From Pegea sp. RAD2-039 (taxonomy: Eukaryota > Chordata > Thaliacea > Salpida > Salpidae), in assembly GCA_034620365.1 (NCBI GenBank), contig JAQGEQ010000058.1, positions 1 through 64,000 of the forward strand: a DNA stretch of 64,000 nucleotides, written 5' to 3'. A model generated the notes under the pieces. The model ran no database searches, was not told the DNA's origin, and was given only the letters and a program-made list of their open reading frames with translations. The translations under genes and the position numbers were made by a program. Positions within the stretch are counted from its first letter, which is position 1; each line of letters begins with the position of its first letter. Shown in pieces: positions 1-64,000 of this stretch.

Positions 1-1099
1 ACAGCTGACAGAACCATGTTGAGTTGCTTGTTCAGCCTGTGTTTGGGTCACTGATTGTCCATACATCTGTGCTTCGAGTACAGATTGTCCATCGGAACAA
101 AACTCTTGGTTCACTGGCATTTCAATGAAGCTATTGTTTTGCTGAAGATTGTTATGATTTAGTAGTGGCTGAGTCACAACAGGGTTTTCAGGTTGCATGT
201 TTTCTTGAAAGGTTTGCCACTGATGTTGCTCTGTAGACCTACTAATATCTTCCATAAGACGCGATTGCTGCTGTTGAAATCCATTTTCACAGATAGGTTC
301 CATCTTTATTGTAGATTGTTGTTGATACGGCATACTTTGCATTTGGTTATGTCGAGCAAGAGATGGTTTCAGAATTGAATCAACCATACAAGATGTTCTA
401 CAAAATAAAATAATTCAATAATAAAATAATGATAATGAAATTAACATTTTTTAAGGAAAATATAATTTATGATAAAAGTGTTACAAAAAGCAGAACCGCC
501 ATTAGTCGATAACATAGCCTAGGGTATTGTTACGTTTCGGCTGCAGTTAATAGTGTGCAATTTCTCAAATGTGAAAAGCTTAGTTGATGAGTTATTTTGA
601 CTTTTTAAATATAATCAATTTATAACAACACTATTTCATCAGAAAACTTTAAGATAATCTTAAAGAAAAATTAATTAAAACAATTATTTCTGAAATCAAC
701 CTTTTTGGAAAATAAACAACTATTTAGCAAGTACTATAAAAAACGAATGGCGGCTTAACATAAGTAATTGCAGTACTTTCTTAAAACAAGTTTTGTTATT
801 ATTTATCTCTAATCCTCTGAGATCATTGCAACAAAAATATAAAACGGATTAGAATTTCATATATAATTTAAGCTATACTAGTTCTGTTATAAAAGACATT
901 CAAATTTAGTTTATAACAAAAACTAGCTTACAGTTGGTGGTTTCCAGTTGAACTTTCATCAAATGTATCTTTAAAATAAAAGCAGTTGTTTTTACAGCTA
1001 GATTTCACATTTGATGACCAAATAAGATAGACTTTTACATTTGAGAATAATTATTAGAATTAAAACTATCAGATATTTAGACTAACAAAACTTACCCAT
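1..1099 (-). CDS. Q1: Gln/Asn-rich protein, family Q (partial, cut by window edge)
   Basis: Three of the five family Q exons are present, on the minus strand: coding exon 1 at 1099-1096 (ATG plus G, then GTAAG donor), exon 2 at 968-932 (37 nt between AG and GTAAGC) and the 5' part of the large exon from 397 to beyond the left edge (acceptor TTTTGTAG). Joined, they keep one open frame beginning MDTFDESSTGNHQL, then TSCMVDSILKPSL and a Gln-rich stretch. The start is chosen because ATG G at the exon 1 end puts the exon 2 and exon 3 frames in phase in all copies. An ATG at 387-385 could also start translation in this copy, but copies Q2, Q4, Q5 and Q7 have GTG there. No stop is seen in the visible part. 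Function unknown; almost identical to Q6. Confidence 0.65.
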
Positions 1100-1364
1100 T
1101 AAAAATATTCTGCGTTAACTTGAATCAAATAATAACCTTTTAATCAAACAGTTTTGCTTAATATCTGAAACAGAAATGTTTCGTTTATTATCAACTTTGA
1201 TAAACATAAATGTCACTAAAAATCAAAACATAAATTCTTTGAAAAAAAACTGATATAAACAATTTAAAACTGAATAAGTAAAATTAACTATTTGATAAAT
1301 GCTAAACCGTCTTGAGATGTAGCAGTTTGAAGGTAAACTTCCCATATACTTTCTATGTTACAGA

Positions 1365-4300
1365 TTCCAGCTAATTCACGTTTAGTTTCTCACGCAGCCT
1401 TTCATAGTTTAAAAAGAAATACTTTCGTAAGGAAAAAGTTGCTGTCAATATCTTCAGATATCAATTTGATGGTACCACGTTCGATGTTTATTCAGCGATA
1501 AATGTCAACTTAAAATCTAAATGATCTCAGAAAGATAAGAATTCTCTGACCATCAAATCATTAATTTCTCGCAAGATTCGATCTCTTTTCGATACGTAAA
1601 GTTTTGTGGGAAGACTTTAAACCATATGTGTGGTCAAATTGCTAATACAAACAAAAATTCACCAAGAATGTTGCAGATATTATTGCAGCAATTTTGAGTT
1701 ATCTCAATCTTTCAAATCTTGGTGATGGAACAACAAGTCAAGAAAAGCCTTGAAAAATACTTCTTTTACAGCCTTAGTTATTAGTCTAACTTACAATTAA
1801 CTTGTTTACAACTCCTTTTAAAGATAATAATGACACCTTTATTCCATCAGTATATTCTTTACAATTACAAACTCATGAAGTAACCCTAACTAAAAGAATA
1901 ATTTTTTAAAAGCATTTTAGTTAAAATGAACGATTCAGCTTTTTTAGTTAAAAGTAGGTTTCTTTTTACCTTTGTAGTCACTCTGCAATAAAAATATTAT
2001 TTTTTGAAAATACAAACAACAATTATATTGCAAAAAAACATAGATAACTTTGTGATAGCCTTGTGGTTTTACACAAAATCATATAAGGATTGTTTTAGGT
2101 TAAGTTTGCAGTACAGCAACTCAATTTAAAATATAAGAGAAAGCTTGTTGAATGCTTTACAGATTAGCACACTACAAGAAGTAAATGTTTTTTCGATTAT
2201 AATCAAGTCTTGTTGTTTACCTTGGTTGTAAATAAAATGTCAGCAGAGGGTATTTTTATAAGAAAAAGTTTAAAAGATAAAAACAACCTTTAAAAAATTA
2301 TTGCAAAAAATCCAGAAAGTTTGTTGAGTACATGATAAAATCAGTTGATGTTGATGACACTTTTAAGTGTTGGTGCCACAAAGTCTACAAATTTACCAAT
2401 GATAATATATAGATTGTGTTTAAGATAAATTTTAGCAAATATTTTTACGGTTTTTGTACTTCATAGTAAGCAAGAACTTTGTTTATTTATAGTACTGAAA
2501 AGTTGTAACAATTTCTGTAGTAAATTTTAACATTTTTGTTATGAATTCAACCTCCAAAATGACATAACAAATTTATTAAATGTCTTCCAACAGGACAAGT
2601 CACTATGTTTATTATATTTTTATTTTCCTTAAAAATGATATCTAAAAGTTATTAAAATTTAAGTTTTTGGGAAAAAAATAAAACATTTCTTTAGTAGCTG
2701 ATATAAAATACCTTCACATTAAAAAATTTCAGGTAGACATAATTTTTTTTCTGCTTTTTATACATAACCTTTCTGTAATTGTAAAAGTATATAATCAATA
2801 AGAAGTACAGCAGGTGAATTTCAAATTAAAACTCAAAAATTGATTTGTAAAGAACATTTAAGCTATCACTAGAAATATTTTTAGTATTTTTCAAAACTTT
2901 TCTGCTTTTTTAAAGAATAATGATTATTTGAAGAATTTGTTCAACATTCACAAAAAGAAAATTGCTGATGATAATATTATGAAATTCCCAAAAACACTTT
3001 CGGCTTTGCATTCAGTACACTGGCATGAAAGAATATTTGGGTTCAGTTTGTTATGAATTAAAAAGCATCATAACTAATTTCCAGAAAATTTTTTGAAAGA
3101 TGCTATGGTGAGAATGTTTAAACAAGTTTGGAGTAGTGCGTATCTAACGCGCCTGTAATAGTACATTTCAAGGAAGCTTGTAATAAAGCCTTGTATAGTG
3201 GAGTTTTTTAAAGCAAATGTGATTGTGTCTTTTCACTGGATATTGAAGAGCTAGTCTATAACATGCCCATTAGAAGTTTGAATTTTTCTTTAGAACTATT
3301 CACCGTATTTATTGGATGATCATGAGAAATATTATGAATGAAACGTTGTTATGATCAGTGTCAATGGACCAGTTAAGTTACAAACTTAGCAAATTTTGTA
3401 AAGGTGTTCAGCTTAGTGACAGGACTTGACTAACTCTAGATAACATATAAGACTGAAAACATTTCTTGTGTGCTCACCCGTTAGCATAAGAGCTTTCCAA
3501 TTAGAATATTTTCAATCTAACCTTGAATTCTGACTGGAATTATTTACAGTTGTTAGATATTTAAAATATATCCACAGAACAAAATTTTATTTTCTTATTG
3601 AACTACAACAATTATTCAAACTTTTTTGTTAAACTTTTTTTCAGGAATATTTCTGTCTGTATTATCAATTTTATAAAGTTTTATCTACAACTAATTTCGT
3701 TTGATGGTGCCGTAGAGAATGTTTTCAAACTAGAACTAACTTTTTTGTACTTCACAAAACCGATTTATCATGTGATATTCTTTTAATTATGACACGCAAA
3801 TTATTTTGATAAAAGTTGGTAATATAGAGATTGCAAATAAATTTATAAAGTTTCTGTGCATAAAATTACAATTATTTTTCTAAAACTATTTGAATGTTTT
3901 GCTTAAAATTTGGTTTACTGATTGGTATACATTATCAGCAACTGTTAAAAATTTTATGCATTATCATTCTTTATATCTGTCTAAAATGCTTATAAGTACA
4001 ACTCTACATAGTCAAATATAGAATTATGAAAAGGTAACTTGTGGAAGCCTTAATATAGATGGAGTGGTATTATTTAATCTCAAAAAGAACCGACGAAATC
4101 ATGGTTTGAAAGTTTTCAAAAGTTTACAATTAATAAATCTCACCAGTTCAACAAAGTAAAAGACATAGCACTTGTCAATCGTAAGCTTTCAATAAGATGT
4201 TTTATAATGTAAAAAACAGCTAATCCGTTGTAAGAGTCTAAGGTTATATTCAACCATAAAATACTAAAGCAGCAGCAAACTGAGTAAAACTACATTTATT

Positions 4301-5110
4301 TTGTGATGTAAAATAACATGAAAGAGTCATTGAAAGGGTTTCTTAATCTTTAAAAGCCTTCATAAGAATCACTAAGTATTGAAAAGAGATACGTTTTTAA
4401 TCTACAAGTCTTGTATTTCGTTATCAAATATAACTTGGTTTTCTTTTGCTTCTTGCAGAAAGTAACAAGACTAAATTCACAAAAGCTGTTGTAAGCTTTT
4501 ACAACTTCCAAGAATTATTTCTAGCTTTGTGCCAAGTTATCAGGATAGCCATAAGGCTTTATGTAAGATCAGTAAAATATTGATTTATATAAATAAAAAA
4601 AGTAGAGAAATCACTAACGAAGATTTTACAGAATTGTTAATAATAAAACTTTCTTTTTTAATTTCCTAAAATGAAAATATAATATTGAAATGACTACAGT
4701 TTGAACAAACTGATTAAATAAGTAACAAACTGTTTTCAATGATTCTTTTTTCAGTTGATTTGCTTTACATTTGCAAGCACTCAAATATATGAAAGACCCA
4801 AAGATGAGGGCAGATGTGTTAGAAACTTTTCTTATATCGAAAGATCTATTTCTTACTTAAATGTTTATTTGCTAGTTTTGTACCAAATATGTTTTATTTA
4901 TTTGATGTGAATTCATAATTTTTATTTAGACTTTAAGTTAATGAAGATACTACTACTTCTTTGCTGAACTTAAATCTTAATTCCTGCTGTAAGTTTTAAG
5001 TTAGAATATTATCAGAACAGTTTGAAAATAGTAAATGTAATATTTGATAATATCTTCCATCTAATGAAACATTCAATTATATCCTTATTTTTAGCAGCTC
5101 CTGATTTCGT
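1365..5110 (+). pseudogene. Relic G, copy 1: decayed coding region between Q1 and F1
   Basis: No intact gene, but in-frame protein-like segments broken by stops and indels recur at the same places in other module copies. Examples on the plus strand: FLARFDLFSIRKVLWEDF (about 1,560-1,620), NVADIIAAILSYLNL (about 1,669), KFAVQQLNLKYKRKLVE (about 2,106), IADDNIMKFPKTL (about 2,960), DIEELVYNMPIRSLN (3239-3283), CSPVSIRAFQLEYFQ (about 3,470), FDGAVENVFKLELTFLYFT (about 3,700) and a final APDFVEKLSRK whose TGA overlaps the F1 ATG. Tryptophan and aspartate are more frequent than expected from AT-rich noise. I do not recognise the family. It could be one long dead gene or several. Single open runs of this length occur by chance in such DNA, so the cross-copy agreement is the real evidence. 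Confidence 0.45.
2317..2412 (+). other. Conserved 96-nt block (31 codons plus TAG)
   Basis: One of the best conserved stretches of the module outside F and Q. It reads KFVEYM..., contains CWCHKVYKFTNDNI, and ends in TAG. Equivalent blocks occur at 13080, 13567, 40628 (plus) and 42273-42368, 53008-53103, 60867-60962 (minus). All but the 13080 copy are exactly 96 nt, although the flanks have many indels. The opposite strand is also largely open here. It may be a surviving part of relic G or a conserved noncoding element. Confidence 0.4.
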
Positions 5111-5128
5111 AGAAAAATTATCAAGAAA

Positions 5129-6448
5129 ATGAACAATTTTGAAATGAATAAATATTCTGATTGTGTGAAAGTTGTAGACGTTGGAGGAAAGACATCTTTC
5201 ATATTGCAAGGTAGTCTATTTGATTATATTTTTACACGACCGGCAGGAAAAAAGCTCTTAAAATTTCAATCTGTTTTTAATCATGGATTTGATTTTTTTT
5301 CTGATTTACTTGTGAAAGATGATATTTTGTCACCAGGATTTGTTTACTGGATTTACAAAGAAATTGGATTAGTTAAACTCTACAAATTGAAAGATTTTAA
5401 AGCCAACGATAACTCACGTAATCTTAATATACTTAAAATATTCTTTCAAATTGGAACAAAATTTTCTTTGAAAAAGAAAAAATCGTTGGAAAGCCATTTT
5501 GTTGCTTTAGAATTATTAAAACATTGTCTGTTTATTGCAGAAAAATTAAAACCAACTAAAACCATAATGAAATACAAAGCATACACGTTTTTATTTTTTC
5601 TGGTACAGATCATGGGTGTATTTGGCAATGTTTACGAAACTAAACTCTCCAAACCAACTAAAGATCTTAATGCTTTGATCAAGAGATTTTCGTTGCTATC
5701 TGGTAGAACTAAAAAGGTTAAATTATCAACAAACACAAACATTTACAAGTTTCAAGAATATTTATCGTTTTTGGATGTCTTTTGCTCCTCACTAGTTCAG
5801 TCGTGTATCATTCTGTTTCATATAGATTCTGCTGGTTTAAAGTATTACCAAGATTTAATGAGTGTAGTTGCATTTGTAAGCTTATGTGATTTGATGTTTT
5901 TTATTCAATCATTAATTGCAGGGAAGTTGTACGTTTTTGGGCAAACGTTTGCCTCATATAGCTTGCAAACAAGTTTACAAGAAGTTAAACAAGATGAAGA
6001 TGCCGTCAGTGTGTTGTTAAATAATTCACTTGTCGCAGTTTTGTTTAGTTTTAACTGGTTGATATCGTTAGCGTGTCATATGAAGTTTTCAAAGGTAAAA
6101 AAGATGTATAGTCGCCTACAAACTGATTTGTATGTATGTCGGGAAGTTTATGCAAGTTTCAAATTTTCTGATCAGCTAAACAAAATTAAATCTGACGTTT
6201 CAAAGAATCTGAATTATTTTTTAAATATTAAAAAAAATAATGAATACAACCAAGCTAAAATGTTTGCTAATAAGTATGAAAGCATGTTGGAAGACTTACT
6301 TGATATAAAAATAATTTCTGAATCTCTTTCAGACTGTCAAAAGATGCAATCTGTTTTGAATACAGCCACAGAAATATTCGTAAATTTGTATTATTTGTTT
6401 AAAATTAGTTATGATTGCAAGTTACGTGAGATATCATTACGAAACTAA
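5129..6448 (+). CDS. F1: uncharacterised 439-residue protein, family F
   Basis: Single open frame of 439 codons starting MNNFEM and ending ISLRN. I do not recognise the family. It is Lys/Leu/Phe-rich and probably mostly helical. The longest hydrophobic run is residues about 151-167 (AYTFLFFLVQIMGVFGN), too isolated to call a membrane protein. Family landmarks are DVGGKTSFILQGSLFDYIF (about 17-35), the LVKLYKL region, and LLSGRTKK (189-196). There is no signal peptide. A plausible splice acceptor (TTTTTAGCAG, ending 5097) lies 31 bp before the ATG, so a 5' untranslated exon may exist. An in-frame TGA between acceptor and ATG supports this start, with a second Met at codon 6. F1 is nearly identical to F4 (3 residue differences) and clearly diverged from F3, yet all three are open. 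It converges with Q2 downstream. Confidence 0.75.
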   Translation: MNNFEMNKYSDCVKVVDVGGKTSFILQGSLFDYIFTRPAGKKLLKFQSVFNHGFDFFSDLLVKDDILSPGFVYWIYKEIGLVKLYKLKDFKANDNSRNLNILKIFFQIGTKFSLKKKKSLESHFVALELLKHCLFIAEKLKPTKTIMKYKAYTFLFFLVQIMGVFGNVYETKLSKPTKDLNALIKRFSLLSGRTKKVKLSTNTNIYKFQEYLSFLDVFCSSLVQSCIILFHIDSAGLKYYQDLMSVVAFVSLCDLMFFIQSLIAGKLYVFGQTFASYSLQTSLQEVKQDEDAVSVLLNNSLVAVLFSFNWLISLACHMKFSKVKKMYSRLQTDLYVCREVYASFKFSDQLNKIKSDVSKNLNYFLNIKKNNEYNQAKMFANKYESMLEDLLDIKIISESLSDCQKMQSVLNTATEIFVNLYYLFKISYDCKLREISLRN

Positions 6449-9400
6449 ATTCAAAAGTATCAAAGATAACAAAAAAGAATCAAAAGGATACATAAAAAAC
6501 TTTTCTCCTTTGCTCAAAGGTATCTTTTCTTTTTTTACTTTCACTTTCAAATAGTTTTCTTCTAGATTAATAACTCTTAAAAAGCTAAAGGTTGAACTTT
6601 GAAGCCAAGATTTTGTGCGTTTGTTGATATTTTCCCGACCAGAAGAAATAATGTTTTTAGAATCTAAGTTTAAATTCCGCCTTTTCTATTTTATTTTTTT
6701 TTTATTCGAATTGGAATAAATTATAAAAAGTTTGTATTGTAATCAATTTTACTTTCAAACAGCTATAATAGAATCTTTTACATTTTAATTGTTTCGGCTT
6801 AGTTAGGTTAGCCTTAATACAGAATAATTAGTTAATGTTTTTAAAGAAATGTTTAATTTATATCATATAGAAAAAGGATAAAACCATCTTAACTTTAAGT
6901 AAGCAAATTTATTTATACTACAAGTAACATCTATTATATGAATTAAATGATTTACACAATTCATGTGATTTAGTGAACTTGTCTATTTATTACTATCGTG
7001 TCAGAAGTGAACTAGAATATAAAATCATTATCAGATCATTAGGATTTTATGAAAGCTTTTGATCTTGTATTTGAATCATAGAACTCTGATATATTATTCC
7101 TATTTTTTTATTTTCTCAATAGTTCATTTTATTTTGTGATTTTCATTTAGATACTCACCTTTAGCAATAGTAGCTAAGCTTAAATGTAAATTGAACAAAA
7201 ACGGTTTGCAACGTTTGTACTGGTTGATAGCGTTAAGCAAATACAAAGTTCTTACTGTTGGGAAAAGACCCAAACTCTTTCAGAATCATCTGTACTTGTG
7301 TGTGATAGGATAAGACTTAGATGCAATTATCCTTAGATATCCATGTGTTTTTTATAGATGTTATCAATTATGCTAACTTTAAAATCAGAACGTTCTTGAT
7401 TATTATGATTACTTAGCATAAAGTTTCACAACAACAATAGAAGCTTTATAATATTTTTCATTAGTTTTTAAAAATAAAATATTTGGAAATCTTTATAACA
7501 GTGATGAGAAATTTAAAAACTTCAATTAAAGTTTTTCTCTAACCAAAGTCTTTCAATCAATAACTTTTTACTTTGTTATTTATGCATTTGATGATCTAGG
7601 TTTTGATGATCTTGGTTCTTGTGACTATGTTTACAAAGTAGAAATTGAATTATTTTTAAACCTTTTTTTCCTTCTAATGTCGAAAAAATTGAAATTTTTA
7701 GCTGTTTGAAAGTTTGTTTCTTTTGGCTTCTCTTGGGAGTAAATCAAATTTTGTGATGTAACGGTAATTTTACTTGAATAATTGGTAAAAATTTAATCTA
7801 TGATAAAAAGAATATCTGCTTTGAATTTCATGTAAACAAAACTGAACTGATAATTTCTCGGTGTCAATTAAATAGTAAAAAAGTTTTCACAAACCAGCTG
7901 AAACAATATAAGCAATTATACTTATAGGTCGGAACTGCTGTAGAGAACTATGCAGTTTATTTATTGAATAACCAGCCGAAACTTATGAATTGTATGATGA
8001 TGCTATGTGAGCTGGTCTAAAGTATTTTAATAAAACATCTATTTTAATAAAACAGGTATAATAGTATATTGACGGCGCTTTAAATAAATAAAATATCACA
8101 ACAAAGCTACTTTAATAAGTGGCGTCATGACCTGTAAAAATATTTGAATTTAATCATTCTTTCTAAATGTGCCTCTAAGTCTGTAAAGGTTTCGAACTTT
8201 TTATTTTAAACATAATTGTTTGCTAAATACTTAACCATCTGATATAAATTCACAAAGAACAAGATAAAAGTAGACTTTTATTTTTATCTTAACTGTCCTT
8301 TGACAACTTATTCTTATAAAATAAGTATCCAACTGAAGTATATTTGTGAAAATTTGTCTCTACCTTAAACCAAACTTTACATTCTTCAGTTTTGATCAAT
8401 TGTTTTAACATTGCGCACTTTTTCAAAATTTAATGAAATACTTAATTTCCAAATAAGTTTTGTGGCTTAACTATTTAGTATACTTATTATCAGTATATAT
8501 TTACTGCCTTTATATATACGTTAATACAAAGACTTGATGAAAAGCTAGTTCTTGTAAATATTTTCTGCTTCTTGTATTTTCCAAATGCTTTAAAACTTAA
8601 TGTTAAAAAATAGCTGCCAAATGGCTCATAAATCTTACCATACAGTTTGGTCTACTAACTTGATTGTAATCTGAGATAAACATCAAATAAAAGTTTCTTC
8701 TGATAAAAGTTCTTAACTTACAGCAATTCTCATATTTTATTAATCTATCATATAGTTTTACTTTAGTATATTTTTCAAAAAAACTATTCAACAAGTTCAA
8801 ATTAATTTTATTTTACTTTTTACTACAGCTATTATACGACATGAATTTATTCATTTAAAAGTAAACACAAAGACTTCAAACACTGAATAAAAATTATCAG
8901 CAATTATAAATGTAAACAGATAAAAGCTTATCATGTAGAGAGTTATTTTGGGTATCAGATAATATTAGCAGATTTCTCACTAAAAAAGTCAAAGTTTGTG
9001 TTGAACTGATATTTAGTGATTTTTAACTTAAACTTCTCAAATCCAGCAGACCAGATTCATGAATTTGTTTACTCTTCTCCAACCAATGATATAGCCGATA
9101 CAAAACTTTTTAGGGTAAATTACAGACACAAAATAAAATTTCTACAAATTTCTGAGAAATAAATGGTAAAACACCATATGAAAAAGCAATTTAAATTGTG
9201 TAGATAAATAATTGAAGTTCAACACATTTAAGCTACAAAGGCTTGAGAATCCAAATAAATAATTCATTTTAGTAGATGATAGTGATTTGAGTTTTGTTAA
9301 GATATTCAATCGGCTCAAATTACTAGAAATTCCTTTAAAGTGGACTGAAAGCAAATTTATCTGTAAAAGTATTAAAGGTTACTCATACCACAAGAAATAT

Positions 9401-9460
9401 AACAGCAGTGAAACATTTTATAAAACCATTTCACCTCAAACTATATATACCTGGGTTCCT
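6449..9460. other. F1-Q2 spacer with decayed coding remnant
   Basis: No intact gene. Near 7,180-7,380 on the plus strand an open stretch contains LNKNGLQRLYWLIALSKYKV and continues to RPKLFQNHLYLCVIG before TAA. A related but damaged reading occurs at about 33,220-33,420, and mirrored copies at about 48,060-48,250 and 24,850-24,900. From 7,400 to 9,460 I see only module sequence shared with the other copies. A minus-strand 65-codon run at 8800-8603 is broken or missing in the modules near 22 kb, 36 kb and 57 kb, so I do not call it a gene. A likely 3' untranslated exon of Q2 begins near 9,357 (acceptor TTTTACAG). Confidence 0.4.
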
Positions 9461-11865
9461 TTAATTTGTATGAAAATGAGCCATGATTAATCCTAAAGTT
9501 GACTGGTATTCTTCTTCTTTAGCAGATCTTTCTGCTCTGTTTGATAACCACAGTTTAACGTATTGCAATAAACTATTACCATATAATATTTGAATTAAAA
9601 TAGATAAAATTTAACAGTTTCATAAGTTTTAAATTAGTTACTCTACAAAAATGATTTTGATAGATTTAAAAGAGAGATAATACAAACCTTTTCTGCATTC
9701 GAGAAAGTATAAATGATCTCAACTTCTTTAAAACCTCTTTATGCTTAGCTATCTCATTCATTTCGTCGACAAAGTTATTTCTAGAATTAAATTTAGGATA
9801 AATTTTAATTAAAACTTAAAAACGCAGAAAGTAAATGTACAATCTCAGGAAAAAAGATCAATCCTCATCAAATACTTATTTGAACTATTTCTGTTTAATT
9901 AGTTTTGAACTAAATTATAATGTATTTAATTTTTATTTTTTTGATGAATAAAAGTAATTTACGATATTTTATGTAAAACAATATATACAATCTAAAATGA
10001 ACAAAATTTGATACATCTTTGTATTTAAGATACAATTTGCCTAGAAAGATGCAAAAACTCTTTAGATGGTAATCACCAACGTTAGAACCAATCTGAATTA
10101 TTACATAAGATTTTATAATATCATACAAAATTTAAAATTTCACATACCTTTGGTTTTGAAAGCAGTTTTCCTCATTGTGACCATAAATGGAATCTTGCTG
10201 ATTTGGTGACATTTGATTGTTGCTTGGAATTGTAGCTGAGTAATTAGAGTTGTGAGCAGCCGATTGCTGTTGCTGATAAGTAACAAATTGATTTTGTTGA
10301 TTGAATGCAGCATGTTGATTTTGATGATAGAAGTGACGGTTTTGATGTTGATTGTAATAGGAATGCGGGAAAAAAGTTTGTTGAAATCCTTGTGGAGCGT
10401 TTGGTTGATGATAATGATCTGTTGGGTTGAGTTGTAGTTCTGATACAACTTTCTGATGACCAGTAAAATTTTGAAGATCTTTTTTTTGGCTCATGTGAGG
10501 AAAATTAGGCCTGTAGAACTTTGCTTGTTCAGATTGTTCAGAAGTAAAATAACTAGGGTGAACTTGCTGCAAACAGCTGACAGAACCATGTTGAGTTGCT
10601 TGTTCAGCCTGTGTTTGGATCACTGATTGTTCATACATCTGCGCTTCAAGTACAGATTGTCCATCGGAACAAAACTCTTGGTTCACTGGCATTTCAATGA
10701 AGCTATTGTTTTGCTGGAGATTGTTTTGATTTAGTAGTTGCTGAGCTACAACAGGGTTTTCAGGTTGCATGTTTTCTTGAAAGGTTTGGCTCTGATATTG
10801 CTCAGTAGACCTACTAATATCTTCCATAAAACGTGATTGCTGCTGTTGAAATCCATCTTCATAAATATGTTCCATCGTTATTGTAGATTGTTGTTGGTAA
10901 GGAATACTTGGCGTTTAAGAATTATGTCGAACAGAAGATGGTTTCAGAATTGGATCAACCACACATGATGTTCTACAAAATTTAAAAATGAATAATAAAC
11001 TAAGGATAAAAAAAGAGCTAAAATTAAAAAAAAAATTAATTTATAAAAGAAATGTTACATATAATACAAACATATAAGTCTTAGCAAACATTTTTTAATA
11101 ACAGATTTTTGCAACCACAGAAGTCAAATATAATGCATATTTTTGGTTGTGTGTATACTATATGTAAAGAAGATAAATGAGTGATTGTGCGTACAAGCAA
11201 GCGCTTGTTTGAAAATACTCTTCAACTGACCAAACCAGTAGACCGAAACTTCGGCCTACAACTAAAGCATTACCACTTTACTCGATCAAATAGCCCTAGG
11301 GCATTGTACGTTTCAGCTGCTTTTTACAGTGTAGTAATTTCAAATGTAAACGAGTTCAGTTTTTTTTCTATTTAGATATAATAAATCTATAACCAAAATT
11401 TTTCATCAAAATACATTGTAAAATTTTTGTAACAAAATTAATTACAACAATCCTTTTAAAATTTAACTTTATTACAAAACTTAAACAACTATTTAACAAG
11501 TACTTTAAAAAATGAATGGAGGCTAAATCTAAATAATTTCAGTATATTTTTGAAACAAATTTTGTTATTATTAATCTCTCAACATCTTAGATTATTGCAA
11601 CAAAAATATAAAATGGATTAAAATTTCAAATATAATTTAAGCTATATTAGTTATATTATAAAATAAATTTATATTTAGTTTAAAACAAATACTAGCTTAC
11701 AGTTGGTGGTTTCCAGTGGAACTTTCATCAAATGAATCTTTAAATATAAATAGTTGTATTTAAAACTAAAATTCACAATTAATGACTGAAGAAGATACTT
11801 TTTACATGAAGAAAAATTATTAGGATTAAATGTATCAGATATTTAGACGAGCAAAACTTACCCAT
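9461..11865 (-). pseudogene. Q2: family Q gene with premature stop
   Basis: All five coding exons are recognisable on the minus strand: 11865-11862 (ATG G), 11737-11701 (37 nt), 10972-10148 (825 nt), 9780-9688 (93 nt) and 9536-9461 (TAA at 9463-9461). All introns are GT-AG; the large exon ends AAAG before GTATGTG. Joined length is 1035 nt, exactly as in Q6. The last exons read NNFVDEMNEIAKHKEVLKKL... and AERSAKEEEYQSTLGLIMAH..HTN. A TAA at 10917-10915 interrupts the large exon early, so the full-length product is not made unless translation restarts, for example at the ATG at 10875. The same stop is in Q5, its partner in the inverted repeat. After the stop the frame stays open, so the damage may be recent. 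Confidence 0.7.
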
Positions 11866-12119
11866 TAAAAATATTCTGCTTTAACTTTGAACAAATAAAA
11901 ACTTTTAAATCTAAATTTTCAAGCTTAATATCTGAAACAAAACTGTATTTGATTATCAACTTTGATAAAAATAAATGTCGCTAAATGAATCCAAACTAAA
12001 ATTCTTTGATCAAACATATTTATATAAACATTTAAAAAAAAAATGAACATGCAAAGTTAAGTGTTTTATAAATGCTAAGCCGTCATGAGATGAAGTAGTT
12101 TGGAACTAAACTTCTCATA

Positions 12120-15100
12120 TAGGTCTTATTTAATTATTCCATCCACCTAAATTTTTACTTTTCTCGCGCAACCTTTTATAGTTTAAAAAGAAATACTTTT
12201 GTGGGAAAAAGTTGGTATCAAAATCTTTAGATACCAATTTGATGCCAGCATGTTTGATAAATGTTTATCTATATCTATCAAATTATGATCTAAATGATCT
12301 AAGAAAGATTGAAAATTCTCTTTGCGTTAATGTTTTCTTTCTTGCAAGATTAGATCTCATTTCGATATGTTCAGTTTTGTGGGAAAATTTTAAAGCATAT
12401 GTGTGGTCAATTTGCTAATACAAACAAAAAATTCACCAAGAATGTTGCAGATATAATTACAGCAATTTTGATTTATCTCAATCTTTCAACGCTTAGTGAT
12501 GGAACAACAAATCAAGAAAAGCCTTGAAAAATACTTCTTGTACTGCCTCTGTTATTAGTCTTACTTACAATTAACTTTCTTACAACTACTTTCAAAGATA
12601 ATGATGACAGCTTTTTTACATCAGTATATTTTTTGTAGTTACAAACTCATGAAGTAACCCTAACTAAAAAAATAATTTTTTAACAGCATTTTAGTTAAAA
12701 TGAACCATTCAATGTTCCTAGTTATAAGTAGGTTTCGTATTTACCAATTTAATCACTCTGTAGGATAATGTTCTTAGTGAAAATACACACAACATTTTTA
12801 TAGCTAAAAATCATAGATAACTTTGTGATACTTGTTTTAGGTTTTACACAATTTCATATAGGGCTTGTTGTGAACTGAGCTTGTAGTACAGCAACTCAAA
12901 TTAAAACGTAGAAGGAAGGTTGTTGAATGCTTTTCATATTTATTCACTACAATAAGTTAAATAACCTCTTTGTTGGTATCAACCTTGGTTGTAGATAAAA
13001 TGTCAGGATAGTTTATTGATATAAGAAATAGTTTGAAAGATAAAAACAACTTTTAAAAAAATATTGCACAAAATCTAGAAAGTTAGTTCAGTACATGATA
13101 AAATCATTTGATGTTGATGACACTTTGAAATGTTGGTGCCACAAAGTCTACAAATTTAACCAATGATAACATATAGATTGTGTTTAAGATAAATTTCTGC
13201 AACATTTTCTGCAGGTTTTCAACTTCATATTGGGCAAACCTTTTGTTTATTTATAGTACTGAAAAGTATTAATATATTCTGTAGTAGATTTTAACTTCTT
13301 TTATAATTCCACCTCCAAAATGATTTTAAAAATTTTAGAAAATTCTTCTAGTGAAACCAGTCACTCTGTTTATGATATTTGTTTACCTTAAAAGTTATAC
13401 CTAAAAATTATAAGAATTTATGCTTTACATATTTCTTCACTATAAGAAGTAAATGACCTCTTTGTTGGTATCAATCTTTGTTGTAAATAAAATGTCAGTA
13501 TAGGTTTTATAAGAAATAGTTTGAAAGATAAAACAACTTTTAAAAGATTATTGCAAAAAATATAGAAATTTAGTTCAGTACATGATAAAATCAGTTGATG
13601 TTGATAATAACTTTGAATGCTGGTGCCACAAAGTCTACAATTTAACCAATGATACCATATAGATTGTATTTAAGATAAATTTTCTGCAGGTTTTCTACTT
13701 CTTAGTGAACAGGCCTTTTATGTATTATAGTACTGAAAAGTAGTAATATATTCTGTCTTAGATTTTAACTTTTTTTATATATTCCACCTCCAAAATGATT
13801 TTAAAAGTTTTAGAAATGTCTTCTAGTTCAACCATTCACTCTGTTTATGATATTTATTTACCTTAAAAGGTATACTTAAACATTAAAACAATTTAGACTT
13901 TCAAGAAAAAATGAAAACATTTTTTTAATAGTTAATATAAATTACATTCAAATTAAAAACTCTTTGAATTAATATATTTTTTGTATTTCTAATAAATTAA
14001 CAACCTTTCTATGACTTTGCAAAACATAACGAATAAAATGTACAACAGGCAGCATGTTATTAAAACTTTGAAATCGATTTATGATATATATTATTATTAT
14101 TATTATAGAATATTTTTTGTAAATTTCAAAATATTTGTGGACTTTTAAGAAACCATCATCTTTTTCAAAGAATTCGTTCAACTTTCACAAAAAAGATGAT
14201 CGCAAATTATGAAATTCCCCGAAAAGCATTCTGTGATTTGCACTCAGAGTACTCTGTCCATTAAGAAGTGTTTCAGTGCAGTCATAATTAAAAAGCGCTA
14301 TAATTAATTTTCTAGAAATTTTTTCAATAGACGGTCTTCAAAGATTAGTTAAAGAAGATATGAAGTAGTGCATATATAACAAGCCTGTAATAATAAATTT
14401 TAATGAAGCTTATAAGGAAACTAGTTCCAAACCTTGTATAGTAGAATTTTTTCAAGCAAATATGATTGCATCTTAGCTGTCAAATGGTTTTTAGATGATT
14501 CTTTACCGGATATTGATGAGTTTGTCTATAATATGTCTATTAAAAGTTTGAATTGAACCTTAGAACTATGCACCGTATTTATTGGGCAACCATCTAAAAT
14601 ATTACGAGTGAAATGTTGTTATGTTCATTGTTAATGGACTAGCCTGGTCATAAGCTCAGCAACAAACTTTTTAAAAGCTCTTCAGTATTGTGACAGGTTT
14701 TGACTAACTCAAGCTAATATATTTTTTGTGAAAATAATTCTTGTGTGCTCGCCCATTAGCATAAGATCTTTCCAAGTAGAATATTTACAACCATAAAATG
14801 AGTTTTGATTAGAATTATTTACAGTTGTAAGATATTTAAAATATATCTGCAAAACAAAATTTGATTTTCTCAACTGATATACCTATAACAAATAATCAAA
14901 AGTTTCTATTTTTAAAAACCTATTTTTAGATATATACTTGTACGAGTTATCAATTTTTCAAAGTTTTATTTAAAAATGATTTTGTTTGATGGCGCCATAG
15001 AGAGTGTTTTCAAAATAGAATTAAATCGTTTGTACTTCACGAAACCAATTTATCAAAAGATGCTGTGTAATTTCCAATAAACATAATAATATGATAAAAG

Positions 15101-15538
15101 TTGATGGCATAGAGGTTGCAGATAAATTTTATAAATTTCTGCTCATTCAAAAACAAATACTTTTCGAAAATGTTTTATAGTATTTTCTTAAAATTCGATC
15201 TACTGAATTATAAACTTTTTGTAGCAACTTTTAAAAATTTTATAAGTTAGCATTGTTTGTATTTGTATAAAAGACTTATAAGCACAACTCTACATAGAGA
15301 AATATAGAATTAAAAAATTTACAACTTGAGCTATCTTTACAATGGATGTTGCAGTAATCTTTAATCATAAGAAAATGACAAATCGCTATTTGAAAGTTTA
15401 CAAATAAAAAATCTCATTAGTCCAACAAAGCGATATATACTTGTTAATTGTAAACTTTTAATAAGATGTTTTATGATGTAAAAATTTAGCCAAACTGATA
15501 AAAGAGGCTTAAGATTATATTTAAACATAAAATATTAA
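12120..15538 (+). pseudogene. Relic G, copy 2
   Basis: Second copy of the decayed region upstream of a (now missing) F gene; it matches roughly 1,320-4,265 of the first module. Parts that keep the frame include DLNDLRKIENSL and VLWENFKAYVWSIC (12,290-12,415), a segment near 14,160-14,270, and from 14464 DCILAVKWFLDDSLPDIDEF followed by VYNMSIKSLN, then TGA. A frameshift separates this from an upstream segment with SSKPCIVEFFQANM (about 14,420). The segment CSPISIRSFQVEYLQP follows at about 14,750. Similarity to the module stops at about 15,538, before the position where F would begin. Confidence 0.4.
12935..13910 (+). repeat. Tandem duplication of about 487 bp (two copies)
   Basis: Two adjacent copies, about 12935-13425 and 13426-13910, each contain the conserved 96-nt block (13080-13176 with one extra base; 13567-13662) and end in the same TTTACCTTAAAAG motif. 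The partner arm of the inverted repeat has only one copy (about 42,060-42,550), which explains the coordinate shift of about 496 between the arms. The copies have diverged from each other in many bases, so the duplication is not very recent, or the right arm lost one copy. Confidence 0.8.
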
Positions 15539-18329
15539 ATATCTTAGATAGTCTGAAGTCTTGCTTCTCGTTTATTTTCATTTCTTTATTAATACATAAC
15601 TTCTGGTTGATGTCAAAAAAGAAATTAAATCTTGATATCATTGGATAGTTTGATTTCTGCATGGTCATAAGAACTTAGATGAAAAGGAACTTGTGGAAAT
15701 CAATTATTTCTTTTTAAATTAGATTCTTTTAAATTAAAAATAAGAACAATTAATGTTTAATTTCCAATTGGTGTAACACAAAAGATTGTTTTGATAAACA
15801 TAAGGAACCATTTTTGATCTCTTAATTAATCTTTTATAAGTTTGATTACCTATTTCCCCGAAATTATCCTATTGGCCCGAAATTATTGTTGCAGTTTTAA
15901 AACAAAAGTTCTTTCCTATTTGTAGATACTTCGAATTTTTCCCCAAATTGTAAGTTACTTTAACCAACCTTAATCAAATGCAAAGCTACATTAAAAAACT
16001 TATTCAAACTTATACAAAAATAAACAAAATTATTAATACATTAGTCTAAAAATAGGTAGTTTTTCGGTTTATTTATTTGTTTTTTATTTCTAGCAATTTA
16101 CAAACAATAATGATTTGTTTTAAAGGTTTCACCTAAATGTTAAATGGGGTTGATAAAGCTAAACATTAACTTTTTGCAGTAATTACAAATAGAACAAAGA
16201 CAAAAAAATAACTTTGGTAGAAATTTGAAATGAATTTTGAGCTTTAGTTTTTATAACTTTTTTTAATTCAACCAACTGGTATCCATCTTTAGTTCTGCTA
16301 GCAGTAGTTTGATTTTATGTTTTGTCAAATTTCTGAATCTCAAACTAAACAGTTAGAAAATCTCTACAAATAAATTCAGATTTTCAACAAAAGTTTTAGA
16401 AAGGTTATTATAACAATAATTCATTTTTGCCCAAAAATTTAATTTATTTCAGAACATTTAAGTTAAAATCATTTGGTTAGACTATGTAGTTTGCAGTTGA
16501 AGAGTTTTAGAAAACTTTAAGATGGAAGTGTTTCTCTGCTGAAAGATTAAATAATAATTTAGATTTAAGTTCTACTAGATTTTGATCTTACATAAGGTTT
16601 GGTTTCTTATTACAGTGAGATTAATTTTAAATAACCACATTTTTATTTATTTTTGTTAATATCATTAGTTCTATAAAGCTTTTTGAGAAAAGAAACTTTC
16701 AGATGTTTACAAAAATGATTTTGACAGTAGAGCTAAAAGTACTCATTGAAAAACACATTATTTATAGCTGTAGAAAAGGATATGAAAATTATATATTTCG
16801 ATGATTAAAAACTATGAAAAAAAGCTTTATAAGTTGATACATAAATAAATAGAATACTTATAAGTTCTACTAAATTAAAACCAAAGTCTTTGCTGTACTT
16901 TTGCTATTTGCATTTTAACTATATTATAAATGTATTAACCAATTTCAAAACTTCTTAAATTTTTGCAGTTTGATAATTTCATCTCTAACTAGAGTGAGAA
17001 CAAACTATAAGCAATTTATAGCTAAAATTACTCGAAGCTAAAAATTTTCAATTTTATGTTAAAGTTAATCAATTGCTAACTTGCCGTTGGAAGTATTGGA
17101 ATAACATTAAAAAAACAACTCATAGTTTATTTTCGAACATATTTTCATCAATTCACTAATTTGTTAATTACAACTTAAAAAATAGATCACCGACAATTTG
17201 TCAGTTTCATATTTTGGACTGTTTTGGGAAACCGATGAAAAGCTATCTTGCAATGAAACATCTTTTATTTGAAAATGTGTTTTGATCTAAAGTTCGTCCG
17301 GACAAAGTTTTAATTTGAATAATTAATTCTCCCCTATAAGTATAATTTATTTAACTCTTTAAGAAAATGGTTTTCTTGGACAACATTTCTAAATTGTTTT
17401 TGTTTTACTTTTTATGCTTATTACTTTTTAAATAATAAAAATCAAAAAATTTCTTGTGAATAATACTAATAAAAATACTTCTAATGTAAAACTATTAAAA
17501 TCATTTTCAATGAAACTGTTTCTAACTATTTATAAAAAAAGGTTTTCTAAGTTCACAGTCAGAAAGAAAAACTAATTGTCTAATAGATCTTTCACAGAAC
17601 ATAATTTTAAAAATAATAAAACTTATATAAAGAAATCTTGTACCTAACAAATAAATAGAACAGGCATCAGATTTTCAGAAAATAATTTTGCAAATAAGTT
17701 CTCAAAAAAGAATTATAAAAAATAAGATTAAACTAAAAAATTTTTTATTTTAGTAATTTGAATATGCAGTTTAAGTTTAAAATAGTTGGTATAAATTTAG
17801 TTAATAAGTTCCAAGTATTTTGGATTAAAGTTCTCAGATTTCAGTATTTTCTACTCTTTTTTATATAAAATGAGTTTTACTCTGATTGCCGTTTAAATGG
17901 CCTAGAAGATCTAAGAAAGCTGTTTATTTTAGTTACTTATATAAAAATTACTTAGAGAAGATTAGTGAGAACAGTTTTACTTAGAACAGATTTTTAATTA
18001 TTAGAAATAAAAGATCAAACGTGCTATCTTACAAGGGATTTGTTTTTTGTATACTAAAGTTAGAACTAACAAGACAGGAAGTAATACTTTTTGCAAACAA
18101 TAACAGGATAAAGAAACTATTAGATCATTTTCACACATGATCATAAAATATAAATTTAGGTTCTCTAATATCTATTCTATCTGAATAAGTTCCAGATTAT
18201 AGGTTAGATTCTATTTGAATAAGTGCTTATTAGTTGTGATAGAGCTATTTCTAAGAAGTGATTTGTATACAATATATATATTGCGGTTGGTGACACTAAA
18301 AATCTTTCTTGAAAACTATGGTAGATCCA
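15539..18329. other. Unassigned AT-rich sequence
   Basis: About 2.8 kb with no gene and no clear match to the module or to the LINE pieces elsewhere in the window. It replaces, together with LINE1, the interval where relic G's 3' end and an F gene are expected. It could be 5' sequence of the LINE or an unrelated insertion. I see no convincing ORF, RNA gene or repeat array in it. Confidence 0.4.
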
Positions 18330-18414
18330 AATAATGCTTGAAACACTTTACGTTCAAATGTAAAGAAAAATCCTGACAAATCGATTTCATCAAAAAAAAG
18401 CTTGCAATAGCAAT

Positions 18415-19345
18415 TGCCAATCCTGCAATCAAATTTGCTTTGGTGAAGATCCGGCAATAGAATGCTTTAAATAGCTCTCCTGGTTTCATCTCACCTGTAG
18501 TGATGTGAGCAGTAAAATAAACGATATATTTGATAACAACCAGATGAAGCAAATTGGATTTAAATGGTTCAGCATTAAATGTACAACCATGGACAAAACA
18601 GCTCCCTAATTTAATTCTAATCAAAACCTATATCCGACATCAGCAAATATATATCCGCTGAATTAGCCAAATTTCAATCGGAAATTGGCAAAGATGTTGC
18701 CAAAATGAATGAGAAAATTTCTAGTTTGTCTAAATCAGTGGATCAGTATCTACAAAGAAACAAGTCTCATGGGCATCGGTGGTCGGTGATCCCGGTTCTG
18801 ACAAAAATGCTAGCATGGTGCAGCTTCTTGCCAAGAAGGTCACCGACACGCACAAAATACTCACTTTAGACCGTGAGGACAGAGAAAATAATGTCATCAT
18901 CTTTAATGTCTCTGAGACTGATACAGATGATGACAGTAAGTATTTTAATCAAATGTGCTCTCAAAGTCTTGATTTTGTGGACGTTCTAAAGGTATAAATG
19001 ACTTGACTTGGAGCAAAAAGCTCAGATCATCAGAGACCGTTGAAAGTGTCCTTTCAGGAAAGTTAGAACAAACGTAAATTTCTTTCCAAGCTGTATAAGC
19101 TAAGAGTTGACAAAAAATCCCAACGCCTTAGAGAAGCACATGATATGTGTGAAGATGATCGCTTAGAAAATAAGCGTCTTCTAAAAAAGGCGTATAACCG
19201 AAATCAGAAGGAACAACCAACTGATTTCAAATACAAAGTTCGAGGTCCACCATGGGCCTTGAGAATTGACAAGGTTTTAGAGAAAACGGAAGTGGAAAAT
19301 AACGACAGGAGCCACATCTTTTTTTTTTCAAACTCTTCCGCATAA
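18415..19345 (+). pseudogene. LINE1 ORF1 protein remnant with PHD-like finger
   Basis: Bases 18415-18582 read CQSCNQICFGEDPAIECFK, a stop, then LSWFHLTCSDVSSK and later WFSIKC. The spacing of Cys and His, the W-F-H-x2-C core and the late W fit the PHD finger found at the N terminus of ORF1 proteins of CR1/L2-type LINEs, with one expected Cys changed to Ser. Next comes a helical, coiled-coil-like segment (AELAKFQSEIGKDVAKMNEK, about 18,660-18,720), then in another frame DREDRENNVIIFNVSETD (18,870-18,925), and finally TDFKYKVRGPPWALRI (about 19,220-19,265), a conserved ORF1 end. ORF1 proteins bind LINE RNA. Stops and at least two frameshifts show it is dead. Confidence 0.8.
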
Positions 19346-19427
19346 GATTGTGAATACACAAGATATCAATTTACAGAAGCCCATCATCAAATCTCATAAA
19401 CGTCAAAAAGACAATTCTTCTATCACA

Positions 19428-20899
19428 TTAGGTATGTTCTTCAACGCACGGTCGATTATTAACAAAAATTGTTCAATTAAAAGCTCTTTTGCATTCCCAA
19501 GATTTCACATTTGTTTTTATTACTGAAACTTGGTTGAAACCGTTTAAACCTGATTCTTTTCTGGTTGACGGTAATCTTTTTTGTGTTTCGTGTTGTGATA
19601 GACTGTATGAGGGAGGCGGCGGTGTTTGCATAATTTACAAAACATCGGTTGCACCCATGATCTCTAAAATTCCGATCGATCCAATTAATTGTCCAGGGTT
19701 TGAGATTATCGCTTTTGATTTTCATTACTGAAAGTCCAAATTTTTTCGTTTTATATGTACTTATCTACCACCCTTTTAAACTAATGATGAGGTTAATGTT
19801 ACGGCCTTATAGAAGGTTCTGAAGAGTGTTGTGTGTCCTGAGTTATATATTTTGGGGGATTTCAATTTTAGTAAAATTTATTGAAAAAACCCGAATTTAG
19901 TATTTATTAGAAAATCGTTGAACTTGGAACGCGATAATACTTATTCAGTCTTTAAGGATTTGAAAACATTTAAAAAACCTCCTATAAAAACAAACTAAAT
20001 CAGACCCTTCCATGAAATCTCTGTACAAAGATCTTTGTATAGTTTGAAAGAAATCTATTTTTAATTTCTATTTAGGAAGAGAAAGTGCCGTTTTATCTTC
20101 ACCTAGCAAAAACACGTTTTTTGGTTTCATAAATCGCAAGCTTAAGGCGGGATCTCAAATACCTCCGTTACTTTATAACAGTGATTAGCTTGTAAAAGAA
20201 CCAGAAAATAAAGCTGAGTTTCTAAACTATCAATTTAATAGCGTTTTTATTACCAATGATGGCAATACTCCTTCTCTCTCGTACTCCAACATTCTTACAA
20301 ATGTCTCTGAGATGGTAGATCTTGACATAACGGTCGACATGGTATCCAAGGTTTTTTTTTTAAATCATCAGTTTGTAACACCCCAGATCAGATCTCAGCT
20401 TTGTTTTTAAGAAAAAGCTACTTCCTCTTTATCACTACCTTTATCGCCTTTCCTTAACATGACCCTGAGGCGAGGAATAGTTCCACAAATTTATAAGAAA
20501 GCTATTATTACTCCAATTCATAAAAAGGGTCCAAGAAACATTGCACTTAACTACAGACCAGTTTTACTGACTTCCGTTATCTGCAGAACTCGACAGCATA
20601 TCATTCACAATCAAATGACCAATCATTTGATGGAGCAGCATCTAATATCTGATGTCCAGCATGGCTCTGTGAAACGGAAATCTTCCCTGTTTCAACATCT
20701 AACTATTTTTAATGAGCTTACCGCCCATTATGAAAATAATACTACCTCTTACACATTATAGTTCAATTTTGCCAAAGCGTTTGATTCTGTCCCACATACT
20801 AAGCTCGTTACTGTATAGAAAAACTCAAAAATCAACAGCTTTATTTTACAGTGGATTGAAGATTACTTATCAAGTAGAACCCTACACTCGTGTAGAAAT
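19428..20899 (+). pseudogene. LINE1 ORF2 remnant: endonuclease and start of reverse transcriptase
   Basis: The endonuclease start LGMFFNARSIINK is readable at about 19,431. It is followed after a frameshift by FTFVFITETWLKP (catalytic Glu region, about 19,505) and GDFNFSKIYW (catalytic Asp/Asn, about 19,855-19,885), as in apurinic endonucleases of LINEs. Reverse transcriptase begins near 20,459 with RRGIVPQIYKKAIITPIHKK and NYRPVLLTSVICRT, then FNFAKAFDSVPHTKLV (first catalytic Asp region, about 20,761). Several stops and frameshifts are present. The protein ends at the junction with module DNA at about 20,899, so the FADD catalytic block, thumb and C terminus are absent. Confidence 0.85.
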
Positions 20900-22804
20900 G
20901 TTGTAAATTGAACCAAAATATTTTGTAACGTTTGTCCTGGTTGATAGCGATAATCAATTACAAATTTTTTAAAGTTGGAAAACAGGCCCAAGTCCTTTTA
21001 GTATGATCTCTACTTGAGTCTGTTAAGATAAAACTTCGAAGCATAGAATTTCACAACAACGCTTCACAACAATAAGGATTTTTTTTAACCAGATCTTTCA
21101 ATCAATGACTTTTTACCTGGTTATTTACACGTTTGATGATCTTTGAAACACTTGGATCTTTCGATTAAGTTTACAAAGTATAAAATAGATTTATTTTCAA
21201 ACCTTTACTTCCTATTTGTTTTAGATGTTCAAAAGTCTGTTTCTCTTGGTTGGTAAATCAAACTTTGTGATGTAACGGTAATTTTACCTGAATAATTGGT
21301 AAAAATTTAATCTATGATAAAAAGAATATCCGCTTTAAATTTCATGTGAACAAAATTGAACTGATAATTTTTCCGGTGTCAATTAAATAGTAAAAAAAGT
21401 TTTCAAAAACTAGCTGAAACAATATAAGCAATTATACTTATAGGTCGGAACTGCTGTAGAGAACTATGCAGTTTATTTATTGAATGACCAGCCAAAACGT
21501 CTATATTGTATTCAGGTGCTTGCTGACCTGGTCTAAAATATTTAAATAGAACATTTATAAAGTAAATTAGTATAATGACAGCAACCTTAATAGATATTGT
21601 ATCACAACGAAGTTACTTTAATAAGTTGTGTTCGTTAGCTGTAGTCATAAAATTTAAAATATCTGAATTTATTCATTTTATGTAAAAGTGACTCTAAGTC
21701 TGTGAAGGTTTTGAAGTTTTCATTTTAAACATAGTTATTTGCCGAATGCTTAATCATATAATATGATACCGGTAGCCAAATTTTACATTCTTCAGTTTTG
21801 CTCAATGATTTCAACTCTACGCACATTTTCAAACTTTAATGAAAGCTTTACTTTGGAATTAAGTTTTGTTGTTTAACTATTTATCATACTTAATATCAGT
21901 ATATATTTACTGCCTTTATACATACGTGAATACAAAGACTTAATCAAAAGCTAGTTCTTCTAAATATTAATCTTACTATACAGCTATAAAAAGGTTTCTC
22001 TGATTAAACTTATTTACAACTTACAGCAACTCAAATGTTATTAATCTAGTATATAAGTTTTGCTTTACTATATTTTCCAAAAAAACTATTCAACAAGTTC
22101 AAATTAATTTTATTTTGCTTTTTATTACAGCTATTGTACGACATGAATTTATTCATTTAAAAGTAAACACAGAGACTTCAAATACTAAATAACAATTATC
22201 AGCAAATATAACTGTAAACAGATAAAAGCTTTTCAAGCAGATAGTTATTTTGGGTATCAGATAATATTAGCAGATTTCTCACTAAAAAAAGTCAAAGTTA
22301 TTGGTGGACTGATATTGAGACATTTTAAACTTAAAGTTCCCAAATTAAGCAGAAGATCAGAGTTATATCTTTGCTTACAATTTGATTCAGAGCAAAACTA
22401 TTACAGAATATTTTGATCAAACTCATCACATAGCAGACACAAAACTTTTAGAATACAAGTTTGGCAACAAAACAAAATTTCTACCAATTTGTGACCAATG
22501 CATGGTGACAAAAGATAAAAAAACAGTTTAATTACTGTCGAGAGAAAATTCAAGTTTTTTACTTGAGTTAGTTGCCGTATATAAGTTTGAGAATTAAAAC
22601 TATTTAATCATTACAGTAGATGATAAACAAATCAGTTTTGTTTCGATATTCAAACGACTTAGAATACTAGAACCCCTTTGAACTTGGCCTGGAAGCACAT
22701 TCATCTGTGAAAAAATTTAAAGCTGCTTCTGCAAAAAAGAAAGTTAGCAACAGTGAAACATTTTACAAAATATTTCACCTCAAACTGTACAAACCTGGGT
22801 TCGC
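20900..22804. other. Module spacer copy, no intact gene
   Basis: Matches about 7,190-9,460 of the first module with numerous small indels. The decayed reading near 20,930 (remnant of the WLIAL segment) is barely recognisable. No gene is visible. Confidence 0.5.
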
Positions 22805-23532
22805 TTAATTTGTATGGGAGGCAGCCATGATTAATATTAAAGATGACTGGATCGTTCTTGGTTAGCAGCTGTTTTTGCTCTGTTTGATAACCACAGTTTA
22901 ATTCATTGTAATAAATTATTACCATATAATATTTGAGTTAAAATAAATGCAATTAAACAGTTTCAATAGTTCTCAATTATCTACACTCCAAAAATGATTT
23001 TGATATATTTAAAAGAGAGATCATGCAAACCTTTTCTGCATTCAAGAAAGTATAAATGATTTCAACTTCTTCAAAACCTCTATTTGCTTAGCTATCTCAT
23101 TCATTTTTTCAATAAAGTTATTCCTTCAATCAAAAGTAAGCCAAAATATTAATTAAATTAAGATAAAACACAGAAAGTAAATGTACAATGTTAAGAAAAG
23201 ATCAACCCTTATAAAACATTCATTCAAATTTTATCTGTTTAATTAGTCTTCAAGTAAATTATAATATATTTAATGTTTACTTTTTTGATGAATAAAAATA
23301 TTTTATAATATTTTGTGTAAAAAAATGGAGAATTTAAAATCAACAAATTTTGATCTTTCATTTTAGTCCTCATATAAATTACTTAGAAAGATAAATCATA
23401 ATCAAATAAGTCTTTAAATGCTAATCAACAACGTTAAAACAAATGTGAATCATTGCTTAAAATTATATAATAACTATAGGAAGTTTAAGTAATTTCACAA
23501 ATCTTTGGTTTTGAAAATAGTTTTCTTCTTTG
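22805..23532 (-). pseudogene. Q3: truncated family Q pseudogene
   Basis: Only the 3' part of a family Q gene remains on the minus strand: about 35 bp of the large-exon end (about 23,532-23,498), exon 4 at 23123-23031 (93 nt) and exon 5 at 22879-22805. Exon 4 reads NNFIEKMNEIAKQIEVLKKL and then has an in-frame TGA. Exon 5 has lost one base relative to the other copies, shifting the frame, although the TAA equivalent is still visible. The large-exon donor GTATGT has become GATTTGT. Upstream of 23,532 the sequence switches abruptly to an unrelated gene fragment, so most of the large exon and the first two exons are missing. Confidence 0.75.
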
Positions 23533-23544
23533 CTCATTGAAATT

Positions 23545-24195
23545 AAATGACTCGTCATCCAATTTCATAATCCGGTTAAACGAAACAGATGGAGCGTAAA
23601 GAGTTTGGAGAAAGCGGATTTCTTTGAGAATTCAAGACCTACCGTTACCACATAAAATCAAGCATGTTATTACAACACAACTGACTTTATCAATCAAAAC
23701 AACATTTATTCTAGCGCTGAAGCATACCAAGCAGAATTTGTTAATATTCAAGTTTGGTTACAAACAATTCAGATTAGACAAATCAATTCTATTAGTTGGC
23801 GTGAAAATACACGAATCTGCTTCAATTATTTCGTCACTTGAATCAATTATTTTATAAAATCCTGGTTTATGCCTTCCAGAATCTTTGAAAAATCGAATGC
23901 TTCCATCTGCATCAAGAGCTAACAAAGACTTTGGTTGTTCCAACCTTTTTCATTTACGTAAATTATACTTATGATCAATTATAGAAATGTTACCTCCAAC
24001 AACTTTAAGAATAGAAATCTCTGGAAGCATTCGCAGGGTAATCTTATGCGTAATCAAAAAGCCATTTTTATTATTGGTTGTCATCATTACAACGCTATCG
24101 TCGAAATCTTTATCAATTTTTAATTTTAACTTGCATTCAAGATAGATGTTTTTCCTTTAATCTTGTACCAACATAAACCAATTCCCATAAAATTG
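23545..24195 (-). pseudogene. Captured fragment of an unrecognised host gene
   Basis: Unlike the module around it, this stretch is clearly protein-like on the minus strand. From about 24,150 down to 23,758 one frame reads ECKLKLKIDKDFDDSVVMM, continues to TLRMLPEISILKVVGGNISI, meets one TGA, then SLLALDADGSIRFFKDSGRH and KPGFYKIIDSSDEI before TAA. A probable further exon (about 23,630-23,550, after an AG) reads RFLQTLYAPSVSFNRIMKL. The short repeated pattern of beta-strand-like segments with a D-x-G-x-I-R-F turn suggests a beta-rich domain, possibly beta-trefoil-like, but I cannot name it. One nonsense codon and a frameshift near its 5' end show it is not functional. It lies exactly at the break point of Q3. 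Confidence 0.55.
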
Positions 24196-25639
24196 AAAAT
24201 TGTTTATAATTAGAATAAACTTAAAAAGAAACAAAAAATTTCTCGGAGTAATTTTTATAAAAATAAATTGTCAAAACAAAGTTTGTTTAAAGTAAAAGTA
24301 TATTTTTATCTTGAATTTTGTAATTTATATCAGACGATTAAGCATTCGGTAAATAATGATGTTTAAAGTAAAAAGTTCAAACCCTTCACAGACTTAGTGG
24401 CCCTTTTAGATAAAAGGAATAAATTTAGATATTTCTTAACTGTCTGACTACCGCTAAATAGATGCCACTTACTAAACTAGCTTGGTTGTGATAGCATATC
24501 TATTAAGAGTGCTGTCAATATACTAATTTAAATAACAGATGTTCAGTTAAAATACTTAAGACCAGCTCAGCTACCACCATCATATTATTCATAAGTTTTG
24601 ACTGATCATTCAATAAATACACAGCATTGTTCTCTACAGCATTTCCGACCTTTAAGTAGCTTGGTTCCATGCGTGTTATACATCAATCGATGTGAAATTT
24701 CACTAAAACTTGGTTACCTAAACAAGCTATCACAAAAGTATAATTGCTTATATTGTCATAGCAGATTTTGAAAACTTTTTTGCTATTTAATTCACACCGA
24801 AAAATAATCAGCTCAGTTTTGCCATCGACCTTATAGTAGGCTACAGCTATCAACCAGTACAAACGTTACAAACCGTTTTTGTCTAATTTACATTTAAGCT
24901 TAACTATTGTTACTCAATATGAGCACCTAAATGAAAATCAAAGAATTCAAAGGAAATAAATAAGCAAATTATCGACGAGATCAAAACAAACAGATTTTTA
25001 TGACCCGGACACAAGATAAGAATTTTACATAGAATCCAAATGATCTAAAAATGATTTTTTGTTTTAACTTCTCTTAACATAATAACAAATAATAAACTTT
25101 ACTGAATCATATGAATTGTATAAATTACTTAATTAATATTATACAAGCTACTTGTAGTATAAATCAGTTTGCATAATCAGCGTTAACGTATTTTTATCAT
25201 TTTTTAACTTGTTATGACTCATACAATGCTTTACAAAAATTAAATGAATATTCAATCTTTAAGTTAACCTATAAAAGCTAGGTTAATACAAATAAAACTT
25301 GAAAGACTAAATTATAGTTTCTTGAAAGAACAAATAACTAAAGCATAAAGTTTTCCTCATTTTATTTTAATTCAAGCAGAAAAAACTAGCATCAAAATAT
25401 AAGAGGCGAAACTTAAACTTAGATCACAAACAATAAATAATTCTGGTAGTAAGAATAATTGAGAAACGCACAAACAAATATCTAAGTAATCAAACATTAC
25501 TTTATTAAACGTAAAATTTTATTTTATCAATTTAAAAATGTATTTTAAAATCAGACAAACATTATCTAAAGTGGTTTATGTCTTTGACATTTAGCTTTTA
25601 ACTTTTTAGGAGTTATCAATCTACATGAAAATAATTTTT
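24196..25639. other. Inverted module spacer downstream of F2
   Basis: Reverse complement of about 6,450-8,300 of the first module, with many small differences. It carries a segment of about 85 bp (around 24,650-24,740) that is also found near 35,840-35,930 and 57,900-57,990 but is absent from the arms of inverted repeat 1. No gene is visible. Confidence 0.5.
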
Positions 25640-26923
25640 TCAGGATAAAAGAGAAGAGACTATTTCTGTGACTGTAGTCAAAATAGATTTCATCTTTTGA
25701 CAATCTGAAATATCTCCAAAAACTTGTTTTATACAAAGTATATCATCCATTATAGCTTCATTCTCCAATCTAGCTCGGTTACAATCTTTATTTCTTACTT
25801 TTTTGTCTTCTGTATTCTTCACACCACTCAAAAAATATTTCAGTTTATCTGAAAAATCAAATTTAATTTTGCTCAGCTGGCTAGAAAAACTGAAACTTGT
25901 ATAAACTTCTTGACACAGGTAGAGATCAGGTTGGAGGCGTATAGATTGCTCGCCTTTTTTTGAAAATTTCATATTGCAAACTAACAATATCTATAAGTTA
26001 AAACTACACAAAATGGTTTTTAGTGAATTGCTTAAAAAAACTTTAGCACAATTTGGATCTTCTTTAACTTTTTGTAAATTTGTTTGTAGGATATATGAGG
26101 CAAATGTTTGCCCAAAAACATACAACCGTCCTTCTATCAAAGATTGAATGAAGAACATTAAATCGCATATGCTTACAAAAGCAATCACTCTCATTATTTC
26201 CCGGTAATACTCTAAACCAATTGGGTCGTTATAAATTAGATTATCGCTTGAATCCACAAGTGAGTAGCAAAAGACATCCAAAAATGATAAATATTCTTGA
26301 AACTTGTGATCATTTGTATTTGTTGATATTTCAGCTTTCTTAGTTCTGCCAGATAGCAAAGACAATCTGGTGATCAAATCAATAAGTTCTTGGTTTTTTT
26401 TGTGGATATTACTTTTGTACTTATTTCCGAATACATCCAAAGTCTGCACTAGAAAAAATAAAAACGTAAATGCTTTGTATTTCATTATGGTTTTAGTTAA
26501 CTCCAGCTTTTCAGCAATCAACAAACAATGTTTTAATAATTCTGAGGCAACAAAATGGCTTTCTACAGATTTGTTCTTTTTCAAAGAAAATTTCGTTCCA
26601 ATTCGATAAAATATTCTAAGTATAGTAAGATCACGTGAGTTATCGTTGGCTTTAAAATTTTTCAATTTGTAAAGTTTCACTAATCCACTTTCTTTGTGAA
26701 TCCAGTAAACTAGTCCTGGTGACAAAATATTATCTTTCACAAGTAAATCAGGATCACAATCAAATTCTTTTTTAAAAACAGATTGAATTTGTAAGAGCTT
26801 ATTTCCTGTCGGTCTTGTAAAAATGTAATCAAATAGACTTCCTTGCAATATGAAACACGTCTTTCCTGTAGATTCTACAACTTTCACAAATTCAGAATAT
26901 TTATTCATTTCAAGATTGTTCAT
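25640..26923 (-). pseudogene. F2: family F gene with one amber codon
   Basis: Reads as a family F protein from MNNLEMNKYS at 26923 to 25640. The frame is kept throughout, but codon 311 is TAG (25993-25991) where F1 and F4 have a TGG TTG pair (SFNWLIS becomes SFNL-stop-ILL). The total is about 427 codons, and the C terminus stops at IVSSLLS, shorter than F1. Family landmarks FILQGSLFDYIF and LLSGRTKK are conserved. A single in-frame stop with no frameshift means recent loss, or readthrough of the amber codon. F2 and F3 are arranged head to head about 4.1 kb apart. Confidence 0.75.
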
Positions 26924-26949
26924 TATCTTGATGATTATTCTACAAAATC

Positions 26950-29735
26950 CGGATCTGCTAAAAATAAGGCTATAGTTATAAATTTTATTAGATAAAAGGT
27001 ATCATTACATAGTATATTTACTAATTTCAAAATGTTCTGAGAATATCGTAACTTACAATTTATAAGAGAAATTAAGATTAAAATTTAGCAAATAAGTAGT
27101 AGTACCTTGATTAACTCAAACTCTAAATCAAAATTATGAAATCACATCAAATAATTAGAACATATTCAGTACAAAACTAGCAAACAAACATTTAAGTAAG
27201 AAATAGAATTTTCAATATACTAAAGAAATCTTCAACACTTGAAGTGAAAATGAAGTAAACATGTTCGGCTTGGTATTATATTTGAGTTCTTGCAAATGTA
27301 AAGCAAATCAATCGAAATAACAATCATTGAAAACATTTTTTTAAACTATTTAATCAGTTTGTTCAAACTTTCATTTCAGTAATATATTTTCAATTTACCA
27401 ACTGAAAAAAGAAAGTTTTACAGTTAACAATTTTGTAAAATCTTTGTAAATGACTTCACTACTTTTTTGTTTTGTATAAATCTATATTTTACTGATATTA
27501 CATAAAAACTTATTGCTATCCTGATAACTTGGCACAAACCTAAAACTAATATTCTGAAATTGTAAAAGATTTTTTCAGCTTTTGTGGTTTTGGCTTGTTA
27601 CTTTCTGCAAGAAGCAAAATAAAAAAGTTATACTTGATCTTGAAATACAAAACTTGTAGATTAGAAACGTATCTCATTTTCAAAGCTTAGTGATATGTAT
27701 GAAGGCTTTGAAGATTGAGAATGACTCTTTCAAAGATTAAGAGGACTCGTTCATGTTATTTTACTTCTTAAATCAAATGTAATTTTAACTCAGTTTGCTG
27801 TTACTGTAAGTAAAATTTCTTCATATTAATAACAAAAATAAATAACAATGATAGCTAATATTTCTTCATTAGTTTTGTGAAATTTTTCCGAAGATAAAAT
27901 GGAAAACCTGGCAGAGAACTTACCTATTAAAACAACTTGGTTTAATTAGTAAAAGTTAAAACTTAAGATTAATTTCGAAGTTTTACCAAAATTATTCTTT
28001 TGTCTCGTAGTATTTCTAACTATTTCATAAAATTTATGTATATGTTTTTATCCTCAATTAATCTTTAAGTAAAAACTCGAAAACAAAAATTATGTTCTTA
28101 AACTACTAGAGTTAAAATAGCAAATAAATCATTCCAATTCAACCTTTATACTAAAGAATGTAAAAGTTCATTTATTTTTGTAAAAAAATTGAATGAGTTT
28201 TCAAATGTAGCTTTCATTTTGCATAAGTAATTTGGAATTTGTGAAAAAGTTAAGCTTTCTTTAAAACAGAAATAACTTTTGCTTTCTTGAAAAAGGAATT
28301 GGTAAATGAAAATGTAAAAGTTTAGCGTGAAAATTAATAGTGTCATTATTATCAAAACCTATTATTATTAAAACAACATTTTTTGTAAGACCCAATCGAA
28401 CGTTTTTTTTTGGTTTTTCTTAATTTTATTCAAGGAAAACCTTTTAGCTCCACAAATCCATTTTTATATAAGTTATTTTGACCACTCAGAATTGAAACTA
28501 CTCATAATGATATCAAAAGTCAAATATCTCTGTGTGACATCGACCAAAGGTTATGTATTAAAGACGAATTGAAATTACAGTAGCAGCAAGACTTTAGGCT
28601 ATTTAAGAATTACGATATTTTATGTTTGAATATAACCTTAAGGCTCTTATAACAGCCGAACTGACTTTTTACATTATAAAACATCTTATTTAGGAATGAC
28701 TAAGCTTATCCATGGTTACGATTGACAATCACTAAATTTTTACTTTGTTGAACTGGTTATGTGGACTATTATTTGTAAATATTTGGATCGATTTTGTAAA
28801 GTATGAGTACAAAAAATTTAATTTCATTTTAAAAATATTCTCTATGACACTATCAAACAAATCAGTTTTAAATATAAACTATATAAAATTGATAACATAC
28901 AGAATAATATTCCTGAAAAAGTTCAACCAAAACTTTTGAATATCAGTAATAGTTCATCAAGAAAATCAAATTTTGTTTTCTGGATATATTTCAAAGATCT
29001 TACAAATGTAAATAATTCTAATCGTAATTTAAGTTGAGGTTGTAAATATTCTAATTGGAAAGCTCTTATGCTATTGGGTGAGCACACAAGAAATGTTTTC
29101 AGTCTTATATGTTATCTAGAGTTAGTAAAGCTATATCACAATACTGAAACGCTTTTAAAAGTTTTGTTACTAAGCTTATAATTTAACTGGTCCATTAACA
29201 CTGATCATAACAACGTTTCGTTCATAATATTTCTGACGCTCAAGCAATAAATACGGTGCATAGTTCTAAAGAGCAATTCAAACTTCTAATGGGCATGTTA
29301 TAGACGAACTCTTTAATATCCGGTGAAAATTTTTGTTTTAACCATATGACAGCTAAGATACAATCATATTCACTTTTAATGTTTCTACTAAACAAGGTTT
29401 GAAAGCTTCCTGACGAGCTTACTTATTATTTATTATTACAGGCGCATTTATACGCACTATTCCAAAGCTTGTTTAACTAATTTAACAAGACCCTCTTTTG
29501 AAAATTTTTTTGGAGAATTAGTTATGATGCTTTCTATTCATGACAACCTGAACCCAAATATTCCTTCATGTTGTAGTACTAAAGGTAAAGCACAGATTGT
29601 TTTTGGGAATTTCATAATTTTATCATTTGCAATTTTTTTTGTGGATGTTGAACAAATTCTTCAAATAAGAAATCATGAGTTTTAAAATTCCAGAAAACTT
29701 TTGAAATATACAAAAAATGATTCTAACGACAGATT
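26950..29735 (-). pseudogene. Relic G, copy 3 (upstream of F2)
   Basis: Reverse complement of about 2,890-5,110 of the first module. It contains some of the best preserved relic G peptides: CSPNSIRAFQLEYLQPQLKL (about 29,080-29,020) leading into RLELFTFVRSLKYIQKTKF, and DCILAVIWLKQKFSPDIKEF followed by VYNMPIRSLNCSLELCTVF (about 29,370-29,250). ANDKIMKFPKTICALP is near 29,600 and ADPDFVE-stop just before F2. Several stops and indels separate them. The positions and reading direction (same as the adjacent F) agree with the other copies. Confidence 0.5.
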
Positions 29736-30335
29736 TATCATTTTAGGTGAAATATTTTCTTCAATGTTTCACTGTTGCTAATTTCTTTATTGTATGAGTA
29801 ACTTTTAATTCTTTCACAGATAATTTTGCTTCCAGGCCACTTTCACGGAGTTTCTAGTAATTTGAGTCAATTGAGTATCTAAAAACACTCAAATGACTAT
29901 CATTTACTGTAATGATTTAATAGTTTGGAGTCTCAAGATTTTGTAGGGCAACTACTACAAGTAAAGAGCCAGAATTTTCCATAGACAGAATATACACTGT
30001 TTTTCTTTATCTTTTATAATCATCTAATACTCAAAATTTGTAGAAAGCATTTGGAACATACAAGAAGCAGAAATTATTTACAAGAACTAGCTTTTCATCA
30101 AGTCTCAAGTTGCATTCACGTATATATTAAGGCAGTAAATATATACTGATAATAAGTCTACTGAATAGCTAAACCACAAAACTTAATTACAAAATAAAGC
30201 TTTCATTAACTTTTGAAATTGTGCACAGAGTTTAAATTACTGATAAAAACTAAGGAAAGTCAATTTTGTTTAAACGTAGAGGAGAATTCTCATAAAAATC
30301 TTTCCCTTAGATGCTTATTTTATAAAAGTTTTGTT
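29736..30335. repeat. Displaced inverted block of F-Q spacer
   Basis: Reverse complement of about 9,420-8,330 of the first module, missing about 0.5 kb internally, placed between two inverted relic G segments. Both ends are sharp changes of module position: at about 29,736 from module position 2,890 to 9,420, and at about 30,335 from 8,330 (reverse) to 4,415 (forward). It marks where the F2 and F3 modules were joined head to head. No gene. Confidence 0.7.
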
Positions 30336-31040
30336 TTTCGTTACCAAGCATAAATTTATTTTTTGCTTCTTACAGTAAGTAACAAGGCAAATTCAAAAAA
30401 AGCTGTTGTGAGCTTTTATAACTTGCACAGAATTATTTTTAGCTTTGTGCCAAATTTTAAGTATACCCATAAAGTTTACTGTAAATTATGTAAAATATGA
30501 AATTACATAAACAAAAAAAGCAGAGAAATCACCAAAAAAGATTTTACAAAATTGTTAAAAATAAAACTTTTTTTTTTTTAGTTGCTAAATTGAAAATATA
30601 ATACTGAAATGATTACAGCTTGAACAAAGAGGTCAATTGAATAACAAAACTGTTTTCAATGATTGTTATTTCGATTGATTTGCTTTACATTTGTGAGCTC
30701 AAATATAAGAACAACCCAAAGATGAGGGCAGATGTGCTAAGGACTTCGTGTAAGGATAGTTCTATTTCTTACTTAAATGTTTGTTTGCTAGTTTTGTGGT
30801 TAGTATATTCTTATTATTTGATGTAATTTCAGAGATTTGATTCAGAATTTGAGTTAATGAAGGTACTTCTTAGAACTTAAATCTTAATTTCTGTTGAAAG
30901 TTGTAAGTTAGGATATTCTCAGGACATTTTGAAATTAGTAAATGTACTATTTGATGATACTTTTTATCTAATATAATATTTAAGTATAACCTTCATTTAA
31001 CTATAGACTTCTTTTTAGCAGATCCTGTTCTTGTAGGTTA
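30336..31040 (+). pseudogene. Relic G, 3' end only (upstream of F3)
   Basis: Corresponds to about 4,415-5,110 of the first module. Protein-like remnants AVVSFYN and ELFLALCQIL (about 30,400-30,450) correspond to AVVSFYNFQELFLALCQVI at about 4,490. It ends at the F3 acceptor-like TTTTTAGCAG (31,020). Confidence 0.35.
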
Positions 31041-31052
31041 ATCAGCAAGATA

Positions 31053-32351
31053 ATGAACAATTTTGAAATGAATAGATATTCTGATTGTGTGAATGTCTTA
31101 GACGTTGGAGGAAAGACGTCTTTCATTTTGCAAGGTAGTCTATTTGATTACATGTTTACAGACCCGACAGGAAATGAGATCATAGAACTTCACTCTAAGT
31201 ACCAAGATAAAGAAATTTCTGTTGATGGATTTGATTGTTTTTATGATTTACTTGTGAAAGATAATATTTTGTCAGCAGGATTCGTTTACTGGATTTGCAA
31301 AGAAAGTGGATTAGTGAAACTCTACAAATTGAAAGATTTTAAAGCCAACAATAACTCATGTGATCTTACTATACTTAAAATATTCTATCAAATTGGAACG
31401 AAAATTTCTTTGAAAAAGAACAAATCTGTAGAAAGCCATTTTGTTGCCTTAGAATTATTAAAGCATTGTATGTTTATTGCTGAAAAATTGGATCAAACTA
31501 AAACCATAATGAAATACAAAGTATCTACGTTTTTATTTTTTCTAGTGCAGATTTTGGATGTATTCGGCAAAAGGTACGAAACTAATATTTACAAACAAAC
31601 CGCAAGACTTATTGATTTGATCACCAGAATGTCTTTGCTATCTGGTAGAACTAAGAAAGCTGAATTATTAACAAATACTAATTTTCAAAATTTTCAAGGA
31701 TATTTATCGTTTTTAAATGGCTTTTGTTGCGCTCTTGTGCAATCATCTAACAATCTGTTGCCTAAAGATTCTGCTTATCTTGAGTATCACCGAGAAATAA
31801 TGAGAGTGATTGCTTTTGTAAGCTTCTGCGATTTGAGGTTATACATTCAGTCTTCGATAGATGGAGAAATGTATGTTTTTGAGCAAACATTTGCCTCAGT
31901 ATACCTACAAATAAGTTTGCTTCTGGATAAAGAACAACCAGAATTTGATGAAATTTATTTTAACAATTTAATTGTACCTGTTTTGTATAGTTTTATCACG
32001 TTGGTGTCGTTAGCTAACAATGTAAAGGTTTCAAAGACCAGAAACGAATCTATCTACCTCCAACCTGATCCTTACCTGTCTGAAGAAGCTTATACAAGTT
32101 TCAATTTTTCTGATCAGCCAAACAAGATTGCATCTGACGTTTCAGAGAAAACAAAATATTCCAATCAAGATGAAATGTCCACTATTGTTTATGAGAGCTT
32201 GTTGGACCACCTACTTGATATAAAACTATTGTGTGAAGATGTTTCAGGCTTTCAAAAGATGAAATCTATTTTGAATACAGCCACAGAAATAACCAAAATG
32301 TTGTTTTCTTGCATTAAAAATGGTGATGTCTGCAAGTTAAATAAAGATTAA
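31053..32351 (+). CDS. F3: uncharacterised 432-residue protein, family F
   Basis: Open frame of 432 codons starting MNNFEMNRYSD and ending KLNKD. It is clearly the same family as F1 and F4 but diverged along its whole length, with a small insertion after SLFDYMFTDPTG (YQDKEISVDG) and a shorter tail. Conserved: DVGGKTSFILQGSLFDY, GFVYWICKESGLVKLYKL, HFVALELLKHC, TFLFFLVQILDVFG and LLSGRTKK. That the reading frame has survived this much divergence argues for selection on the protein. A likely acceptor TTTTTAGCAG ends at 31,020, with stops between it and the ATG, which fixes the start. Unknown function; no catalytic motif or signal peptide that I can see. Confidence 0.75.
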   Translation: MNNFEMNRYSDCVNVLDVGGKTSFILQGSLFDYMFTDPTGNEIIELHSKYQDKEISVDGFDCFYDLLVKDNILSAGFVYWICKESGLVKLYKLKDFKANNNSCDLTILKIFYQIGTKISLKKNKSVESHFVALELLKHCMFIAEKLDQTKTIMKYKVSTFLFFLVQILDVFGKRYETNIYKQTARLIDLITRMSLLSGRTKKAELLTNTNFQNFQGYLSFLNGFCCALVQSSNNLLPKDSAYLEYHREIMRVIAFVSFCDLRLYIQSSIDGEMYVFEQTFASVYLQISLLLDKEQPEFDEIYFNNLIVPVLYSFITLVSLANNVKVSKTRNESIYLQPDPYLSEEAYTSFNFSDQPNKIASDVSEKTKYSNQDEMSTIVYESLLDHLLDIKLLCEDVSGFQKMKSILNTATEITKMLFSCIKNGDVCKLNKD

Positions 32352-33465
32352 TGCGAAAAAGAAGTCAGAAATAAGAATTGCAAAAGTATCAGTAAAGCAC
32401 CAAAACCTTACATTAGGACAGTTTAGTTCATTTGATGAATGTCTTTTTTAATTAAACTTATAAATTTCGTTTAAATTTTATTGTAGAATGATAACTCTTA
32501 AAAATTTATAGGCTAAACTTCAAAGGTATATGAGCAAGAACAAAAGACGATATTGCTGTTTGGATGTAAGCTTAAATAAATAGCTTTAAAAATAATAAAA
32601 TAAAATTTTACTTCTGATAAAGAAATGTTTGATGTCTGTGAGATAAGTTTGTGAGTTTGTTAATTATTCTTACTACCAGAAATTTTTTTTTATCTATGGT
32701 TAAATTTCGCCTCTTATATTTGATGTTTAATTATTTTGTTCGAATTAAAACAAGTTTTTGAAAACTTTTTGCTTCAATCTTTCTATCTAGCAGCTATAGT
32801 CGAATATTTCAAGTTTTATTTGTTTTTGTCTAGATTTTATAGGCTAGTTTAAATACAGAATAGTCTTTTAATGTTCTTAAAGCATTTTTAAATATTATAA
32901 AAAGTTAAAAAAAAAAGATAAAGATACTTTAACAGTTATTTTGCAAACTTATTTATAATACAAGTATCACCTATTTTCAGAAATAATTCATTTACACATT
33001 GCTTGTGATTTAGTGAAGTTTATTATTTTTTCCTATGTTGTGAGAAGTTAGTTACAACAAAAAATCTTTAATAGATCATTTGGATTTAATGAAAAATTCT
33101 GATCTTGTGTTCGAGTCTTAAAAATCTGTTTGTTTTCATCTCGTCAATAATTTGCTGAATTATTTCCTTTGAATTTTTTGATTTTCAACTAGGTGCTCAT
33201 ATTGAGTAACAGTAGTTAAGCTTAAATGTAAATTGAACAAAAACGGTTTGTAACGTTTGTCCTGGTTGATAGCGTTGATAGTGGTGAAAGCAAATACAAA
33301 GTTGTTACAGTTGGGAAAAAGGCTCATATCTTTTCAAAATGATCTGTACGTGTGCCTGATAGGATAAGACTTAGATGCGATTGTTTTTCGGTATCCCTGT
33401 ATTTTTGACAGATGCTATCAATGATGATCACCTTAAAAGCACAAACAGAACAATCCAGATTGTTA
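32352..33465. other. Spacer downstream of F3 with decayed coding remnant
   Basis: Module sequence matching about 6,450-7,400. Near 33,220-33,420 the plus strand keeps LNKNGL, a stop, then RLSWLIAL and later DLDAIVFRYPCIFDRCYQ, comparable with the reading at about 7,180-7,370. No intact gene. Confidence 0.4.
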
Positions 33466-34521
<1,056 letters not shown>

Positions 34522-34697
34522 AATATTGCTTAGCATAAAGTTTAACAACAACAATAGAAGCGTGATAATATTTTTTCTAAATTTTTTACAACAAAATGTT
34601 GGAAATCTTAATAACAGTGGCGAGAAATTTAGAAACTTTAATTAAAAATTTTCTCTAACTAAAGTCGTTCAATGATAAAATGTTTATCTTGTTAGTT
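34522..34697 (+). repeat. Direct repeat flanking host-gene fragment (copy 1)
   Basis: About 176 bp of module sequence (matching about 7,410-7,590) that occurs again at 35332-35511, on the other side of the captured fragment. Both end in the same TTATCTTGTTAGTT stretch. It indicates that the insertion came with a duplication of module DNA. Confidence 0.75.
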
Positions 34698-35309
34698 CTT
34701 CAGGTCTTAGAGAAGAGGTTTTTCTTGAACAGGATCGTTTTCTAATCCTAAAGATAATTGCTTGGCAATTCTTTCAACCACCTTTACATTTGTACTAGAT
34801 CACTTCATCAGCAATGATTTAAGATCAGTGACGTCATCAGCAAACCACTTTTTCTTTGAACTGGTTGTAGATCTGCTGATGAAGATGAAACCTGAATCTT
34901 TGGCGATTGCATGAAGTGATTAACTTTTCATGTAATCTTGAACAAGTTTTATCTAACAAGCGACAAAGTGATTAAGACCAGGGAGTAATGAAGATTTGGA
35001 AGACACAAACTTTGGCTGAAAGAAGGTAATGGATTTTTGAAGCTATTTCTTCTTTTTCATTTATTCCATGTAATGAGACTAGGCAGAAATAGGAAAATCT
35101 TCCGACGCTAACTTGATTTATTCTGTAACACTAAAAAAACACAAAAATTAACATCTGATCCTGATGTGATCCTCATCTCACTTGAGCTACAACAGGCATC
35201 AATTGATTGATGACGTAATCAGGAAGCAGGTTCGGCTCGTATTGATCCAGCGCATCTTTAAGATTAGAAATAAATTGAATTATTTTCACTAATTATTGCT
35301 AACTATAAA
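34698..35309 (-). pseudogene. Second captured host-gene fragment, unrecognised
   Basis: Protein-like on the minus strand and unrelated to the module. A small exon (35259-35182, between AG-like and GTGAGA splice signals) reads KDALDQYEPNLLPDYVINQL. A second part (about 35,058-34,707) in one frame reads FFQPKFVSSKSSLLPGLNHF, IKLVQDYMKS, LHAIAKDSGFIFISRSTTSS, KKKWFADDVTDLKSLLMK, VKVVERIAKQLSLGLENDPV and ends QEKPLL-stop, with four in-frame stops between. Base composition is less AT-rich than around it. I do not recognise the gene. It lies on the same strand as the tubulin fragment and between 180-bp direct repeats, so both may have arrived together. Confidence 0.6.
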
Positions 35310-35331
35310 AACACAATCAGAACGTTCCTGA

Positions 35332-35511
35332 TTGTTATGATTGCTTAACTAAAGTTTAACAACAACAATAGAAGCTGGAGATATTACATTCTCAATTTTT
35401 TATAACAAAATGTTGGAAATCTTAATAACAGAGGTTAGTAATTTAAAAAATTTGATTAAAATTTTCTCTTACTAAAGTCTTTCAATGATAAAATGTTTAT
35501 CTTGTTAGTTA
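35332..35511 (+). repeat. Direct repeat flanking host-gene fragment (copy 2)
   Basis: Second copy of the module segment at 34522-34697. From here rightward the module continues normally to Q4. Confidence 0.75.
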
Positions 35512-37261
35512 TGAGTTTGGTGATCTATGAAACGGCTGGTTCTTTTGACTAAGTTTACAAAGTAGAAAATGAAATTATTTTCAAACCTTTTCTTCCAATT
35601 TATTTTAGAAAAACCATACATTTTTCAGATGTTGGAAAGTCTGTTTTTCTTGGTTGTGAATAACTCAAACTTTGTGATGTAACGGTAATTACCAGTTGAA
35701 CAGTTCATAAAAGTTTAATATATGACTAAAGAACTTCATGTTTCAATTTTATGAGAGCAATATTATTTCTCGTTGTCAATTAAACATTAAAAAAGTTTTC
35801 AAAAACCTGCTGAAACAATATAAGCAATTATACTTTTGTGATATCTTTTTTAGATAACCAGCTTTTAGTGAAATTTCACATCGATTGATGCATACCAAGC
35901 ATGTAACCAGACTATATAAAGGACGAAATGCTGTAGAGAACTATGCAGTGTATTTATTGAACTACCAGCCAGAACATATGAATTGTATGATGATGCTAGC
36001 TGAGCTGGTCTAAAGTATTTTAACAGAACATCTTTGAGGTAAACCAGTATATTGACAACGCCCTTAATAGATGCAATCTCACAACCATGTTAATTTAATA
36101 AGTAGCGTCACGACCTGCTGTCAGACAGTTTAAAAACATGTGAATTTATTACTTTCATCTAAAGGTGCCACTAAGTCTGTAAAGGTTTGAAGTTTTTACT
36201 TTCAACATGATTAAATGCCGAATGCTTCATCCTTTGATATAAATATACAAAGTTGAAGATAAAAATTGACTTTTACTTTTATCTGAACTTTCTTCTGACA
36301 ACTTATTTTGAAAAAGGAGGTATCCAACTGAAAGATATTTCTGAAAATTCGGTTTTACTTTCTTCAGTTTTGATCAATTGTTTCAACTCTGTGCATAATT
36401 TCAAACTTAATGAAAGCTTTCTTTTGCAATTAAAGTTTGCGGTATAACTATTCTTAAGAATTATTATCAGTATACATTAACTACTTTCATTTATACGTGA
36501 ATACAAAGACTTAATCAAAAGCTAGTTCTTGTAAATAATTTAGAAAACTTAAATTTGAAAAAAAATATTCTGCAAGTTCAAATTAACTTTAATTTGCTAA
36601 TTACAACAACTATTTTACAAAATGAATTTATTATTTTACAAGTAAACATGAATGAACACATACACTTCAAATACTAAAAAAACTTTAAGTTTGATATATA
36701 GAAACACATAAATAAGATACTAAACAAGAGAGAGTTATTATTCGATATCAGATATTATTAGCAAATTTCTCAATAAAAAATGTCAAAGTTTGTGTTGGAC
36801 TGATATTTAAAGATTTTTAATCTTCCAGCAGAAGACCAAATTTATGAAGTTGCTTCTCATTTTATTCAAAACTGAATTTATAAAAGGATACTTTTATCAA
36901 ACCCATCACATACTTGATAAAAAAGTTTCAAAATTGGCCGTAAAATAAATCTTCAGCAAAATTATGAGTATCAAATGATTATAAAAGATAAAGAAAGACA
37001 ATTTTAATTCAATCGATAGATAATTAAACCAGTTGCCCTACAAATGTTTGAGAATCAAAATTATTAAATCATTACAGTAAATGATAGTCATTTGCCTCAT
37101 GTTAAGATATTCAATCGGCTCAAAATGCTAGAAACTCCTTGAAAACCTGGAAGCACATTTATCTGTAAAAAAATCAAAAGTTACTCATAAAAAAAGAAAA
37201 TTAGCAACAGTGAAACATTGAACCAAATATTTCTCTTAAAACTAGACATACCGAGGTTCCC
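35512..37261. other. Module spacer before Q4, no gene
   Basis: Matches about 7,590-9,460 of the first module with indels and lacks the part equivalent to about 8,600-8,790. A likely Q4 3' untranslated exon lies around 37,165-37,090. No intact gene. Confidence 0.5.
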
Positions 37262-39445
37262 TTTTTTTATATGGACCTCAGCCATAATTAATCCTAAAGT
37301 TGACTGGTTTCGTTCTTGGTTAGCAGCTATTTCTGCTCTGTTTGATAATCACAGTTTTAGTTATTGCAATAAATTATTACCATGATAATATTTCAATAAA
37401 AATGGATACAATTAAACAGTTTTAATAGTTTCAATTAGATACACTCAAAATGATTTTGATATATTTACAAGAGAGGTACTACAAACCTTTTTTGCATTCG
37501 AGAAAGTATAAATGATCTCAACTTCTTCAAAACATCTCTATGCTTAGCCTTATTATTCATTTCGTCCACAAAGTTATTCCTTGAATAAAATTTGGGATAA
37601 ATGTTTTAATTGAAACTTGAATAAACATAGAAAATAAATATATTTCTGTTTAATTAGTTTTGAACTAAATTATAATATATTTAAGTTTTACTTTTTTGAT
37701 GTATAAAAGTAAGTTATGATATTTCATGTAAAAACAATAGAGAATAAAAAAAAACAATTATTGATCTTTATCTTTGGGTAAGATCTTTCATAGGTCAGAA
37801 AGATAAAAAATAATAGTCAAGTAAATCTTTAGATCCTAACCAGCAACATTAAAACCATTCTGAACAATTACTTAAAGTATTATAATATTAAAGAAATTTC
37901 AATTAAATTTACAAACGTTTGGTTTTGAGAATAGTTTTCCACATTGCAACCATAAATGTAATCTTGCTGATTTGCTAATATTTGATTGTTGCTTGGAATT
38001 GTAGCTGAGTAAGTAGAGTTGTGAGCAGCCGATTGCTGTTGCTGATAAGTAACAAATTGATTTTGTTGATTGAATGCAGCATGTTGATTTTGATGATAAA
38101 AGTGAGGGTTTTGATGTTGATTGTAATAGGAATGCGGGAAAAAGGCTTGTTGAAATCCTTGTGGAGTGTTTGGTTGATGATAATGATCTGTTGGGTTGAG
38201 TTGTAGTTCTGATACAACTTGCTGATGACCGGTAAAATTTTGAAGATCCTTTTCTTGGCTCATGTGAGGAAAATTATGCCTGTAGAACTTTCCTTGTTCA
38301 GATTGTTCAGAAGTAAAATAAGTAGGTTGAACTTGCTGCAAACAGCTGACAGAACCTTGTTGAGTTACTTGTTCAGTCTGTGTTTGGGTCACTGATTGTC
38401 CATACATCTGTGCTTCGAGTACCGATTGTCCATCGGAACAAAACTCTTGGTTCACTGGCATTTCAATGAAGCTATTATTTTGCTGAAGATTGTTATGATT
38501 TAGTAGTGGCTGAGTTACAACAGGGTTTTCAGGTTGCATGTTTTCTTGAAAGGTTTGCCACTGATGTTGCTCAGTAGACCTACTAATATCTTCTATAAAA
38601 CCCCATTGCTGCTTTTGAAATCCATTTTCACAGACAGGTTCCATCTTTGTTGTACATTGTTGTTGATACGGCATACTTGGCATTTGATTATTATGTCGAG
38701 CAAGAGATGGTTTCAGAATTGAATCAACCACACAAGATGTTCTACAAAATAAAATAATTCAATAATGAAATAATGACAATGAAATTAACATTTTTTTAAG
38801 GAAAATATAATTTATGATAAAAGTGTTACAAATAGCAGAACCGCCATTAGTCGATAACATAGCTTAGGGCATTGTTACGTTTCGGCTGCAGTTAATAGTG
38901 TGCAAGTTTTCAAATGTGAAAAGCTTAGTTGATGATTTATTTTGATTTTCTAAATATAATAAATTTATAACAACACTATTTCATCAAAATACTTTCAGAT
39001 AATTTTGCAGAAAAATTAATTAAAACAATTATTTCTCAAATCAATCTTATTAGAAAACATAAACAACAATTTAACAAGTACTATAAAAAATGTATGGCGG
39101 CTTAATATAAATAATTGCAGTACCTTCTTAAAACAAATTTTGTTATTATTTATCTCTCAACATCTTAGATCATTACAACAAAATATAAAACGGATTAGAA
39201 TTTCAAATACAATTTAAGCTATACTAGTTCTGTTATAAAAGACATTCAAATTTAGTTTATAACAAAAACTAGCTTACAGTTGGTGGTTTCCAATTGAACT
39301 TTCATCAAATGAATCTTTAAAATAAAAATAGTTGTTTTTACAACTAGATTTCACATTTCATGACCAAAAAATATAGACTTTTACATTAAGGAATAATTAT
39401 TAGAATTAAAACTATAAGATATTTAGACTAACAAAACTTACCCAT
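37262..39445 (-). CDS. Q4: family Q protein, normal stop codon lost
   Basis: Five exons on the minus strand: 39445-39442 (ATG G), 39314-39278 (37 nt), 38741-37917 (825 nt), 37579-37487 (93 nt) and an exon from 37337 down. The frame is open from ATG through all junctions. The large-exon donor is AAAC before GTTTGT instead of AAAG before GTATGT. The protein starts MDSFDESSIGNHQL and has the Gln-rich middle. Exon 4 reads NNFVDEMNNKAKHRDVLKKL, exon 5 AEIAANQERNQSTLGLIMAE. The TAA found in Q2, Q5, Q6 and even Q3 is AAA here (37264-37262), so translation would run on into the next codons and a following exon for a short distance. It may be functional with an extended tail or be starting to decay. 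Confidence 0.6.
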
Positions 39446-39679
39446 TAAAAATATTCTCTGTCAACTTCAATCAAACAAAAAACTTTTAATTAAAATGTTT
39501 TGCTTAATATCTGAAGCAGAAGGTTCTTGTTTATTATCAACTTTGATAAACATAAATGTCACTAAAATTCAAAACAGAAATTCTTTGATAAAAAAAACTG
39601 ATATAAACAATTTAAAACTGAATAAGTAAAATTAACTATTTGATAAATGCTAAACCGTCTTGAGATGAAGCAGTTTGAA

Positions 39680-41518
39680 AGTAAACTTCCCATATACCGT
39701 TTATGTTACAGATTCCAGCTAATTCACGTTTAGTTTCTCACGCAGCTTTTCATAGCTTAAAACGAAATACTTTCGTGAGGAAAAAGCCGCTGTCAATATC
39801 TTCAGATACCAATTTGATGGCACCACGTTTGATGTTTATTCAGCGATAAATGTCAAATTAAAATCTAAATGATATCAGAAAGATAAGAATTCTCTGACCA
39901 TCAAATCGTTAATTTCTCGCAAGATTCGATCTCTTTTCGATACGTAAAGTTTTGTGGGAAAATTTTAAAGCATATGTGTGGTCAAATTGCTAATACAAAC
40001 AAAAAATTCACCAAGAATGTTGCAGATATTATTGCAGCAATTTTGAGTTATCTCAATCTTTCAAAGTTTGGTGATGGAACAACAAATCAAGAAAAGCATT
40101 GAAAAATACTTTTTTTACTGCCTCTGTTATTAGTCTAACTTACAATTAACTTGTTTACAACTCCTTTCAAAGTACAATGACACCTTTTTTACATCAGTAT
40201 ATTCTTTACAATTACAATCTCATGAAGTAACCCTAACTAAAAGAATAATTTTGTAACAGCATTTTAGTTAAAATGAACGATTCAGCTTTCCAAGTTAAAA
40301 GTAGGTTTCCTATTTACCTATTTATTCACTCTGCAAAAAAAATGTTTTTTTTTGTGAAAATGCAGACAACATTTATAGTGCAAATAAACATAGATAACTT
40401 TTTGATAGTTTCTTTATGCTTTTACACGAAATAATATAGCGCTTGTTTTGGGTTAAGTTTGCAGTAGAGCAACTCAATTTAAAATGTAAAAGTTTGTTGG
40501 ATGCTTTACAGATTTGCACACTACAAGAAGTAAATATTCTCTCTATTATAATCAATCCTTTGTTGGTATCGACCTTGGTTGTAAAAGATAAAAACAACCT
40601 TTAAAAATATATTGCAAAAAATCTAGAAAGTTAGTTCACTACATGATAAAATCATTTGATGTTGATGACACTTTGAAATGTTGGTGCCACAAAGTCTACA
40701 AATTTACCAATGATAACATATAGATTGGGTTTAAGATAAATTTTAGCAAATATTTTTACGGTTCTTGTACTTTATAGTAAGTAAGAACTTTGTTTATTTA
40801 TCGTACTGAAAAGTAGAAATATATTCTCAAGTAGATTTAACATTTTTTACAAATTTCATTTTCAAAACGGCTCACAAAATTTTTTTAAATATCTTCTAAC
40901 AGGACAAGTCACTATTGTTTATAATATATTTATTTCCCATAAAAGATATATCTAAAAGTTATAAGAATTTAAGTTTCTGAGAAAAATATAGAACATTTCT
41001 TCAGTAGCTGGTATAATAAACCTTCAAATTATAAAATTGCAGTTAGACATATACTTTTTTACTTGTATTTCTCATATATAACTTTTCTGTATATTTAGGA
41101 GAACATAATAAATAAAAAGTACAAAAGGTGAATTTCAAATTAAACCTTAAAATTCGATTTGAAAAAGAAAAAAATTAGCTATCACTAGAAATATTTTTAG
41201 TAGTTTTCAAAAATTTTCTGCTCTTTTTAAGAATAATGATTATTTGAAGAATTTGCTCAATTTTCACAAAAAGGAAATTGCAGATGATAATTATTGTTTC
41301 TTTTCACCGGATATTGAAGAGTTCTTCTATAACATGCCCATTAGAAGTTTGAATTGCTCTTTAGAACTATGCACCGTATTTATTGGTTGAGCATGAGAAA
41401 AATTATGAATGAAACGTTGTTATGATCAGTTTTAATGGACCAGCTAAGTCATAAACCTAGCAACAACTTTTTCTAATTGTTTAGTATTATGACAGGACTT
41501 GACTAACTCCAGCTAACT
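39680..41518 (+). pseudogene. Relic G, copy 4 (shortened)
   Basis: Matches about 1,340-3,430 of the first module with about 230 bp missing near 41,290. It contains the conserved 96-nt block at 40628-40723 (KLVHYMIKSFDVDDTLKC, then CWCHKVYKFTNDNI and TAG) and DIEEFFYNMPIRSLN at about 41,312. VKFAVEQLNLKCKSLLDAL lies at about 40,456. Stops and frameshifts are frequent. No F gene follows: the LINE tail begins instead. Confidence 0.45.
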
Positions 41519-41897
41519 TATAGTTATTTATTACAATAAATACGGTGGTGGGTACCTGAAGGCAGCACCTCTCGCTAACACACATTCTCACAAATAACAT
41601 CTATTTAGTCCGAAATATAGAAAGCAAAAGATGTAACACATGGCATTTCTGTAGCCCTCAAAGCATATAGCAGTGAACAATTACATAGAATGTTAATAAT
41701 AAAAAAAAGGGGAAAATCACAATTTAGAAATGACAATGTTGGCAATGTTATAACGGTTCAACTTCCTTTTGAACAAGGCTAGTGATTCTGACTTGACAAT
41801 GTCTGATGGCAACTGGTTCCAAGTACTAATTGTGCGGTATGAGAAACCATTCGTTCTGATTTATGTACCAGGTGATATAGGCTTTCTAAGATGTAAT
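41519..41897 (-). mobile_element. LINE3: 3' tail of the same LINE family
   Basis: About 379 bp that match the last part of LINE2 (59,712-60,091) in reverse complement, including the untranslated end with GTTGAACCGTTATAACATTG and the terminal TATTTATTGTAATAAATAAC. No coding capacity. Its 5' side ends at 41,897 exactly at the inner end of inverted repeat 1, and its 3' side ends in the module sequence GTTAGCTGGAGTTAG, as in LINE2. It could be a 5'-truncated insertion or a breakpoint inside a longer copy. Confidence 0.85.
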
Positions 41898-43330
41898 TTC
41901 AAAGTCATAGAAAGGTTATTAATTTATTAGAAATACAAAAAATATATTTATTCTAACAAAGATTTTTTAATTTGATTGTAATTTATATCAACTATTAAAG
42001 AATAGTTTTCATTTTTTCTTGAAAGTCTAAATTGTTTGAATTTTTAATTATACCTTTTAAGGTAAATAAATATCATAAACAGAGTGACTGCTTCCACTAG
42101 AAGATATTTCTATAATTTTTTAAATTATTTTAGAGGTGAAATTTATAAAAAATATTAAAATCTACTACAGAATATATTACTACTTTTCAGTACTATAAAT
42201 AAACAAAAGGCTTGCCCAATATGAAGTAGAAAACCTGCAGAAAATTTTGAAGAAATTTATCTTAAACACAATCTATATGTTATCATTGGTTAAATTGTAG
42301 ACTTTGTGGCACCAACATCTCAAAGTGTCATCAACATCAAATGATTTTATTATGTACTAAACTAACTTTCTAGATTTTTTGCAATATTTTTTTAAAAGTT
42401 GTTTTTATCTTTCAAACTATTTCTTATATCAATAAACTATCCTGACATTTTATTTACAACCAAGGTTGACACCAACAAAGAGGTCATTTAACTTATTGTA
42501 GTGAATAAATATGAAAAGCATTCAACAACCTTCCTTCTACGTTTTAAATTGAGTTGCTCTACTGCAAACTTAACCCAAAACAAGCGTTATATTATTTTGT
42601 GTAAAAGCATAAAGAAACTATCACAAAGTTATCTATGATTTTTTGCTATATAAATGTTGTGTGTATTTTCACTAAGAACATTATCCTACAGAGTGATTAA
42701 ATTGGTAAATAAGAAACCTACTTTTAACTAGAAAAGCTGAATCGTTCATTTTAACTAAAATGCTGTAAAAAAGTATAATTTTAGTTAGGGTTACTTCTTG
42801 AGTTTGTAACTACAAAAAAATATACTGATGTAAAAAAGCTGTCATTGAAAGGAATTATAAAAAAAGTATCTAGCTACTAAACTAATCGCAGAGGCAGTAG
42901 CAGTATTATTCAAGGCTTTTCTTGATTTGTTTTTCGTTCAATAAACGTTGAAAAATTGAGATAAATCAAAATTTTTGCAATAATATCTGCAACAAGTGCT
43001 GGCGATTTTTTGTTCGTATTAGTAACCTGACTTACATGCTTTAAAAATTTCCCACAGTATCAAAATGAGACCTAATCTTGTAAGAAAAAAAAAATTTAAT
43101 GCAAAAAGAATTTTTAATCTTTCTTAGATCATTTAGATCATAATTTGATTGCTATAGATAAACATTTATCAAACATGCTGGCATCAAATTGGTATCTAAA
43201 GATTTTGATAAAAACTTTTTCCCACAAAAGTATTTCTTTTTAAACTATAAAAGGTTGCGCGAGAAAAGTAAAAATTTAGGTGGATGGAATAATTAAATAA
43301 GACCTATATGAGAAGTTTAGTTCCAAACTA
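41898..43330 (-). pseudogene. Relic G, copy 5 (truncated)
   Basis: Reverse complement of about 12,100-14,019, with only one copy of the 487-bp segment. The conserved 96-nt block is at 42368-42273, with one TAG inside and CWCHKVYNLTNDNI intact. Around 42,840-43,110 it differs from the left arm much more than around 43,120-44,000, so similarity is patchy. Confidence 0.4.
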
Positions 43331-43558
43331 CTTCATCTCATGACGGCTTAGCATTTATAAAACACTTAACTTTGCAGGTTCATTTTTTTTTAAATGTTTA
43401 TATAAATTTGTTTGATCAAAGGATTTTAGTTTGGATTTATTTAGCGACATTTATTTTTATCAAAGTTGATAATCAAATAAAGTTTTGTTTCGGATTTTCA
43501 GCTTGAAAATTTAGATTTAAAAGTTTTTATTTGTTCCAAGTTAAAGCAGAATATTTTA

Positions 43559-45963
43559 ATGGGTAAGTTTTGCTCGTCTAAATATCTGATACTTTTAATT
43601 CGAATAATTTCTTTACTGTAAAATGTATCTTCTTCAGTCATTAATTGTGAATTTTAGTTTTAAATACAACTATTTATATTTAAAGATTCATTTGATGAAA
43701 GTTCCACTGGAAACCACCAACTGTAAGCTAGTTTTTGTTTTAAACTAAATATAAATATATTTTATAATATAACTAATAAAGCTTAAACTATGTTTGAAAT
43801 TCTAATCCGTTTTATGTTTTTGTTGCAATGATCTAAGATGTTGAGAGATAAATAATAACAAAATTTGTTTCAAAAATATACTGCAATTATTTAGATTTAG
43901 CCTCCATTCATTTTTTAAAGTACTTGCTAAATAGTTGTTTAAGTTTTGTAATAAAGTTAAATTTTAAAAGGATTGTTGTAATTAATTTTGTTACAAAAAT
44001 TTTACAATGTATTTTGATGAAAAAGTGTGGTTATAAATTTAATATATTTAAATAGAAAAAAAACTGAACTCGTTTACATTTGAAATTACTACACTGTAAA
44101 AAGCAGCTGAAACGTACAATGCCCTAGGGCTATTTGATCGAGTAAAGTGGTAATGCTTTAGTTGTAGGCCGAAGTTTCGGTCTACTGGTTTGGTCAGTTG
44201 AAGAGTATTTTCAAACAAGCGCTTGCTTGTGCGCACAATCACTCATTTATCTTCTTTACATATAGTATACACACAACCAAAAATATGCATTATATTTGAC
44301 TTCTGTGGTTGCAAAAATCTGTTATTAAAAAATGTTTGCTAAGACTTATATGTTTGTATTATATGTAACATTTCTTTTATAAATTAATTTTTTTTTTAAT
44401 TTTAGCTCTTTTTTTATCCTTAGTTTATTATTCATTTTTAAATTTTGTAGAACATCATGTGTGGTTGATCCAATTCTGAAACCATCTTCTGTTCGACATA
44501 ATTCTTAAACGCCAAGTATTCCTTACCAACAACAATCTACAATAACGATGGAACATATTTATGAAGATGGATTTCAACAGCAGCAATCACGTTTTATGGA
44601 AGATATTAGTAGGTCTACTGAGCAATATCAGAGCCAAACCTTTCAAGAAAACATGCAACCTGAAAACCCTGTTGTAGCTCAGCAACTACTAAATCAAAAC
44701 AATCTCCAGCAAAGCCGTGGCTTCATTGAAATGCCAGTGAACCAAGAGTTTTGTTCCGACGGACAATCTATATTTGAAGCACAGATGTATGAACAATCAG
44801 TGATCCAAACACAAGCTGAACAAGTAACTCCACATGGTTCGATCAGCTGTTTGCATCAAGCTCAACGTACTTAATTTACTTCTGAACAATCTGAACAAGG
44901 AAAGTTCGACAGGCCTAATTTTCCTCACATGAACATCTAAAAAGCTCTACAAAATTTTACAAATCATCAGCAAGCTGTTTCCGGACTACAATTCAACCCA
45001 ACAGATCATTATCATCAACCAAACGTTCCCCATAATTTCCAACAAAGTTTTTTTCCCGCAATCTTTCCACGATCAACATCAAAACGGTCACTTCTATCAT
45101 CAAAATCAGCATGCTGCCTTCAATCAACAAAATCGATTTGTTACTTGTCAGCAACAGCAATCGGCTGCTCACAGCTCTACTTACCCAGCTACAATTCCCA
45201 CCAACAATCAAATGTCACCAAATAAGCAAGATTCCATTTATGGTCACAATGAGGAAAACTGCTTTCAAAACCAAAGGTATGTAAAACTTTAAATTTTGTA
45301 TGATATTATAAAATCTTATGCAATAATTCAGATTGGTTCTAACGTTGGTGATTACCATCTAATGAGTTTTTGCATCTTTCTAGGCAAATTGTATCTTAAA
45401 TACAAAGATGTATCAAATTTTGTTCATTTTAGATTGTATATATTCTTTTACATAAAATATCGTAAATTACTTTTATTCATCAAAAAAGTAAAAATTAAAT
45501 ACATTATAATTTAGTTCAAAACTAATTAAACAGAAATAGTTCAAATAAGTATTTGATGAGGATTGATCTTTTTTCCTGAGATTGTACAATTACTTTCTGC
45601 GTTTTTAAGTTTTAATTAAAGTTTATCTTAAATTTAATTCAAGAAATAACTTTGTCGACGAAATGAATGAGATAGCTAAGCATAAAGAGGTTTTAAAGAA
45701 GTTGAGATCATTTATACTTTCTCGAATGCAGAAAAGGTTTGTATTATCTCTCTTTTAAATCTATCAAAATCATTTTTGTAGAGTAACTAATTTAAAACTT
45801 ATGAAACTGTTAAATTTTATCTATTTTAATTCAAATATTATATGGTAATAGTTTATTGCAATACGTTAAACTGTGGTTATCAAACAGAGCAGAAAGATCT
45901 GCTAAAGAAGAAGAATACCAGTCAACTTTAGGATTAATAATGGCTCATTTTCATACAAATTAA
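43559..45963 (+). pseudogene. Q5: family Q pseudogene
   Basis: Exons are at 43559-43562, 43686-43722, 44451-45276, 45644-45736 and 45888-45963, all with intact GT-AG signals. The large exon has the same early TAA as Q2 (44506-44508), a second stop at 44872-44874, and an 826-nt length (one extra base), with further frame damage near 44,940 and 45,060-45,230. Exons 4 and 5 are unbroken and identical or nearly so to Q2 (NNFVDEMNEIAKHKEVLKKL). From about 44,712 to 45,235 the sequence is much more diverged from Q2 than on either side, which looks like a converted or substituted tract. Exon 1's upstream T run is one base shorter than in other copies. Not expected to give a full product. Confidence 0.8.
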
Positions 45964-48900
45964 AGGAACCCAGGTATATATAGTTTGAGGTGAAATGGTT
46001 TTATAAAATGTTTCACTGCTGTTATATTTCTTGTGGTATGAGTAACCTTTAATACTTTTACAGATTAATTTGCTTCCAGTCCACTTTAAAGGAATTTCTA
46101 GTAATTTGAGCCGATTGAATATCTTAACAAAACTCAAATCACTATCATCTACTAAAATGAATTATTTATTTGGATTCTCAAGCCTTTGTAGCTTAAATGT
46201 GTTGAACTTCAATTATTTATCTACACAATTTAAATTGCTTTTTCATATCTGTTTTACCATTTATTTCTCAGAAATTTGTAGAAATTTTATTTTGTGTCTG
46301 TAATTTACCCTAAAAAGTTTTGTATCGGCTATATCATGGGTTGGAGAAGAGTAAACAAATTCATGAATCTGGCCTGCTGGATTTGAGAAGTTTTAGTTAA
46401 AAATCACTAAATATCAGTTCAACACAAACTTTGACTTTTTTAGTGAGAAATCTGCTAATATTATCTGATACCCAAAATAACTCTCTACATGATAAGCTTT
46501 TATCTGTTTACATTTATAATTGCTGATAATTTTTATTCAGTGTTTGAAGTCTTTGTGTTTACTTTTAAATGAATAAATTCATGTCGTATAATAGCTGTTT
46601 TAAAAAGTAAAATAAAATTAATTTGAACTTGTTGAATAGTTTTTTTGAAAAATATACTAAAGTAAAACTATATGATAGATTAATAAAATATGAGAATTGC
46701 TGTAAGTTAAGAACTTTTATCAGAAGAAACTTTTATTTGATGTTTATCTCAGATTACAATCAAGTTAGTAGACCAAACTGTATGGTAAGATTTATGAGCC
46801 ATTTGGCAGCTATTTTTTAACATTAAGTTTTAAAGCATTTGGAAAATACAAGAAGCAGAAAATATTTACAAGAACTAGCTTTTCATCAAGTCTTTGTATT
46901 AACGTATATATGAAGGCAGTAAATATATACTGATAATAAGTATACTGAATAGTTAAGCCACAACACTTATTTGGAAATTAAGTATTTCATTAAATTTTGA
47001 AAAAGTGCGCAATGTTAAAACAATTGATCAAAACTGACGAATGTAAAGTTTGGTTAAAGGTAGAGACAAATTTTCACAAATATACTTCAGTTGGATACTT
47101 ATTTTATAAGAATAAGTTGTCAAAGGACAGTTAAGATAAAAATAAAAGTCTACTTTTATCTTGTTCTTTGTGAATTTATATCAGATGGTTAAGTATTTAG
47201 CAAACAATTATGTTTAAAATAAAAAGTTCGAAACCTTTACAGACTTAGAGGCACATTTAGAAAGAATGATTAAATTCAAATATTTTTACAGGTCATGACG
47301 CCACTTATTAAAGTAGCTTTGTTGTGATATTTTATTTATTTAAGCGCCGTCAATATACTATTATACCTGTTTTATTAAAATAGATGTTGTATTAAAATAC
47401 TTTAGACCAGCTCACATAGCATCATCATACAATTCATAAGTTTCGGCTGGTTATTCAATAAATAAACTGCATAGTTCTCTACAGCAGTTCCGACCTATAA
47501 GTATAATTGCTTATATTGTTTCAGCTGGTTTTTGAAAACCTTTTTACTGTTTAATTGACACCGGAAAAATTATCAGTTCAGTTTTGTTCACATGAAATTC
47601 AAAGCAGATATTCTTTTTATCATAGATTAAATTTTTACCAATTATTCAAGTAAAATTACCGTTACATCACAAAGTTTGATTTACTCCCAAGAGAAGCCAA
47701 AAGAAACAAACTTTCAAACAGCTAAAAATTTCAATTTTTTCGACATTAGAAGGAAAAAAAGGTTTAAAAATAATTCAATTTCTACTTTGTAAACATAGTC
47801 ACAAGAACCAAGATCATCAAAACCTAGATCATCAAATGCATAAATAACAAAGTAAAAAGTTATTGATTGAAAGACTTTGGTTAGAGAAAAACTTTAGTTG
47901 AAGTTTTTAAATTTCTCATCACTGTTATAAAGATTTCCAAATATTTTATTTTTAAAAACTAATGAAAAATATTATAAAGCTTCTATTGTTGTTGTGAAAC
48001 TTTATGCTAAGTAATCATAATAATCAGGAACGTTCTGATTTTAAAGTTAGCATAATTGATAACATCTATAAAAAATACATGGATATCTAAGGATAATTGC
48101 ATCTAAGTCTTATCCTATCACACACAAGTACAGATGATTCTGAAAGAGTTTGGGTCTTTTCCCAACAGTAAAAACTTTGTATTTGCTTAACGCTATCAAC
48201 CAGTACAAACGTTGCAAACCGTTTTTGTTCAATTTACATTTAAGCTTAGCTACTGTTGCTAAAGGTGAGTATCTAAATGAAAATCACAAAATAAAATGAA
48301 TTATTGAGAAAATAAAAAAATAGGAATAATATATCAGAGTTCTATGATTCAAATACAAGATCAAAAGCTTTCATAAAACCCTAATGATCTGATAATGATT
48401 TTATATTCTAGTTCACTTCTGACACGATAGTAATAAATAGACAAGTTCACTAAATCACATGCATTGTGTAAATCATTTAATTCTTATAATAGATGTTACT
48501 TGTAGTATAAATAAATTTGCTTACTTAAAGTTAAGATGGTTTTATCCTTTTTCTATATGATATAAATTAAACATTTCTTTAAAAACATTAACTAATTATT
48601 CTGTATTAAGGCTAACCTAACAAAGCCGAAACAATTAAAATATAAAAGATTCTATTATAGCTGTTTGATAGTAAAATTGATTACAATACAAACTTTTTAT
48701 AATTTATTCCAATTCGAACAAAAACAAAAATAGAAAAGGCGGAATTTAAACTTAGATTCTAAAAACATTATTTCTTCTGGTCGGGAAAATATCAACAAAC
48801 GCACAAAATCTTGGCTTCAAAGTTCAACCTTTAGCTTTTTAAGAGTTATTAATCTAGAAGAAAACTATTTGAAAGTGAAAGTAAAAAAAGAAAAGATACC

Positions 48901-48970
48901 TTTAAGCAAAGGAGAAAAGTTTTTTATGTATCCTTTTGATTCTTTTTTGTTATCTTTGATACTTTTGAAT
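45964..48970. other. Q5-F4 spacer
   Basis: Reverse-complement partner of 6,449-9,460. It includes a likely 3' untranslated exon of Q5 from about 46,066, and the mirrored decayed reading LNKNGLQRLYWLIALSKYKV at about 48,230-48,170 on the minus strand. No intact gene. Confidence 0.4.
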
Positions 48971-50290
48971 TTAGTTTCGTAATGATATCTCACGTAACTT
49001 GCAATCATAACTAATTTTAAACAAATAATACAAATTTACGAATATTTCTGTGGCTGTATTCAAAACAGATTGCATCTTTTGACAGTCTGAAAGAGATTCA
49101 GAAATTATTTTTATATCAAGTAAGTCTTCCAACATGCTTTCATACTTATTAGCAAACATTTTAGCTTGGTTGTATTCATTATTTTTTTTAATATTTAAAA
49201 AATAATTCAGATTCTTTGAAACGTCAGATTTAATTTTGTTTAGCTGATCAGAAAATTTGAAACTTGCATAAACTTCCCGACATACATACAAATCAGTTTG
49301 TAGGCGACTATACATCTTTTTTACCTTTGAAAACTTCATATGACACGCTAACGATATCAACCAGTTAAAACTAAACAAAACTGCGACAAGTGAATTATTT
49401 AACAACACACTGACGGCATCTTCATCTTGTTTAACTTCTTGTAAACTTGTTTGCAAGCTATATGAGGCAAACGTTTGCCCAAAAACGTACAACTTCCCTG
49501 CAATTAATGATTGAATAAAAAACATCAAATCACATAAGCTTACAAATGCAACTACACTCATTAAATCTTGGTAATACTTTAAACCAGCAGAATCTATATG
49601 AAACAGAATGATACACGACTGAACTAGTGAGGAGCAAAAGACATCCAAAAACGATAAATATTCTTGAAACTTGTAAATGTTTGTGTTTGTTGATAATTTA
49701 ACCTTTTTAGTTCTACCAGATAGCAACGAAAATCTCTTGATCAAAGCATTAAGATTTTTAGTTGGTTTGGAGAGTTTAGTTTCGTAAACATTGCCAAATA
49801 CACCCATGATCTGTACCAGAAAAAATAAAAACGTGTATGCTTTGTATTTCATTATGGTTTTAGTTGGTTTTAATTTTTCTGCAATAAACAGACAATGTTT
49901 TAATAATTCTAAAGCAACAAAATGGCTTTCCAACGATTTTTTCTTTTTCAAAGAAAATTTTGTTCCAATTTGAAAGAATATTTTAAGTATATTAAGATTA
50001 CGTGAGTTATCGTTGGCTTTAAAATCTTTCAATTTGTAGAGTTTAACTAATCCACTTTCTTTGTAAATCCAGTAAACAAATCCTGGTGACAAAATATCAT
50101 CTTTCACAAGTAAATCAGAAAAAAAATCAAATCCATGATTAAAAACAGATTGAAATTTTAAGAGCTTTTTTCCTGCCGGTCGTGTAAAAATATAATCAAA
50201 TAGACTACCTTGCAATATGAAAGATGTCTTTCCTCCAACATCTAAAACTTTCACACAATCAGAATATTTATTCATTTCAAAATTGTTCAT
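48971..50290 (-). CDS. F4: uncharacterised 439-residue protein, family F
   Basis: Inverted partner of F1. It differs from F1 at only three residues that I can find (KVLDVGG for KVVDVGG, YKESGL for YKEIGL, PTKNL for PTKDL), two of them matching the residue found in F3. The start MNNFEM is preceded by the acceptor-like TTTTTAGCAG, with in-frame stops between. Fully open, 439 codons, same hydrophobic segment and LLSGRTKK motif. It converges with Q5 and diverges from Q6 across relic G. The near identity over 1.3 kb and the surrounding arm points to recent duplication or continuing gene conversion between the arms. Confidence 0.75.
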   Translation of the reverse strand: MNNFEMNKYSDCVKVLDVGGKTSFILQGSLFDYIFTRPAGKKLLKFQSVFNHGFDFFSDLLVKDDILSPGFVYWIYKESGLVKLYKLKDFKANDNSRNLNILKIFFQIGTKFSLKKKKSLESHFVALELLKHCLFIAEKLKPTKTIMKYKAYTFLFFLVQIMGVFGNVYETKLSKPTKNLNALIKRFSLLSGRTKKVKLSTNTNIYKFQEYLSFLDVFCSSLVQSCIILFHIDSAGLKYYQDLMSVVAFVSLCDLMFFIQSLIAGKLYVFGQTFASYSLQTSLQEVKQDEDAVSVLLNNSLVAVLFSFNWLISLACHMKFSKVKKMYSRLQTDLYVCREVYASFKFSDQLNKIKSDVSKNLNYFLNIKKNNEYNQAKMFANKYESMLEDLLDIKIISESLSDCQKMQSVLNTATEIFVNLYYLFKISYDCKLREISLRN

Positions 50291-50309
50291 TATCTTGCTG
50301 ATTAATCTA

Positions 50310-53300
50310 CAAAATCAGGAGCTGCTAAAAATAAGTCTATAATTGAATGTTTCATTAGATGGAAGATATTATCAAATATTACATTTACTATTTTCAAACT
50401 GTTCTGATAATATTCTAACTTAAAACTTACAGCAGGAATTAAGATTTAAGTTCAGCAAAGAAGTAGTAGTATCTTTATTAACTTAAAGTCTAAATAAAAA
50501 TTATGAAATCACATCAAATAAATAAAACATATTTGGTACAAAACTAGCAAACAAACGTTTAAGTAAGAAATAGATCTTTCGATATAAGAAAAGTTTCTAA
50601 CACATCTGCCCTCATCTTTGGGTGTTTCATATATTTGAGTGCTTGCAAATGTAAAGCAAATCAACTGAAAAAAGAATCATTGAAAACAGTTTGTTACTAT
50701 TTAATCAGTTTGTTCAAACTGTAGTCATTTCAATATTATATTTTCATTTTAGGAAATTAAAAAAGAAAGTTTTATTATTAACAATTCTGTAAAATCTTCG
50801 TTAGTGATTTCTCTACTTTTTTTATTTATATAAATCAATATTTTACTGATCTTACATAAAGCCTTATGGCTATCCTGATAACTTGGCACAAAGCTAGAAA
50901 TAATTCTTGGAAGTTGTAAAAGCTTACAACAGCTTTTGTGAATTTAGTCTTGTTACTTTCTGCAAGAAGCAAAAGAAAACCAAGTTATATTTGATAACGA
51001 AATACAAGACTTGTAGATTAAAAACGTATCTCCTTTTCAATACTTAGTGATTCTTATGAAGGCTTTTAAAGATTAAGAAACCCTTTCAATGACTCTTTCA
51101 TGTTATTTTACATCACAAAATAAATGTAGTTTTAACTCAGTTTGCTGCTGCTTTAGTATTTTATGGTTGAATATAACCTTAGACTCTTACAACGGATTAG
51201 CTGTTTTTTACATTATAAAAAATCTTATTAAAAGCTTACGATTGACAAGTGCTATGTCTTTTACTTTGTTGAACTGGTGAGATTTATTAATTGTAAACTT
51301 TTGAAAACTTTCAAACCATGATTTCGTCAGTTCTTTTTGAGATTAAATAATACCACTCCATCTATATTAAGGCTTCCACAAGTTACCTTTTCATAATTCT
51401 ATATTTGACTATGTAGAGTTGTACTTATAAGCATTTTAGACAGATATAAAGAATGATAATGCATAAAATTTTTAACAGTTGCTGCTAATGTATACAATTC
51501 AGTAAACCAAATTTTAAGCAAAACATTCAAATATTTTTAGAAAAATAATTGTAATTTTATGCACAGAAACTTTATAAATTTATTTGCAATCTCTATATTA
51601 CCAACTTTTATCAAAATAATTTGCGTGTCATAATTAAAAGAATATCACATGATAAATCGGTTTTGTGAAGTACAAAAAGGTTAGTTCTAGTTTGCAAACA
51701 TTCTCTAGGGCACCATCAAACGAAATTAGTTGTAGATAAAACTTTATAAAATTGATAATACAGACAGAAATATTCCTGAAAAAAAGTTTAACAAAAAAGT
51801 TTGAATAATTGTTGTAGTTCAATAAGAAAATAAAATTTTGTTCTGTGGATATATTTTAAATATCTAACAACTGTAAATAATTCCAGTCAGAATTCAAGGT
51901 TAGATTGAAAATATTCTAATTGGAAAGCTCTTATGCTAACGGGTGAGCACACAAGAAATGTTTTCAGTCTTATATGTTATCTAGAGTTAGTCAAGTCCTG
52001 TCACTAAGCTGAACACCTTTACAAAATTTGCTAAGTTTGTAACTTAACTGGTCCATTGACACTGATCATAACAACGTTTCATTCATAATATTTCTCATGA
52101 TCATCCAATAAATACGGTGAATAGTTCTAAAGAAAAATTCAAACTTCTAATGGGCATGTTATAGACTAGCTCTTCAATATCCAGTGAAAAGACACAATCA
52201 CATTTGCTTTAAAAAACTCCACTATACAAGGCTTTATTACAAGCTTCCTTGAAATGTACTATTACAGGCGCGTTAGATACGCACTACTCCAAACTTGTTT
52301 AAACATTCTCACCATAGCATCTTTCAAAAAATTTTCTGGAAATTAGTTATGATGCTTTTTAATTCATAACAAACTGAACCCAAATATTCTTTCATGCCAG
52401 TGTACTGAATGCAAAGCCGAAAGTGTTTTTGGGAATTTCATAATATTATCATCAGCAATTTTCTTTTTGTGAATGTTGAACAAATTCTTCAAATAATCAT
52501 TATTCTTTAAAAAAGCAGAAAAGTTTTGAAAAATACTAAAAATATTTCTAGTGATAGCTTAAATGTTCTTTACAAATCAATTTTTGAGTTTTAATTTGAA
52601 ATTCACCTGCTGTACTTCTTATTGATTATATACTTTTACAATTACAGAAAGGTTATCTATAAAAAGCAGAAAAAAGATTATGTCTACCTGAAATTTTTTA
52701 ATGTGAAGGTATTTTATATCAGCTACTAAAGAAATGTCTTATTTTTTTCCCAAAAACTTAAATTTTAATAACTTTTAGATATCATTTTTAAGGAAAATAA
52801 AAATATAATAAACATAGTGACTTGTCCTGTTGGAAGACATTTAATAAATTTGTTATGTCATTTTGGAGGTTGAATTCATAACAAAAATGTTAAAATTTAC
52901 TACAGAAATTGTTACAACTTTTCAGTACTATAAATAAACAAAGTTCTTGCTTACTATGAAGTACAAAAACCGTAAAAATATTTGCTAAAATTTATCTTAA
53001 ACACAATCTATATATTATCATTGGTAAATTTGTAGACTTTGTGGCACCAACACTTAAAAGTGTCATCAACATCAACTGATTTTATCATGTACTCAACAAA
53101 CTTTCTGGATTTTTTGCAATAATTTTTTAAAGGTTGTTTTTATCTTTTAAACTTTTTCTTATAAAAATACCCTCTGCTGACATTTTATTTACAACCAAGG
53201 TAAACAACAAGACTTGATTATAATCGAAAAAACATTTACTTCTTGTAGTGTGCTAATTTGTAAAGCATTCAACAAGCTTTCTCTTATATTTTAAATTGAG

Positions 53301-54060
53301 TTGCTGTACTGCAAACTTAACCTAAAACAATCCTTATATGATTTTGTGTAAAACCACAAGGCTATCACAAAGTTATCTATGTTTTTTTGCAATATAATTG
53401 TTGTTTGTATTTTCAAAAAATAATATTTTTATTGCAGAGTGACTACAAAGGTAAAAAGAAACCTACTTTTAACTAAAAAAGCTGAATCGTTCATTTTAAC
53501 TAAAATGCTTTTAAAAAATTATTCTTTTAGTTAGGGTTACTTCATGAGTTTGTAATTGTAAAGAATATACTGATGGAATAAAGGTGTCATTATTATCTTT
53601 AAAAGGAGTTGTAAACAAGTTAATTGTAAGTTAGACTAATAACTAAGGCTGTAAAAGAAGTATTTTTCAAGGCTTTTCTTGACTTGTTGTTCCATCACCA
53701 AGATTTGAAAGATTGAGATAACTCAAAATTGCTGCAATAATATCTGCAACATTCTTGGTGAATTTTTGTTTGTATTAGCAATTTGATTAGCAATTTGACC
53801 ACACATATGGTTTAAAATCTTCCCACAAAACTTTACGTATCGAAAAGAGATCGAATCTTGCGAGAAATTAATGATTTGATGGTCAGAGAATTCTTATCTT
53901 TCTGAGATCATTTAGATTTTAATTTGACATTTATCGCTGAATAAACATCGAACGTGGTGCCATCAAATTGATATCTGAAGATATTGACAGCAGCTTTTTA
54001 CTTACGAAAGTATTTCTTTTTAAACTATGAAAGGCTGCGTGAGAAACTAAACGTGAATTA
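50310..54060 (-). pseudogene. Relic G, copy 6
   Basis: Reverse-complement partner of copy 1 (1,365-5,110), nearly the same sequence. The conserved 96-nt block is at 53103-53008. The C-terminal remnant upstream of F4 reads APDFVD then a stop, where copy 1 reads APDFVEKLSRK then a stop. It adds little independent evidence because of the recent duplication. Confidence 0.45.
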
Positions 54061-54332
54061 GCTGGAATCTGTAACATAGAAAGTATATGGGAAGTTTACC
54101 TTCAAACTGCTACATCTCAAGACGGTTTAGCATTTATCAAATAGTTAATTTTACTTATTCAGTTTTAAATTGTTTATATCAGTTTTTTTTCAAAGAATTT
54201 CTGTTTTGATTTTTAGTGACATTTATGTTTATCAAAGTTGATAATAAACAAAACATTTCTGTTTCAGATATTAAGCAAAACTGTTTGATTAAAAGGTTAT
54301 TATTTGATTCAAGTTAACGCAGAATATTTTTA

Positions 54333-56510
54333 ATGGGTAAGTTTTGTTAGTCTAAATATCTGATAGTTTTAATTCTAATAATTATTCTTCATTGTAAAAG
54401 TCTATCTTATTTGGTCATTAAATGTGAAATCTAGTTGTAAAAACAACTATTTTTATTTTAAAGATACATTTGATGAAAGTTCAACTGGAAACCACCAACT
54501 GTAAGCTAGTTTTTGTTATAATCTAAATTTGAATGTCTTTTATAATAGAACTAGTATAGCTGAAATTAGATATGAAATTCTAATCCGTTTTAAATTTTTG
54601 TTGCAATGATCTAAGATGTTGAGAGATAAATAATAACAAAATTTGTTTTAAGAAGGTACTGCAATTACTTATGTTAAGCCGCCATTCATTTTTTATAGTA
54701 CTTGCTAAATAGTTGTTTATTTTCCAAAAAGGTTGATTTCAGAAATAATTGTTTTAATTAATTTTTCTTCAAGATTATCTTAAAGTTTTCTGATGAAATA
54801 GTGTTGTTATAAATTGATTATATTTAAAAAGTCAAAATAACTCATCACTAAGCTTTTCACATTTGAGAACTTCCACACTATTAACTGCAGCCGAAACGTA
54901 ACAATACCCTAGGCTATGTTATCGACTAATGGCGGTTCTGCTTTTTGTAACACTTTTATCATAAATTATATTTTCCTTCAAAAATGTTAATTTCATTATC
55001 ATTATTTTATTATTGAATTATTTTATTTTGTAGAACATCTTGTATGGTTGATTCAATTCTGAAACCATCTCTTGCTCGACATAATAACCAAATGCAAAGT
55101 ATGCCGTATCAACAACAATCTACAATAAAGATGGAACCTATTTGTGAAAATGGATTTCAACAGCAGCAATCGCGTGTTATGGAAGATATTAGTAGGTCTA
55201 CAGAGCAACATCAGTGGCAAACCTTTCAAGAAAACATGCAACTTGAAAAAAATGTTGTGACTCAGCCACTACTAAATCATAACAATCTTCAGCAAAACAA
55301 TAGCTTCATTGAAATGCCAGTGAACCAAGAGTTTTGTTCCGATGGACAATCTGTACTCGAAGCACAGATGTATGGACAATCAGTGACCCAAACACAGGCT
55401 GAACAAGCAACTCAACATGGTTCTGTCAGCTGTTTGCAGCAAGTTCAACCTACTTATTTTACTTCTGAACAATCTGAACAAGGAAAGTTCTACAGGCATA
55501 AATTTCCTCACATGAGCCAAGAAAAGGATCTTCAAAATTTTACCGGTCATCAGCAAGTTGTATCAGAACTACAACTCAACCCAACAGATCATTATCATCA
55601 ACCAAACGCTCCACAAGGATTTCAACAAGCTTTTTTCCCGCATTCCTATTACAATCAACATCAAAACCATCACTTCTATCATCAAAATCAACATGCTGCA
55701 TTCAATCAACAAAATCAATTTGTTACTTATCAGCAACAGCAATCGGCTGCTCACAACTCTACTTACTCAGCTACAATTCCAAGCAACAATCAAATATTAG
55801 CAAATCAGCAAGATTACATTTATGGTCGCAATGTGGAAAACTATTCTCAAAACCAAACGTGTGTAAATTTAATTAAATTTTCTTTAATATTATAATACTT
55901 TAAGTAATTGTTCAGAATGGTTTTAATGTTGCTGGTTAGGATCTAAAGATTTACTTGACTATAATTTTTATCTTTCTCAACATGAAAGATCTTACCCAAA
56001 GATAAAGATCAATAATTGTTTTTTTTTATTCTCTATTGTTTTTACATGAAATATCATAACTTAATTTTATGCATCAATAAAGTAAAACTTAAATACATAA
56101 TAAATTAGTTCGAAACTAAATCAACAAAAATACATTTACTTTCTATGTTTATTCAAGTTTCAATTGATATTTATCTTAAATTTAATTCAAGGAATAACTT
56201 TGTGGACGAAAAGTATAAGATAGCTAAGCATAGAGAGGTTTTGAACAAGTTGAGATCATTTATACTTTCTCGAATGCTAAAAAGGTTTGTAGTACCTCTC
56301 TTGTAAATATATCAAAATCAATTTTGAGTGTATCTAATTTAAACTATTAAAACTGTTTAATTGTATCTATTTTAACTCAAATATTATACTGGTAATGATT
56401 TATTGCAATAATTTAAACTGTGGTTATCAAACAGAGCAGAAATAGATGCTAACCAAGAACGAAACCAGTCAACTTTAGGATTAATCATGGCTGAGGTCCA
56501 TACAAATTAA
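54333..56510 (+). CDS. Q6: Gln/Asn/His-rich 344-residue protein, family Q (best intact copy)
   Basis: Five coding exons: 54333-54336 (ATG G), 54464-54500 (37 nt), 55034-55858 (825 nt), 56192-56284 (93 nt) and 56435-56510 (TAA at 56508-56510), joined 1035 nt. All introns are GT-AG (127, 533, 333 and 150 bp). The frame stays open across every junction. The protein begins MDTFDESSTGNHQLTSC. Residues about 200-260 are dense in Gln, Asn, His and Tyr (SYYNQHQNHHFYHQNQHAAF), a low-complexity, prion-like composition. The C terminus is charged and helical: NNFVDEKYKIAKHREVLNKL, SFILSRMLKRAEIDANQERN, ending MAEVHTN. The acidic start, Gln-rich body and basic helix resemble a transcriptional regulator, but I recognise no DNA-binding domain and do not assign a function. 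An AG/GTATGT donor after the stop suggests a spliced 3' untranslated region. Confidence 0.75.
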
Positions 56511-58334
56511 GGAATCTCGGTATGTATAGTCTTAAGAGAAATATTTGGTTTAATGTTTCACTGTTGCTAATTTTCTTTTTTGTATGAGTAACTTTTGATG
56601 TTTTACAGATAAATGTGCTTCCAGGTTTTCAAGGAGTTTCTAGCATTTTGAGCCGATTGAATATATTAACATAACACAAATGACTATCATTTACTGTAAT
56701 GATTTAATAGTTTTGATTCTCAAGATTTTGTAGGGCAACTACTTCAAGTAAAGAGCTTGAATTTTCCATAAGCACGTTTGAAACTGTTTTCCTTTTTCTT
56801 TTCTTTTTTATTATCATCTAATTTGCAAAATTTTGCTGTAGTTTTGTTGTGCGGCTAAATTTGTACCGCTATATTATTCTACCAACTATGTGATGGGTTT
56901 GATGATAGTATCCTTTAATAGTTTCAGTTTTAAATCGAATTTTAAACAGCGTCATAAACATATGTCTTCTTGTGAATCTGAGAATTTTAACTTTTAAATC
57001 TCTAATTATCAGTGCAACACAAACTTTGACATTTTTAATAAGAAATGTGCTAATATTATCCGATACCAAAAATTAACTCTCTCTTGTTTAGTATTTTATT
57101 TATGTGTTTATATATATAAAAACTTACAATATTTTTAGTATTTGGAGTGTTTGTGTTCATTCATGTTTGTTTGTAGAACAATAAAATTCATTTTGAACAA
57201 TAGTTGTAGTAATTAGTAAATTAAAGTTAATTTGAACTTACAAAATAGGTTTTTTTTAATTTAAGTTTTCTAAAGCTTTGGAACATACAAAAAGCAAACA
57301 ATATTTACAAAAACTAGCTTTTGACCAAGTCTTTGCATTCAGGTATATATGAAGGCAGTAAATATATACTGATAATAATTTTACTGAATAGCTAAGTCAC
57401 AAAGCCTATTTGGAAATTAAAGCTTTCATTAAGTTTTAAAAAAGTGCACCGAGTGGAACAGTTGATCAAAACTGAAGAAAGTAAAACCTAATTTTCAGAA
57501 ATATCTATCAGTTGGATAACTCCTTTTTCAAAACAAGTTGTCAAAAGAAAGTTCAGATAAAAGTAAAAGTCAATTTTTATCTTCAACTTTGTACATTTGT
57601 ATCAAAGGATGAAGCATTCGGCATTTAATCATGTTGAAAGCAAAAACTTCAAACCTTTATAGACTTAGTGGCACCTTTAGATAAAAGTACTGTAGAGTAA
57701 CTGTCTGACAGCAGGTCGTGACGCTACTTATTAAATTAACATGGTTGTGAGATTGCATCTATTGAGGGCGTTGTCAATATACTAGTTTACCTAAAAGATG
57801 TTCTGTTAAAATACTTTAGACCAGCTCAGCTAGCATCAGCATACAATTCATAAGTTCTGACTGGTCATTCAATAAATATACTGCAAACTTCTTTACAGCA
57901 GTTTCGACCTTTAACTAACTCGGTTGCATGTGTATTATACATCAATCGATGTAAAATTTTATGAGGCCCGGTTATCTAAAAAAGCAATAGTATAATTGCT
58001 TATATTGTTTTAGCAGTTTTTGCAAACGTTTTTACCGTTTAATTCACACCGAGAAATAATCAGCTCAATTTTGTTCTCATGAAATTCAAACCATAAATTC
58101 TATTATCATCGATTAAACTTTTATGAATTAATCAGCTGCTACTTACTGTTACATCACAAAGTTTGAGTTATTCACAACCAAGAGAAACAAACTTTCGAAC
58201 ATCTGAAAAATGTAACTTTTTTTCTACAATCTCAAGAGAGAAAGGTTAAATCAAAGATAAATAGAATGAAAGAAAAAGAAATCAATTGTTTATTTTGAGA
58301 ACTTAGTCAAAAGAGACAAGCGTTTCATAGATCT
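56511..58334. other. Module spacer downstream of Q6, no gene
   Basis: Reverse complement of about 7,610-9,440 of the first module, lacking the part equivalent to about 8,600-8,790. It ends sharply at about 58,334, where LINE2 begins. No intact gene. Confidence 0.5.
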
Positions 58335-60091
58335 TCTTACAAATGTCCTTGAGGTGGTAGATCTTGACATAACAATGGATATGGTATCTAAAGATATGTC
58401 TTCTTTAAAATCATCAGTTTCCAACACCGCAGATCAGATCCCAGCTTTGTTTTTAAGAAAGACTACTTCATATTTATCACTACCTTTATCGCCTTTCCTT
58501 AACATGACCCCGAGGCGAGGAATAGACCCACAAATTTAGAAGAAAGCTATTATTAATTCAATTCAAAAAGAAGTTTCCAGAAACACTGCACTTAACTACA
58601 GACCAGTTTCGCTGATTTCAGTTATCTGCAGAACTCAAGAGCATATCATTCACAATCATATGACCAGTCATTTGTTGGAGCTTTATCTAATATCTTATGT
58701 CCAGCATGACTTTGTGAAACAGAGATTTTTCCTGACTCAACATCTCACTTTTCTTAATTAGCTTACAGCCCATTACGAAAGTAATACTCTGTGTGACATC
58801 AGATATCTCGATTTTGCTAAGGTGTTTGATTCTGTTCCACTCACTAAGCTCGTTACTGTATTGAAAAACTTAAAAATCAACAGCTTTATCTTACAGTGGA
58901 TTGAAGATTACTTATCAGGTAGAACCCAACAAACTCGTGTAGAAAGATCTTTATCTACTTGTATGTCAAATCACAAGAGGTGTTCCTTAGGTTTCTGTTC
59001 TGGGTCCCCTTCTCTTTTTAATTCTCATTGAAGACCTCATCAGAAGATTAGTAGCAGTAGATGATGTCAGAGTGTTTGTTTGCAGATGATATGAAGCTAC
59101 TATCTTGTGATCCATCAAGACTTCAAACTACACTGCATACTGTAGAAAACTGGTCTACAAATTGGCAGCTCAGAATCCAGCCCATAAAGTCTGAACTTAT
59201 AACTTTTTCTCGTAAGCCAGCTGTAATATTTTTGAACCAATACTCTTCTATCAATAGATTTATTATTCAACGAGTATCTTCGGTTCTAAACCTTGGCATT
59301 ACTCTATTGTTTGACTTTAAATGGCGCAATTATGTCTCCAAAATTTTTGCAAAATTAATCAACCTTGTCTTCTTTTTTATAAGGACCATAAATTCTTAGG
59401 ACCCATGCTTTTTTATCAATCTTTTCAAATTGTACGTACGTCCAATTCTTGAATACAATGTTAGTGCATGGATATCATGTTATATCATATCATGTTAGTG
59501 ATATCAAGCAAATTTAATCTGTTCAGGCGACATTTACGAGATTAATATTAACATCTTCTCAGCTTCTTCAATTTAGATTTCTGGAAATTTGACGGATTAA
59601 AAGCGACTTAATTCTTATTTTTAAAATTACAGACAATTTAGTTGACCTTCAATTTGATGAATTCTCTTAAATTAATCCTTTCGTTAAGTTATGTTGGCTC
59701 AGACAACACACATTACATCTTAGAAAGCCTATATCACCTGGTACATAAATCAGAACGAATGGTTTCTCATACCGCACAATTAGTACATGGAACCAGTTGC
59801 CATCAGACATTGTCAAGTCAGAATCACTAGCCTTGCTCAAAAGGAAGTTGAACCGTTATAACATTGCCAACATTGTCATTTCTAAACTGTGATTTTCTCC
59901 TTTTTTATATTATTAACATTCTATATAATTGTTCACTGCTATATGCTTTGAGGGCTACAGAAATGCCATGTGTTACATCTTTTGCTTTCTATATTTTGCA
60001 CTAAATAGATGTTATTTGTGAGAATGTGTGTTAGCGAGAGGTGCTGCCTTCAGGTACCCACCACCGTATTTATTGTAATAAATAACTATAA
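58335..60091 (+). mobile_element. LINE2: 5'-truncated CR1/L2-like LINE with 3' end
   Basis: Starts within ORF2 and keeps the reverse transcriptase: NMTPRRGIDPQI (about 58,500), NTALNYRPVSLISVICRT (about 58,578-58,632), YLDFAKVFDSVPLTKLV (about 58,802), SFILQWIEDYLSGRTQQTRV (58,885-58,945), and the catalytic LFADDMKLL (FADD at 59079-59090) followed by WSTNWQLRIQPIKSELITF. Stops and frameshifts interrupt it. The C-terminal part includes a reading with SYVGSDNTHYILES (about 59,690). The 3' untranslated tail ends in TATTTATTGTAATAAATAAC near 60,091, with no poly(A), as in CR1/L2 types. It occupies the place of an F gene between Q6 and Q7. Confidence 0.9.
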
Positions 60092-61950
60092 GTTAGCTGG
60101 AGTTAGTCAAGTCCTGTCATAATACTAAACAATTAGAAAAAGTTGTTGCTAGGTTTATGACTTAGCTGGTCCATTAAAACTGATCATAACAACGTTTCAT
60201 TCATAATTTTTCTCATGCTCAACCAATAAATACGGTGCATAGTTCTAAAGAGCAATTCAAACTTCTAATGGGCATGTTATAGAAGAACTCTTCAATATCC
60301 GGTGAAAAGAAACAACCATTATCATCTGCAATTCCCTTTTTGTGAAAATTGAGCAAATTCTTCAAATAATCATTATTCTTAAAAAGAGTAGAAAAGCTTT
60401 GAAAACTACTAAAAATATTTCTAGTGATAGCTTATTTTTTCTTTTTCAAATCGATTTTTAAGGTTTAATTTGAAATTCACCTTTTGTACTTTTTATTTAT
60501 TATATTCTCCTAAATATACAGAAAAGTTATATATGAGAAATACAAGTAAAAAAGTATATGTCTAACTGCAATTTTATACCAGCTACTGAAGAAATGTTTT
60601 ATATTTTTCTCAAAAACTTAAATTTGTATAACTTTTAGATATATCTTTTATGAGAAATAAAAATATTATAAACAATAGTGACTTGTCCTGTTAGAAGATA
60701 TTTAAAAAAATTTTGTGAGCCATTTTGAAAATGAAATTTGTAAAAAATGTTAAGTCTACTTGAGAATATATTTCTACTTTTCAGTACGATATATAAACAA
60801 GGTTCTTACTTACTATAAAGTACAAGAACCGTAAAAATATTTGCTAAAATTTATCTTAAACCCAATCTATATGTTATCATTGGTAAATTTGTAGACTTTG
60901 TGGCACCAACATTTCAAAGTGTCATCAACATCAAATGATTTTATCATGTACTGAACTAACTTTCTGGATTTTTTTGCAATAATTCTTTTAAAGTTGTTTT
61001 TATCTTTCAAACTATATCTTATAAAAATACCCTATGCTGACATTTTATTTACAACCAAGGTCGATACCAACAAAGGATTGATTATAATAGAGAGAATATT
61101 TACTTCTTGTAGTGTGCAAATCTGTAAAGCATCCAACAAACTTTTACATTTTAAATTGAGTTGCTCTACTGCAAACTTAACCCAAAACAAGCGCTATATT
61201 ATTTTGTGTAAAAGCATAAAGAAACTATTACAAAGTTATCTATGTTTATTTGCACTATAAATGTTGTCTGCATTTTCACAAAAAGAACTTTTTTCTTGCA
61301 TAGTGATTAAATAGGTAAATAGGAAACTTACTTATAACTAAAAAAGCTGAATCGTTCATTTTAACTAAAATGTCGTTACAAAATTATTCTATTAGTTAGG
61401 GTTACTTCATGAGATTGTAATTGTAAAGAATATACTGATGTAAAAAAGGTGTCATTGTACTTTAAAAGGAGTTGTAAACAAGTTAATTGTAAGTTAGACT
61501 AATCACAGAGGCAGTAAAAAAAGTATTTTTCAAGGTTTTTCTTGATTTGTTGTTCCATCACCAAGCTTTGAAATATTGAGATAATTCAAAATTGGTGCAA
61601 AAATATCTGCAACATTCTTGGTGAATTTTTTGTTTGTATTAGCAACTTGACCACACATATGGTTTAAAATTTTCCCACAAAACTTTACGTATCGAAAAGA
61701 GATCCAATCTTGCAGGAAAGTAATAAATTGATAGTCAGAGAATTTTTTATCTTTCTGAGATCATTTAGATTTTAATTTGACATTTATCGCTGAATAAACA
61801 TCAAACGTGGTGCCATCAAATTGGTATCTGAAGATATTGACAGCGGCTTTTTCCTCACGAAAGTATTTCTTTTTAAACTATGAAAAGCTGCGTGAGAAAC
61901 TAAACGTGAATTAGCTGGAATCTGTAACATAAACGGTATATGGAAAGTTT
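60092..61950 (-). pseudogene. Relic G, copy 7 (shortened)
   Basis: Inverted partner of copy 4 (39,680-41,518), sharing its internal deletion. The conserved 96-nt block at 60962-60867 reads KLVQYMIKSFDVDDTLKC, then CWCHKVYKFTNDNI and TAG. An 88-codon run on the plus strand (60994-61260) overlaps it antisense. That run is partly kept at 40,597-40,373 but has no support as a gene. Confidence 0.45.
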
Positions 61951-62187
61951 ACTTTCAAACTGCTACATCTCAAGACGGCTTACCATTTATCAAATAGTTA
62001 ATTTTACTTATTCAGTTATAAATTGTTTAGATCAGTTTTTTTTATCAAAGAATTTCTGTTTTGATTTTTTAGTGAAATTTATGTTAATCAAAGTTTATAA
62101 TAAATAAAACATTTATGTTTCAGATATTAAGCAAAACATTTTTATTAAAAGTTTTTTATTTGATTCAAGATAGCCCGTAAATTTTTA

Positions 62188-64000
62188 ATGGGTAAGTTTT
62201 GTTAGTCTAAATATCTGATAGTTTTAATTCTAATAATTATTCCTTAATGTAAAAGTCTATATTTTTTGGTCATTAAATGTGAAATCTAGTTGTAAGAACA
62301 ACTGTTCTTATTTTATAGATTCATTTGATGAAAGTTCAATTGGAAACCACCAACTGTAAGCTAGTTTTTGTTATAAACTAAATTTGAATGTCTTTTATAA
62401 CAGAACTAGTATAGCTGAAATTAGATATGAAATTCTAATCCGTTTTATATTTTTGTTGCAATGATATAAAATGAATAGAGATAAATAATAACAAAATTTG
62501 TTTGAAAGTACTGAAACTATTTATGTTAAGCCGCCATTCATTTTTTATAGTACTTGCTAAATAGTTGTTTATGTTTTCCAATGAGGTTGATTTGAGAAAT
62601 AATTGTTTTAATTAATTTTTCTTCAAGATTATCTTAAGGTGTTCTAATGAAATAGTGTTGTTATAAATTTATTATATTTAGAAAATCAAAATAAATCATC
62701 AACTAAGCTTTTCACATTTGAGAACTTGCACACTATTAACTGCAGCCGAAACGTAACAATACCCTCGGCTATGTTATCGACTAAGGGCAGTTCTGCTTTT
62801 GGTAACACCTTTATCATAAATTGTACTTACTTTAAAAAGATGTTATTATTATTATCATTGTTTTATTATTGCATTATTTTATTTTGTAGAACATCATGTG
62901 TGGTTGATTCAATTCTGAAACCATCTCTTGCTCGACATAATAACCAAATGCAAAGTATGCCGTACCAACAACAATCTACAATAAAGATGGAACCTATTTA
63001 TGAAGATGGATTTCAAAAGCAGCAATCGCGTTTTATGGAAGATATTAGTAGGTCTACTGAGCAACATCAGTGGCAAACCTTTCAAGAAAACATGCAACCT
63101 GAAAAAACTGCTGTAACTCAGCAACTACTAAATCAAAACAATCTTCAGCAAAACAATAGCTTCATTGAAATGCCAGTGAACGAAGAGTTTTGTTCCGATG
63201 GACAATCTATACTTGAAGCACAGATGTATGAACACTCAGTGACCCAAACACAGGCTGAACAAGTAACTCAACAAGGTTCTGTCAGCTATTTGCATCAAGT
63301 TCACCCTACTTATTTCACTTCTGAACTATGTGAACAAGGAAAGTTCTACAGGCATAATTTTCCTCACATGAGCCAAGAAAAGGATCTTCAAAATTTTACC
63401 GGTCATCAGCAAGTTGTATCAGAACTACAACTCAACCCAACAGATCATTATCATCAACCAAACGCTGCACAAGGATTTCAACAAGCTTTTTTCCCGCATT
63501 CCTATTACAATCAACATCAAAACCATCAATTCTTTCATCAAAATCAACATGCTGCATTCAATCAACAAAATCAATTTGTTACTTATCAGCAACAGCAATC
63601 GGCTGCTTACAACTCTACTTACTCAGCTACAATTCCAAGCAACAATCAAATGTTAGCAAATCATCAAGATTACATTTATGGTCGCTATGTGGAAAACTAT
63701 TCTCAAAACCAAACGTTTGTAAATTTAGTTAAATTTTCTTTAATATTATAATACCTTAAGTAATTGTTAAGATTTGTTTTAATGTTGCTGGTTAGGATCT
63801 AAAGATTTACTTGACTATTATTTTTTATCTTTCTTAACAATGAAAGATCTTACCCAAAGATAAAGATCAATAATTGTTTTTTTTTATTCTCTATTGTTTT
63901 TACATGAAATATCATAACTTAGTTTTATGCATCAAAAAAGTCAAACTTAAATATATTATAATTTAGTTCAAAACTAATTAAAAAGAAATACATTTACTTT
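62188..64000 (+). CDS. Q7: family Q protein (partial, cut by window edge)
   Basis: Exons are at 62188-62191 (ATG G), 62319-62355 (37 nt, MDSFDESSIGNHQL with exon 1) and 62890-63714 (825 nt, acceptor ATTTTGTAG, donor AAAC before GTTTGT). Exons 4 and 5 are expected about 330 bp further and lie beyond 64,000. The large exon is fully open. Here the frame also happens to stay open back through part of intron 2, but the AG/GT signals and the match to other copies favour the spliced model. It differs from Q6 by scattered substitutions (for example QQLLNQNNLQQ, SELCEQGKFY). Confidence 0.65.

Follow-up and report, generated by a model that had tools for sequence, protein, structure and literature searches.

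Inverted arms, mosaic tracts and a flipped segment in a cluster of two orphan gene families of the salp Pegea sp. RAD2-039

The first 64,000 bases of contig C26 of Pegea sp. RAD2-039, hereafter the window, carry copies of two gene families, F and Q, in both orientations. How was this arrangement built, and do its inverted copies still exchange sequence? C26 is 930,425 bp long and belongs to an assembly of 105.7 Mb in 387 contigs; the GC content of the window is 28%. Repeats of TTAGGG occur on four contigs of the assembly, two of which open with them, and a search of the assembly for a COX1 match found none.

Inverted repeats across the window

A preliminary description of this DNA had presented the whole window as copies of one 10.6-kb module. 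Self-comparison showed that most of the window, 86.8%, is indeed similar to another part of it (copies of at least 300 bp within the window), but the structure is a patchwork, and four blocks of 300 bp or more have no match within the window (16276–20291, 23534–24252, 33445–35290 and 58946–59711). Similarly, the proposed module length describes the inside of the largest inverted arms, where direct repeats are offset by 10.57–10.78 kb, but not other places: the next direct repeat has an offset of 7.87 kb, and on contig C173 five F copies are spaced 6.7–7.8 kb apart. Copies continue past the right edge of the window, where C26:64001–65847 still matches 56.1–57.9 kb at 88% and F is found again at 68.4 and 76.5 kb.

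The same description had proposed two inverted-repeat systems with constant coordinate sums of about 55,420 and about 101,630, and self-comparison located these at 55,434 (P1) and 101,631 (P2). Arm A of P1 (1–13426, plus strand) extends past the contig start and has 97.5% ungapped identity to the reverse complement of its partner, arm A' (42022–55433, minus strand). Alignment of the arms over these 13.4 kb shows 333 substitutions and 24 gaps, distributed unevenly: identity per 500 bp is 97.8–100% between 1.5 and 9.5 kb, and 88.5–98.6% in the inner 3 kb. The first P2 arm (37631–41897, plus strand) forms the right end of a segment that we call S, and shows 95.0% ungapped identity to the reverse complement of 59712–64000 (S'', minus strand), where similarity continues to about 65.8 kb, beyond the window. 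Identity between the P2 arms is lowest in mid-arm (90.5%) and reaches 98.0% in the last full interval toward the junction at 41897. A third inverted pair, P3, overlaps the other two and joins 35602–41291 (plus strand) to 52445–58230 (minus strand) at 90.5% ungapped identity. Taken over the inverted arms, identity per 500 bp spans 81–100%. Kilobase-scale inverted matches of this kind, with BLASTN E < 1e-20, are not due to chance, and the arms carry genes: the 13.4-kb arms of P1 hold both F and Q, and genes are also present in the arms of P2 and P3.

Two minor features of the window lie outside these gene families. The palindrome spacer contains a C-terminal piece of a tubulin gene (33730–34053, minus strand; PF03953, E 6e-14), of alpha type as judged by eye. 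At 23761–24156 (minus strand), in sequence without another copy in the window, there are open stretches of 63 and 68 codons, for which no convincing Pfam match was found.

Mosaic tracts and a segment in reversed order

A tract in arm A (105–1569) is identical to part of a second contig, C35, with no mismatch over C35:1693–3156, and both of its flanks follow A'. Read inward from the contig end, arm A is A'-like for its outermost 105 bases, equal to C35 for 1,464 bp, and A'-like again. Alignment of A, A' and C35 gave 72 variable sites. When the 5 sites at which A alone differs were left out, the remaining 67 fell into 3 runs, against a minimum of 15 runs in 100,000 shuffles of the labels, a test in which neighbouring sites are not independent. 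A bounded tract of 1.46 kb is what gene conversion would be expected to leave. A consensus mixed from two arms at the contig ends could mimic such a tract, and could also inflate the identity of the gene copies F1 and F4 described below; C26:1 and C35:1 both lie within arm A sequence.

We compared C35 with C26 over C35:1–45,863, minus 1,274 bases. C35:1–7553 matches C26:52160–59712 in forward orientation, and C35:7554–26664 matches C26:41897–20902 in reverse. The reversed part is segment S (20902–41897, plus strand), which is about 97% identical to, and collinear with, its C35 counterpart read backwards, except that 2.2 kb of S (C26:21701–23937) are missing there. The better C26 partner of C35 changes at C35:7554, which is the edge of P2 at 59712/41897. 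On C35, S adjoins the A' block on its outer side, the order expected if the 41.9–59.7-kb segment were inverted. The junction at 59712 is itself present on both contigs, at 99.4% identity. As a single forward diagonal, C35:1–13573 matches C26:52160–65840 at 94.5%, with identity dropping along it from 99–100% to 83%.

The affinity of C35 also changes within the P2 arms. In the ~1.3 kb nearest the junction C35 resembles S'' (25 informative sites versus 6), and beyond that it resembles S (56 versus 13), with the best split at 1,289–1,291 bases. None of 5,000 permutations was as extreme, in a test that covered the first 2,622 bases, left out sites at which C35 alone differs and, as before, treated neighbouring sites that are not independent. 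A switch of this kind is the mark that a crossover or conversion at this place would leave. Together with the uneven identity of the arms, the 1.46-kb tract and the P2 switch, both of them bounded, support the earlier proposal of repeated inverted duplication with exchange between copies, although consensus mixing at contig ends would look alike. C35 beyond 26,664 and C26 before 20,902, to the left of S, differ in sequence, and a single inversion is therefore not enough to explain both contigs.

The P2 junction coincides with a transposable element. A non-LTR retrotransposon fragment (58334–60091, plus strand) lies over the junction at 59712; its reverse transcriptase pieces match RVT_1 (PF00078, E 1.2e-4 and 1.7e-6) with scores under Pfam's own cut-off. 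In a genome search with this element, in which 40 of 3,521 first-look candidates were scored, at least 32 of the 57 matches listed cross the junction position as one match, and at least 30 of these are neither the window copy nor the C35 copy. Segment S ends in the last 0.4 kb of the same insertion, its 41509–41897 being 97.9% identical to 59712–60100. The 3' end of the insertion (41518–41897, minus strand), placed from genome matches, is cut at 41897, and the S–A' junction therefore appears to have broken inside the element. On the other side of S, a second copy of the element family (19432–20898, plus strand), containing endonuclease and reverse transcriptase pieces that both score below Pfam cut-offs, is cut 3 bases before S begins and matches 58334–58945 at 85%. 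These positions suggest that the element may have helped to seed the rearrangements.

Possible origins of the arrangement

We consider that the window is probably one end of an actively rearranging ampliconic cluster of the orphan genes F and Q, shaped by inverted duplication, by conversion between arms and by a crossover that flipped 41.9–59.7 kb. Segments holding a single-exon F gene and a spliced, glutamine-rich Q gene would have been duplicated repeatedly in both orientations, some of the breakpoints falling within insertions of a non-LTR retrotransposon that is abundant. Recombination between inverted arms would still go on: conversion would transfer kilobase tracts from copy to copy, holding F1 and F4 near-identical as the others diverge, and the 41.9–59.7-kb segment would be flipped by crossover between the arms of P2. 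We infer that the exchange took place in the animal rather than in the assembly. Palindromes created by fold-back reads or collapsed repeats are an improbable source of the pattern. The window does begin at a contig end, several contigs of the family are short, and an account of palindromes in other invertebrate genomes warns that erroneous scaffolding creates artificial ones (PMC7953838); however, such an origin sits poorly with the many substitutions and gaps between the P1 arms, with inverted-arm identity that varies so widely from one 500-bp stretch to the next, and with the presence of junction 59712 on two contigs.

How C35 and C26 are related bears directly on the flipped segment: they may be haplotypes, or else opposite sides of a single larger array. 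If the two contigs meet end to end, they would form one larger palindrome with arms of about 23.7 kb around a 28.6-kb spacer and with S present twice in direct order, and conversion between arms alone would explain the mosaics, with no need for a haplotype inversion. To this arrangement we give somewhat less than an even chance. Near its start C26 matches C35:1693–3156 exactly, the two contigs end in this overlap and run outward from it in opposite directions, and identity between C35:1–13573 and C26:52160–65840 declines as it does in palindrome arms. However, the overlap is imperfect, with 30 mismatches or gaps in C35:1–1692 and another 8 at the tip of C26, within its outermost 105 bases, and S shows no gradient against its C35 copy: most of 38 intervals of 500 bp lie at 94–99% and one at 86%, which looks allelic. 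That the contigs are haplotypes differing by an inversion of 41.9–59.7 kb through crossover between the P2 arms is likewise a real possibility that falls short of even. Divergence is similar, mostly 0–4% per 500 bp, over C35:1–9000 (x + A') and most of S, and the affinity switch lies ~1.3 kb from the junction, where a crossover could leave one, but conversion alone can also produce such a switch, and the differing sequence to the left of S would call for further rearrangement.

The cluster is very unlikely to be an amplicon on a sex, B or germline-restricted chromosome. The architecture resembles Y-chromosome palindromes as described for the human P6 (PMC3723533), but matches to the family are spread, by our own count, over 29 contigs unplaced on chromosomes, some of them hundreds of kilobases long, and nothing in this analysis supports a sex-chromosome, B-chromosome or selfish identity. 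An extended form of the preferred ampliconic reading would make F and its partner Q an orphan genome-wide system at a locus of reproductive or parasite conflict away from sex chromosomes, its copies diversified as well as reshuffled by arm conversion and inversion, both orientations segregating and the palindromic layout keeping the locus in flux; taken as a whole, this is unlikely.

The architecture is of a known kind, and the gene family that it carries is unrecognised. Lineage-specific, fast-evolving multigene families form clusters, and the cluster described here resembles these in having copies in both orientations, pseudogenes, and recent near-identical groups on long stems, while its F and Q genes lack a convincing match in Pfam, NCBIfam, PHROGs or, for F only, PDB. 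With the ampliconic palindromes of ape Y chromosomes it shares inverted arms, multi-kilobase conversion tracts and arm inversions; for human palindrome P6, conversion tracts averaging 2,068 bp and infrequent arm-to-arm inversions have been described (PMC3723533). In contrast to the ape Y palindromes, whose arm identity exceeds 99.9%, arm identity here is patchy at 81–100%, the genes could be matched to no family and there is no evidence of a sex chromosome. Palindromes have also been described in the Adineta vaga and Folsomia candida genomes, in an account that proposes conversion and cautions about assembly artefacts (PMC7953838). These too are inverted gene blocks in invertebrate assemblies, but they were defined from gene collinearity, whereas the arms described here were duplicated recently, belong to a multicopy family and carry evidence of tracts. 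The locus offers a worked case, so far with no sign of sex linkage, of how a flipped segment and conversion tracts map onto inverted arms and a retrotransposon junction. If the inversion is polymorphic, recombination between inverted arms could be measured directly here, in an animal genome of small size.

The gene families F and Q

The window contains four F loci, as the preliminary description had listed: F1 (5129–6448, plus strand), a single-exon orphan gene of 439 codons; F2 (25649–26923, minus strand), whose frame is broken by an in-frame TAG; F3 (31053–32351, plus strand), open over 432 codons; and F4 (48971–50290, minus strand), again 439 codons long and 4 bases different from F1. F2 and F3 stand head to head, as it had noted. 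Its contrast between near-identical and long-diverged copies was borne out as well: F1 and F4 differ over 439 codons by 1 synonymous and 3 non-synonymous changes, and F1 and F3 share 61% amino-acid identity. A tree of 24 F copies shows several groups of recent, nearly identical copies on long stems; F1 and F4 form one of these groups, and the members of the others are largely on different contigs.

Among the 30 best-scoring F loci of the genome, 24 are open single-exon frames of 418–456 codons and six are broken or short. A search that listed 102 matches and scored 96 of 170 candidates, so that its counts are lower bounds, returned at least 80 matches to this short form, about 70 loci by our own count, on 20 contigs, together with at least 22 matches to longer relatives. 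A dedicated search for the latter, with 59 of 194 candidates scored and counts again lower bounds, gave at least 42 matches (about 36 loci by our own count) on nine contigs, with frames of up to 805 codons, several of them broken. These longer single-exon relatives are 32–36% identical to F and lie on C266, C91, C95, C254, C67, C75, C261, C275 and C286, many of them clustered on a contig. No convincing match to F was found in Pfam, NCBIfam, PHROGs or PDB, and none to Q in Pfam, NCBIfam or PHROGs; weak database matches of the two families (E 0.039 to 0.97) were treated as chance. We considered whether F came from viruses or bacteria and set this aside, as no relative was confirmed in viral contigs, genome contigs or phage records at the sensitivity of those scans.

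Gap lengths indicate that the reading frame of F is under constraint: in 55 pairs of 11 loci, which are not independent of one another, lengths divisible by three account for 186 of 198 gaps in coding sequence, compared with 93 of 506 gaps in the 780 bases upstream. In the same pairs coding identity is 78.9%, hardly above the 77.6% of the upstream flank. Over 249 of 276 pairs, median dN/dS in successive parts of the protein rises from 0.54 through 0.83 to 0.99. Constraint may accordingly be slight in part of F. We tentatively suggest that F evolves fast and is retained for what it encodes, most likely in a reproductive or host–parasite contest. A large orphan family that preserves its frames while its protein evolves quickly, up to the silent rate in the final part, makes conflict worth testing. 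A splice-acceptor-like AG ~16 bases upstream of the F ATG is kept in 16 of 18 aligned short loci, with a comparable site in 3 long loci, suggesting a 5' intron or a trans-spliced leader.

Q consists of a glutamine-rich main exon and two further predicted exons. Of the seven Q loci counted in the preliminary description, six were found by protein search. Q0 (1–399, minus strand) is cut by the contig end, and a full Q gene occupies the matching place on C35 (2875–3720). The main exons at 37883–38743 (minus strand) and 55032–55892 (plus strand) are open, as is that at 62888–63763 (plus strand; open frame of 366 amino acids); the main exon at 10135–10974 (minus strand) contains one TAA, and the copy at 44449–45292 (plus strand) is broken by stops. 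The seventh locus has no reported Q protein match; a candidate is 21990–23532, which matches 8689–10177, the 3' portion of a region holding a Q gene. For the copy at 37883–38743, exon B is predicted at 37487–37579 (minus strand) from splice sites aligned by eye, its frame joining the main exon, and exon C, also by eye, at 37184–37337 (minus strand). Exon B is present in 17 of 22 aligned copies. Exons 5' of the main exon are tentative, because their phase into it misfits in the window copies. A likeness between exon B and the MEF2-binding stretch of class IIa histone deacetylases was suspected, but it found no support in PDB and Pfam scans of the exon peptide or when the genome was searched with a Q query, and it was dropped. 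Pairwise dN/dS of Q ranges from 0.50 to 0.95 in 36 pairs of 9 copies; these are 9 of 10 chosen copies, the 62.9-kb copy being absent, and the other 12 of the 22 aligned (broken, shortened or duplicate) were left out beforehand. Among the matches listed, the only relatives of Q outside F/Q clusters are two copies on C121 (51–60%).

Nuclear-receptor zinc fingers (zf-C4), a domain not known outside animals, recur near the family, and 100 zf-C4 matches were listed in the assembly. Some, in part with stops, lie beside or near F (C26:81823–82029, C165:6457–6618, C159:24524–24685, and C70 at 27285 and 110677). These fingers seem to be part of the wider amplicon, since the two copies that were read share flanking sequence. 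A fusion of a nuclear receptor with F was considered but is not proposed: F fragments lie ~1.2–1.6 kb from zf-C4 remnants on C165, C159 and C70, and on C165, the one read for this purpose, finger and F frame are separate. Elsewhere, zf-C4 copies of near-equal score, many of them ~4.17 kb apart, occur on C150, C288, C291, C294, C138, C326 and other contigs, and are apparently tandem arrays carrying receptor genes.
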